Program-made: the position numbers and the translations under genes
Shown: piece after piece, positions 1 through 37,221 of the stretch
How the letters are laid out: every line of letters begins with the position of its first letter
Position numbering within the stretch: position 1 is the stretch's first letter
IMG/VR virus record: IMGVR_UViG_3300025806_000079
Coordinates: 1-37,221 of that record
Source: a virus
Direction: 5' to 3' (one strand)
Length of the DNA stretch: 37,221 bases
Notes under the pieces: generated by a model
Database searches by the model: none
The model's input: only the letters and a program-made list of their open reading frames with translations
What the model was told of the DNA's origin: nothing

Positions 1-1513
1 CCGTGTAAACAGGTGTTCCTGCATTAGTGTCAGGTATTAAGGGGTTAAACGTAGCATAATTACCATACTCATCATCATCACCACCATTCGTCGGAGAATC
101 GTTGGTGGCGGTTATTGTGCCTGTCTTGGTGAAGTGGTTTGCCGTTGCGGGATTAGTGTATGCAGCCGTTGGTGCTGTGAAACCTGTTGTATGTGCAGCA
201 GAACCTTTGATAACTTTAACTTCATCAATCCAACCATCAAGGTCACGGGCAGAAGATACGTTGTTCACCATAGCGCCAAGAAGTATTGTTTCGGTGCTTA
301 CCATATCTTCGCTGTTCGTTGCACTTGCTTTAGAAACACCGTCAACGAACCATTGAAGGGTTGTTCCAGAACGGGATAGCTCCATGTGGTACCACTGCCC
401 CGCACTCGGTGTGAAGGCAACTTCAATCTCTTTAACAGAGCCAATATAGCAGATCAGCTTTGTTCCGCTACCTATGCTCATGGAGATATTACCAGCAGCG
501 TCAGTGTCGCCACGGCAGAACATATTGTTCATAGACTCCAAACTGCCAGCGGTCTTCACCGTGTTGAAGTAGACTTGGAACTCAACCGTAAAGTCGCCTG
601 TTCCAAAGTCGAACTCATCGCCTGTAGGGATTGACACATAGTCACCATTGCCATCTAACAGTAATGAAGCCGTACCAAACTTACTCTTTGCAGTATCTAA
701 CTGAGCGTTACCTGTGAACGTAGGAACATGACCGTAGCTTGAGCTATCTGTTGTGGAGGTTGCAGCATCAGAGCCATCGAAGTGTAATAGCAGTGAAGTC
801 TCGGCTTCTGTAGCAGTACCGCCAGCTTGACTATCCACACCAGCAGCCATATCAGTGCCGCCTTCAATTAAGAAGCCATTCGTAGAAAAAGTTAATTCAC
901 TTGCATCGTTGATCTGCCAGAAACCATCGTCTGTTACTTCACCGAATGATGTTGGGTCTAGTGCTAGGCCGTCGATCATAACTGCTTGCGATACGTAATC
1001 AGGCAACCATAGCGACCCCGCCCCTGACCGACTACCTATCTTCTGGGCAACGGTTTTATTTACGAATGTGTCTGCGTTCTGAGCATCGCGGGTTTCCGTT
1101 CCCCAATCAGTTATCTCTGTACCGTTTATATAAAGTCTGTTCCTATTCGCAGCAGTAGCTTGCGTTTGGTCGTTTGCCCAGACAACATGGTAATAAGCAG
1201 CAGGGTCACGATATAATGGGGTTGTTATAAGGCTTGTCAGTGTCGATGAAGACTCCTTATGAACAAACTCTATTTCATCGCTACTTCTCCAGCTTAATCT
1301 AGTTTCGTCAGTCGTTGCGCTCCCTGCGGCGAAAAGTATACCAGCAGATGATATTTCACTACGTTTGACCACGAAGCTGAGTGTCCAAGTCTTACTGTCT
1401 CCTGCGCTCCCCGGTGTTCTAGACAAAAAACCACTGCTACCATCAAACAGCCCAGAGCCTTCAATGATGAACCCAGTTGAAGCGAACCGTATAGGCCGCA
1501 TTATAAAACTCAT
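1..1513 (-). CDS. LamG-like tail/appendage protein, C-terminus cut by window edge
   Basis: An open frame starts at ATG 1513 and runs for 504 codons off the left edge without a stop. Its start overlaps the stop of the tail fibre gene as ATGA, so the two are translationally coupled. The protein has two concanavalin/LamG-like jelly-roll segments. The first lies at about residues 1-170 (SGLFDGSSGFLSR, then RNRLYINGTEITDWG). The second lies at about 225-430 (LLLHFDGSDAATSTTDSSS, then LDGNGDYVSIP, then FTVEFQVYFNTV). The visible end, GNYATFNPLIPDTNAG, resembles the start of the DUF7483-type module found in long marine phage tail proteins. Such proteins are thought to be virion appendages that bind surface glycans. 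That role is inferred; the fold is recognised from sequence pattern only. A probable C-terminus of the same kind of protein lies at the right edge. Confidence 0.75.
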   Translation of the reverse strand, partial: MSFIMRPIRFASTGFIIEGSGLFDGSSGFLSRTPGSAGDSKTWTLSFVVKRSEISSAGILFAAGSATTDETRLSWRSSDEIEFVHKESSSTLTSLITTPLYRDPAAYYHVVWANDQTQATAANRNRLYINGTEITDWGTETRDAQNADTFVNKTVAQKIGSRSGAGSLWLPDYVSQAVMIDGLALDPTSFGEVTDDGFWQINDASELTFSTNGFLIEGGTDMAAGVDSQAGGTATEAETSLLLHFDGSDAATSTTDSSSYGHVPTFTGNAQLDTAKSKFGTASLLLDGNGDYVSIPTGDEFDFGTGDFTVEFQVYFNTVKTAGSLESMNNMFCRGDTDAAGNISMSIGSGTKLICYIGSVKEIEVAFTPSAGQWYHMELSRSGTTLQWFVDGVSKASATNSEDMVSTETILLGAMVNNVSSARDLDGWIDEVKVIKGSAAHTTGFTAPTAAYTNPATANHFTKTGTITATNDSPTNGGDDDEYGNYATFNPLIPDTNAGTPVYT

Positions 1514-3369
1514 GTGGCATATCCAATCAAGTACACTTTTAATCCTGCACCAGCCGTACTCGACCCGACTCCGTCAACGTCAATAGTCATCAAAGCATTG
1601 TCTGCTAACGCTGGCCCTGCACCGCCAATGACTGCTGCCGTAGCTGCCGTTCCAGAGGTCTTTTCTCCAGCGTCGATTGTCAGCTTCGTAGTCAAAACCG
1701 TACTTCCCGCCTCATTTATATCGACGGTCAAAACTGACCCAACGGGGGCTGTAGTCACCCCAGCCTTAACGCCCGTCAACGTAAACGCATAGGGCATATG
1801 GAATGTAACTACCGCTGTACCCGCTGCCGTAGCTGTGACTTCATCGCCGCAAGCTATGGCTATCGTCTGCTTTAGGTGGGTCTGATCTATAGCAACAACT
1901 GAGCCTGTCTTGGTTAAGCCAGTGCCTACTGTGATCTGTGAAAGGTTTACGCCTACCCAGTTGTCAGGGCTGTTGTCATCACTTACGAATTGGATTTGTG
2001 CATTAACGTCTGTCAGAGTAATGTTAGAAGCTGATCCGTTTAGAGTGTCTGTTCCAGATCGTGCAAAGATTAAAGAGTTAGATGCAGACGTTTTCTGAAA
2101 CGCATACTTAACACCTTCACTTGTTCCAATGGCAGGGAGTGTAACTGTAATGTTGTTGCTTGATGTATCACAAAGATAGTATGTGCCATCAGCAGATAAC
2201 GCTGGAGAAATAGCTGCACCTGTCTGATTTACAACAGTACTATATATCTGCCCAGATGCCGCAACGGATGCACTAGCCGCCGCATTAGCTGCATACTTCT
2301 TTGCAGAGAACACACCGCCAGCTACCGCTGTTCCTTCCGTAAATGAACTGCCACCACCTAACGCCCATTGCTTAGATGATCCTGTAGTGAGAGTAGTTCC
2401 TAGTGCATACTCTTTACTAGAAAATTCACTCGTATCAACAGCGGCCCCTGTTGTAGTAGCCCACTCTTTTGCGGCTCCACGACTGCCAGTGCTGGTGACG
2501 TTTGTACCTCCAACCGCCCAAGCTTTAGAACTAAAGTCTGAACCAGTTACAGCACCATTAATTTTAGTTGCGTAGTTGGTTGCGAGTGTTGCTTGAGCCG
2601 TTGCTTTAGCTGAGTAATGTAAAGCAGAGAATGTTCCTGCTCCAGCAACAGTATCGTCTTCTGGATTAGAAGCCCATTCTTTCGCAGCTCCTTTGCTCGA
2701 AGTGTCGGTTATGCCCGTTCCACCAACAGCCCAAGCTTTTGAACTGTGGTCACTACCCGCCGCAGCGCCGTCAACTTTAACAGCATACGCTACTGCCGTA
2801 GCAGCAGAGGCTACTGCTTCATCTGCTTTGGTAGAAGCAGTAACCGCACTTGCAGCCGCCGCAGTCGTAGCAGCGCCGGGGTCATCAGCTTCTTCTAATG
2901 CAGTTAGCCCAGCGTTCCAACGAAATGTTTTTAAGGCAACAGGTGTAGGAAGCGTTGTGTCTACTCCTGATGTATCACCATCAGACAGTTTAAACGATCT
3001 ATCAACCTCTGTGTTGATTTGTTGCGCCATCATTGTTGCCCGATCAAGCTCTTGCTCAACTAGGTCAGACGGAAAAGCGTCGTTCTCAACTAGGTCTAGC
3101 CCTTGTGTAAGGCCAACTTCACGAATAATAACTAGTGTTTCTCCAGACGCAGGAGCTGTACCCATAGTAACCGTGCCGCCAGACGCGTCACCCGCACCAG
3201 TAATAGTGTAATGCGTGGTAATAGTCTTTGTTGTCTCAGCGCCTGTGCTGTTTACAACAAGAATAACCTTGAGGTCTGCGTTGCTGAAAAACAAGTAACC
3301 AAACGAAAAAGCGGTTGTGCTTCCGTTGCCTGAGTAACTTACGCGGTTTACTGTAGAGCTTATGGTCAT
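1510..3369 (-). CDS. Tail fibre protein with T7 gp17-like N-terminus
   Basis: A 619-residue virion protein. The first ~150 residues (SYSGNGSTTAFSFGYLFF, then LVIIREVGLTQGLDL, then LDRATMMAQQI) match the tail-attachment domain of T7-type fibres. Residues ~165-385 form an Ala/Ser-rich shaft built from degenerate repeats of the form GSDxSSKAWAVGGT followed by GAAKEWA. The last ~110 residues (TFHMPYAFTLTGVKAG, then VLTVDINEAGSTVLTTKL) are a beta-rich module common at the distal ends of phage fibres, probably the receptor-facing part. RBS AAGGAA precedes ATG 3369. The 38-bp gap upstream contains a GTTTAAAC site (3386-3393). The stop overlaps the next gene. Fibre identity is secure; the receptor is unknown. 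Confidence 0.85.
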   Translation of the reverse strand: MTISSTVNRVSYSGNGSTTAFSFGYLFFSNADLKVILVVNSTGAETTKTITTHYTITGAGDASGGTVTMGTAPASGETLVIIREVGLTQGLDLVENDAFPSDLVEQELDRATMMAQQINTEVDRSFKLSDGDTSGVDTTLPTPVALKTFRWNAGLTALEEADDPGAATTAAAASAVTASTKADEAVASAATAVAYAVKVDGAAAGSDHSSKAWAVGGTGITDTSSKGAAKEWASNPEDDTVAGAGTFSALHYSAKATAQATLATNYATKINGAVTGSDFSSKAWAVGGTNVTSTGSRGAAKEWATTTGAAVDTSEFSSKEYALGTTLTTGSSKQWALGGGSSFTEGTAVAGGVFSAKKYAANAAASASVAASGQIYSTVVNQTGAAISPALSADGTYYLCDTSSNNITVTLPAIGTSEGVKYAFQKTSASNSLIFARSGTDTLNGSASNITLTDVNAQIQFVSDDNSPDNWVGVNLSQITVGTGLTKTGSVVAIDQTHLKQTIAIACGDEVTATAAGTAVVTFHMPYAFTLTGVKAGVTTAPVGSVLTVDINEAGSTVLTTKLTIDAGEKTSGTAATAAVIGGAGPALADNALMTIDVDGVGSSTAGAGLKVYLIGYAT

Positions 3370-3407
3370 TGTGTGGGTTCCTTACGTTTAAACAATCTTA
3401 TCATATA

Positions 3408-5873
3408 CTACCGAAAAGCACTACTCAAATCTGGCGCTCTTGTAGGTAGTAGTTTTCCAGCTTCCCACCACATACCTCGCCCTTCCTCGTCTAAGTCATT
3501 AATTTTCTTAGTTGCTCTGTTTTGAAAATTAGGGTCTAAATCTTCAAGTATAAATTCATCTACAAGTGATGTTATGGCTCTATCTACATACCAAAGGTGT
3601 GAACCGGGAACTATTTTTCTTAGCGTTCCAACAAGTTGCTGGACAATCTTAGTGTCCTCACCTTGTAGTGCGCTTTGTGCGTTTCCTACAGTTAACTCTG
3701 CAAAACCATCCAATGCAGCGGCAGGAGCGCCTAACAAACTTTTAAAAAACCCGCCGCCGTATCTGTTTACATCGGATGTTAAGAAGTCTGCAAACAAAGA
3801 TAACCCCCCACCCCGCGCTACTGCGTCAGGCCAAAACGTAGGGTCTGTAAATGGGTTCATACTGCGAGGGTCTTCACCACGGGACATGACGTGAATTTGT
3901 TCAGATAGTGCGCCAGCAGCGGTAAGATATGCTAAAAACGTAACAAAATATTTACCTTTATTTAAAGCACCTTCCCGCGCCATACCTTCTGCAAGATGTT
4001 TCATCATTATAGTAATAGGGAAATTTTTAAATACGGCAACTGATCTAAGCACTTCACCTTTAAAAGTACCAGCGGTAGTGCCACCAATCAACACTGATTT
4101 AGCTTCAACAGACGACGTAGGAACTGCCATCTCTAATAAGTTCTGATTGTACGCGGTAAATTTTGCAAAAAGATCATTTGCTACGTCTGCACTTATATCT
4201 GTGCGATGGATCATGTCGTTAAGGTTTAAAAATTTTGCGCCTTTGTGGTCAGTTAATTCTGTTTGACGCACAATATCCCAATCTTCAGCGGTAATACCTG
4301 CACGTTCCATACTCTCTTTAAAATCTATTTTATCAAAAGTTTTGTTTACGTTACGCGCATAACTACCCATCATCTCTAATGAGAATGTGTTTCGGGACAT
4401 TTGAGTGTGATGGCTTAACAAACTTAAACGCAGAGCGCCTTCGGTAAGTCGTTGCGCCCATTTAGGGCCAAACGGGTCGCCACCAAAACGTTCGGCTGCT
4501 GCTAAATTACCTAAAGCTAAATCATTAACTACACCCATCTGACGGGCAAACTCACGGTCAGCTTTACTAGCTGGGTTAATCATTTTTAAGTAGGAAGCTA
4601 TGGGAGACATAGCTTTGTGTCCAGACAAACGTGACACAGATTTCATAGTAGCTATGTCGCCCGGTGCAGCAGAAAAAATAGCTTTACCTAATAGCGCGCC
4701 GGGTAGTAGCGTCCGTATTGTACTCATAACAATTCCAACGTTATTAAGTTCAACATCTGCGTTACGTCCGGTTACAAAACCAAACACACTATCTGAGTCA
4801 TTTATATCTCTTGACACACTGTGTAACAATTTTTTTTGAGTTTTAAGGTCACCTTTTGTTTGCGCTTCATCTACCAATTGGCTTGTTCGCATCTTTACAG
4901 CAGCCTCTAAACGGCGTTTCATTATAGAGGGGTTAGGTCCAAGCACTTGTAGTTGAGCTAAATCGCGTGACGCTTGGCCCATGTAGTCAATAAGCTGATC
5001 AATTAACGTTCCTCGACCATACTCACTTTGCATACTAGACCACGATTCCGGTGTTTTATACCGCAAAAAACGTTTGTTAGTTAAACGGCTGGCTACCCCT
5101 ACTTCTGGGCGATAGTCAAAAGTAATTTTGTTTAAACCGCCTGTAGTTATTGTTGTATGTACTTCACCTAAAACACGAACGCGGTCACTCTCTTCTATTA
5201 TTTTCCCGCCGTTAAATTGTTTCATGTGTTCCCAATCTAACACACCGTCACCATTATGGTCCTCAATCCACTTATCTCTGTTTTTAGACATTTTACCAAC
5301 GTCGTGCATTTGAGGCGCGTGAAAATTGGGGTCTTCTACCATGTCTACCCCTGCGGCTTTAGCCAGACGAGCAAAGTCCGCGTACATTTCTTTAGTAGCT
5401 TCAGATAACCCTTTTGCAGCCGTGCTTTTTGTGTCCTTACCGTATAACTCTTTAATATAATCGTCTAAACCCGCTTTTGAACGGAATGCCCCAATTACCC
5501 GTGTGTCGTATTTATCAAGCATATCAACCATTAAACCGTTAAAACGCCCTAAATAACCACGCGAAACATATTCAACTTCCGAATATATCTTAGTTAACTC
5601 TTTACCGGGGCGATTTTTTAATTTCATAATACGGTCAGTTAGTCGTATCTGTACCTGCGCGTCACGAATGCGGCGAGCTTGATCCGCTGAGTTTTTAAAA
5701 GTTTTTGCTTCTATTAGTTCGGCGGCGGCAGCACTTTCGGCTCGTTCACGCGGAACACCGTCACCTAACATCTCATTAACGCGGCTGTCAAATTGATCTA
5801 GTAACACTTTAGCGTCTTCATGCTTTGCGTGTTTGCTACCAATACTTTCTACAATACAATTTCTATACGACAT
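3408..5873 (-). CDS. Large internal virion/ejection protein (821 aa)
   Basis: Third and last of three very large proteins encoded between the gp14-like core protein and the tail fibre, the place where T7-like phages encode gp15 and gp16. No enzymatic motif was recognised. It is mostly helical and charged, with hydrophobic stretches near residues 390-410 (LPGALLGKAIFSAAPGD) and 625-655 (FPITIMMKHLA, then YFVTFLAYLTAAGALS). Such stretches would suit a protein inserted into the host envelope during DNA ejection. Start ATG 5873 lies one base past the upstream stop (TAATATG). The ejection role is inferred from position and size. A large polyvalent-protein-type domain is possible but not shown. Confidence 0.65.
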   Translation of the reverse strand: MSYRNCIVESIGSKHAKHEDAKVLLDQFDSRVNEMLGDGVPRERAESAAAAELIEAKTFKNSADQARRIRDAQVQIRLTDRIMKLKNRPGKELTKIYSEVEYVSRGYLGRFNGLMVDMLDKYDTRVIGAFRSKAGLDDYIKELYGKDTKSTAAKGLSEATKEMYADFARLAKAAGVDMVEDPNFHAPQMHDVGKMSKNRDKWIEDHNGDGVLDWEHMKQFNGGKIIEESDRVRVLGEVHTTITTGGLNKITFDYRPEVGVASRLTNKRFLRYKTPESWSSMQSEYGRGTLIDQLIDYMGQASRDLAQLQVLGPNPSIMKRRLEAAVKMRTSQLVDEAQTKGDLKTQKKLLHSVSRDINDSDSVFGFVTGRNADVELNNVGIVMSTIRTLLPGALLGKAIFSAAPGDIATMKSVSRLSGHKAMSPIASYLKMINPASKADREFARQMGVVNDLALGNLAAAERFGGDPFGPKWAQRLTEGALRLSLLSHHTQMSRNTFSLEMMGSYARNVNKTFDKIDFKESMERAGITAEDWDIVRQTELTDHKGAKFLNLNDMIHRTDISADVANDLFAKFTAYNQNLLEMAVPTSSVEAKSVLIGGTTAGTFKGEVLRSVAVFKNFPITIMMKHLAEGMAREGALNKGKYFVTFLAYLTAAGALSEQIHVMSRGEDPRSMNPFTDPTFWPDAVARGGGLSLFADFLTSDVNRYGGGFFKSLLGAPAAALDGFAELTVGNAQSALQGEDTKIVQQLVGTLRKIVPGSHLWYVDRAITSLVDEFILEDLDPNFQNRATKKINDLDEEGRGMWWEAGKLLPTRAPDLSSAFR

Positions 5874-5874
5874 A

Positions 5875-7851
5875 TTATATCCCCGTTGGGCAAGTAGATA
5901 AGGCTTTTAACAACTCGTCATCTTGCTTACCTTGGTCTAAGTATTCGCGTAGTGTCACCGTGCCGCCTGTTTCTGCGTCCGTAATCTGAATGATTGTGTT
6001 GTCTAAATCGACATCACCGATACCACGCCCTAAATTTATAGTGTTTTTTTCACTATCTATAGAACTCATGTGTTCTGCGGTTTGTGTATTACGCATTTCG
6101 TCTAACTTTGGTTCTATATCTTTTAATTCTTTAGCTGCTTTTGCGGCGTAGTCTTGCAAAGGCATACCATTTATAGTGTGACGGTCTAGCGCACTTACAA
6201 GCGATTGTGCTGGACGTTCAGCGTCAATTTTTTGACGTTGCATAATGTCCTCAACAGCAACGCGACCTGACGGGCTAATCTTAGGTGGCGCAAATTCTGG
6301 GCGGGGTAGCGCGTCTCTACCTTGCTTTAACAACGCAGATATCTCTGGAGCAATGTCACGTAATTCGTTATCCGCAGCTTGAAGCGCCTCACGAGTAACT
6401 CGTTCTTTAGCGTTTTCTGCGCTAGTTAGCCGCAATTCTTGCTCAACTAGTGCTTCACGTTTAGCATTAATTTCTTTCTGTATTTTCTTTTTGTTCTTAG
6501 CTGACGCGCCTCTTGCCTTAGTTTCAAGTGCAGCTAACTCATCTTCAGCGCGTCCTATTGTTTGCGCGACTTCTTGCCCCGGTAACTCTTGACGTATATC
6601 GTCTAAACGTCTACGCTCTTCTGCAATTTCAGTGCTTAAACGCTCATACTTGTTAATTAAATCAGGGTTCTTATTACGTGCGTACTCTATTACAGCCGGA
6701 TTTTTATTCATTTCGGTAATCGCCGGGTCGCCCTGCACAGCTTCAAAATCTGGTTTAGTATATATTGGTGTTGTATTAGGCATTCGTGTAGACCCACTAA
6801 GGTCGGCTTTTAACTTGTTAAGCATAGGTTCCATTGCATCCATGAGTTTTTCATGGTGTAAATTAAGCCCAGTATCTGTGTCGCCGTAAGGGTTTGCTCT
6901 GGCAAACAGAATATTGCTTTGCTCTGCAATAATAGCTGCCTGATCGGAAGGTTTAAACAAGTTAGGGTCTAATTTAATTACTGCATCTTCGTAGGCTTTT
7001 TGACGCGTCTGTTGTAAATTTACTTGGTTAGTTTTTTGTAACATAGCGCGTCCAAGTGCGCGTTGCGGTGCTACTTGTTGCTCTATTGCCCGCCCTGCTA
7101 CTGGCGCAAGTTCACCAGCGCCTCGTAGTAGCCCCGCACCCGCTGCCGCAAAACCTACTTGTGTTAATTTTTCACCTGTTGTTGTACTGACACCCATTAA
7201 CGCTTGGCGTTCTGAAACTCCTGTAAATTGGTTAACGGCTTCAATTCCGCCACCTGCTGCAATTTCAGTTAATATACGCTTAGTAACTGTTTGACCTACG
7301 CCGCCTATACCTAACGTAGCAAAATTAAGAAAATTAGTGCGAGGGTTCATTGAGGCTACTAAACCTGCGCTGAACGCACCTAACTTACCAGTAATACCAG
7401 CGGACTCGCCAATTCTTGCTGCGACCCCCCGAAGGTCTTTACTGCGGGATTTAACACCGCTCCAAAGTTCACCAAAAAGTTTAACGCTGTTATCTTCTGG
7501 GTTAGCTTCTCTGTATGCTTGTAACCTTTGATTTGCTTGCTCAAATTGAGCGTATTGTTCCGTTAAATTTGAGTCTACTTCTGTATCTTTACCCTCTTCT
7601 TGACGTGCGCCGTTAAGGTAGTTGCTGCGAAACAACTCATTTTCATATAATTTTTCGCCAGTTGCTGCAAAATATGACGCGGCGTTAGCTATGTAATCAT
7701 CTTGTATAGCAACTTCTAGACCATTAGCTGCCATGCGGAGATTATCATCGTTTAATGTAGCTACAAAATTTTCTGTAAAATCTGTAGTTTCATTCCACTG
7801 ACCGGGTACGCCACCTATAACGTCTAACGGTTTGCTCTGTAAAAAACTCAT
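5875..7851 (-). CDS. Internal virion protein with coiled coil (658 aa)
   Basis: Middle member of the internal-protein trio. Residues ~145-250 are Gly/Ala-rich and weakly hydrophobic (FSAGLVASMNPRTNFLNFA, then GFAAAGAGLLRGAGEL), suggesting membrane interaction. Residues ~390-500 form a long charged coiled coil (AEERRRLDDIRQEL, then KKKIQKEINAKREALVEQEL). No lytic transglycosylase motif was found. The start overlaps the upstream stop as ATGA at 7848-7851. An in-frame GTTTAAAC (6951-6958) encodes the Phe-Lys of NLFKPSD. The role in DNA ejection or core assembly is inferred from gene order. Confidence 0.6.
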   Translation of the reverse strand: MSFLQSKPLDVIGGVPGQWNETTDFTENFVATLNDDNLRMAANGLEVAIQDDYIANAASYFAATGEKLYENELFRSNYLNGARQEEGKDTEVDSNLTEQYAQFEQANQRLQAYREANPEDNSVKLFGELWSGVKSRSKDLRGVAARIGESAGITGKLGAFSAGLVASMNPRTNFLNFATLGIGGVGQTVTKRILTEIAAGGGIEAVNQFTGVSERQALMGVSTTTGEKLTQVGFAAAGAGLLRGAGELAPVAGRAIEQQVAPQRALGRAMLQKTNQVNLQQTRQKAYEDAVIKLDPNLFKPSDQAAIIAEQSNILFARANPYGDTDTGLNLHHEKLMDAMEPMLNKLKADLSGSTRMPNTTPIYTKPDFEAVQGDPAITEMNKNPAVIEYARNKNPDLINKYERLSTEIAEERRRLDDIRQELPGQEVAQTIGRAEDELAALETKARGASAKNKKKIQKEINAKREALVEQELRLTSAENAKERVTREALQAADNELRDIAPEISALLKQGRDALPRPEFAPPKISPSGRVAVEDIMQRQKIDAERPAQSLVSALDRHTINGMPLQDYAAKAAKELKDIEPKLDEMRNTQTAEHMSSIDSEKNTINLGRGIGDVDLDNTIIQITDAETGGTVTLREYLDQGKQDDELLKALSTCPTGI

Positions 7852-10151
7852 TCAAAACTCTCGTAGTAGTTTTCAAGTTTGTTAAGGTCCATTATTAAAA
7901 CTTTATTAGAACCGGGGTGGCGTAAATACTTGTTAGTACCCTTATGTTGCACACGATATTGACCATCACCAACGTACCTAAAATGACTGTTTGATAGTAA
8001 TTTTTCTCCAGTAACCGTGTTACCTTGTTGATTAACCGGAACAACCCCATCAAAGACTTGCAACATAATTTCTTCGTTATCTAAACTTGTTACTGCGTTT
8101 TCAAAATATTCTTCTGTTTTTCCTATAGGTAAGACTAGTCGGCTGTTGTTACGAGGAATAATAGTTCCGCCATGAACTTCTTTTATTAACTTTTTTACAT
8201 CACTATTAGTAATTTTAACAGTACCTGATGGCAAACCTCGTTTAACATACAAACCTTCAAGAGCAGCATACATACCTTCTTTAACATGATTAGGCATATT
8301 CATAAAAGCATCACCTATTTCTGTGTTAAACACTTCACGCAAACCAGACGACGGTAAATTTTTAGAACCATTAGGTTGTTCTAACGTTTTTCGACCTTGC
8401 TCAATTTCTAAAGCAATTGTTAAGTGTTGATCGTGGGAAGCCATACCTGCTACATACCCTGTACCAGAAGCTCCTTTTTCGCTTAATTCATTAAACACCT
8501 TGTACGAGTCTGGCCCACCCGTACCGACTATAGTGCGATACAATTCTACGCGTTGATTAGCATCCATTTCAAATATTGCTGTCTGAACTTGTGAAAGCTC
8601 TTCTGGCAGAAAAAATTGATAGTTTTCAACTCCATATTTATTTTTAGCCTCGTTTGCAGCAGTAAAACGGTCTTTTAAACTACTGGAAGATTTAATATCT
8701 ATTGGTGGTATATCCATGTTTCCTGATTGGGCAGCCCATGAAATCGGGCCTTTTTTAGTAAGTACGTTTTGCATTTCTTTTAAATACGCGCTATGCAACT
8801 TTATTGTTTCTGCTTCAACCGTAGAAATGCCATCTGTTCTTTCTGCATGAAGACTAAAAGCAGCAACATAAGCTTGCGTATTCGCTAAAGTTAAGTCACT
8901 TTTAGCTACCCAACCTCTGTGCAATCCTTCGTTTACTAAATTAGTCATTTTGCGTAATACGTCAGGGTCATCTATACTTGGGATTAGAGCTTGTATCATA
9001 ACCACGTCTTTTATAGGTAATTCACCTAGCTCTGCAACTGGCAAAAGTGCGGCTATCATATCACGTCCGGCGGCATTAGCTTCTGTAGTTTTCTTTGATA
9101 AAATACTACGAGCAGCTTTAACTTGCATAAACTCTAATTCAGTGGCTGGTTGTCCCTGCTGCGGCCCCGCAGTTAAAAAAGCGTTTACTTCTGGCACGGA
9201 CATTTTACTAGCTTCAACACGCCAATCTTTAAACGCATGAAGCCGGGTTAAACTTGCGTGAGCTATGGGGTCGTCTGACAACTTCCCTAATGTTGTAAGT
9301 TGTGTCATCTCACTGCTGCTAACACCAAAACCTCCAATAAGTCTTTCACGTACAGAATTAATTCCTATCCTAAAAGCGGTGTTACTTTTGTTTTGTTGGT
9401 TTAATGCTTTAGCGTCTAATTGATTTTTCTTGTTGTTAGCTGAAAGGGTAATTTGACTTAATCCCGCTGGACTTAACTGTGTCTGCCAGTAATCCCCTGT
9501 AAGCATTTCTATAACACTATCAGGGTCACGGTGTACCTCACCGACTAATGTGCGGTAAGCAAGGTCTTCGCGAAACTCGCGTTCAACTTCAAGTTTTGCG
9601 TCGTCTGATATACGCGAATCTTTAATTGTTTCTAATCCTTGTTCAAGACTTCCTGTAAACATTTGAATGTCTTGGTACGCAGCGTTAATGCCAGCAGAAA
9701 GCGTATTCTTAGTATTTAAAACGTTTAAACGTGTTCTAGACACTGTTTCAAAGTCTACTGCTTTCCCGACCAGAGTACCCTTTAAACTTTCAAGCTGTTT
9801 TGCTAAATGTTTTTTAGCCGTTGAAGTAAGCTTATCGCTCCCTAATTTTGTAGCCGACCATGTATCAAAATCGTCTTTTACCGTTTTAGTAAAACCATCA
9901 GCGCCCGCTACCGCAGCGGCTTCGCTAGTCTTCAGTCTTTCGGCCCACTCGCTCCGACCTTCCATGTAAGTTAAATCAGCGTAGCTTTTACTGTCGCGCT
10001 CTGTTTTCTCTGCTACAAAATCACCAAAACCGGATATATCTTGCCCCGCGCTAATAAGCCCTTTACCACCCCCACCCATTGAGGCAACATCGGCGCGAGC
10101 AGTTTGCGGGACAAATCTAACATTACCTGCTGGAGTTATTTTGTTAGCCAT
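7848..10151 (-). CDS. Internal virion protein (767 aa), gp15-like position
   Basis: First of the three large internal proteins, directly after the gp14-like gene, with RBS AAAGG before ATG 10151. The N-terminus (PAGNVRFVPQTARADV, then GLISAGQDISGFGDFV) matches the style of phage core proteins at this locus. The body is a long helical, charged protein with no signal peptide and no catalytic motif I can recognise. The last ~80 residues (YVGDGQYRVQHKGTNKYLRHP) look like a small beta domain. It contains an in-frame GTTTAAAC at 9723-9730. It probably forms part of the inner core or ejection tube; this is inference from synteny. Confidence 0.6.
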   Translation of the reverse strand: MANKITPAGNVRFVPQTARADVASMGGGGKGLISAGQDISGFGDFVAEKTERDSKSYADLTYMEGRSEWAERLKTSEAAAVAGADGFTKTVKDDFDTWSATKLGSDKLTSTAKKHLAKQLESLKGTLVGKAVDFETVSRTRLNVLNTKNTLSAGINAAYQDIQMFTGSLEQGLETIKDSRISDDAKLEVEREFREDLAYRTLVGEVHRDPDSVIEMLTGDYWQTQLSPAGLSQITLSANNKKNQLDAKALNQQNKSNTAFRIGINSVRERLIGGFGVSSSEMTQLTTLGKLSDDPIAHASLTRLHAFKDWRVEASKMSVPEVNAFLTAGPQQGQPATELEFMQVKAARSILSKKTTEANAAGRDMIAALLPVAELGELPIKDVVMIQALIPSIDDPDVLRKMTNLVNEGLHRGWVAKSDLTLANTQAYVAAFSLHAERTDGISTVEAETIKLHSAYLKEMQNVLTKKGPISWAAQSGNMDIPPIDIKSSSSLKDRFTAANEAKNKYGVENYQFFLPEELSQVQTAIFEMDANQRVELYRTIVGTGGPDSYKVFNELSEKGASGTGYVAGMASHDQHLTIALEIEQGRKTLEQPNGSKNLPSSGLREVFNTEIGDAFMNMPNHVKEGMYAALEGLYVKRGLPSGTVKITNSDVKKLIKEVHGGTIIPRNNSRLVLPIGKTEEYFENAVTSLDNEEIMLQVFDGVVPVNQQGNTVTGEKLLSNSHFRYVGDGQYRVQHKGTNKYLRHPGSNKVLIMDLNKLENYYESFE

Positions 10152-10160
10152 AACTTACCT

Positions 10161-10631
10161 TTAAAAAATTCTTAGTTTTGAAGTTGGAGCAAGCGCGTTA
10201 TATCGTTCTGTAGTTTTTGCGCTACCTTTAAGTAATGCACCTGCGGCGCTAAACATACCTTCTTGCTGTGCCGTTTTTCCTCTGCTTCTTTCAAGAGTAA
10301 ATTGAGTTTCAAAGTTACTAGCTTGAAGTTCGCCTTCATGCTCTATACTCAAAAGTCTTAACTCGTCTTCCATTACTTGATCTTCTAACATATCCCACGC
10401 CGCTCCGCTGCCCATGTTAGCCCGTATAGTGCCTTGTCGGCGCAGTGCATTTCTTCTTTCACGGTTAGCGTTTTCTACAGATGTCGCTTTTGCTGACACT
10501 GCGTTGTTGCTTGCTACTTGAGCGTTAAATTTTGCTGCTTTACTAGCTGCTTGCCCTTGTTTAATAGCGCCAACAGCGGATGTAGCTGTACCAACAAAGG
10601 TAGCTATTAAGGCTACTTCTGCGCCTGTCAT
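10161..10631 (-). CDS. Internal core protein, T7 gp14-like
   Basis: 156 residues. A short N-terminal hydrophobic segment (ALIATFVGTATSAVGAI) is followed by a long Ala/Gln/Arg helix (KQGQAASKAAKFNAQVA, NRERRNALRRQG). Later helices include MEDELRLLSIEHEGELQASN. This architecture is typical of the small internal virion protein that follows the acyltransferase-like gene in T7-type phages, where gp14 is ejected and joins the trans-envelope channel. The start overlaps the stop of the gp13-like gene as ATGA. Function follows from family resemblance and position. Confidence 0.7.
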   Translation of the reverse strand: MTGAEVALIATFVGTATSAVGAIKQGQAASKAAKFNAQVASNNAVSAKATSVENANRERRNALRRQGTIRANMGSGAAWDMLEDQVMEDELRLLSIEHEGELQASNFETQFTLERSRGKTAQQEGMFSAAGALLKGSAKTTERYNALAPTSKLRIF

Positions 10632-11050
10632 AAGACCCTCGCATACAAAGCACAGGCGCGACCATCTGGGGAATACGCTTCCATTCGCTCCGCTTCCATT
10701 TTAAATCCTAACATCTTAGCCCAACGGTGGGCTTCTAGAAAATCAACATCAACAGTCATCTCTATGCGTTGAGTGTAACACGCATCTAAGAAATTCTTAA
10801 CCGCTCTATGCACACCAACAAATTGACGCGGCCCCATTGGGGATAGAAAAGCCCACGCTAACGATCTACCTTGCCATTGGGGTATTACCCCCGCAGCAGC
10901 AAGCGGTGTGTCGTTGTCTACCGCCGTATAGGACGGGTGCGCTTCTAACGCTTGTCCTTGCTCTGGTGATACCCAACCGCTTAAATACATCTGTGCGTCC
11001 TGTAGTTTTAGTTTTTCTAAATGCTCTGCTTTAAAAGGTACTACCAGCAT
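10628..11050 (-). CDS. GNAT-fold protein, T7 gp13-like
   Basis: 140 residues with the layout of an N-acetyltransferase fold: MLVVPFKAEHLEKLKLQD at the front, a central strand region (TPLAAAGVIPQWQGRSLAW), and the C-terminal pattern HRWAKMLGFKMEAERMEAY followed by ALYARVL. Phages with T7-like virions carry such a protein at exactly this spot, between tail tubular B and the gp14-like core protein, where it acts in virion assembly rather than as a proven enzyme. The start shares a base with the upstream stop (TAATG at 11050). I do not see a clear acetyl-CoA-binding R/Q-x-x-G-x-G/A loop, so catalysis is doubtful. Confidence 0.7.
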   Translation of the reverse strand: MLVVPFKAEHLEKLKLQDAQMYLSGWVSPEQGQALEAHPSYTAVDNDTPLAAAGVIPQWQGRSLAWAFLSPMGPRQFVGVHRAVKNFLDACYTQRIEMTVDVDFLEAHRWAKMLGFKMEAERMEAYSPDGRACALYARVL

Positions 11051-13803
11051 TATCTATCCTGAGTGGACATTTGAGGCATTAGTGCTTCCAATGTCATTGG
11101 TAATGGTTGATCCTGTCGAATAAAGATGTGTTCATCTGAACTGTACCCGCCATCCCACTCAATTTCAACATCTCCGGTAAATAAAGGTATTGCCGTGTCC
11201 ATTGCGTCACCCCCTTCACGAAAATGAAAAGAATCTAAACTTGTGTTTGTAGAACCGATCTTTCCGCCTAACGATTGGAAAAATCTAACAATTACACGAT
11301 GCACACGAATTAATTTACCTTGAGCCGTACCATCTTTAGCTCCTGCATCGGACCTAAGTGTTTCCGCATCAGAAGTGTAGGCTAGTCCTACGTGAGCTTT
11401 AGTAGTTGGGCGGCTAAAAGTAATAGCGCCTGACGATACGGTTTTATCAGGTACGGTAGCGCCTTCAGATAATATAGATACGGTTTGACCTTCAAGATGA
11501 TCTAACCCTGACAGAGTTGTTACCCGTTGCCTTACTTTACCGTTAGCTAAATAAGTAGTAAAAGCTGAACTATCTATGGCGCTGTGTATGTCGCCACCAG
11601 AAACGTAAGTGGTGTAACCAGAGCCATTAATACCAGATAGCTGAAAAGTGTTTGCGGTAACGCCAGCTACTGTAAAACCTAGACCATTTAATTCTGTCAT
11701 TCCAACAACATCAAAAATAGCTACTTCATCTGCGTTAGATAGCCCGTGGCCTACAGCCGTTATAACAACAGGATTTGCTGCTGTAGCTGCTGAAATAGTT
11801 ACTTTTTTCTCCGCAGTGTTAAACAATTCCATTGTGTTTGCGGCTTTTGATGCAATACGATAGACGCCCTTGTTTACTTCGGTCATGCCACCAACTTCGG
11901 TAATTCTAACCGTGTCTCCGTTTGAAAGACCGTGAGAACCCGCAGTAACAACACAAGGTTTAGCTTTAGTAATAGCGGTAATAGTAGTTGGGTTATCTAA
12001 AGTTAACCCACTATCAACAAAAAAAGAATCTTCTGGATCGTTTGTGGCATCCCAAAAAGAATTTAAATATTCTATGTATCTGCGTGTAGCGCCGTTAATG
12101 TAGCGGTTAACTACTACGTACAATTCATCAGCAACCCCTTCAGGGTTAGGAATGACGGCTACACTCTCAACTTTAGCTTGTATTGTGCCACCACTGTCGC
12201 TGTATCCGCCCACAACATGACGATGCCACCCGATAATCTTTTGATCTCTTTCGTATGTCAGACCTACTAAAGTCCCATCGTTAAGCGCACACCATACAAT
12301 ACTTTGTGGCTCCGATTGATACGCAATTTCAGTAACGCCTGTACGAGTAACGTGTTCTGCAATTAGCGTCATGTCTGGCGCTCTAAAACCGTCATCCTCA
12401 AACGCAAACGCTAACTCTCGCAACTTTCGTTGCGCTCTTTGTAAAAATAACATTGCGCGACCCACTCTTACGGGCTGCACATTAGCACTACCGTAGGCAG
12501 AAGACCGTTTACCTTGAACGTTTGATGGCGTAGTAACCCCACCCGCGTCTGAAGGGCGAACAGTCCACTCACCGCCAACAGTCCCTACCAGTAAACCTTT
12601 TTCATCGTCAGCTAACCAGCGAATAGCATTAACGTTATCCGCAGCTAATGTAACGGTCACCGCGTTATCGTCAACTACTGTTCCATCAGGTTCAGTAGGT
12701 GTAAAGTTTTCAAAATCACCTGTGCGGCTCATGTCAACCCGTTGAGGGAAATCTACACCACCGCCAAACACTAATCTGTCTTGGTGAAACGTTACAGCAG
12801 AAGGAAAACCTGTAGTGTTTGACCACACACCTAAACGCCAGTCTACAGTGGCTGTTGTAGCAGACGCGTTTGGTCCATCAATAGTAGCCGTAACGTGAGT
12901 TGTGTCAGTAAAAGCAGTAATTCCTAGAAAAGTAAAGTTACCTGCTGCGTCTTTCCAACGTATTGAGCGCCCTACATCGGTAGCTAAAAAACCACTACCG
13001 TCGTTAATACCTGTCACCGCTGAAGCAGTAACGGTTACTGAACCGGAAGTTGCGGACAAACCTAGCGTAGTTGTTTCGACATTTGAGTTTAAATAAGGCC
13101 CATCTGTAAAAGTAATATCAGTTATTGACCAATCAGTGTCGGACGTGCGGGATATTTTACGAGGCGTATAAGATGGGTGCGTAATATAGAGTACGTCTGC
13201 CGATTGTGTAAATTTAAGTTCAAACAAATTAGCGGTTGTGTACGTTGTTACTAACTCAATTGTTTTAGATGCTGTTCCGCCAGAACCGTATGTTGTAAAC
13301 GAACTTGAGTTAGTGTTTACGTCGTCAATGTTGGTTAGTTCAAACGTGTTTGTAGCTTTGTTTTTAATCTTATAATATTTACCGTTTAGTTCGGTCATAC
13401 CAACTACAGCATCTATGAAAATTTCATCGCCATTACTATACCCATGTGATGTGGCTGTAACTACGCAAGGGTTAGCTTTAGTTGCCGCAGAGATTGTTTT
13501 AGCCCCGTCTAAGATAGCTCCGTTATCTTTATAAAAACGTGCGTACAAATTACCTAGTTCAATAATGTAAGCTTGAGTAGTAGAGAACTCAAAACGTATA
13601 ATGCGCGTTAAATTGGCGCTTGTTTTAACTTCTTTCACAAACCCCATACCGGGACGACGTTCTATTGGACCTTGAATTAAAGGGACAAAGTTTAAACACG
13701 TTTGCAAACCTGTTTTGTATTTGTCCACGTCAGGACGACCAAAAAGCAACGGAGAGATTTCTCCGCCGTTAAAATTGTTTTGAATGGCGGATACTTTTGC
13801 CAT
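11050..13803 (-). CDS. Tail tubular protein B (T7 gp12-like) with FCCH-like repeats
   Basis: 917 residues from ATG 13803, chosen because it forms a TAATG overlap with tail tubular A. A start 21 bases upstream is possible but would lie inside that gene. The N-terminus (IQNNFNGGEISPLLFGRPDV, then GPIERRPGMGFV) is the hallmark of T7 gp12-type tail nozzle proteins. Three copies of a roughly 65-residue beta module are inserted: one near residues 103-179 and two in tandem encoded at about 11590-11990. Each copy carries TxxxxxPxVVTxxxHGxSNxDxxxI, then GMTExN, then NTxEL. These resemble the E1_FCCH-type repeats of other phage tail proteins. The protein is longer than T7 gp12 (about 790 aa), mainly because of these repeats. 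Confidence 0.85.
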   Translation of the reverse strand: MAKVSAIQNNFNGGEISPLLFGRPDVDKYKTGLQTCLNFVPLIQGPIERRPGMGFVKEVKTSANLTRIIRFEFSTTQAYIIELGNLYARFYKDNGAILDGAKTISAATKANPCVVTATSHGYSNGDEIFIDAVVGMTELNGKYYKIKNKATNTFELTNIDDVNTNSSSFTTYGSGGTASKTIELVTTYTTANLFELKFTQSADVLYITHPSYTPRKISRTSDTDWSITDITFTDGPYLNSNVETTTLGLSATSGSVTVTASAVTGINDGSGFLATDVGRSIRWKDAAGNFTFLGITAFTDTTHVTATIDGPNASATTATVDWRLGVWSNTTGFPSAVTFHQDRLVFGGGVDFPQRVDMSRTGDFENFTPTEPDGTVVDDNAVTVTLAADNVNAIRWLADDEKGLLVGTVGGEWTVRPSDAGGVTTPSNVQGKRSSAYGSANVQPVRVGRAMLFLQRAQRKLRELAFAFEDDGFRAPDMTLIAEHVTRTGVTEIAYQSEPQSIVWCALNDGTLVGLTYERDQKIIGWHRHVVGGYSDSGGTIQAKVESVAVIPNPEGVADELYVVVNRYINGATRRYIEYLNSFWDATNDPEDSFFVDSGLTLDNPTTITAITKAKPCVVTAGSHGLSNGDTVRITEVGGMTEVNKGVYRIASKAANTMELFNTAEKKVTISAATAANPVVITAVGHGLSNADEVAIFDVVGMTELNGLGFTVAGVTANTFQLSGINGSGYTTYVSGGDIHSAIDSSAFTTYLANGKVRQRVTTLSGLDHLEGQTVSILSEGATVPDKTVSSGAITFSRPTTKAHVGLAYTSDAETLRSDAGAKDGTAQGKLIRVHRVIVRFFQSLGGKIGSTNTSLDSFHFREGGDAMDTAIPLFTGDVEIEWDGGYSSDEHIFIRQDQPLPMTLEALMPQMSTQDR

Positions 13804-14399
13804 TACAAACGAGCCGCAACCCACCCATCGACGGGCAGTTCTTGTGGTGGTCGTTCGTATGCGTTTATCTTCTTAGCTTCTCTTTTAGCCAAAACGTATC
13901 TATTTTGAGCGTCTGATTTTTTTGTGTTGGATTGAGTTATTTTTTCTGCCACATCCATAGCAATACGCGACACTAACAAATCAATAAACAATTCATCAAA
14001 ATCGTTAGGGTCCGTAACTCTTTTTAAATAGATAATTTGAAGTGGTGCAGTGTCGTTAGTAAGAATTTTACGCCCTTCAATTTGCCAATCAATGTTTGGG
14101 TCAATTCCACCTAAAGCATAAGTATTAGTAGCTGTGTTACGCGCAGGTAATAGCCGCACATAATCAGAAGGTAGTGTGTACTGGGCTGCAAAACCAAAAG
14201 TGGGTGCTACAGAATCCGCAGCTACTTCAACTCTTGTTCGAGCAAAACTCCATTGATGAGAACGAAGTTCACTGTCTCTAGCGTGTTCGTATACACGGTT
14301 GCATTCACGCCCTGCCGTAGTGTCTTCGGTCAAAGCTCCAATTGATTTAGCTCCTAAACGTTGAAGAGCTAAATTGCATATATCTACTGCACTTGCCAT
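13803..14399 (-). CDS. Tail tubular protein A (T7 gp11-like)
   Basis: 198 residues starting ASAVDICNLALQRLGA, the conserved opening of tail tubular A/gatekeeper proteins. It continues with RVYEHARDSELRSHQWSFAR and YTLPSDYVRLLPA. The protein forms a ring below the portal and connects it to the nozzle made by tubular protein B, whose gene follows with a TAATG overlap. The length is normal for the family. Confidence 0.88.
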   Translation of the reverse strand: MASAVDICNLALQRLGAKSIGALTEDTTAGRECNRVYEHARDSELRSHQWSFARTRVEVAADSVAPTFGFAAQYTLPSDYVRLLPARNTATNTYALGGIDPNIDWQIEGRKILTNDTAPLQIIYLKRVTDPNDFDELFIDLLVSRIAMDVAEKITQSNTKKSDAQNRYVLAKREAKKINAYERPPQELPVDGWVAARL

Positions 14400-14431
14400 T
14401 GGTGTTTCCTAGCTTTAACCCGTAAAGAAAC

Positions 14432-14459
14432 GGTGGAGAAGTGTTTAAACTTCTCCACC
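14432..14459 (-). terminator. Hairpin between the 153-aa virion gene and tail tubular A
   Basis: A perfect 11-bp stem, GGTGGAGAAGT / ACTTCTCCACC, encloses a 6-nt loop, and a GTTTAAAC site (14443-14450) spans loop and right arm. On the minus strand it is followed only by GTTTCTTT. It may be a leaky terminator or RNA-stability element that lowers tail expression relative to coat. The structure is seen; the function is inferred. Confidence 0.55.
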
Positions 14460-14466
14460 TAATCAA

Positions 14467-14928
14467 TTAGTCAACAACGTACAACATTGTCAACTCAATG
14501 GTTCCTGTAGCCGCAGCGCCAGCGATTACAACCGTGATGGGGATACCATCAGCGTCTGCATCGACAACACTGTTGCGACCAAGTGCTGATGTAGCAGCGA
14601 TATCAACTGTAGTAACTGAAGTTGATGCCGCCGCAGCTTTGTATTCATCAACGTCAAGAGCAACAACTGTACCGTCAGCATTCTTATAAGCCGCGTGGCC
14701 TACAGAAGCTGTAGTAGAACCGCCAAGAGCGTCATGCATTAACTCGCCCGAAAGGATACGCGCCCCATTCGGAAGGTTAAACATTTCAATTGGACCAACA
14801 GCAAGCGATGATGCTTCAGCTAATGCGTAAGCAACACGCACACGACCAGCCTGTTCATTAGGCTTAATTCGTGTAGTTGGCGTATCTTGGTTCCACTTAG
14901 TTTTTTGGACACTGTATGTAGTAGCCAT
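14467..14928 (-). CDS. Small virion protein, possible capsid decoration protein
   Basis: 153 residues directly after the coat gene (3-bp gap) and before a hairpin. The sequence is beta-prone and rich in Ala/Thr/Val (AYALAEASSLAVGPIEMFNL, then GARILSGELMHDALGG, then TGTIELTMLYVVD). No catalytic or membrane features are present. Being encoded immediately after the coat gene and likely co-translated at high level, it may be a decoration or head-completion protein. That is inference from position; I recognise it only as a recurrent podovirus structural protein. Confidence 0.55.
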   Translation of the reverse strand: MATTYSVQKTKWNQDTPTTRIKPNEQAGRVRVAYALAEASSLAVGPIEMFNLPNGARILSGELMHDALGGSTTASVGHAAYKNADGTVVALDVDEYKAAAASTSVTTVDIAATSALGRNSVVDADADGIPITVVIAGAAATGTIELTMLYVVD

Positions 14929-14931
14929 TAT

Positions 14932-15798
14932 TTAAGCCTCCGAACAAGTGATTGCGACGACTTTTTTCTCTTCTACACGAGTAGCGCCAAAGGTAGCCTT
15001 TAGATAAACTTGTGTTGAATAAGATTTGTCATCACGTTCAGTGATACGTGCATTGATGTCATTCCATAAACCAAGATGCAATCCAGATTTAGCCCAACAT
15101 ACTGCGGTACGATCTGTACCAGAGAGTGCTAGACGTTGGCTGTCTATGAAATTGAAACCCATGAACGACTTAATGCGACCATCAACAAGTACAGGTTTGG
15201 TTGTGAAATCCAAGCTAATTGCTTGAGTTTGACCTAACAAGTCATCGTGCTGTTGAGCGCCAATAGCACAATATAGTTCTTCGTTGTCTACATCGACTTC
15301 TGCTGCAATTAACAACTGCATAGCTTCACGTAGCTTGGCAATAGTTAATCCACCCGCTGTAGTACTAGCAGTTTGTGCAGCGGGGAACGCTGTGGAAACA
15401 GTGCCGTCTTCGCCTGTTTTAGCAGTGCCTGTAGCAGCCGCAATGATAACATCATCCATAGCCCGACCTAGAGCCATTGCGCCGTTGATAGCGTATGGTG
15501 AGGTTGGATCAGCGATAATGCGTAGCTTGTCTTGATCATCAATCAAATCAGCCCATTCGTAATCGCTAGGATAAACCCAACGCTTATCATGAGGTGTTTC
15601 GATTAATGGTGTGTCAGAATGACGAGTTGTTTTGAGTTGAGCGTTTACAGCACCAATTTGGTTAACTGCTGCGCCAGCTTTACCGTTATAGCTATCTTCC
15701 ATAACGGTTGAACGGAATTTAGAACCTCTTTGTTGTAAGAGATGTTCTACTGTCGATTTATAGTCAATCACTGACCAATCGAGGATTTCATTAGACAT
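14932..15798 (-). CDS. Major capsid (coat) protein
   Basis: 288 residues placed after scaffold and before the tail genes. Its features are typical of podovirus coat proteins of this lineage: STVEHLLQQRGSKFRSTV near the N-terminus, RWVYPSDYEWADLIDDQDKL, the central helix PYAINGAMALGRAMDDVIIAA, and the C-terminal GLHLGLWNDINARITERDDKS. The RBS GAAGGA lies about 10 bases before ATG 15798, in a 196-bp untranslated leader that could serve as its own transcript start or processing region. The call rests on gene order plus recognisable family pattern. Confidence 0.85.
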   Translation of the reverse strand: MSNEILDWSVIDYKSTVEHLLQQRGSKFRSTVMEDSYNGKAGAAVNQIGAVNAQLKTTRHSDTPLIETPHDKRWVYPSDYEWADLIDDQDKLRIIADPTSPYAINGAMALGRAMDDVIIAAATGTAKTGEDGTVSTAFPAAQTASTTAGGLTIAKLREAMQLLIAAEVDVDNEELYCAIGAQQHDDLLGQTQAISLDFTTKPVLVDGRIKSFMGFNFIDSQRLALSGTDRTAVCWAKSGLHLGLWNDINARITERDDKSYSTQVYLKATFGATRVEEKKVVAITCSEA

Positions 15799-15994
15799 GG
15801 TTAATATGCCTTCCTTCTATCCGGTTAAAAACAGAGCTGGAAGGCTTATCCAAGAAACTTGGGGCCAAACTAATAAGGCTGGTTACTGGCCCGAAGGTTA
15901 TCAGAGGTAGCCGTTTCGTACACCATCATTGGTGCGCTTGATGCAAGATTATTACGTCAACTACAAAAAAGCAACCCGTTTGTTATTTTTTATT
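15799..15994 (-). promoter_or_regulatory. Untranslated leader of the coat gene
   Basis: The largest gap in the virion operon. It contains a small hairpin (CACCA/TGGTG around 15922-15935, minus-strand loop ATGA) and ends with a strong GAAGGAAGG-type ribosome site. On the minus strand T6 follows CAAACGGGTTG near its upstream end, possibly a weak terminator for the scaffold transcript. I found no convincing sigma-70 promoter. A regulatory leader boosting coat synthesis is plausible but unproven. Confidence 0.35.
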
Positions 15995-16219
15995 TTAACG
16001 ACGACCCTTTCGAGATCGCCGTTGTTGTTGATTTTCGTTGGGGGTAGCACTCTGCGTCGGGACAATCTCTGTTTCTGGTGGCGTTTGGTTAATCTTGACA
16101 ACGGTTGCGCTCCCTTCAATAAAGTTTGCGTACTCTTCAGCTAGTACAAGAATGTCGCTACTTTCTAATCCAGATTGCACAGCTAATTTTAACGCTTCTA
16201 ACCTAGTCTGTGCGCTCAT
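15995..16219 (-). CDS. Small hypothetical protein with basic C-terminus
   Basis: 74 residues. The N-terminal half is helical (RLEALKLAVQSGLESSDIL, then LAEEYANFIEG). The tail is rich in Gln/Asn and ends in a cluster of arginines and lysines (QQQRRSRKGRR). The start overlaps the scaffold stop as ATGA (16216-16219), so it is made alongside scaffold just before the coat leader. The basic tail could bind DNA or the acidic scaffold. Function unknown. Confidence 0.6.
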   Translation of the reverse strand: MSAQTRLEALKLAVQSGLESSDILVLAEEYANFIEGSATVVKINQTPPETEIVPTQSATPNENQQQRRSRKGRR

Positions 16220-17094
16220 GGTGCTTGCCCTGCGGCTTGACGTGCCAGAGTAGATTTCTTTTCTACCGCAGCTTTATGACCGGGGTGTGTGCGATTTAAC
16301 CACGCTTCCATATATTCTTTGTTCATAGACAACTCACCAAGCTGCTGTTGCGCTGCGGCGGGAGTTAACATTCCACCCGTGACGCTTTCACCTTGGTCTA
16401 CTGAATCTTCGCCAAGTTTGCCGCCAAGACTATGGACAAACTTCATGGCTTCAACTGGCCCCATGCTATCACGCAAACCAACTAAGTGTGCTTCTGTCAT
16501 ACCAAGCTGCGCCGCGTATTGCTCAACACCTTGTATGTTCTGGTCAAACGCTGCGCCCCACTCTTGTCGTAATGCGTTTTCCGCGTCTACAGCAGCCAGT
16601 TGTTCTGCCTGACCCTGTTGCTCAACTACATTAGAGAAGTACGCGCTGTCGGCTTCTGCAAGCCCAGAGAACTGCTTGTCCGTAATACCTAGCTGGTGGG
16701 CAGTGGCCCGTAACCCATCAAGACGGGCAGTGTCCGCGCCTTCGCCTAACGCAAAACTATACGCGTCGGGTGTTTCTGGACGACCTAAACGATTATAAAA
16801 TGTGTCTGTCTGTTCTGGTGTAGATGTGTCATCTAACAGTGTGACTGTACGACCTGCACGATCTGCGCCCATCATCTTTTCAAGATTGTGGTAGCTATTA
16901 AGGACATTTTCAAAGTTGCCGTTTTGTAGTCCTTTGTTTTCGGCCCACCCGCGTAGGTCCGTGTCTGATACACTGTCAATCCATGCGCCTTGTGTAGCTG
17001 CTGGAGGTTGACCGGGTGTTGCCGATGCGGATACTGATGCGTCTACTGCTGCTTCTGGGTTGCCCGTTTCAACGGACCCTGTTTCTTCAGCCAT
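16216..17094 (-). CDS. Capsid scaffold protein
   Basis: 292 residues located between portal and coat. It is acidic and Ala/Glu/Gln-rich, with a disordered N-terminus (GSVETGNPEAAVDASVSASA), the segment WAENKGLQNGNFENVLNSYH seen in podovirus scaffolds, and helical stretches such as YFSNVVEQQGQAEQLAAVDA. The C-terminus is basic (HPGHKAAVEKKSTLARQAA), fitting a coat-binding helix-loop-helix as in other scaffolds. It directs procapsid assembly and is then lost or degraded. Confidence 0.8.
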   Translation of the reverse strand: MAEETGSVETGNPEAAVDASVSASATPGQPPAATQGAWIDSVSDTDLRGWAENKGLQNGNFENVLNSYHNLEKMMGADRAGRTVTLLDDTSTPEQTDTFYNRLGRPETPDAYSFALGEGADTARLDGLRATAHQLGITDKQFSGLAEADSAYFSNVVEQQGQAEQLAAVDAENALRQEWGAAFDQNIQGVEQYAAQLGMTEAHLVGLRDSMGPVEAMKFVHSLGGKLGEDSVDQGESVTGGMLTPAAAQQQLGELSMNKEYMEAWLNRTHPGHKAAVEKKSTLARQAAGQAP

Positions 17095-17099
17095 GTGTT

Positions 17100-17351
17100 T
17101 TAATCTCCTTGGGGGTTAAAATGTGACCAAAGTTCTTCTTCAGTCATTTTAAGGTGACGCGCAATGCGTAACCAAACTTCTCTTCGACCTTGCAGTACGC
17201 CCTCCATTCGGGCGTCTGGATTAAATGTACTTTCGTGCGCTCTGCAAAACTTAGCTAGATCATCTAGTACCCGTTCGCCGTGAACACCCGAAAAGACCTG
17301 ACGATAATCTTGAGCGCGTGTGCGTAAATAGCTTTTAACTCGATCTATCAC
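17100..17351 (-). CDS. Bbp19-like small virion protein
   Basis: 83 residues matching the Bordetella phage Bbp19 family pattern: YRQVFSGVHGERVLDDLAKF, then CRAHESTFNPD, then GRREVWLRIARHL. Members are encoded between portal and scaffold and are presumed head or connector accessory proteins. Start is GTG 17351, forming a GTGA overlap with the preceding gene, preceded by GAGG. The precise role is not established for the family. Confidence 0.7.
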   Translation of the reverse strand: MIDRVKSYLRTRAQDYRQVFSGVHGERVLDDLAKFCRAHESTFNPDARMEGVLQGRREVWLRIARHLKMTEEELWSHFNPQGD

Positions 17352-17674
17352 TCTTTAATTACCTCACCAATTTTACCTGCGGCAATCCCGCCTTCGTTGC
17401 TGCGCGTTTGCGCATCTTTAACTGCGGAAGGTATATCGGGAAAACTAGGAAACTGTAAACCTGTATCTTGTGCGGCTTTTACCGCTTCGTCGTCATCAGG
17501 AAATTCTGTAACTTTGCCGTTAACTACATACAATGAAGGAATGTTAGTTGGCGCACCGTTGTTAATGTTAGGGTGCGTAACTGTCTTACTTATTTCAGTT
17601 GAGCGCGTTCCGTCTTTATTTTGTCTAAACTCTCCTTGTTTAAGCGGGCGTATGTCTCGTTTTTTCTGTTCCAT
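17348..17674 (-). CDS. Conserved phage hypothetical protein (108 aa)
   Basis: Lies between portal (TAATG overlap at 17674) and the Bbp19-like gene. The conserved part, TEISKTVTHPNINNGAPTNI then PSLYVVNGKV, EAVKAAQDTGLQFPSF and AVKDAQTRSNEGG, is a motif I recognise from short proteins or protein ends in many phage structural regions. No known fold or activity can be assigned. Probably a virion or assembly component. Confidence 0.6.
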   Translation of the reverse strand: MEQKKRDIRPLKQGEFRQNKDGTRSTEISKTVTHPNINNGAPTNIPSLYVVNGKVTEFPDDDEAVKAAQDTGLQFPSFPDIPSAVKDAQTRSNEGGIAAGKIGEVIKE

Positions 17675-19293
17675 TACCCTAACGCTTTCATTACACCTGC
17701 GGCGGCGGGTGCGGCCTCAATCATTTGCTGTGTCTGTTGCTGTTGAGCGCGTTGCTGTCGTAAGGCTTCTATTTGTTCTGGTCCGTTCATCCAACTCTCA
17801 GGCATTGCGTTAATCTCAGCCAAAGCCGGGTAGATTACGTCAGTATTAAAATAGTCCATAACACTGAGGTCTTGTGTTGTGTTTGCGTGAGCAATAGCCG
17901 TCTCAAAGGTGCGCAAGTAGCCTGTAGCTTCTTCGGCTCTCTGAGAGCGACTGAGAGGGCTGTCATAGGCCACGTCATACTCGCCTTCTGCTTCAATCAA
18001 AGCCTCTGGCATCTGCGGCAGTAAACCCTGCATATTTAAAAGGTCTAGCTCACGATCAATCATAGGCCCAAGCATCTCAGACTGTTGACGACCCATTGTA
18101 GGTGATAGGAGTGCGCCTTTTTCTCTGGCTCTCTCCAACACTTCAGTAGCCGTCATAGCTGGTGTATCCACTAAGATTTGGAATAAACTAACTAAAAATC
18201 CGTCGTTTATTACTTGTCTTTCCATGTCCATTAGCTCTTGACCCGCTGCCAAGTTGCCCGTGGGTAGCGTCTGCACCATCAATCGACCTTCGGCAGATAC
18301 GCCACCGGGGTTCATCGCTCCCGGTTTCATACTAAACGAGTCCAGCACCCCGTCGTCATGGGATAGCAATACGGGGTCTACAACTCTGTGACCCTGCTTA
18401 AGCATTGTTTTCTTCTGCTCATTAAGAACTTTAATTGATGGCAAGACCAACATAGCGGGTGAACGCCCGTAAATCTCACCGGGTCCAGTGACGTAGCGGC
18501 TGATTGGATAGGGGAAGGTGTTAAAACCACCCTCGCTCAATAAGTGTTTACCCTCGACGCTGACATAGTACGAGGCAAACTTTTTACCTCTGTAATCCAT
18601 CTTGCGCGGGTCAACTTCTGAACGAGGCCGAACACAATGTATAATTTCAAACTTTTTATCAGGCTGGTCCTTGACCGCTTTACTAATGGCTTCGGGTATA
18701 CTTTCCCAGCGTTTTACATCGACGCGCTGTTGCATCTGACGTGCGGTCAAGCTGTACTTACGATAGCTTGTGTCCACCATACCTTGATGGCTCATATCAA
18801 ACAGTATTTCCCGTAAGTCTATAGATTGATAACGTAAGCCGCCATCATCATGCGCGTCTGGAAATATAGCACTCGTACCGAACGCACCAAGGCCCATGTA
18901 GACCTCATGCTGTTGGCTAGAGTAATTTGCTTTAGGTGAGTAGCGGTGTTTAAACAGTATGTTAGTTGTCTGCTCAAAATACAGTTTTACTTCACGATCT
19001 TTTGACAGGTCTGGGTTTGTTACACTTAACCTGTGCCACCGACTGTTACGCGGTGTTAGCATACTCTCCATTGCAGCAGCAAAACGTTCAAGACCTAACG
19101 CGGCGGTACTGTCAAACATCTTGCTAGTGCGTTTCTCGCCACGGGTTATCCCACTGTCAGGAGACTGCATAGAGCCAGAGTAGCGGGGCATCACCCTGTC
19201 TGCTATCTCTTCCCAATGGTTCTCCCAAGTACCACGCTGGCCTTTAAGGGCGTCGTACCGTTTGATTACACCTGTGGCAATGTCATTTTCCAT
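17674..19293 (-). CDS. Portal / head-to-tail connector protein
   Basis: 539 residues of the Head-tail_con portal family. N-terminal features are VIKRYDALKGQRGTWENHWE, then RTSKMFDSTAALGLERFAAA, then MESMLTPRNSRWHRL. The core follows (GLGAFGTSAIFPDA; ISRYVTGPGEIYGRSPAMLV), then DTPAMTATEVLERAREKGAL near the C-terminal crown. The tail is Gln/Ala-rich (RQQRAQQQQTQQMIEAAPAA). The dodecameric portal is the DNA entry and exit pore and docks terminase. ATG 19293 follows the upstream stop with a TAATATG junction. An in-frame GTTTAAAC (18948-18955) encodes the Phe-Lys of ILFKHR. Confidence 0.92.
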   Translation of the reverse strand: MENDIATGVIKRYDALKGQRGTWENHWEEIADRVMPRYSGSMQSPDSGITRGEKRTSKMFDSTAALGLERFAAAMESMLTPRNSRWHRLSVTNPDLSKDREVKLYFEQTTNILFKHRYSPKANYSSQQHEVYMGLGAFGTSAIFPDAHDDGGLRYQSIDLREILFDMSHQGMVDTSYRKYSLTARQMQQRVDVKRWESIPEAISKAVKDQPDKKFEIIHCVRPRSEVDPRKMDYRGKKFASYYVSVEGKHLLSEGGFNTFPYPISRYVTGPGEIYGRSPAMLVLPSIKVLNEQKKTMLKQGHRVVDPVLLSHDDGVLDSFSMKPGAMNPGGVSAEGRLMVQTLPTGNLAAGQELMDMERQVINDGFLVSLFQILVDTPAMTATEVLERAREKGALLSPTMGRQQSEMLGPMIDRELDLLNMQGLLPQMPEALIEAEGEYDVAYDSPLSRSQRAEEATGYLRTFETAIAHANTTQDLSVMDYFNTDVIYPALAEINAMPESWMNGPEQIEALRQQRAQQQQTQQMIEAAPAAAGVMKALG

Positions 19294-19294
19294 A

Positions 19295-20206
19295 TTACGT
19301 TCCTAACAGCGTTCTTGAGGCATATTGCCCTTGTCCGCTTGCGCCTGTTGATGAAGATGCGGCTCTCCCGCGTTGTCTAGCCGAACGGGTTTGCTCACTA
19401 ACTATATTTGCAATTTGCGTTTCAAGAGCGGATTTTTGATTGGGCGCGGTAGCGGCTACTTGATTTGGTTTAGAAACTGTTTCAGGTGATTTATCAATAA
19501 TATTATTATCTAATCCACCACCCCCAAAAGGGTTAGTACCACCAGATTTTCCGTCTGTTGGTGTAAACCCATCAAACGTTTTAGAACCCAGTGCATAGTC
19601 CGTGTTGACATCAATTGCGCGTCCCGCAGCTATTGCGCCGGGTATTGGGGTAGCAGCGCCTACCATAGTTGCAAAACCAACTTTAGTTGCGCTGGCTACA
19701 CCGGGGCGACCACCTTTAATTCCTATACCTTCACTTTTAAGACCTAGTAAACCTTCTGTTGCAGGTGTAACACTAGCGCCTCCAGTGTCGCCTACTAATT
19801 CTTCTGCTTTATTTAAACCTTTAGCTTGAGCGTCTACCCGCGCTTGTTCTTCTTCTGTTAAACTTCCGCTGCCGGGTAAACCTAAAGTACCCAACAACGC
19901 GCTTTTGCCAGCTAACGCGGCTTGCCTAGATAATGAACTTCTAGGTGAGTTTAAAGGTGATGTTAAATCTACAGGCTTGCCTAGTGCTGGTGCTGGTGTT
20001 CCAAGCAAGTCTGCGTTGGCTCCACCTTTTAAAACGTCGTCGCCGCCGTTGTCATTAATTGTGCCATTACCTGCTCCGGTAATAGACGGTCCACGGCCCG
20101 CGTCAAACCCAGTTGGTTGTTGTGCTGGCGGTGCGCTGAACGCCCTAAAGCTATCCACCTTTGTCTGGGTGTCATTGCCGCCCCCACCTGTTGCTTCACC
20201 ACCCAT
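19295..20206 (-). CDS. Low-complexity virion-region protein (303 aa)
   Basis: Gly/Ala/Ser/Thr-rich, largely disordered, encoded between a 70-aa protein and portal with TAATG and TAATATG junctions. No catalytic motif is visible. Hydrophobic stretches such as VGFATMVGAATPIPGAIAAG are too small-residue-rich to call membrane spans. Its C-terminus (RQRGRAASSSTGASGQG, ending RTLLGT) strongly echoes the C-terminus of the upstream 70-aa protein (ARSGRASTILTSGQG, ending KTLLGTA). Both may carry the same assembly or targeting tag. Function unknown; a structural role is likely from position. Confidence 0.55.
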   Translation of the reverse strand: MGGEATGGGGNDTQTKVDSFRAFSAPPAQQPTGFDAGRGPSITGAGNGTINDNGGDDVLKGGANADLLGTPAPALGKPVDLTSPLNSPRSSLSRQAALAGKSALLGTLGLPGSGSLTEEEQARVDAQAKGLNKAEELVGDTGGASVTPATEGLLGLKSEGIGIKGGRPGVASATKVGFATMVGAATPIPGAIAAGRAIDVNTDYALGSKTFDGFTPTDGKSGGTNPFGGGGLDNNIIDKSPETVSKPNQVAATAPNQKSALETQIANIVSEQTRSARQRGRAASSSTGASGQGQYASRTLLGT

Positions 20207-20418
20207 TACGCGGTTCCTAGCAAAGTCTTAGTCGTAGACGGTGTCTCATCGGTCACACCCTGACCACTTGTTAGGATAGTACTGGCGCGACCTGACCTTG
20301 CCGCCAAACGTCTGCGGGCGTCTATCGCAGCCCCTTGAACATCAGGGTCCGAACGCGTTGGTGGGGGTGGCGCAGGTGCGGGCGCAGGAATTGAAGGGGA
20401 ACTAAATATACCGCCCAT
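20206..20418 (-). CDS. Small Pro-rich conserved phage protein (70 aa)
   Basis: Start ATG 20418 is chosen over longer readings because GGAGAGACAACT gives a good ribosome site and the product then begins MGGIFSSPSIPAPAPAPPPP. This is the typical opening of a short protein found between terminase and portal in many podo- and siphophages. The second half (DPDVQGAAIDARRRLAARSG, then RASTILTSGQG, then TKTLLGTA) is its conserved part. It is the first gene after a terminator and candidate promoter. The role is unknown; it may be a head-assembly accessory. Confidence 0.65.
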   Translation of the reverse strand: MGGIFSSPSIPAPAPAPPPPTRSDPDVQGAAIDARRRLAARSGRASTILTSGQGVTDETPSTTKTLLGTA

Positions 20419-20438
20419 AGTTGTCTCTCCATAATAAC

Positions 20439-20467
20439 ATAATACTAATTTCTGAACGCTAACACAA
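20439..20467 (-). promoter_or_regulatory. Candidate sigma-70 promoter for the virion operon
   Basis: On the minus strand TTGTGT (20467-20462) and TATTAT (20444-20439) are separated by 17 bp, about 20 bp upstream of the 70-aa gene. The -35 overlaps the T-run of the terminase terminator, an arrangement expected where one operon ends and another begins. The -10 is good; the -35 matches only TTG. Confidence 0.4.
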
Positions 20468-20494
20468 AAAAGTACTCCGGCGCAAGGCCGGAGT
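20466..20494 (-). terminator. Rho-independent terminator after terminase large subunit
   Basis: An 8-bp GC-rich stem, ACTCCGGC / GCCGGAGT (20474-20481 and 20487-20494), has a 5-nt loop and is followed on the minus strand by ACTTTTTTG. It lies 46 bp past the terminase stop. A GTTTAAAC site (20497-20504) sits immediately upstream of the stem. Confidence 0.8.
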
Positions 20495-20539
20495 AAGTTT
20501 AAACAGGGAGGTGTAAAACGAAAGGGGGGTATCGCTTTA

Positions 20540-22069
20540 CTATCCAAACATATCATAATCCATATCATTTGCAACCTGTCTTCTTCTACTGCGCCCTGTC
20601 GTCGCGTCTGTTCTACCTATTACACGACTAAACGTCACAGCTAACGCATCTGCAAAGTCAGGGCTGGCGTGTCCGCGTTTCTTCATTTTCTCTTTAGGCT
20701 CCAGCTTGAGCTGGCCTTTAAGATTAAAGTCATACATCGGCCCACACAGGTCATCCGCAAGTTCTTTTATAGCTGGCAGTGACGCGGTTGGTAGCCAATC
20801 TCTAACCCGCCCCCACATCTCTGTCCGGTGGTTGGCATACGCATCTTTATCCTGCGCGCCGCCCCCTGTCTTAACCTCTATAATATTAAAGTTATTATCT
20901 TTTAGCACGTCTACAACACCGCCGCCTACCCCATCACCCTCAACAAACACCGCGTTTGGTTTATACTTCTCAATCCCACGCGCTACGTGTTCCGCAAGCT
21001 CTGTTATGCTACAACTCTTATACCGCTCGAACGGTATGGACGATGCGTCTCGCCCTATGCGGTATGCTATTACCGCACTATCATCCCCGTACCGTGCCGG
21101 GTCTACACCCATAACTAACGCCGCGCCGGGGTCATCAACCGCTTCACGCGCTATTGCATCGTCTACATCCCCTCGACCTATAAACTGATAATCCCCCTGA
21201 CGTGGGAACTTCCCATACACCTCAACTCTGGCTTGGTCGGAGTCCTCGCCGTACTGAGATATGATGTCATTATACAGCGTGTGGTCGTTCTCATTAACAC
21301 TTCTGCCGTCTATCGTTTCGTTATTCCACTGGTCCCTGTTCCCGTGGAAACATTCAAAGAACTCACCACTGGGGTTTCTTGGATTAGAGATAGCAATCCA
21401 GAACCTATGTGTTGTCTTGTCTGTAAAATACCCTTGCGCCACGGGCCAGATAGCTGAGTGGATGCCGCTTGCCTCATCAAATAAAACCGCCATCCCCATC
21501 TGTGAGTGGATACCCGCATAGGCGTCTGGCGCTTCTTCTGACCACAGCCGTGCTTGGATATACCAGTACGCATCATCATAACCCGTTGTTGCTTTAAGAG
21601 CTTCAATTAACCATTCCGCAGGTCTAAGAGACATTGCGTTGTGTTCAAACCACCTGCTGTTAATACTCATCGTTGCCCACTTCCTAATCTCAGGAAACGT
21701 TGTGGACTTGAGTTGCTGCTCCGTGTTCGCTGACACAATAACGGTGCTAGACGGTAAACAAGAAAACAACCAGATGCTAATCCAAGCAAGGAATGCTGAC
21801 TTCCCAATCCCACGCCCTGACGCTCTTGCGAGTTTCATAAGCTCTGGCACATTACCGTGTGTTACTTTTCGATTGTTCTCTAAAATGTGGTCGCGCATTT
21901 GAGAAAGCGCCTTGCGTTGCCAATCACGCGGTCCATCGTGATTAGCAAGGGGTGTGTTGGGTTGTCCCCACGGGAATGCGTACAGCACAAACCCAAGCGG
22001 ATCATCTTTAAAACTGAACAGCTTGAGCATTAACTGTTCCTCTTGGGGGTGTGCTTCTTGTTTAGCCAT
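20540..22069 (-). CDS. terL: Terminase large subunit
   Basis: 509 residues of DNA-packaging motor. ATPase Walker A is SGRGIGKS (84-91). The Walker B strand is MAVLFDEASG, with coupling-type residues in WIAISNPRNPSGEFF. The C-terminal RNase H-like nuclease shows its acidic sites in VMGVDPARYGDDSAV, FVEGDGVGGGVVD and SPDFADALAV. It translocates DNA through the portal and cuts concatemers. RBS AGGAAAAATAA precedes ATG 22069. An AT hairpin and an odd 220-bp gap lie between it and the presumed small subunit. Confidence 0.93.
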   Translation of the reverse strand: MAKQEAHPQEEQLMLKLFSFKDDPLGFVLYAFPWGQPNTPLANHDGPRDWQRKALSQMRDHILENNRKVTHGNVPELMKLARASGRGIGKSAFLAWISIWLFSCLPSSTVIVSANTEQQLKSTTFPEIRKWATMSINSRWFEHNAMSLRPAEWLIEALKATTGYDDAYWYIQARLWSEEAPDAYAGIHSQMGMAVLFDEASGIHSAIWPVAQGYFTDKTTHRFWIAISNPRNPSGEFFECFHGNRDQWNNETIDGRSVNENDHTLYNDIISQYGEDSDQARVEVYGKFPRQGDYQFIGRGDVDDAIAREAVDDPGAALVMGVDPARYGDDSAVIAYRIGRDASSIPFERYKSCSITELAEHVARGIEKYKPNAVFVEGDGVGGGVVDVLKDNNFNIIEVKTGGGAQDKDAYANHRTEMWGRVRDWLPTASLPAIKELADDLCGPMYDFNLKGQLKLEPKEKMKKRGHASPDFADALAVTFSRVIGRTDATTGRSRRRQVANDMDYDMFG

Positions 22070-22289
22070 TTATTTTTCCTAAAAAAAAATTTTCTGAAAA
22101 TTTTTACGTGTAGGGCGTTGGACAGGTCCAGAGACAGAGGCGCGCGGGAAAATCTGGGGGTGGGGGTGGGTGTACCCCCTATCACGCCTAGAACGAAACA
22201 CGTAAAACCGTAGCACGTTTAAACGTCTTGCGCTGCTAGTTATCGCATAACGTATATTATGGAAAGTCAAAACGTGAAACATAAACACG
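22070..22289. other. Intergenic region between small and large terminase genes
   Basis: 220 bp without a convincing gene. It contains a 9-bp A/T stem-loop (22085-22105, AAAAATTTT/AAAATTTTT, loop CTG) in the leader of terminase large subunit. A four-run guanine tract fitting G3+N1-7 lies at 22146-22170. A GTTTAAACGTCTTG copy (22217-22230) and a GTTAT/ATAAC inverted repeat just after it complete the visible structure. Packaging sites often lie near the small terminase gene, so a recognition site here is possible. A 69-codon frame through the region has odd composition and no RBS. Confidence 0.45.
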
Positions 22290-22634
22290 CTAAGTCTTTG
22301 ATTTCATTGGGTTATTATCCATAGGTTGAATATCGCTTACTACTTGCTCAACTATAACGGTATTAGATTGTTCGTGTTCTATTGTATCGGGTGCGTTTAA
22401 ACGTTGCACGTTTGTGTCTGCTAATTGCATCATTGCCGCTAGATCAATCTTGTGAGTTACAGCGATAGCGACGGTGGCAGGTATCAAACGCCCTAATAAG
22501 CCACAAAACGTTTTTGGGTCTTCGCCAGCAACATGAACCAAATAATCAACACCGCCAGACCTTTCAAACGCTAATTCTAACGCGTCTTTCATACTCTTAT
22601 TAAACTTATTTTGTGAACCTTTTGTACGCGCCAT
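22290..22634 (-). CDS. Probable terminase small subunit
   Basis: 114 residues. The front (RTKGSQNKFNKSMKDALELA, then GGVDYLVHVAGEDPKTFCGL, then LGRLIPATV) matches a protein commonly encoded just upstream of large terminase and often annotated as small terminase. The basic N-terminus suits DNA recognition. The C-terminal third is polar and variable. A TATAAT box lies 43 bp upstream. The large-subunit gene follows after 220 bp. The assignment relies on synteny and family resemblance; no helix-turn-helix could be confirmed. Confidence 0.6.
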   Translation of the reverse strand: MARTKGSQNKFNKSMKDALELAFERSGGVDYLVHVAGEDPKTFCGLLGRLIPATVAIAVTHKIDLAAMMQLADTNVQRLNAPDTIEHEQSNTVIVEQVVSDIQPMDNNPMKSKT

Positions 22635-22676
22635 AAATCACCATTGTTTATTTTTACCATTTTGATATGCGGTATT

Positions 22677-22682
22677 ATTATA
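22677..22682 (-). promoter_or_regulatory. Candidate -10 box for the packaging operon
   Basis: A perfect TATAAT lies on the minus strand, 43 bp upstream of ATG 22634, in the divergent region shared with the plus-strand early genes. No clear -35 is found at 16-18 bp, so it may need an activator or be fortuitous. Confidence 0.35.
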
Positions 22683-22710
22683 CCCCAAACAATTAAATGC
22701 AATTTATTTT

Positions 22711-22797
22711 GTTTAAACGTCTTGTATAACAGGACAGGACGTCCTATGTAATAGTTATACATTAATTAACTCAGTCTTTTGAAAGGGTCTTTTACTC
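22711..22797 (+). promoter_or_regulatory. Early promoter with palindromic operator
   Basis: TTGTAT (22722-22727) and TATGTA (22745-22750) have 17-bp spacing. A perfect 10-bp palindrome, AGGACGTCCT (22736-22745), sits in the spacer. An inverted repeat GTATAAC/GTTATAC (22724-22730, 22754-22760) flanks it. A GTTTAAACGTCTTG copy begins at 22711. The first gene starts at 22798 after a GAAAGGG ribosome site. A repressor bound at the palindrome would block polymerase. The candidate repressor is the XRE-type protein at the end of this gene run. Promoter matches are moderate. Confidence 0.45.
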
Positions 22798-23031
22798 ATG
22801 TTAAATAAATCCACACTACCTTTATCTACGGTTCTAAATAACTGGTGGGCGCTAGATGATTATGATTTCATTTTATCAACAGGTGATGTTATCACTGCAC
22901 ATTTAGAGCATCGTGATGTTGTTCGGGTTCGCCACATTAAAAACCAAACAGCTGCAACCATGTTTTTAACACCTGATTTTCTAGCGCAACCCATTACATT
23001 GGTTTTAACTCCTGAAACTGAAATTGATTAA
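22798..23031 (+). CDS. Hypothetical early protein (77 aa)
   Basis: First gene of the plus-strand early run, with RBS TTGAAAGGG before ATG 22798. The product is soluble (SGDVITAHLEHRDVVRVRHI, then TMFLTPDFLAQPITLVL), beta-prone and mildly acidic at the end. No family is recognised. Being first after the promoter, it would be among the earliest products, a typical spot for host take-over or anti-defence proteins; that is inference. Confidence 0.6.
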   Translation: MLNKSTLPLSTVLNNWWALDDYDFILSTGDVITAHLEHRDVVRVRHIKNQTAATMFLTPDFLAQPITLVLTPETEID

Positions 23032-23040
23032 TCAAAATAC

Positions 23041-23058
23041 GATCTTGAAAGGATCACA
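23041..23058 (+). repeat. Leader repeat copy 1 carrying the ribosome site
   Basis: GATCTTGAAAGGATCACA, identical to copies at 23733-23750 and 24683-24700, each just before a start codon. The AAAGGA core sits in an imperfect GATC-to-GATC palindrome that could hide it in a small hairpin. Here the spacing to ATG 23066 is longer (12 nt) than at the other copies (8 nt). Confidence 0.8.
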
Positions 23059-23065
23059 CCCAAAA

Positions 23066-23665
23066 ATGAATATCATTCACTCAACAAAAGAACAGTGGTT
23101 ATCCAACGCGGTTTTAGAATTAGAAAACGAATTCAATCTTGAAGGCCTTCATATGCCCGCAAAATGGCGCATCTCGTCGGGCTTTCCTTCTAAGGGCGGA
23201 CTAGCTGCAAAGAAAAGAACAATAGGTCAGTGTTGGTCACCAGAAGCTTCAAAAGACGGTACGACAGAAATCATCATCTCAATTACGCAAGATGATGAAA
23301 CAAAAATACTTGGCGTTATAGCTCATGAAATGTGCCACGCGGTTTTAGGTATTAAAGCGGGCCATGGTCCACTATTCAAGAAACTAGCAAACTCAATAGG
23401 TTTAGTTGGCAAAATGACAGCGACAGAAGAAAGCGAAATCTTTTTTGATCGTATCGTTGCAATGTTGGGGCGTTTGGGTGGTTTCCCACACGCGGCGTTG
23501 GACGCGTCAATCGGTATCAAAAAACAATCAACGCGGATGATTAAAGTAACGTGTAACGATGAAATGGTGGGTTTAGACTGTGGAATGATTTTCAGAACAT
23601 CCGCAAAATGGACCGAAAATACTTTACAATGCCCACGGTGCAAAAGTGATACGACAATTGGTTAA
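23066..23665 (+). CDS. SprT-like zinc metalloprotease
   Basis: 199 residues from ATG 23066, preferred over an upstream TTG (23024) because the leader repeat with its ribosome site directly precedes it. Zinc-protease motif HEMCH is at 87-91 with a third ligand candidate at His100 (GHGPLFKKLA), the SprT/Spartan layout. A C-terminal zinc ribbon has cysteines 163, 172, 189 and 192. In cells this family cleaves proteins cross-linked to or bound on DNA. A phage copy among early genes may remove host or defence proteins from DNA, which is inference. All catalytic residues appear intact. Confidence 0.8.
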   Translation: MNIIHSTKEQWLSNAVLELENEFNLEGLHMPAKWRISSGFPSKGGLAAKKRTIGQCWSPEASKDGTTEIIISITQDDETKILGVIAHEMCHAVLGIKAGHGPLFKKLANSIGLVGKMTATEESEIFFDRIVAMLGRLGGFPHAALDASIGIKKQSTRMIKVTCNDEMVGLDCGMIFRTSAKWTENTLQCPRCKSDTTIG

Positions 23666-23680
23666 CTGATTAGTTCTAAA

Positions 23681-23725
23681 TGGCACCGTTTAAACGCACG
23701 GTGTCATTAAGAAACAATCGGTTTC
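23681..23725 (+). other. Paired hairpins in leader cassette 1
   Basis: Stem TGGCACCGT / ACGGTGTCA (23681-23689, 23698-23706; one G-T pair) has GTTTAAAC across the loop edge. It is followed by GAAAC/GTTTC (23711-23715, 23721-23725), then the leader repeat and the next start. There is no T-run, so it is more likely an RNA processing or stability element than a strong terminator. Confidence 0.5.
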
Positions 23726-23732
23726 AATTAAT

Positions 23733-23750
23733 GATCTTGAAAGGATCACA
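23733..23750 (+). repeat. Leader repeat copy 2 carrying the ribosome site
   Basis: Exact copy of the 18-bp leader at 23041. Its AAAGGA lies 8 bases before ATG 23753. Confidence 0.85.
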
Positions 23751-23752
23751 CA

Positions 23753-23956
23753 ATGATTAAGAAAATAGCGGTTTTAAGTTTTTTATGTTTTGGCAGCGTC
23801 CTATTTTTAATGGGCGTGTGGGCTATTGAATTCATGCGGACCACCACTATTAGCCACATGACACCACACGACTGGTTGCAAGCGGTTACTATGGTTTTAA
23901 TCCCAATGTTGAGCGGGTTATTTTTCATACTTGTTTCGGTTTTCCATAGTAACTAA
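23753..23956 (+). CDS. Small two-span membrane protein (67 aa)
   Basis: Two hydrophobic segments at about residues 4-27 (IAVLSFLCFGSVLFLMGVWA) and 43-64 (AVTMVLIPMLSGLFFILVSV) are joined by a polar loop (RTTTISHMTPHDW). Lysines near the N-terminus suggest an N-in, C-in topology. It is preceded by leader repeat 2. Phage early membrane proteins of this size include superinfection-exclusion factors and host-energy modulators, but nothing specific identifies this one. Confidence 0.65.
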   Translation: MIKKIAVLSFLCFGSVLFLMGVWAIEFMRTTTISHMTPHDWLQAVTMVLIPMLSGLFFILVSVFHSN

Positions 23957-23975
23957 TTTTTGAAAGGGTTTTATT

Positions 23976-24290
23976 ATGTTAAAACAATTACCATACGAAG
24001 CGGTCAAAAACGAATTAGATTATTTGCAGTCAATTGATCCAAACGCGCCGGGTAAAACATTCAACCACTCGAGCCATACGTTCGCTCAATACGCAAATAT
24101 GCAAGCAAATCATTTCCTTTATTCTGGGTATCGGATATCTGCAATGGATGCTTTACAAGTTCGCGACATCGCAAAACCTGATTTTCGTTCGCATTATAGA
24201 GTGGTTCCCGGTTTCAGTGTCTATAAAACATTTGTTTTTGTTTCCGATTGTTATGTTGAATTACAAAATGAGTTGAGGGAAACACTATGA
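23976..24290 (+). CDS. Hypothetical early protein (104 aa)
   Basis: Soluble, Tyr/Phe-rich protein (HTFAQYANMQANHFLYSGYR, then AMDALQVRDIAKPDFRSHYR) with RBS TTGAAAGGG before ATG 23976. No recognised family. Its stop overlaps the start of the next tiny gene as ATGA at 24287, so the two are coupled. Confidence 0.6.
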   Translation: MLKQLPYEAVKNELDYLQSIDPNAPGKTFNHSSHTFAQYANMQANHFLYSGYRISAMDALQVRDIAKPDFRSHYRVVPGFSVYKTFVFVSDCYVELQNELRETL

Positions 24291-24358
24291 ACAACTTAGC
24301 ATCCTGCGCCATTGCACTTTGCACCGTATTATTTGCACTAATATTGATAGGGGTCTAA
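24287..24358 (+). CDS. 23-aa hydrophobic peptide
   Basis: ATG 24287 overlaps the upstream stop (ATGA). It encodes MNNLASCAIALCTVLFALIL then IGV, a single membrane span with two cysteines. The stop TAA is followed two bases later by the next start. The tight coupling supports a real micro-gene despite its size. The function cannot be inferred. Confidence 0.45.
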   Translation: MNNLASCAIALCTVLFALILIGV

Positions 24359-24360
24359 TC

Positions 24361-24621
24361 ATGAAAATTAAAGAAATTAAAAACGAACTTCGTATAGGCC
24401 AATGGTCTTGGCCCGGTGGATATCCTAAATACTTTATAACTGAGGATGGCGCAACGTTATCTTATAAAGCGGTTTATGATAATTTTAATTTAGTTTGCCA
24501 AGAACATTTAACAGACAATTGCACGGGTTGGCGGTTGGCGGGCGTGGATATTAATTGGGAAGATGAAAACCTGATTTGTGAACAAACAAACGAAAAAATA
24601 CAATCAGCATACGGGGAATAG
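24361..24621 (+). CDS. Hypothetical early protein (86 aa)
   Basis: Start ATG 24361 is chosen because AGGGG lies 7 bases upstream and it follows the previous stop by two bases. Trp/Tyr-rich and acidic (GQWSWPGGYPKYFITEDGA, then WRLAGVDINWEDENLICEQT). No family recognised. Ten bases after its stop begins the second hairpin cassette. Confidence 0.55.
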   Translation: MKIKEIKNELRIGQWSWPGGYPKYFITEDGATLSYKAVYDNFNLVCQEHLTDNCTGWRLAGVDINWEDENLICEQTNEKIQSAYGE

Positions 24622-24629
24622 TTTCCGCC

Positions 24630-24676
24630 TATGGCAGCGTTTAAACACGTTGCCATATGGGAAGCGATTTTGCTTC
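24630..24676 (+). other. Paired hairpins in leader cassette 2
   Basis: Stem TATGGCAGCGT / ACGTTGCCATA (24630-24640, 24647-24657; one G-T pair) has TTAAAC as loop, so GTTTAAAC forms its apex. It is followed by GAAGC/GCTTC (24661-24665, 24672-24676). The arrangement repeats cassette 1 with changed arms, so pairing rather than sequence is kept, which supports an RNA role. Confidence 0.55.
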
Positions 24677-24682
24677 TAATAT

Positions 24683-24700
24683 GATCTTGAAAGGATCACA
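24683..24700 (+). repeat. Leader repeat copy 3 carrying the ribosome site
   Basis: Exact copy of the 18-bp leader at 23041 and 23733. Its AAAGGA lies 8 bases before ATG 24703. Confidence 0.85.
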
Positions 24701-24702
24701 CC

Positions 24703-24846
24703 ATGCCAAGCTTTGAAATGATTATGCCAAACGGCAAAACTATTGATTTAACAAATAAGGTAAAAACCGCCAAAAACGATAAAGACATTAAAACCGCGTT
24801 GATTGACGCGTTGAAATCTGAAAGTAAAAAAGGGGCAGCAAAATGA
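24703..24846 (+). CDS. Hypothetical 47-aa protein
   Basis: Product begins MPSFEMIMPNGKTIDLTNKV and ends DALKSESKKGAAK. It is lysine-rich and probably alpha/beta. The leader repeat with its ribosome site sits 8 bases upstream, and the stop overlaps the next start as ATGA (24843-24846), which together make translation likely. No family recognised. Confidence 0.6.
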   Translation: MPSFEMIMPNGKTIDLTNKVKTAKNDKDIKTALIDALKSESKKGAAK

Positions 24847-25061
24847 GAAATACAAGAATTTGCACTCAGCAAAAATTGACGGCTCTTAAGAATAATTGGG
24901 TTGAGATTGTAAATATGTTTGTTCCAATAAAAAAAGACGGTACGCCAGATTTTAGAGCTAAACCTAAAAAAGGTCTCCGTTCAATTCACGTCCATAAAAA
25001 TGGACACAAGAAATATTACGCCGCAAGCGGCGCGCTTAAACTTGAAAGGTTTGTAAAATGA
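24843..25061 (+). CDS. Hypothetical basic protein (72 aa)
   Basis: Lysine/arginine-rich (FRAKPKKGLRSIHVHKNGHK, then KYYAASGALKLERF), suggesting nucleic-acid contact, with no recognised domain. Coupled at both ends by ATGA overlaps (24843-24846, 25058-25061). Its last codons contain CTTGAAAGG, the ribosome site of the next gene. Confidence 0.6.
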   Translation: MRNTRICTQQKLTALKNNWVEIVNMFVPIKKDGTPDFRAKPKKGLRSIHVHKNGHKKYYAASGALKLERFVK

Positions 25062-25360
25062 AAAATCAAGTAGAAACACGGGCGGCAATTCGCACAAAGT
25101 TTGTGGGTCCAACTAATACGCGGGGGCCACGTATATCAGTTTGCGATTATAAATACAGTGATACGCCAGCGCGTAGAATTTTTGTTAGTTGGGATTATTC
25201 ACTAGACATTAATGAAAATCACGCGGTTGCCGCTGAACAATGGGTATCAAAATTTCTTAATATTGGTGAACCGTTGATCAAAACCATTTTAGACCGGAAA
25301 GCATTGGTTTTTGATGGTTATTATTATTGGGCGTGGAATTTTAAAGAACAAACCGTTTAA
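25058..25360 (+). CDS. Conserved phage hypothetical protein (100 aa)
   Basis: Contains IRTKFVGPTNTRGPRISV and a later segment LDINENHAVAAEQWVSKFL, a pattern I recognise from short proteins in many phages and plasmids with no known function. The C-terminus is aromatic (DGYYYWAWNF). The stop codon TAA lies inside a GTTTAAAC site (25355-25362). A terminator follows. Confidence 0.6.
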   Translation: MKNQVETRAAIRTKFVGPTNTRGPRISVCDYKYSDTPARRIFVSWDYSLDINENHAVAAEQWVSKFLNIGEPLIKTILDRKALVFDGYYYWAWNFKEQTV

Positions 25361-25373
25361 ACACACTTCAAAT

Positions 25374-25405
25374 ACGCCCTACGTTCACGCGTAGGGCGTT
25401 TCTTT
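25374..25405 (+). terminator. Rho-independent terminator inside the early run
   Basis: A 10-bp stem, ACGCCCTACG / CGTAGGGCGT, with 6-nt loop TTCACG is followed by TTCTTT. It separates the early hypothetical genes from the XRE-type regulator, so the regulator would be made only by read-through or from its own start. Confidence 0.75.
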
Positions 25406-25420
25406 ATGAAAGGCTACCCT

Positions 25421-25624
25421 ATGACGCCCGAAAAACTAAAAGACGCACGTAGCACACTAAAAATGACCCAAAATCAACTTTCTGATTATTTAGGTATATC
25501 TGAACGCCAATACCGACGATATGAAACGGGTCACGCTGAAATTATCGGTCCGGTGCGAATCGTAATTGATATTTTGTTGACGCGTCGGATTCCTAAATTG
25601 AAATCTAAATTCAAAGCATCCTGA
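25421..25624 (+). CDS. XRE-family helix-turn-helix regulator (67 aa)
   Basis: Start ATG 25421 is preferred: GAAAGG lies 8 bases upstream and the product then begins MTPEKLKDARSTLKMTQNQL. The HTH is clear: LKMTQNQLSDYLGISERQYR then RYETGHAEI, the Cro/CI type. A basic C-terminus (RRIPKLKSKFKAS) follows. It sits between two terminators at the end of the early genes. A likely role is repressing early transcription, perhaps at the AGGACGTCCT palindrome in the early promoter. DNA-binding is well supported; the target is inference. Confidence 0.8.
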   Translation: MTPEKLKDARSTLKMTQNQLSDYLGISERQYRRYETGHAEIIGPVRIVIDILLTRRIPKLKSKFKAS

Positions 25625-25652
25625 TCGACAATCCAAAAAGTTACACCAAATT

Positions 25653-25692
25653 AAGGGGCGGCACACCAATTACGGTTTGCCGCCCCTTTTTC
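25653..25692 (+). terminator. Rho-independent terminator ending the plus-strand early genes
   Basis: An 11-bp stem, AAGGGGCGGCA / TGCCGCCCCTT (25653-25663, 25678-25688), with a 14-nt loop is followed by TTTCT. It lies 28 bp after the XRE gene, between convergent transcription units. Confidence 0.8.
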
Positions 25693-25870
25693 TATAATTA
25701 GAGGAAAAGTCCATTTAGAGGGTTTTCCTATAGACCCCTTAATTAGTATAGTATATATATATATATTAATTATACTACTTTATAATATATTATCACTATC
25801 CTCTAATAGATTAACGAAACGGCAGAAAACAGCGCGTTTGCGACATAGTGAAAACAAAATATAAAAGGCT
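25693..25870. other. AT-rich convergent intergenic region
   Basis: The stretch around 25741-25794 is almost pure A/T, with an alternating TATATATA run. It is preceded by nested small inverted repeats (GGAAAA/TTTTCC at 25703-25708 and 25723-25728, flanked by TCTATA/TATAGA). No gene fits. Lying next to the primase-helicase gene, it could be a DNA-unwinding element of a replication origin, or just a loose spacer between convergent operons. Confidence 0.35.
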
Positions 25871-28162
25871 CTAACTTCTATTTTTATCCTCTAAATTAAC
25901 GACGTTTGAAAAAACTTCAGTTTTTGCCATTTCCTCAATAATTTTGTTTCTGTCCAGTTTTTGATCGACAACACCCCAAAATTCATATTTTCGGATGGCA
26001 CGGACTTCAACTTGTTTACCTTCAATTGAATATCTGGCTCCATTTTTTGTGTCTTTTGGGCGTAAACTTTTGATTTTTCTCCACAGTATTTTAGTCGTTT
26101 GACTTGGCTCACGCATCTGTTTTTCCAATTCCAAATCGTGGGCGGCAACAACAATTGCGGTTTTGAGTAGCGTCTTGGTGATTACATCGGATGGGTGGTT
26201 CGCCCTGATCCACTCCAAAATACTATCGGATGGGGATTGCGTGTCAGATATCATGCGTTGTTTTGCTGGCGTCATCGGCGGGTAAATGTGGTCATATTTC
26301 GACACATCACGACGCATCAGCCACCAGAAAACACGACGCGGTTCATCCGTATCCAAGGCGTTGTTTAAACGGTCATAGTAATCGTAACCCAAACGCTCCG
26401 CAGGGTTTTCAACACAATAAACACGCCTGTCATTTTCGGGTAAAGCCATCGCGTCGGCATGGTTGGTAAAGATAAGAACATTGTAATACGCGGTTTCGTT
26501 TCGTGTGCGTCCGTACTTTTCGTTGACGCGCAAGTCCTCTTCGATCTTAGTATCTACGTTAAGTTTAAACGTCTCATAGCCGTGGTAAAAGTCGTCACGT
26601 GTAAGCGAAACATCTTTGGCTTCTTCAACGACTATAAACTGACAGCCAACTTTCCACGAATTAAAGTTTTGTTCTGACGATGTGCCTTTTCCAATCAATT
26701 GCGGTAGCGTTGCGGTGTTAACGCCGCCCTGCAACACCTTCTTGAGTAACGAGTTGAGCCATGATCGACCTGTGCCGTAGGAGTCTTCGGCAACCATGAC
26801 AATGCAGTACGAGCGCGACGCAGGGTGCTGTATTTTATACGCCAACCAGTTTAGGAAGACCTCGCGCTCTTTGACGTAGGGGATTAGATAATTTATGTGA
26901 TCCAGAAACACGTCTGGCGTTGCAGTTGTTTCTTCCCAGTTGGGCGGTACATACTTATTAACCTGCTGCTGTTTAAACGACGTGACGACACCCGTGTCAT
27001 CAGCCCGCGCAACGGGAACGTAAGTCAGCCCTCTAACCTTCTTGGTGTTCTCATGTTCTATAAACGCGTTGGCAACCAGTATCGGGCGGTCATGACCAGC
27101 CACGGTGACTTTGCCGGGGTGGTCTAGTTTCCAATCAGCCAACGGGTAAACCCAATCGCCCCCGATCTTGCGCTGTGCTAGATCGACAACGACCTGACCC
27201 AACACGACGTATGCGTACTGTGATTGCAGCCACGGCAGTGGATCGTAACCCGCCACAAACGGGCCGTCTAAACTGACCGCCCACTCAACGAAGTCTTTAA
27301 GCTTACGTTTTTTGCAGTGTTCATGCAGACAACTGAACGCCCGTGTTTGAACATACTTACCGTCGCCACGCCCTAGTGGGCTGTAACCTGCCTTGTTATC
27401 GCCAGAGGTGTGAGCGTCAGCCCACGGGCAGACAACATCAACGAACTGTGAGCCTGTGTCAGAGATAACGTGACCGTCAGTCGTCAACCAGTCTAGCAAC
27501 GGGTCAATGTTCTCCATTGCCTGTGCGCCGCCTTGTTTAAACGCAACGGTCTTATCGGGGATAGGCACGGTGTTGAGGTCACAGCCAAAGTCTTCGGCAA
27601 GCTCATCAATACTCCAGAACGTAGGCTTCCAATGGGTCACGCGTGACCTGAAATTATCACGCCCGTCTTTTAGGTTTGCCGACCCCGGCACACGCATTAG
27701 TCGATAGGAACCACCAGCACCTGCGTCGCCCCATCCTTGCTGATGGCAATACTCCACGAGGGCTTCAAACCGCATAATGTCGTCGGACGGGTCAAGTAGA
27801 TAACCCCACTGGTAGTTATTAGGTGAACTCTCCAACTTCCAAGATGGAGATACGGGCGGAGCGACAGCCTTTGTGCCGATGTCGTCCAAGACCAGCGCAA
27901 AAACTCTAGTAAGGTTGGCGCGCCCTCGTTTGACCATAGTGCCTTTCTCATTAAGCTCTCCTGTGACCGCAGATACGCAAAAGTACCACGCCCGTGCTTG
28001 TTTGTCTTTATCCCACTTACGCCACGACCTGTCAGTGAGTAGACAGTTGTTAAACCATGAGCCTGTGCCATCGGACTTAGGCTTGGCCTCTGACACACAG
28101 ACCAACTCACCGTCTGTAATGTCTGCGAAAATAGTATTAATAAAAGTGTCTCTGTCAATCAT
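25871..28162 (-). CDS. Primase-helicase (prim-pol plus SF3-like helicase)
   Basis: 763 residues. The N-terminal archaeo-eukaryotic primase/RepB-like part contains FALVLDDIGTK (acidic pair 93-94) and GGSYRLMRVPGSANLKDGRD. A zinc-binding CHCC pattern follows (Cys245, His251, Cys278, Cys283). The C-terminal helicase has a Walker A-like loop, EDSYGTGRS (459-467), with Arg466 where lysine is usual. The Walker B strand is FIVVEEAKD, and the sensor VLIFTNHADAMALP then NDRRVY is typical of D5/SF3-type phage helicases. It unwinds and primes at the fork for the polymerase of this operon. It starts 4 bp after the helicase stop with an AGAGGG ribosome site. Confidence 0.82.
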   Translation of the reverse strand: MIDRDTFINTIFADITDGELVCVSEAKPKSDGTGSWFNNCLLTDRSWRKWDKDKQARAWYFCVSAVTGELNEKGTMVKRGRANLTRVFALVLDDIGTKAVAPPVSPSWKLESSPNNYQWGYLLDPSDDIMRFEALVEYCHQQGWGDAGAGGSYRLMRVPGSANLKDGRDNFRSRVTHWKPTFWSIDELAEDFGCDLNTVPIPDKTVAFKQGGAQAMENIDPLLDWLTTDGHVISDTGSQFVDVVCPWADAHTSGDNKAGYSPLGRGDGKYVQTRAFSCLHEHCKKRKLKDFVEWAVSLDGPFVAGYDPLPWLQSQYAYVVLGQVVVDLAQRKIGGDWVYPLADWKLDHPGKVTVAGHDRPILVANAFIEHENTKKVRGLTYVPVARADDTGVVTSFKQQQVNKYVPPNWEETTATPDVFLDHINYLIPYVKEREVFLNWLAYKIQHPASRSYCIVMVAEDSYGTGRSWLNSLLKKVLQGGVNTATLPQLIGKGTSSEQNFNSWKVGCQFIVVEEAKDVSLTRDDFYHGYETFKLNVDTKIEEDLRVNEKYGRTRNETAYYNVLIFTNHADAMALPENDRRVYCVENPAERLGYDYYDRLNNALDTDEPRRVFWWLMRRDVSKYDHIYPPMTPAKQRMISDTQSPSDSILEWIRANHPSDVITKTLLKTAIVVAAHDLELEKQMREPSQTTKILWRKIKSLRPKDTKNGARYSIEGKQVEVRAIRKYEFWGVVDQKLDRNKIIEEMAKTEVFSNVVNLEDKNRS

Positions 28163-28166
28163 GTAC

Positions 28167-29426
28167 TTATCCCTCTAAATGCTGTTTAAACAGCTTCATC
28201 CATTCACCCCGGTCTTCTACTCTACTCATCACCAGCTCGTCCAGAGTGTCGTTACAAACCAGCGTCGTTACATTAACTTCCTCAGTCTGCCCCGTGCGCC
28301 AGACACGCCCGATAGCCTGTTCTTTATTGTCTCTACTCCACGGCGGCTGTAAAAATAACAGGTCCGCGTACTCATGTTGCAGACCATCAACCCCGTGTGA
28401 CATTGACTGTATCTGCACACACCTGACGTTATCCGGTGTCGTCAATACGAGTTGTTTTCCTTGTTCAACAAATTCATAAAAAATAATTCCGGTGTTACCG
28501 TCCAACGCGTCAGCCCAAGAGCGCATAGCATCAACGCGGCTACGGTCTAAGTAAACAACTTTGTCGTCATCCTCATACATAAACCCCGAAGCGATCTGCC
28601 GAAGCTTGCCTGACTTTACAGCCTCATTCGCAGCCTCAACGTCACCAGCAATCATGTGTTTCTTCATGTCGTTATAGACGACCCGCGTATCATCTGGCAT
28701 ATCAAACGTGATGACGTGTTCACGGCAAGGTGGCAGGTCATTGGCCTTGGTATCTTCAACGAGGTGGACGAGAGGCGCGATCTTAGCGGCGATTAACTCA
28801 TCTGCGCCGTCACGTAGAGTCCAGTTGTAACCTTGGTAGTCTGAATAGAAATACTGGTCCAGATACTTTTGCTTGTTGGTCCCAAGGTATTTTGGTGACA
28901 AGATACGACACATACTATAAAGTTTTTCAAAATTTTGTGACACGGGTGTTGCTGTCATCCCGACGCGCCACTTAAAACAGTCGGCCTTCTTCTTGGACCG
29001 CATACCCGCAGTTTGTTTACCCGCTGCCTTGGATAGCTCGTCGATAATGATACCGTCGCAGCCATGCTTAGTATTCAGTAACCACTCAAGGTTATTTAAG
29101 CTAATTATAATAACGTTCATACCGCCCATATCTAAATGAACAAAGCGTTTAACTGAACTACCTGTCAAAGATGTGACGCGCAGGCCCTTCAAGTGTTCCC
29201 ACTTCTCAACCTCTTTACCCCAGACGTTATTCTCAACCACTTTGGCAGGTGCAGCGACGATGACGCGGTTCAGCACACCCGCGTCGATCAACTCCTTAAT
29301 AGCAGTCAGACAAATAACCGTCTTACCTGCGCCCGTTGGGGCAACCAGTAATGTGTAATCTTCACTGTATAACCGCGAAATAGCTGTTTGTTGCTTCGTG
29401 TTCAAAGATTTCTCTGATAAGGTCAT
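28167..29426 (-). CDS. SNF2-like DEAD/H helicase (419 aa)
   Basis: ATG 29426 is chosen because a perfect AGGAGG lies 6 bases upstream. Superfamily 2 motifs appear in order: Walker A APTGAGKT (29-36), DEXH-type IIIDELSKA, motif III VGMTATP, and C-terminal EQAIGRVWRTGQTEEVNV, the SNF2/Rad54 signature. The size is that of the minimal phage SNF2 proteins found with family A polymerase and VRR-NUC genes. It probably translocates on duplex DNA and remodels recombination or replication intermediates. The front overlaps the VRR-NUC gene by 65 bp. An in-frame GTTTAAAC encodes part of the C-terminal LFKQHLEG. Confidence 0.85.
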   Translation of the reverse strand: MTLSEKSLNTKQQTAISRLYSEDYTLLVAPTGAGKTVICLTAIKELIDAGVLNRVIVAAPAKVVENNVWGKEVEKWEHLKGLRVTSLTGSSVKRFVHLDMGGMNVIIISLNNLEWLLNTKHGCDGIIIDELSKAAGKQTAGMRSKKKADCFKWRVGMTATPVSQNFEKLYSMCRILSPKYLGTNKQKYLDQYFYSDYQGYNWTLRDGADELIAAKIAPLVHLVEDTKANDLPPCREHVITFDMPDDTRVVYNDMKKHMIAGDVEAANEAVKSGKLRQIASGFMYEDDDKVVYLDRSRVDAMRSWADALDGNTGIIFYEFVEQGKQLVLTTPDNVRCVQIQSMSHGVDGLQHEYADLLFLQPPWSRDNKEQAIGRVWRTGQTEEVNVTTLVCNDTLDELVMSRVEDRGEWMKLFKQHLEG

Positions 29427-29679
29427 CAACTTCCTCCTTTTTTGATATAACATAAACGTCCAACCCTGCCTCCATCAGCCGTTTTATTTCGGCCTCTTGT
29501 TTTTGGCTTAACCGACCCTTACCGTTAGGGTTTTTCAACTCAATAAATAACGCGTAACCGTCAAACGCCAACAGTACATCGGGAAACCCGGTGTGACCCA
29601 CGGCCTGCATCTTACGTGCGTAAATTCCGTGCTTTTTTGCTTGAACAAACAAATAATCTTGCAAGTGCTTTTCACTCAC
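29362..29679 (-). CDS. VRR-NUC domain nuclease
   Basis: 105 residues, essentially one VRR-NUC (PD-(D/E)XK) domain: an early glutamine (LQDYLFVQAKKHG), the active-site run HTGFPDVLLAFDGYALFIEL then KNPNGKG (Asp, Glu-x-Lys), and SQKQEAEIKRLMEAGLDVYV. Start is GTG 29679, forming a GTGA overlap with the polymerase stop. Stand-alone VRR-NUC proteins cut branched DNA such as Holliday junctions. Its place between polymerase and SNF2 helicase fits a recombination or packaging-precursor resolvase role. Confidence 0.87.
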   Translation of the reverse strand: MSEKHLQDYLFVQAKKHGIYARKMQAVGHTGFPDVLLAFDGYALFIELKNPNGKGRLSQKQEAEIKRLMEAGLDVYVISKKEEVDDLIREIFEHEATNSYFAVIQ

Positions 29680-31664
29680 TTGCCGTACCTCTTTCCTGAT
29701 GCAACACCATCTGTTGCCAGTGGCAGACCGTCAGCCCACCAAGGTTTTTGTAACATAATGTCGTTTAAACACTCTCCGTCAGCCTCACTACCCCGACCTA
29801 TTATTTCGTCATGCACATGACCAACCACTCTAAGCCCCGCCGCATCAGCTTTAACTAATGCCTCACGTAGAAAGTCAGCCGCAACAGCTTGAACAGAATT
29901 TTGAAACAGCAACGCACCCCGTGCGTAAACACGTATAGGTTTAGCCCCCGCAGCAGGTTTAAAGTGTGATTGAAACGTAACGCCTATACGTTCTTCGCCC
30001 CACGGGGTTTCGTACTGTTCAAATTTCGGTTTAGGATACGCAAGAAGCCGACCAGACGGTAATTTACACCACAAAAAATTTACGCCGTCAGAGTTGTAAA
30101 CAACGCGACCAATCTTTTTGTCTACACCCGGCTCTAAGACCGCGCTTGTAATCGTCTCATCGTAATCGTTCCACGTCTGTTCAGCCCACGGGTTCGCTTT
30201 ACGCCAGCGGACAACAATATCTTTGGCTTGTTCTTCTTCAAAGATCACACCGTAATTTTTAGCCATACCAATCAACGCGTTGTGACCGCCACCAAACTGT
30301 AAGGACAACTCAGCGATCTTACCTGACTGTCTGGTGTTTTTAGCCTCTGTTTCCTTCGCAACAACCGCAGCCATTAAAACGTTCTCATCTAAATCAAACA
30401 TATCGGCAGCGGTAACGACATACAAATCTTTACCTTGTTTAAACAACTCTAACTTACGATCACCAGATATAGTTTTTGCCATCCACGGAGCTACACGGCC
30501 TTCAATGCTGGACCAATCAACCCAATATAAACCATCGTCGTGGGCTATCATTGCCCGCAACAGTCTAGCCATTGTGTTTGCAGGGCTGTCAATCTGTAGG
30601 TTTTGTGTAATATCTTTAATAAGTTTTTCTGCTTCTTCGTAACTAAAAACGTCACGGCGAATGTTGTGCGGTTGTAAACCTTTACCACTGAAACGACCTG
30701 TGCGCCCCGCACCATTCCACAGAAACGTGTTGTAGACCCGCCCCAAACATTGTTGATGAGCCGCAACAGCAAATTTCTTGAGCGCGGAGGAACCAGCGTT
30801 GTCGATAAATTCAAGCAAAGCTCTAGCGTCTGCATCTAAATCATCCCGATTTAACAAGTATCGCCTGTGTTCACCATCCAATGATATTTTTACCTCTCCG
30901 TCTTTATAGACTTCAAGCAATTTTATTTGTGGTTTAGTCAGCTTTGGAAACAACCAAGCGTCACGGGCTTTACGTTGCGTTGCCTTAGTCATAGCACCAT
31001 CTGTCAACTCAGCTATCTGACGGTTAGCGTCTTCGGCAACTTCTTTTGTGTAGCCTAATGCCGCCTCACAAAATGCAACGTCAATTGGCAAACCGCGCTG
31101 ATTAATGCGGCAGTTTAAATGATATTCTGCCCACTCGCTGTTGGTCAGTGTGCGTAAACATTTCACTGCTGCTCGCATAATCTCAACGTCAGACAGGCAA
31201 TAGTCCTTCATTATCTGGTCATCACCTTGTTTAAACACACTCTCATGACCGGGAGAGCAGTATTCACGGATCAGCCGTGCGCCCTGTGGATTTTTACGGT
31301 AAGGTAGCTCCAGCCCAACAGCTAAAGCGTCCAGACCACCCGCAAAACCGTTGGTAAGCCCTATCGCCATGCTGCAACGCCATTGCTCTAGCTTTGGTGG
31401 TGTAAAATGGTAGTCGTTTGATATTACCCACTCAAATAAGTGACGCTCAAACTCCGCGTTGTGGGCCATAATCGGCTCACCGGATTTGAAATAATCTGTA
31501 ACACTTTTTGGGAACGGTTCGTAGTGCCACCAGAACTCAATGTCGCCATCATCAAACGCGTAGGCCATACATATAACTTGGGTGCTAGGGTCTTCTGCGT
31601 ACCGCCGAAGACCGTGAAAGATTAAATCGCAGTTGCTGCGGGTTTCTAAATCAATGTATAGCAA
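29676..31664 (-). CDS. Family A DNA polymerase with 3'-5' exonuclease
   Basis: 662 residues from TTG 31664. A TTG 15 bases earlier lies inside the GAAAGGG ribosome site, and homologues begin near MLYIDLETRS. Exonuclease sites are Asp5/Glu7 (IDLET), the HNAEFERHL segment (~68) and Tyr155/Asp159 (YCLSD). Polymerase motif A is YWVDWSSIEGRVA (Asp383). Motif B is TRQSGKIAELSLQFGGG. Motif C is HVHDEI (His618-Asp619-Glu620). There is no 5' nuclease domain. It is the replicative polymerase, in an operon with primase-helicase and ssDNA-binding-like protein. In-frame GTTTAAAC sites are at 29763, 30437 and 31229. Confidence 0.93.
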   Translation of the reverse strand: MLYIDLETRSNCDLIFHGLRRYAEDPSTQVICMAYAFDDGDIEFWWHYEPFPKSVTDYFKSGEPIMAHNAEFERHLFEWVISNDYHFTPPKLEQWRCSMAIGLTNGFAGGLDALAVGLELPYRKNPQGARLIREYCSPGHESVFKQGDDQIMKDYCLSDVEIMRAAVKCLRTLTNSEWAEYHLNCRINQRGLPIDVAFCEAALGYTKEVAEDANRQIAELTDGAMTKATQRKARDAWLFPKLTKPQIKLLEVYKDGEVKISLDGEHRRYLLNRDDLDADARALLEFIDNAGSSALKKFAVAAHQQCLGRVYNTFLWNGAGRTGRFSGKGLQPHNIRRDVFSYEEAEKLIKDITQNLQIDSPANTMARLLRAMIAHDDGLYWVDWSSIEGRVAPWMAKTISGDRKLELFKQGKDLYVVTAADMFDLDENVLMAAVVAKETEAKNTRQSGKIAELSLQFGGGHNALIGMAKNYGVIFEEEQAKDIVVRWRKANPWAEQTWNDYDETITSAVLEPGVDKKIGRVVYNSDGVNFLWCKLPSGRLLAYPKPKFEQYETPWGEERIGVTFQSHFKPAAGAKPIRVYARGALLFQNSVQAVAADFLREALVKADAAGLRVVGHVHDEIIGRGSEADGECLNDIMLQKPWWADGLPLATDGVASGKRYGK

Positions 31665-31685
31665 AGTAATCCCTTTCAAAGATGT

Positions 31686-31713
31686 GCCGGGGTGACGCGC
31701 ACCCTACCCCGGC
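31686..31713 (-). promoter_or_regulatory. GC-rich hairpin in the polymerase leader
   Basis: A perfect 8-bp stem, GCCGGGGT / ACCCCGGC, with a 12-nt loop lies 22 bases before the polymerase start and just 5' of its GAAAGGG site. A second small stem (CTGA/TCAG) lies upstream. There is no T-run, so it is better read as a translational or RNA-stability control than a terminator. Autoregulation by polymerase, as in T4 gp43, is an analogy only. Confidence 0.45.
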
Positions 31714-31741
31714 GAGGGCTGAAAGGCTCAGTCGGGAGAAA

Positions 31742-32392
31742 CTAAGCTGCGCTTTTTCTTACACGACGTTGGCGCTGGTCTGGCTCATCATCCGCGTCTA
31801 CAGCTTTGTCTTCTACTTGTGGCGCTGCTCCGCTCTCTTCTACGCCGTTCTCGTCAAACCAAGAAACAATCTCAAATAGCGGGTTGTAAGTTAACTTACC
31901 GCCACGCTTTTTGTTGGCGTAGCTCTCGCTTGAGAGTTTGATTTTAGGGTACAGAAACTGTGAACCTTCTGCTGCGTGAGATTTAATCGCACCTAGCAGA
32001 GTGTCAACACCTTTTCTGCCGCCATAACTGTTCGTGTCAAACGACAACATATCACCGTTGTCTACCAATGCGCCTTGGAACGAACGGGCTTCGGCTGGAA
32101 CATCCTCGCCTATACTCTCCATTGCCTGTGGCAGAGGTTGGTTAAACCGTACAAACGACTTGTTAGGCCGACCACCAGACCATAGTATCCAGCCATGCTG
32201 TATGCTATCGGTTAGTATGTGTACTTCTTCATCGGTAACAATATCGTTACCTTGACCTAGTAGCCACTCGCCGCTTTCAAAATCCATTTTAAGAAAACTA
32301 ACGCCAACATTGTTGGCAGTCTCTTGAATTTTGCTGGAAGCTAACGCGTCTGTTAAGTCGGATTTATTCATTACAGTAGGGAAGTTTGACAT
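31742..32392 (-). CDS. Probable ssDNA-binding protein
   Basis: 216 residues encoded between the Cas4/DUF2800-like nuclease and the polymerase, where related phages carry ssDNA-binding or DUF2815 proteins. The core is beta-rich and aromatic (VSFLKMDFESGEWLLGQGND, then QHGWILWSGGRPNKSFVRF, then QFLYPKIKLSSESYANKK). The C-terminus is acidic and then basic (EDKAVDADDEPDQRQRRVRK). No diagnostic motif was found, so function is inferred from position and general character. The leader contains three tandem CTGAA units ending in the ribosome site. Confidence 0.55.
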   Translation of the reverse strand: MSNFPTVMNKSDLTDALASSKIQETANNVGVSFLKMDFESGEWLLGQGNDIVTDEEVHILTDSIQHGWILWSGGRPNKSFVRFNQPLPQAMESIGEDVPAEARSFQGALVDNGDMLSFDTNSYGGRKGVDTLLGAIKSHAAEGSQFLYPKIKLSSESYANKKRGGKLTYNPLFEIVSWFDENGVEESGAAPQVEDKAVDADDEPDQRQRRVRKSAA

Positions 32393-32401
32393 TTTAATTT
32401 T

Positions 32402-32436
32402 ACCTTCAGTTCAGTTCAGATTTGCGGATTATTCCG
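32402..32436 (-). promoter_or_regulatory. Leader of the ssDNA-binding-like gene: hairpin plus tandem-repeat RBS
   Basis: On the minus strand a GCGGA/TCCGC hairpin with a 4-nt loop (near 32424-32437) is followed by CTGAA x3 (32419-32405), the last unit running directly into GGT to form the GAAGGT ribosome site, 9 bases before ATG 32392. Confidence 0.55.
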
Positions 32437-32439
32437 CGT

Positions 32440-33579
32440 TTACTTCATTATATCTTTTAGATGACCCTGTACGTCTGTCACAATAACCGCTGGGGATGCG
32501 TGATCCGCAGGGGCTAGTGTTGTACCGGAACTTTCAGACACAATGAAATCACTTAGGTCAAGATCGACCTTTTTCTTTTTTATAACCTTCTCCATTGCGG
32601 GTGGGGTTAATAGTGTAGATTTAAACACGTCTTGTTCGGACAACTCTTTGCAATTAGCCAGTGCTTTAGCTGTTGCCATATCGTCAATCCACTTACGAGT
32701 GGCGCGTTTGTCGATGATCTTCCAACCGTCCAGAGCCACACCCCGGTTAAGCTGCATATACATCTCTTCTTTCATCATCTTCAGCCAATCTTCGACTTCA
32801 GTGATGACGTTTGCCGCTGCTTGCAGATCGTTACGTTCTTTAGCTCCTAACAACGACGATGCCATAACGTTTAAACGCTTTGTCTCACAGTACGGAGCCG
32901 CTGGACACCAGTTACAGTGCGAACCGGGGGTTCTAACATCTGTTTTTAAATAAACCTGATCCAGAGCTTTGTTAAATTCTGTCTCAAACGTGTTCAAATC
33001 TTCAATTGAACACTCCCATGTATCGACAACACCTTTTACTTGGGGTTGCACGATGACAAGAACTAGTTTTTCAACCTTACTAAACATATCTGAGGTCTTA
33101 CTGTCTCGCCTAGCACACATAGGGTAGAACATGAGTTGCGCGTTATTCTTTGCTACAACTTTATTTCTGCCGAATTTGTAATCTAAAGACAGCAATGTTT
33201 TGCCGTCTTCTGATAAACCCAACAAGTCTGTTGAGCCGCCGACACTACCTTTTATGTATTGAAGAAAAGGCTCAACCTCTAGCTGGTCTATATCCAGATC
33301 GTCCATTATTGTGTTGGTAACGGTGTGCGCGATGTTGGATAAGTCTAAGTCGTCAACGCCAAACTCTCGCGATTGTCCATTCTCTTTATATACAAAGCCT
33401 AAATAATCTTTAGGCGCAGTGCCTTTCTTCTGGCACAACTCCATAATCTCATGGTGCATACTACCATCTATAGCAGCTTGTCCTGCGGGTCTTCTGGGGA
33501 TGTTTTCTGAAGCTTTAATCCAACCGGGACATTTAAGTGTCCGTGCGGCAGTAGAGCCGCCTACTTTTAAATGTTTCAT
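32440..33579 (-). CDS. Cas4/DUF2800-like PD-(D/E)XK nuclease
   Basis: 379 residues. Nuclease core: His43 region (DGSMHHEIMELC), Asp118 (GGSTDLLGL) and Asp133-x-Lys135 (SLDYKFGR), then NAQLMFYPMCAR. Four cysteines, Cys17 (KCPG) with Cys222-x2-Cys225-x5-Cys231 (HCNWCPAAPYC), fit the 4Fe-4S staple of Cas4/AddB-type exonucleases. It is encoded in the replication operon ahead of the ssDNA-binding-like protein and likely resects DNA ends for recombination-dependent replication. ATG 33579 overlaps the previous stop (ATGA), and its ribosome site ends a CTGAAT tandem repeat. Confidence 0.83.
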   Translation of the reverse strand: MKHLKVGGSTAARTLKCPGWIKASENIPRRPAGQAAIDGSMHHEIMELCQKKGTAPKDYLGFVYKENGQSREFGVDDLDLSNIAHTVTNTIMDDLDIDQLEVEPFLQYIKGSVGGSTDLLGLSEDGKTLLSLDYKFGRNKVVAKNNAQLMFYPMCARRDSKTSDMFSKVEKLVLVIVQPQVKGVVDTWECSIEDLNTFETEFNKALDQVYLKTDVRTPGSHCNWCPAAPYCETKRLNVMASSLLGAKERNDLQAAANVITEVEDWLKMMKEEMYMQLNRGVALDGWKIIDKRATRKWIDDMATAKALANCKELSEQDVFKSTLLTPPAMEKVIKKKKVDLDLSDFIVSESSGTTLAPADHASPAVIVTDVQGHLKDIMK

Positions 33580-33803
33580 TTTTCTTCCTTCAGATTCAGA
33601 TTCAGATTCAGTTGGCCTCTTAACTCTAATACGTACCTGCTAATCTTGTCAAGCGTCTTAGTTGTGATGGTTTTGTTGGGGTCACGCATAATATCCATGA
33701 ACGATCTATTCCCTGCTATTGCCAACCCGACGTTGGTTGTTTTAAGATTAAACTCTTTAATCGCCGCCTCTAGTTCAATGAGGGCTTGTTCTTTACTGTT
33801 CAT
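33576..33803 (-). CDS. Small putative DNA-binding protein (75 aa)
   Basis: First gene of the replication operon, with GGAG 6 bases before ATG 33803. The sequence has a helix-turn-helix-like spacing (LKTTNVGLAIAGNRSFMDIM, then RDPNKTITTKTLDKISRYVL) similar to short Cro-like proteins, and a tail LNLNLNLKEEK created by tandem CTGAAT repeats. It may autoregulate the operon through the structured divergent region next to it. The HTH call is tentative. Confidence 0.55.
   Translation of the reverse strand: MNSKEQALIELEAAIKEFNLKTTNVGLAIAGNRSFMDIMRDPNKTITTKTLDKISRYVLELRGQLNLNLNLKEEK
33588..33611 (-). repeat. CTGAAT tandem repeat running into an RBS
   Basis: Minus strand: three perfect CTGAAT units followed by CTGAAG and GAAG, the ribosome site of the nuclease gene. 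It encodes LNLNLNLK at the end of the upstream gene. Unit changes would alter that tail by two residues without a frameshift. Confidence 0.8.
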
Positions 33804-33983
33804 TTCAACTCCTAAATTAATTTGTTGACAAGCGCATTATATTAAGTTTAAGACTAATAGCAAGGGAGTAAATCGAAGTTCGCACTGAATACGAAAAACA
33901 GAGGGCGCTTGTCGTACCAGACGTTTTATCTAAAAGTTGCCTCAAGTAGATTTACTCCCCCTAACCAAAACCTGGATTTCAAA
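33804..33983. promoter_or_regulatory. Divergent control region with interleaved inverted repeats
   Basis: 180 bp between the leftward replication operon and the rightward pyrophosphohydrolase operon. Leftward promoter: TATAAT (33841-33836) with TTGCTA 16 bp upstream. Rightward: a perfect TTGACA (33825-33830) but no good -10. Inverted repeat A, GACAAGCGC/GCGCTTGTC, is at 33827-33835 and 33905-33913. Inverted repeat B, GGGAGTAAATC/GATTTACTCCC, is at 33864-33874 and 33949-33959. The arms interleave (A B A' B'). Overlapping operators or a pseudoknot-forming leader RNA are both possible. Confidence 0.5.
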
Positions 33984-34376
33984 ATGACTAAAGAAAAAGA
34001 CCCCAACGGAATTAGCCAACACACCCCCGGCGCAAAGCTGGACGCGGGTAAGGTTAGAGTAGGGCTGATGATGGTGGGTTTTGCTAGAGCGTTGGAGGAG
34101 GTAGCCAAGGTTACTACTTACGGCGCAAAGAAATACACCCCGAACGGTTGGCGGGACGTGCCTGACGGCATTGAACGGTACGGTGATGCTTTAGCCCGTC
34201 ACCAACTTAGAGGGTATAACGAGGAGATCGACGAGAGTGGGCTACGTCACAGCGCAATGCTGTGCTGGAACGCTCTTGCTAAATTAGAACTTGAACTTGA
34301 ACTTGAAAGGGAAAGTAATGAACATAATTCAAGGATTGGCGCGGGATGTTTGGGAAAAGAGAAAGACCCAAAATAG
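33984..34376 (+). CDS. MazZ/DUF5664-like dATP/dGTP pyrophosphohydrolase
   Basis: 130 residues from ATG 33984. An upstream in-frame TTG at 33909 would add a tail unlike the family. The domain reads PGAKLDAGKVRVGLMMVGFA, then EEVAKVTTYGAKKYTPNGW, then ERYGDALARHQLRGYNEEID, then GLRHSAMLCWN. That is the pattern of the dATP/dGTP diphosphohydrolase N-terminal family (MazG-like helical NTP-PPases), which includes MazZ of phages using 2-aminoadenine. It would hydrolyse purine dNTPs to dNMP. No PurZ or DatZ partner is visible. The C-terminus (LELELELERE) arises from a GAACTT tandem repeat and overlaps the next gene. Confidence 0.75.
   Translation: MTKEKDPNGISQHTPGAKLDAGKVRVGLMMVGFARALEEVAKVTTYGAKKYTPNGWRDVPDGIERYGDALARHQLRGYNEEIDESGLRHSAMLCWNALAKLELELELERESNEHNSRIGAGCLGKEKDPK
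34287..34310 (+). repeat. GAACTT tandem repeat running into an RBS
   Basis: Three GAACTT units are followed by GAAAGG, the ribosome site 7 bases before ATG 34318. It encodes the LELELE run at the end of the pyrophosphohydrolase. Confidence 0.8.
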
Positions 34377-34557
34377 TGCGGCGGGAGTGTTACATGATTT
34401 GTCTGGCATTCCTGTGGCTGTTGCGTGGGATATGATTAACAGGAAAGTTGTTCTACATGAAGCTGTAGTCTATGAGCGGGATGAAAACGAAGCCCGTTTA
34501 AACGCTGTCCACAGTAACGCGTATAACAGAGAGATAGCTGCGAGGTGGGGCGAATGA
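34318..34557 (+). CDS. Hypothetical protein (79 aa)
   Basis: ATG 34318 is chosen for its GAAAGGGAAAGTA leader. The frame overlaps the end of the pyrophosphohydrolase gene by 59 bp. The product (NIIQGLARDVWEKRKTQNSA, then GIPVAVAWDMINRKVVLHEA) is a small alpha/beta protein with no recognised family. An in-frame GTTTAAAC (34496-34503) encodes the Leu-Asn of EARLNAV. Confidence 0.6.
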   Translation: MNIIQGLARDVWEKRKTQNSAAGVLHDLSGIPVAVAWDMINRKVVLHEAVVYERDENEARLNAVHSNAYNREIAARWGE

Positions 34558-34748
34558 GTGTTAAGAAAGCGCCGCCACGTGAGGTAGTTGTGTCAGCCAA
34601 CGACATGACATTCCATCGTATGATCCGCAGAGAGTTAAGAAATGCTCGCCGCGTAATTAATAATCACGAATTGTTCTCAAGTAGTTTGGTAGGTATGGCG
34701 GCTAAAGTTATTGCCAATCACGGAGCGCGGTACAATGGCTACAGCTAA
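34554..34748 (+). CDS. Hypothetical basic protein (64 aa)
   Basis: Start ATG 34554 gives an ATGA overlap with the upstream stop, preceded by GAGG. Arg/His-rich (FHRMIRRELRNARRVINNHE), perhaps nucleic-acid-binding. No family recognised. Its end overlaps the next tiny gene by 14 bases. Confidence 0.55.
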   Translation: MSVKKAPPREVVVSANDMTFHRMIRRELRNARRVINNHELFSSSLVGMAAKVIANHGARYNGYS

Positions 34749-34827
34749 AGCCCTAGCTCTTGCGGCAATTATTGTGCTTTTTATCGCTATAATACACAGT
34801 TGGGACTTTTGGGAGGGTTTAAGATGA
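34735..34827 (+). CDS. 30-aa single-span membrane peptide
   Basis: Encodes MATAKALALAAIIVLFIAII then HSWDFWEGLR: one clear transmembrane helix with a short Trp-rich exterior end. GGAG lies upstream, and the frame overlaps both neighbours (14 bases before, ATGA after). Dense overlap supports reality. A micro-holin, pinholin-like or membrane-modifying role cannot be separated from the sequence. Confidence 0.5.
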   Translation: MATAKALALAAIIVLFIAIIHSWDFWEGLR

Positions 34828-35045
34828 CAAAGAGACGCAAACACGCGAACAAAGCAGCATACGAAGAACATAAAAAATACGTTGCCACTGAGAAACGTCG
34901 CATACTCAGAGACCTTATGGATACGGGTTTAGAATATCGCACGTTGCAGAAGGCAGCTAGTGAATATAAATTGACCCCAGACTTTCTTTGGGACAAAATA
35001 CTAGACGGTCGCAAGTTTACATCTATGAAAATGAAGGGTGAATGA
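34824..35045 (+). CDS. Hypothetical charged protein (73 aa)
   Basis: ATG 34824 overlaps the peptide gene stop (ATGA), with GGAGGG upstream. Lys/Arg/Glu-rich helical protein (KRRKHANKAAYEEHKKYVA, then LEYRTLQKAASEYKLTPDFL), the second half resembling a small HTH-like bundle. No family recognised. Confidence 0.55.
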   Translation: MTKRRKHANKAAYEEHKKYVATEKRRILRDLMDTGLEYRTLQKAASEYKLTPDFLWDKILDGRKFTSMKMKGE

Positions 35046-35206
35046 TGTTAAATTGGATTAAACGCTTACTTGGTTTTCGCGTATCATTTAAAAGCCGCAA
35101 CCCCGTCATAGATCGCAAATTCCCAAGGCTCAAAACGCTAGATCGTCGTGTGGCAGCGGCGCGGCATATTGTTGACGGTTCGCTGATGGATAAGCCAGAT
35201 GAGTAA
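35042..35206 (+). CDS. Hypothetical basic protein (54 aa)
   Basis: Two consecutive ATGs (35042, 35045) overlap the upstream stop. The product starts MMLNWIKRLLGFRVSFKSRN and ends HIVDGSLMDKPDE. An amphipathic basic N-terminus (NWIKRLLGFRV) could associate with membrane. It overlaps the next start by 8 bases. Confidence 0.5.
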   Translation: MMLNWIKRLLGFRVSFKSRNPVIDRKFPRLKTLDRRVAAARHIVDGSLMDKPDE

Positions 35207-35360
35207 AAAACTTGTAAGCATTATTTACAGATACAGTGACGGCTCTGTTGAGTACGTTGATAGTGTATCTGAGATTTCAGCCACCAGCGTTCTAAGTTTG
35301 CGCTGGTTTGACACGGCATTAACTAAGCTTAAAAAATATTGGAAAGGTCACAACTGGTAA
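35199..35360 (+). CDS. Hypothetical protein (53 aa)
   Basis: Last gene of the rightward operon: MSKKLVSIIYRYSDGSVEYV to LTKLKKYWKGHNW. It starts within the previous gene's last codons and is followed by the strong terminator at 35424. Small, basic, Trp/Tyr-rich. No family recognised. Confidence 0.5.
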   Translation: MSKKLVSIIYRYSDGSVEYVDSVSEISATSVLSLRWFDTALTKLKKYWKGHNW

Positions 35361-35423
35361 GATGTTTAAAATATAATGCTGTAGGTGTTCGCCTTGGTGC
35401 AACTTGTCTAATACTTACAAGCC

Positions 35424-35457
35424 CCCCTCATTGTTGTGTCGCAATGAGGGGTTTTTT
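35424..35457 (+). terminator. Strong Rho-independent terminator of the rightward operon
   Basis: A 10-bp stem, CCCCTCATTG / CAATGAGGGG, with an 8-nt loop is followed by TTTTTT. The T-run overlaps the stop codon of the convergent endolysin gene. The 60 bp before it contain a lone TATAAT (35372-35377) and a small CTTGT/ACAAG stem. Confidence 0.88.
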
Positions 35458-35953
35458 ATGTTAGGAACAACTCACGCTCTTGTTTACGCCTACGCACTAA
35501 ACCCTTAACAATCCTACCGCCAGCCCTACGCCATTTAGGAAACTCGTCAGCAGCTTCTTCGTGAAGCCCTCTGTTTAAACGCATCCGCATTGTAGACTTC
35601 TGAAAATTCCCTGACCCAACATTATATATGAATGAGCATAAGCTAGAAAACATATTCTCTGTCAGTTCCGTTTTGACAAGTTTTCTAATTGCCGCCTCAG
35701 AATGACGCACTTCTCTGAGGAGCAGATATTCGCCCTGCTCCTCCGTAATATCAGGATGGTCAAGGGTAACAGCATTGCCATCACGATCCCATGTGCTGCC
35801 CCAACCGATTGTAGCTCTGGCTGCACTGCACAGGTAGACGGACTGTCTCCATCCTTCGTAGTGCTTAATAAGCTCCAGACCAGCTTCATTTATGTGACCG
35901 TCCCATACTTTAGGGCCGTGTTTCTTTACTATCATCTCAAAGAAATCTTTCAC
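35456..35953 (-). CDS. Endolysin, GH24 (T4-type) lysozyme
   Basis: 165 residues. The E-x8-(D/C)-x5-T catalytic pattern of phage lysozymes is intact as Glu33 (HYEGW), Cys42 and Thr48 (ATIGWGS). The Asp position is Cys, as in a subset of phage enzymes. Later, FSSLCSFIYNVGSGNFQKST and WRRAGGRIVKGLVRRRKQE complete the fold. There is no signal-anchor or signal peptide, so release needs the holin encoded just before it. Start is GTG 35953, with a GTGA overlap. It hydrolyses the peptidoglycan MurNAc-GlcNAc bond. Confidence 0.9.
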   Translation of the reverse strand: MKDFFEMIVKKHGPKVWDGHINEAGLELIKHYEGWRQSVYLCSAARATIGWGSTWDRDGNAVTLDHPDITEEQGEYLLLREVRHSEAAIRKLVKTELTENMFSSLCSFIYNVGSGNFQKSTMRMRLNRGLHEEAADEFPKWRRAGGRIVKGLVRRRKQERELFLT

Positions 35954-36390
35954 TTTTTATTAAAACTACGTGATCCAAACCAGAAAGATACGCAAGCAGC
36001 AAAGACAGGAGCCATCGTATCGGTGTTCCAAAGTAGTTTAAACATATCGTTATCAATGAACCCAAACGCCAGCAAGAATGTTAAGATAACAAACTCAAAG
36101 AACAAAAAGAATGTAATGAGTGGGCGCACTGATGCACTTAAATTTATACACCACTGGCTAGATTTGCGTGTGATGCTGGAGTGTTCTTTATGTATGGTTT
36201 CACTCTCAGCGATGTCAGCGGATATGTCCATCATCTGCATCTTCTGAGCGCCAATTTTAATCTGTTGCTCAAGCTGCTTGTCCATCATCTTGAGTTCGTG
36301 GGCTTGGTCACGCTTCTCTTCAAAAAATCCAAGTATCTTTGGGAGAAAAGAAGTACCAAAACCTAAGACGCTGCTGATTAATGTAATCAA
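35950..36390 (-). CDS. Holin, three-span GTA/phage type
   Basis: 146 residues from TTG 36390, with AAAGGAG 8 bases upstream. Hydrophobic segments are N-terminal (LISSVLGFGTSFLPKILGF), central (RPLITFFLFFEFVILTFLLA) and C-terminal (PVFAACVSFWFG), with a charged coiled linker (ELKMMDKQLEQQIKIGAQKM). This matches the 3TM holin family first described in gene transfer agents. It forms the inner-membrane hole that releases endolysin. Its start overlaps the upstream lipoprotein stop (TTGA). Confidence 0.82.
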   Translation of the reverse strand: MITLISSVLGFGTSFLPKILGFFEEKRDQAHELKMMDKQLEQQIKIGAQKMQMMDISADIAESETIHKEHSSITRKSSQWCINLSASVRPLITFFLFFEFVILTFLLAFGFIDNDMFKLLWNTDTMAPVFAACVSFWFGSRSFNKK

Positions 36391-36533
36391 TCTGCTTCTC
36401 CTTTAAAGTGCGTATCTATTTCTCTAGTCTGGTCTAATAAATCTTGATGGGACATAAAAAGAATAGGAAAGTTAGGTAGCGACTTACAGCCAGCTACACT
36501 AACTAACACTAATAGAATAAAGACTTTAACCAT
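36387..36533 (-). CDS. Small lipoprotein, probable outer-membrane spanin (Rz1-like)
   Basis: 48 residues: MVKVFILLVLVSVAGCKSLP to HFKGEAD. A short hydrophobic signal ends in the lipobox V-A-G-C (Cys16), giving a mature 33-residue lipoprotein. Its place directly before holin and endolysin, with a membrane-anchored coiled-coil protein encoded two genes upstream, fits a two-component spanin that fuses inner and outer membranes in the last step of lysis. The mature part is short and less proline-rich than lambda Rz1. The call depends on context. Confidence 0.6.
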   Translation of the reverse strand: MVKVFILLVLVSVAGCKSLPNFPILFMSHQDLLDQTREIDTHFKGEAD

Positions 36534-36657
36534 AAGATTTTTTAGAGCCTACAGATTTGCTACCCGGCTTTTTAGCTGCTGACGCTGCGGCTGCTTTACC
36601 TTTTGCAGTGTAGGGATATGACTTAACTTTACCACTTGCTTTCATTACTTTTGGCAT
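36526..36657 (-). CDS. Lys/Ala-rich basic protein (43 aa)
   Basis: MPKVMKASGKVKSYPYTAKG then KAAAASAAKKPGSKSVGSKK. ATG 36657 has AAGGA upstream. An in-frame ATG at 36702, also with AGGA, would give 58 residues. This style of small basic protein (MPKV..., Tyr-Thr-x-Lys-Gly, Ala/Lys tail) recurs in marine phages without known function and may bind DNA. It overlaps the lipoprotein start by 8 bases. Confidence 0.6.
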   Translation of the reverse strand: MPKVMKASGKVKSYPYTAKGKAAAASAAKKPGSKSVGSKKSYG

Positions 36658-36711
36658 AACATTTCCTTTTCTGTGGGTTGACATTGTTGTAATAGATCTC
36701 ATTTTAAAATC

Positions 36712-37068
36712 CTACTTAACACTTGGATGCGCACCATTATGTAAGCCTTCTAATTTCTTTATACGTTCTTCATTGGTACTCGACTTAACAAGCATTCGTT
36801 CCATCTCTCTGTGCCTTTTCTCTAAAGAAGATGGGGACAGTATGCCTGATAATACCTGAGTTTTCTGTGCGTTCAAATCAATCATGTTCTCTTGCTTGTC
36901 TGTACGCTGGTCAAGATTACGCAAACGAGATTCATAATCTTTTTGAAGCGCATCAAGGCGCTCAATAACTGCCGCTAACTTTTGCTTAACAATCACACTC
37001 GACGTAACAACTGAAACGACCATAACCCCAACCGTTAAAAGCAGCCGTAAATCAATTGTTTCGCCCAC
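36712..37068 (-). CDS. Membrane-anchored coiled-coil protein, probable inner-membrane spanin
   Basis: 118 residues from GTG 37068, which lies one base past the upstream stop with AAGG upstream. A GTG at 37098 would overlap that gene. One N-terminal transmembrane helix (LLLTVGVMVVSVVTSSVIV) is followed by a long coiled coil (KLAAVIERLDALQKDYESRL, then RNLDQRTDKQENMIDLN). That is the topology of Rz-type i-spanins. Together with the lipoprotein at 36533 it would bridge the envelope. Rz-type proteins vary widely in sequence, so the assignment rests on topology and lysis-cassette position. Confidence 0.6.
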   Translation of the reverse strand: MGETIDLRLLLTVGVMVVSVVTSSVIVKQKLAAVIERLDALQKDYESRLRNLDQRTDKQENMIDLNAQKTQVLSGILSPSSLEKRHREMERMLVKSSTNEERIKKLEGLHNGAHPSVK

Positions 37069-37069
37069 T

Positions 37070-37221
37070 TTACTTAGCCTTACCTTGGTTGATTGCACCG
37101 TCTGTTAATGGCTGGATGCCGAAGGCTCCGTAGATATAAGTGGCTCCAGAGTTGTTTAAATGAACCTCAGATCCATTATCCCTAGTTTTAAAACCTGTAG
37201 ATAGGAAGTCCATCTGGGATA
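37070..37221 (-). CDS. C-terminus of a DUF7483/LamG-like tail protein, N-terminus cut by window edge
   Basis: The open frame entering from the right edge ends at TAA 37070-37072. The last residues (SQMDFLSTGFKTRDNGSEVH, then LNNSGATYIYGAFGIQPL) match the terminal motif DFLSNGFKxR...N..G.TYIYxAF of long DUF7483-type phage tail proteins. The frame is the one expected if the left-edge gene continued around a circular map. Some hundreds of codons of such proteins would be missing between the two fragments. Confidence 0.7.
   Translation of the reverse strand, partial: SQMDFLSTGFKTRDNGSEVHLNNSGATYIYGAFGIQPLTDGAINQGKAK

Follow-up and report, generated by a model that had tools for sequence, protein, structure and literature searches.

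The palindrome GTTTAAAC is iterated in a phage genome and is probably the word that the phage's own SprT-like protein binds

The window, i.e. the whole 37.2-kb stretch of viral DNA analysed here, carries tail, portal, primase-like, DNA polymerase A-like and lysozyme genes, a gene for a SprT-like protein and 27 exact copies of the octameric palindrome GTTTAAAC, the first at 2988 and the last at 36036-36043 (Table 1). The original prediction had arrived at the same count. At the GC content of 44.7%, Markov models of the window gave expectations of 0.82 (order 0), 1.7 (order 1), 2.2 (order 2) and 3.2 copies (order 3), and of 3.9, 8.2 and 17.5 copies at orders 4, 5 and 6, the highest-order models including GTTTAAAC itself. 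An expectation close to 27 had been named as grounds for giving up the claim; the order-3 value was far below this. The Poisson probability of at least 27 copies was 2e-16 for a mean of 3.22 and 1.6e-7 for a mean of 8.19. GTTTAAAC was the commonest 8-mer of the window and also the most over-represented one at order 3 (z 12.3). Variants changed at an outer base, said to be rare with about 5, 3 and 2 copies, were recounted as 5, 4 and 3, each within one of the earlier figure (GTTTAAAT/ATTTAAAC 3+2, GTTTAAAG/CTTTAAAC 2+2, GTTTAAAA/TTTTAAAC 2+1). The proposed flank preference was also recovered, with Y before 21 and R after 25 of the 27 sites and both at 19.

A simple gene caller placed 19 sites within genes, one at a gene edge and seven in intergenic DNA, which makes up 9.8% of the window. 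The caller overlooked a lysozyme gene, 35456-35953(-), in which the site at 35573 lies, so that at least 20 of the 27 sites are inside genes. Inverted repeats were detected at the three intergenic hairpins that had been claimed (14443, 23688 and 24639), and the stop codon noted within the site at 25355 is a TAA, that of the ORF which ends at 25360. The terminator proposed beside 20497 corresponds to a terminator-like stem at 20473-20495, which stops immediately short of this site, but such stems were no commoner near sites than in shuffles (13 vs 14.2).

Table 1. Copies of GTTTAAAC in the window (sites 1 to 27) and features of the SprT-like gene.
Feature	Position	Strand	Remarks
Site 1	2988..2995		in tail-fibre-like gene 1510-3369(-)
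Site 2	3386..3393		intergenic, 16 bp before start of gene 1510-3369(-)
Site 3	5130..5137		in called gene
Site 4	6951..6958		in called gene
Site 5	9723..9730		in called gene
Site 6	13690..13697		in tail gene
Site 7	14443..14450		intergenic, apex of perfect inverted repeat, 11-nt arms
Site 8	18948..18955		in head-tail adaptor (portal) gene
Site 9	20497..20504		in called gene 20206-20568(-), beside terminator-like stem
Site 10	22217..22224		in small called gene
Site 11	22395..22402		in called gene 22290-22634(-)
Site 12	22711..22718		intergenic, upstream of 22634(-)
Site 13	23688..23695		22 bp after SprT-like gene; overlaps 26-nt inverted repeat, 81% pairing
Site 14	24639..24646		intergenic, apex of inverted repeat, 91% pairing
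Site 15	25355..25362		over stop codon (TAA) of 25058-25360(+)
Site 16	26363..26370		in primase-like gene
Site 17	26563..26570		in primase-like gene
Site 18	26971..26978		in primase-like gene
Site 19	27535..27542		in primase-like gene
Site 20	28184..28191		in gene 28167-29426(-), 21 bp before start of primase-like gene 25871-28162(-)
Site 21	29763..29770		in DNA polymerase A-like gene
Site 22	30437..30444		in DNA polymerase A-like gene
Site 23	31229..31236		in DNA polymerase A-like gene
Site 24	32869..32876		in DUF2800/PDDEXK gene
Site 25	34496..34503		called intergenic; small ORFs overlap site
Site 26	35573..35580		in lysozyme gene 35456-35953(-)
Site 27	36036..36043		in called gene 35702-36247(+)
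SprT-like protein, phrog_6361, 199 aa	23066..23665	+	ATG at 23066 after AAGGA ribosome-binding site; proposed site reader
Zinc metallopeptidase motif H86 E87 H90 H99 (alignment numbering)	23324..23365	+	from protein alignments
C-terminal Cys ribbon KKQSTRMIKVTC...CGMIFRTSAKW...CPRC	23519..23662	+	proposed site-reading part

The SprT-like protein of the window belongs to phrog_6361 by a profile match that covers almost the entire protein (E 2.5e-37; residues 3-196 of 198 aligned with profile positions 4-200 of 203); this family is listed as of unknown function and has no DNA word attached to it. The match to PF10263 (SprT-like) scored 31.6 bits, above the gathering cut-off of 25.6. Five homologues profiled alongside it had PF10263 below the cut-off or no match, and NCBIfam profiles gave weak matches below cut-off, or none. 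With PF10263 above the cut-off, a SprT-like metallopeptidase domain is common to the window protein and the Spartan/SPRTN, Wss1 and SprT proteases, for which no sequence-specific genome-wide address was found in the accessible parts of the open-access literature searched. The HExxH motif and the third zinc ligand typical of SprT-like/Spartan proteins are present in the window protein, and H86, E87, H90 and H99 each occur in at least 90% of 50 alignment rows. We concluded that selection acts on the peptidase in most members of the family. A fold search with residues 4-135, which hardly covers the ribbon, had Spartan among its best matches (6mdw, Z 8.4 over 101 residues, barely above the level that the search tool calls common; Wss1, Z 7.7). 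The ribbon predicted alone reached a pLDDT of 68.9. Several actinophages are without the second Cys of the first ribbon pair (GSGY for CGY), which makes a classic zinc ribbon uncertain.

At five loci (L299, L290, L225, L210 and L259) HExxH is lost while the ribbon is kept, and these loci are site-rich; thus the protease is not what keeps the sites. In G006 and G018 the match to phrog_6361 is confined to the ribbon-like end, identical in both, and dense sites are kept.

High densities of GTTTAAAC were found in viral records. Viral loci fetched by the SprT-like protein alone, the best 80 of 233 relatives, contained 633 copies compared with 9.1 expected, and GTTTAAAC was the top of the 256 palindromes in 72 of these 80; another relative set comprised the best 80 of 123. 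Among 37 pattern-selected viral records of at least 20 kb the SprT-like gene was present in all 15 dense records and in 1 of the 22 sparse ones (Fisher p 1.7e-9), with cut-offs for dense and sparse that were chosen after the data had been seen; local tandem arrays of the octamer in G079, G084 and G100, which have no SprT-like gene, were counted as negatives. For pattern-selected records of all lengths the numbers were 31 of 44 dense and 1 of 26 sparse. When chosen contigs, many of them fragments, were compared, phrog_6361 was found in 25 of 45 enriched and in 0 of 14 non-enriched ones. The next-widest family, a Toprim/DnaB primase-helicase, occurred in 15 enriched and no non-enriched contigs, but was rejected as the partner since it is absent from the window and its relatives; a merged primase or helicase cluster was rejected as well, being present in 12 enriched but also in 5 non-enriched contigs.

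Exceptions were also seen. L412 (20.6 kb) and L416 (13.0 kb) encode a canonical-looking ribbon and contain neither GTTTAAAC nor GTTTACAC, and L411 (5.9 kb) and L413 (7.3 kb) contain one GTTTAAAC each. L308 has 12 sites in 20 kb although it is without KxQxTR, and L284 carries this motif only in the altered form RKDGVR, yet carries sites. G037, with 7 sites in 32.5 kb, and G039, with 5 in 37.6 kb, both portal relatives, showed a mild excess, and no phrog_6361 was found in them. Many different bacterial viruses iterate one octamer, mostly when they also carry the SprT-like protein with a C-terminal part that seems to read it, which points to an address system on phage DNA.

Carriers of phrog_6361 comprise phages of Actinobacteria and Proteobacteria, the reported cyanophage Pan1 and many uncultured viruses. 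Of the 163 cultured records with a match 29 were examined, and for several phages the site counts refer to the first 40-60 kb. Dinoroseobacter phage R5C contains 17 GTTTAAAC (0.04 expected). Actinophages with the SprT-like gene mostly have GTTTACAC instead, as in Streptomyces phage UNTPL (39, 0.05 expected) and Tweety19 (26, 0.09 expected); ep3 (3, 0.89 expected) and Arya (7, 0.98 expected) are weak carriers. The class of motif follows the SprT protein tree, with 14 changes compared with a shuffled mean of 27.1 over 76 rows (all loci of 9 kb or more, together with selected others). At the 67 SprT loci with a density above 3 per 10 kb enrichment of one-base variants was limited to certain ones, and a simple half-site rule (GTKT twice) was rejected, as GTGTACAC occurred 0 times in seven actinophages, compared with 1.6 expected.

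Seven cultured phages whose ribbon is without both KxQxTR and RxSxK have kept the protease, and sites are absent. In Kieran, Coltrane, Epa5 and CN2, which form two separate pairs on the protein tree, loss of the ribbon accompanies loss of the sites. A prediction of sites from the ribbon, set down before counting, held in 10 of 10 phages, which are not all independent and are partly related to those that had suggested the rule.

Sites at homologous positions were kept in 67-100% of cases across nine genome pairs, compared with 17-62% for composition-matched 8-mers with six A or T, so that the retention in relatives called for by the original prediction was observed; the pairs were made up of other site-bearing viruses, the window itself being without a suitable diverged partner. 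The Markov excess and this positional conservation support the earlier claim that the exact palindrome is put to positive use. Together with the enrichment of certain variants they rule out chance or composition as the source of the excess.

We consider a pairing of the SprT-like protein with the sites to be very probable. It is also probable that GTTTAAAC is the word bound by the SprT-like protein that the phage itself encodes, and that it is kept by selection, a tethered protease being its most likely use. The basis lies in sequence statistics: the site excess, the protein-site association, the covariation of ribbon and sites, the positional conservation and the even spacing in several cultured phages. 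Among the options listed in the original prediction, the evidence favours a phage protein-binding site. The Cys ribbon (KxQxTR ... CxxCGxxxRx[ST]xKW ... CP) would bind and read YGTTTAMACR, with a dimer presumably reading the palindrome, and the N-terminal Spartan-type zinc metallopeptidase would be its cargo. Selection would keep the sites along the genome, within and between genes, and the SprT-like protein would sit on phage DNA at intervals of about 0.5-5 kb. From there the tethered protease may strip or cleave obstructing proteins, either covalently trapped ones or host nucleoid or defence proteins, and would ignore any host DNA that is without sites. In some lineages the word would have shifted from AAA to ACA together with the protein; some lineages may have lost the protease while retaining the address, and others the address while retaining the protease. 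The tethered-protease function is proposed tentatively, as a reasonable possibility. With somewhat greater reserve we suggest a sequence-addressed protease system, in which phage genomes marked with YGTTTAMACR would be patrolled by a ribbon-tethered Spartan-like protease that removes host nucleoid, defence or trapped proteins.

It is rather unlikely, though deserving of attention, that the SprT-like protein binds the sites as a nucleoid-like, DNA-organising protein and that its protease is secondary or vestigial. Sites are spread genome-wide and evenly spaced in R26L, Percival, Yang, Pan1, UNTPL and Tweety19 (CV 0.37-0.55 vs 0.91-0.96 for the null), close site pairs showed a weak 10.5-bp helical phase (absolute z 0.173 vs about 0.076 expected, kinship being ignored), and dense sites persist where HExxH is lost, all of which would suit such a role. 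The conservation of the four metallopeptidase residues argues against it, as do the clustering of sites near the SprT-like gene in G004 and G028, with clustered spacing in G004, and the uneven spacing in G042, G007 and the window, where the sites were no more evenly spaced than random (CV 0.83, p 0.23). Control of transcription, by a protein that blocks it at dispersed sites, its own gene included, is an unlikely alternative modelled on the stoperators of cluster A mycobacteriophages (L5 type), more than 20 short dispersed sites with one phage protein as reader (PMC9283540, accessible part). The likeness lies in the many dispersed sites on the phage genome; the dispersal of GTTTAAAC is observed, and the SprT-like protein would be its reader. 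As far as that part of the source goes, stoperators are asymmetric 13-mers that point in the direction of transcription, lie in promoters or short intergenic spaces and are bound by a two-domain repressor, whereas the sites here are octamers, palindromic in the case of GTTTAAAC, over half inside genes and linked to a SprT-like protein in many phage groups. Placement was counted at 67 of the 80 SprT loci and for 622 of the 633 sites; the loci were picked at a density above 3 per 10 kb, therefore the densities are conditional on enrichment. In genes lay 364 of the 622, as do most sites of the window, which is not the placement of stoperators. Nevertheless 204 of the 622 were intergenic, a 2-fold excess over the 16% of DNA that is intergenic, and 158 lay at most 60 bp before a start compared with 10.9% by chance; in the G007-like set such sites were hardly enriched (11.6% vs 10.2%). 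Of 106 distinct SprT genes, 18, several of which are closely related, have one of the accepted forms (GTTTAAAC, GTTTACAC or GTTTAAAT) 23-58 nt upstream of their start. In Tweety19, Yang, Emotion, Caron and 4A together, 60 of 91 copies of GTTTACAC have the direction of the nearest gene, and in four further actinophages 66 copies are forward and 22 reverse, a bias that could also stem from codon use; the orientation is balanced in UNTPL (19 of 39 with and 20 against the nearest gene) and Henoccus (19 forward, 22 reverse), and LazerLemon has 16 and 24.

That some other phage or host protein reads the sites, with phrog_6361 as a mere fellow traveller, appears improbable. The evidence for the association comes from sequence only, phrog_6361 was not seen in 9 of 35 pattern-picked records, all of at most 18.5 kb, and 6 of the 10 other families that are widely shared gave no Pfam match; however, no second family is shared as widely, the form of the site follows the SprT tree, and phages of different host phyla have lost the sites where the ribbon is lost. 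We give very little credence to a restriction-modification or methylation mark, or to a host-wide palindrome such as HIP1. GTTTAAAC is the PmeI site, and in Arthrobacter phage Yang an annotated DNA methyltransferase gene adjoins the SprT gene. Against a mark, GTTTACAC is not palindromic, and the ten widest other families gave no methyltransferase or restriction match, six of them having no Pfam match at all. The host-wide palindrome, an option of the original prediction, is not supported: the high densities seen were viral, and among the bacterial-contig matches listed, at least 118 triple-pattern loci, sites were sparse outside the triple, with at most 9 per locus of at most 8 kb. L183 was the sole carrier of a SprT-like gene among the 118 bacterial-contig loci listed.

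HIP1 (GCGATCGC) of cyanobacteria occurs once per 1131 bp in Synechocystis 6803 and is held to be maintained by selection (PMC6604393, accessible part). According to the part of the source available, it is like GTTTAAAC an octameric palindrome at about one per kb, and the copies in the window likewise exceed the expectation by far (27 vs 3.2). HIP1 is a feature of the host chromosome that carries methylation sites, whereas GTTTAAAC occurs in viruses with many different hosts and is linked to a single viral gene.

In the accessible parts of the open-access literature we found nothing on GTTTAAAC in phage site statistics and, where searched, no self/non-self DNA address for a protease; nor did the open-access literature yield a report of PmeI over-representation in phage genomes or of a cluster AZ motif. 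Through the present finding a phage protein family of unknown function acquires a DNA word and a partner open to testing, and with R5C, Percival, Tweety19 and UNTPL among the cultured carriers direct tests are feasible. If the tethering is true, the sites would serve a protease as a self/non-self address on DNA, and nature would offer matched pairs of ribbon variant and target word. If the role is instead that of a roadblock or a nucleoid protein, the family would still be a new one that binds DNA at dispersed sites and has a recurring target.

The original prediction that the octameric palindrome GTTTAAAC is over-represented in the window was borne out, with 27 copies in 37,221 bases against 3.2 expected at order 3. 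At least 20 of the 27 lie within genes; 1510-22634 holds 11 sites and the rest of the window, which is shorter, holds 16. Three intergenic copies lay within larger inverted repeats or at their centre, in agreement with the hairpins proposed there. The window contained zero TTATCCACA.

The window is podovirus-like, with phage genes for a head-tail adaptor, tail proteins, a major head protein and a terminase. It also encodes a primase-like DUF5906 protein, an SNF2-type helicase, a DUF2800/PDDEXK protein, the SprT-like protein and a lysozyme; the match to family A DNA polymerase falls under Pfam's cut-off. No near match to a 20-kb window stretch was found in the phage collection, and the portal reached at most 56% identity to annotated phages (224 records, 89 named Vibrio and 23 named Pelagibacter). 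Two records from other samples, G047 (L321) and L005, encode window proteins at 99-100% identity, jointly most window genes, and are the same phage. Among 87 loci retrieved with primase and portal, 24 had at least three GTTTAAAC sites, 18 had one or two and 45 had none. Some were strongly enriched at 52-57% GC, such as L055 (15 in 21.0 kb against 0.43 expected), and L026 had none in 21.6 kb; the trait is thus present in some close relatives and absent in others.

Viral and bacterial/archaeal collections were both scanned for three GTTTAAAC within short gaps, giving 72 stretches on viral contigs and at least 118 on bacterial and archaeal ones. In some viral loci the density of additional sites reached 25 per 10 kb. 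Among the 118 bacterial/archaeal matches listed, no locus (each 8 kb or shorter) held more than 9 copies, and beyond the triple itself the density never exceeded 5 per 10 kb. This sparseness among the matches listed, which are no census, speaks against the suggested HIP1-like host word, and as far as seen GTTTAAAC is viral rather than chromosomal. The sole SprT-like relative among these 118 was on the bacterial contig L183, perhaps a prophage. Three viral records, G079, G084 and G100 (loci L229/L241, L238 and L268), had local tandem GTTTAAAC arrays with a 22-29 bp period near contig ends; phrog_6361 and a genome-wide excess were both absent from them.

Coordinates of features in the window and in related loci
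Feature	Record	Position (strand)	Observation
SprT-like gene	window	23066-23665 (+)	phrog_6361
Intergenic GTTTAAAC in inverted repeats	window	14443, 23688, 24639	
dATP/dGTP diphosphohydrolase N-terminal family	window	33909-34376 (+)	PF18909, above cut-off
Short frame	L303	14455-14682 (-)	phrog_6361 ribbon-end match only, three Cys
Short frame	L220	9900-10082 (+)	phrog_6361 ribbon-end match only, three Cys
CbbQ-like/CobT-VWA neighbour	L259	2318-3880 (+)	
CbbQ-like/CobT-VWA neighbour	L278	2536-4065 (-)	

Comparison of open frames singled out the SprT-like gene of the window, whose homologues occurred in many enriched viruses that were unlike in other respects. Its family occurred in 25/45 enriched contigs and 0/14 non-enriched ones. 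The next families, missing from the window, occurred in 15 (a Toprim/DnaB primase-helicase) and 11 (no match in a Pfam search) enriched contigs and in no non-enriched one. In whole records phrog_6361 was present in 26 of the 35 picked by site pattern, plus the window, and in 2/36 portal/primase relatives (G042 and G055, both enriched). When all 70 records chosen by site pattern were pooled, it was found, at lengths of at least 20 kb, in 15/15 with at least 4 sites per 10 kb and 1/22 with fewer; at any length it was found in 31/44 dense records, two by a ribbon-only match, and 1/26 sparse ones. A mild GTTTAAAC excess was seen in G037 and G039, where phrog_6361 was not found. Several enriched viruses also encode, close to their SprT gene, a CbbQ-like AAA protein (8 enriched contigs) and one of CobT/VWA type (7 enriched contigs); both were seen in 0 non-enriched contigs.

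The reverse search was independent of the word, using a six-row SprT alignment as query. The best 80 of 233 viral loci, many of them kin of one another, held 633 GTTTAAAC against 9.1 expected, and the word ranked first of 256 octameric palindromes in 72 of these 80. Nine had fewer than two GTTTAAAC, five of which carried at least two GTTTACAC or GTTTAAAT; L411, L412, L413 and L416 had fewer than two of either kind.

The site profile was obtained from 67 enriched SprT loci with exact GTTTAAAC masked from the background. GTTTAAAC was 95-fold over expectation, followed by GTTTACAC/GTGTAAAC (18-fold, 249 against about 13), GTTTAAAT/ATTTAAAC (13-fold), CTTTAAAC/GTTTAAAG (about 4-fold) and TTTTAAAC/GTTTAAAA (about 2.7-fold); the remaining one-base variants stayed at 0.35 to 1.6-fold. 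The preceding base was C or T at 83% of sites. Such a core with few tolerated changes is the pattern expected of a protein-binding site. Two other words were in strong excess in 67 SprT-carrying loci (among L341-L420): the DnaA-box-like TATCCACA/TGTGGATA (250 against 13 expected) and, after masking, the palindrome GAACGTTC (78 against 8.6). The Nanhaivirus genomes R5C, R26L and Pan1 had a second word, GTATAAGC/GCTTATAC (13 against 0.39 expected).

Sites were retained between relatives, as positive use of the word had implied: across nine pairs of genomes, the window not among them, 67-100% were kept at homologous positions against 17-62% of 8-mers of equal A+T. Binomial p values were 2e-3 to 4e-13, too small as stated because counts are bidirectional and pairs share genomes. 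S-W6-S words (11 to 388 per pair) were retained less than sites in 9/9 pairs. With both words pooled, spacing was more even than random (CV 0.91-0.96) in R26L (0.37), Percival (0.42), Yang (0.43), Pan1 (0.49), UNTPL (0.53) and Tweety19 (0.55), and more weakly so in Caron, 4A and R5C (0.61-0.62, p 0.03-0.05). Evenness was not significant in Emotion (0.68), the window (0.83), G042 and G007, and G004 sites were clustered.

In the genome stretches examined of cultured carriers, GTTTAAAC was in excess in R5C (17 against 0.04), Pan1 (9, 0.01), Mica (7, 0.08), Persinger (4, 0.09) and Mano (4, 0.13); Arya (7, 0.98) and ep3 (3, 0.89) are weak cases. Others carried GTTTACAC: UNTPL (39, 0.05), Tweety19 (26, 0.09), Yang (18, 0.07), Emotion (17, 0.12), Caron (17, 0.03), Percival (14, 0.03) and 4A (13, 0.22). 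Four had neither word, Kieran, Coltrane and Epa5 with 0 and CN2 with one GTTTACAC only. In the alignment these four kept the peptidase motif and had a ribbon without KxQxTR and RxSxK; the protein tree places them as two separate pairs inside a loosely resolved group. Site class changed 14 times on this tree against 27.1 when shuffled, which suggests that the word shifts together with the protein.

Site presence or absence was then called from the ribbon of further cultured carriers before counting, and 10/10 phages were correct. GTTTACAC was found in Henoccus (41), LazerLemon (40), Cen1621 (28), IttyBittyPiggy (22), Zeta1847 (22) and Floof (16); F_TK1718, with 2 GTTTAAAC in 29 kb, was a thin positive. 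The phages predicted to lack sites had none (BAjuniper, Eden) or one GTTTACAC (Franklin22). Kinship qualifies this score: these three have ribbons of the Kieran/Coltrane type, the Floof ribbon is of Percival type, and Henoccus and LazerLemon, like UNTPL, are phages of Streptomyces. Four loci go against the link between ribbon and sites: L412 and L416 lack sites despite having the ribbon, and L308 (without KxQxTR) and L284 (KxQxTR altered) carry sites. In line with that link, G006 and G018 are site-dense and match the ribbon-like end only; their frames of 76 and 61 residues have an identical ribbon with three Cys, no peptidase part was detected in them, and they were counted as one lineage because the ribbon is shared. 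For the short frames in L303 and L220, no in-frame ATG was found upstream of the ribbon; they may be a stand-alone ribbon, a remnant or a piece of a diverged gene.

The protein was assigned to PF10263 by sequence. Its AlphaFold model had a mean pLDDT of 90.2, weaker in the ribbon, which was poorly predicted when modelled alone. The top Foldseek match was Spartan (E 0.022, probability 0.95). A second comparison of residues 4-135 gave Spartan, selecase, abylysin and jannalysin at Z 8.2-8.4, just over the level that the tool calls common, and Wss1 at 7.7.

A DNA-organising or blocking role of the protein must be taken seriously, because homologues without the catalytic motif still have sites and sites exceed chance before gene starts. 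HExxH was lost and the ribbon retained in L299, L290, L225, L210 and L259, and 158/622 sites in SprT loci lie no more than 60 bp upstream of a start, where chance would place 10.9%. In 18/106 genes the SprT start itself is preceded by a site at 23-58 nt. Around the gene, site density in SprT loci peaks 1-2 kb upstream and 0.5-1 kb downstream, and it rises again 4.5-6 kb downstream. GTTTACAC was oriented with the nearest gene in 60/91 cases in five actinophages and 19/39 in UNTPL. We favour a tethered protease that would strip phage DNA of bound proteins, because the catalytic motif is kept in most homologues. In the simplest account the ribbon would bind YGTTTAMACR, presumably as a dimer, and selection would maintain copies of the word throughout the genome to load the protein onto phage DNA.

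Follow-up and report, generated by a model that had tools for sequence, protein, structure and literature searches.

Judged from its sequence, the 18-nt element GATCTTGAAAGGATCACA, found before three start codons of an uncultured phage, is one version of a small hairpin at the ribosome-binding site (RBS). Hairpins of this class have 4–5-bp arms, a C–G closing pair and UUGAAAG between them, with the ATG usually 4–7 nt after the 3′ arm. Because many unrelated phages keep the hairpin with different, still matching arms, an RBS of this type seems to be a widespread, and little-studied, phage way to start protein synthesis.

The window – the whole stretch of DNA analysed here – is a 37,221-bp IMG/VR record. 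Among the products of the phage are a DUF2800 protein, a PolA-like protein, a capsid protein (Phage_capsid_2) and a portal (Head-tail_con). The terminase has its closest matches in uncultured Caudoviricetes, followed by phages like Pseudomonas phage AF, with identities of 47% or less. A blastn search of the region against cultured phages and plasmids gave no match.

Hairpins and leaders in the window

Exact copies of the 18-mer lie on the plus strand at 23041–23058, 23733–23750 and 24683–24700, followed by ATG codons at 23066, 23753 and 24703, just as a sequence-only reading of this DNA had claimed; the window holds no further copies, even with three mismatches allowed (shuffle mean 0.03). The first copy is the bare 18-mer, without upstream hairpins: its RBS hairpin (23041–23055, GATC-TTGAAAG-GATC, with ACA continuing to 23058) stands 10 nt, arm to ATG, before an SprT-like gene (23066–23665, plus strand), whose start codon aligns with Arthrobacter phage Elezi gp44; the hairpin is absent from the SprT relatives L080–L087. 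The second and third copies form plus-strand hairpins at 23732–23748 (UGAUC-UUGAAAG-GAUCA) and 24682–24698, and another plus-strand hairpin with other arms, overlooked in the sequence-only reading, occupies 25038–25052 (AAAC-TTGAAAG-GTTT, ATG 25058) and is weak on its own (−1.9 kcal/mol).

Copies 2 and 3 share the architecture that the earlier reading had described: a first hairpin (H1), then a second (H2), then the 18-mer and the ATG, in leaders that can be aligned end to end. In cassette 2, H1 (23679–23708, plus strand) is an 11-bp stem with loop TTAAACGC and TTAAAC at its apex, and H2 (23711–23725) is a GAAAC/GTTTC stem read from the sequence, which adopts partly other pairing in the fold of the whole leader. 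In cassette 3, H1 (24630–24657, plus strand) is again an 11-bp stem, with loop TTAAAC, and differs from its counterpart by A–U to U–A, C–G to G–U and G–U to G–C changes, while H2 (24661–24676, GAAGC/GCTTC) exchanges A–U for G–C; judged by eye from the sequence, the arm changes break no pair. Folding of the two full leaders, proposed earlier as a check, made both far more stable than dinucleotide shuffles (z of −5.2 for copy 2 and −4.4 for copy 3; 0 of 200 shuffles as stable). The RBS hairpin of these copies is kept in whole-leader folds and lost in folds truncated within H1. The extra 5′ hairpins at these two sites may perhaps act as a stabiliser or a processing site.

A third cassette, also missed by the first reading, lies on the minus strand at 14404–14459, before the ATG (14399) of a late gene of 198 aa (z −4.4). 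Its 11-bp H1 (14459–14432) reads GGTGGAGAAGT-TTAAAC-ACTTCTCCACC, and its RBS hairpin (14431–14404, GUUUCUU...AGGAAAC) shares the CUU...AGG core, which here encloses a longer loop. The H1 stems of the window thus combine one apex with two quite different arm sequences, and stems with a TTTAAA apex and still other arms occur in two relatives, L081 and L082; a search for the cassette family found it in two relatives only. No sigma-70 promoter exceeding shuffles was found at the cassettes.

GTTTAAAC, which sits at the H1 apex, outnumbers every other 8-mer in the genome by a wide margin (27 occurrences, where base composition predicts 0.8), so that the apex might represent a DNA word instead of an RNA signal. 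This word is an 8-bp palindrome lying in coding sequence, in more than one frame, as well as between genes (e.g. at 9723, 14443, 22217 and 28184); it is also frequent in the relatives L081, L083 and L084, and in its abundance it is reminiscent of HIP1 and other highly iterated palindromes.

Further structures lie elsewhere in the window. On the minus strand, an SD-sequestering hairpin (15808–15845, GCCTTCC...GGAAGGC), analogous but of a different motif, precedes the capsid gene with ATG 15798. On the same strand, at 31679–31740, the RBS of the PolA-like gene (TGAAAGG; the start is probably TTG) is able to base-pair with an upstream CCTTTCA across an inner GCCGGGGT/ACCCCGGC hairpin, which might allow translational control. 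On the plus strand, an 11-bp hairpin at 25374–25399, terminator-like with a short T-rich tail, stands immediately upstream of an HTH regulator gene.

Arm pairing and spread across phages

Elsewhere, the hairpin occurs with the arm pairs AATC/GATT, ATTC/GAAT, GTTC/GAAC, GTTTC/GAAAC, GCTC/GAGC, TTCTC/GAGAA, CATC/GATG and AGTC/GACT, and in several cases different arms stand side by side within a single phage. Of 71 TTGAAAG starts unselected for arms, 14 show four or more Watson–Crick pairs; 2000 permutations averaged 2.6 and never exceeded 8. When the core TCTTGAAAGGANC was kept constant and the two outer bases of the left arm could vary, perfect complementarity was seen in 37 of 93 distinct starts, where 1/16 is expected; three GGTC/GACC cases have ORFs shorter than 30 aa and look chance-like. 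The permutation z of covariation peaks, with values of 5.9 and 3.5, at the matching third pair. In the unselected set the hairpin is more frequent at starts with TT than at those with another NN (13/64 against 8/200). The fully unselected alignment, most of whose starts have no hairpin, for that reason shows only a moderate excess of covariation (0.244 against 0.188 in shuffles, 6/500), and in the unselected set sliding by one column gives a similar percentage paired. A first CACA scan did not by itself reach significance (perfect arms in 4 cases, permutation mean 1.7), and an agnostic loop scan was uninformative, as its shuffle left the arms intact. These sequence patterns support selection on the RNA pairing of the arms.

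Capsid genes provide a view by gene family. For one HK97-like capsid gene, itself found through the motif – so that the family was chosen for having the hairpin – 80 relatives were fetched by protein alone, a sampling blind to the motif. The hairpin is present in 33 of 34 distinct leaders, mostly as TGTTC/GAACA; L485 has TAGTC/GACTA, which amounts to two double-compensatory changes, and the 34th leader (L463) combines TGTC/GACA arms with a loop of 8 nt, a deletion on one arm being matched on the other. As the nearest cultured relative of this capsid is that of Pontimonas phage phiPsal1 (38%), these phages are probably actinophages. In a second, unrelated family of major capsid genes the hairpin is dispensable: it stands in about 6 of 50 distinct leaders, a minority that implies gain and loss of the element. 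Four leaders of this family have GCUUCU/AGGAGC instead of GCUCUU/AGGAGC, keeping six pairs with the G–U moved.

The 18-mer itself is not restricted to this phage. An exact scan of viral contigs found it in 16, two of which (L001 and L014) are this phage; among the 14 others, L012 has no ATG behind it, and in about 12 of the 13 further contigs, all without blastn similarity to the window, it lies 1–6 nt before an ATG – a count kept conservative because some of the contigs are interrelated. Contigs carrying the 18-mer range in GC from 0.36 to 0.63, and two (L006 and L010) have two copies each. At up to three mismatches, G001 and G010 contain 4 and 6 copies, respectively, always with both GATC arms (a reversed-pattern control gave zero matches), and in two G010 copies the middle changes to TC or AC with both arms kept. 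The hairpin class as a whole spans about 25 similarity clusters, and its starts overlap an upstream ORF less often than other GAAAGG starts do (8% against 36%). Among the matches listed for cultured phages, none was recognised as a complete GATC hairpin preceding a start, and in Arthrobacter phage Elezi and its relatives only the TTGAAAGGATCACA part of the 18-mer is matched. Cellular genomes gave 38 matches, mostly within coding sequence, with a small number in leaders of Loktanella, Brevundimonas and Planctomycetota.

Taken against the sequence-only reading, conserved RNA structure with compensating arms is supported, by covariation across unrelated phages and far outside this genome, whereas the idea of a phage-specific switch gives way before the spread just described. 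A mobile leader module is conceivable for the homologous copies 2 and 3, but arms mostly differ between, and sometimes within, phages – variation which means that the structure is kept and not one sequence.

Proposed role and its alternatives

A role at the RBS is supported by the position of the hairpin. On balance, we consider it probable that the hairpin is a self-contained, easily melted site for strong, context-independent translation initiation. In such a site, variable complementary arms would close C-UUGAAAG-G, placing the SD (GAAAGGA) across the junction of loop and 3′ arm, one half in each, 4–7 nt before the start codon; the arms would pair with each other and not with the surrounding mRNA, in a hairpin weak enough for the ribosome to open, and a gene behind it would gain strong, predictable translation whatever its context. 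The predicted fold, NNNC-UU-GAA-AG-GNNN, has U–G and U–A pairs inside and leaves AGGA partly paired, the paired 3′ arm including part of the SD, and its mean energy is −4.5 kcal/mol (80 cases). Reportedly, according to de Smit and van Duin, initiation is not limited by hairpins weaker than about −6 kcal/mol.

The GATC-to-GATC palindrome, previously thought able to mask the RBS, does fold, as (U)GAUCUU-GAA-AGGAUC(A), with part of the SD base-paired; under regulated masking, the SD would stay inaccessible until the hairpin is opened by some factor, by temperature or by a timing cue. The AGGA of the SD is indeed paired in the minimum-energy fold, with UCUU opposite it much as in fourU thermometers, and copy 2 gains stability on cooling, with about −4.3 kcal/mol at 37 °C and −8.4 kcal/mol at 10 °C. 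However, the hairpins are weak, the predicted accessibility of the SD does not change when the left arm is scrambled (0.50 vs 0.51) and that of the start codon falls slightly (0.57 vs 0.54, p=0.013), and no Rfam thermometer matches even at E<5. Because of this weakness and the use before major capsid genes, we favour a self-contained efficient site over a lock, and regard a hard mask as unlikely. We are equally doubtful of a binding site through which a trans-acting RNA-binding protein or small RNA, coded by phage or host, would control a regulon. Several hairpin genes per phage, a conserved loop (UUGAAAG or UCGAAAG) and the excess of hairpins at TT starts would suit such a factor, but the loop doubles as SD, so that its conservation is explicable without a protein, and the hairpin spans about 25 contig clusters; a CsrA-type site, moreover, needs an unpaired GGA in the loop, whereas here the stem takes up the GA, and GGA is missing altogether from the AAAC/GTTT copy.

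That the arms are symmetrical as DNA too, with two GATC sites 11 bp apart, raises the prospect of a DNA-level dyad – an operator or Dam-methylation site – coinciding with start codons, and DNA sites were the explanation preferred by Pope et al. for ESAS inverted repeats. Yet many versions of the hairpin have no GATC, single phages mix GATC/GATC with AAAC/GTTT, AATC/GATT or ATTC/GAAT, or TTCTC/GAGAA with CATC/GATG, the core is asymmetric and constantly oriented to the ATG, and some pairing depends on G–U, as in the alternative capsid-leader arms; we consider a dyad very improbable. Separately, UUGAAAG presumably resembles the anticodon loop of tRNA-Phe, a likeness set aside given that UC loops and an expanded loop occur.

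Relation to known systems

The closest known system is SAS/ESAS, and the hairpin is filed as SAS-like, and not as a member, because anatomy and position agree and the consensus does not. In Cluster K mycobacteriophages, SAS are short, near-invariant sequences typically 3–7 nt before the starts of several non-structural genes, about half of them with an inverted repeat (ESAS) just upstream (Pope et al.). The window likewise has a near-invariant sequence at the RBS position, in three exact copies with the ATG 5–10 nt after the arm, and complementary arms round a 7-nt SD core, GATC-N7-GATC here and GGG-N7-CCC (GGG-ATAGGAG-CCC) in the SAS of Anaya and Pixie. GATCTTGAAAGGATCACA does not match the 13-bp consensus GGGATAGGAGCCC within two deviations, and the hairpin further differs in its covarying 4–5-bp arms and in its reach: the 18-mer in the window precedes non-structural genes only, whereas related hairpins elsewhere precede capsid genes. 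The SprT-like gene of Pixie has a SAS, and that of Elezi, 37% identical to the one in the window, starts behind GGG-AAGGAAC-CCC.

ESAS, upstream of a subset of SAS, are imperfect 17-bp inverted repeats with a 4–13-bp spacer; compared by dimensions, the 11-bp inverted repeat of the window, with a 6–8-nt loop before two of three copies, is shorter. The stems here pair with compensation, unlike ESAS repeats, which do not support RNA pairing (Pope et al.), and no promoter is recognisable at the window cassettes, whereas ESAS of Adephagia contain putative promoters (PMC11373665). In Microbacterium Cluster EF, SAS/ESAS comprise ten copies of GGGAAAGGACCCC with a linked upstream motif (PMC7302621); these, too, are RBS-position repeats, with GGG/CCC arms round an AAAGGA core, but their sequence differs and the ESAS-like element has no described hairpin.

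The role of SAS has been an open question since 2011. Pope et al. found the outer SAS bases to be conserved without a 16S rRNA partner and noted the symmetry of GGGNNNNNNNCCC, though the hairpin reading was not made. Arm-to-arm pairing would, by analogy, explain these conserved bases: covarying arms in many unrelated phages suggest that the outer bases pair mutually, which makes the SAS question directly testable. More tentatively, and with somewhat less than even confidence, we propose a structured-RBS class across phages that includes the SAS of cultured actinophages, in which the paired arms and not their sequence would be selected, and which the ribosome or a conserved host factor would read. 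The hairpin also offers a structural rule for predicting the starts of small phage genes, as well as portable expression leaders.

Other RNA elements are more distant. With fourU thermometers the hairpin shares an SD AGGA paired to a U-rich strand in a small hairpin, but it has many copies per genome, and a search with Rfam covariance models, fourU included, gave no match; the GGA exposed in a hairpin loop that marks CsrA/Rsm sites was not found. PeSL (promoter-early-stem-loop) elements of T4-type phages are intergenic stem-loop cassettes repeated before small genes. In the present case the hairpin is the RBS itself, and no promoter was recognised in the window copies.

Two further repeated leaders were seen in passing. 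L081 has another cassette twice (3240–3315 and 3640–3716), before an AAAAGGA RBS, with hairpins ACGCTCC/GGAGCGT and ACGCCC/GGGCGT whose arms again compensate. In L180, L187, L192, L207, L222 and L232, a common leader ending in agaaTCACTTGAAAGGGTTCACAATG lies behind many genes and constitutes another RBS repeat, with outer arms GAA(T)/(G)TTC.
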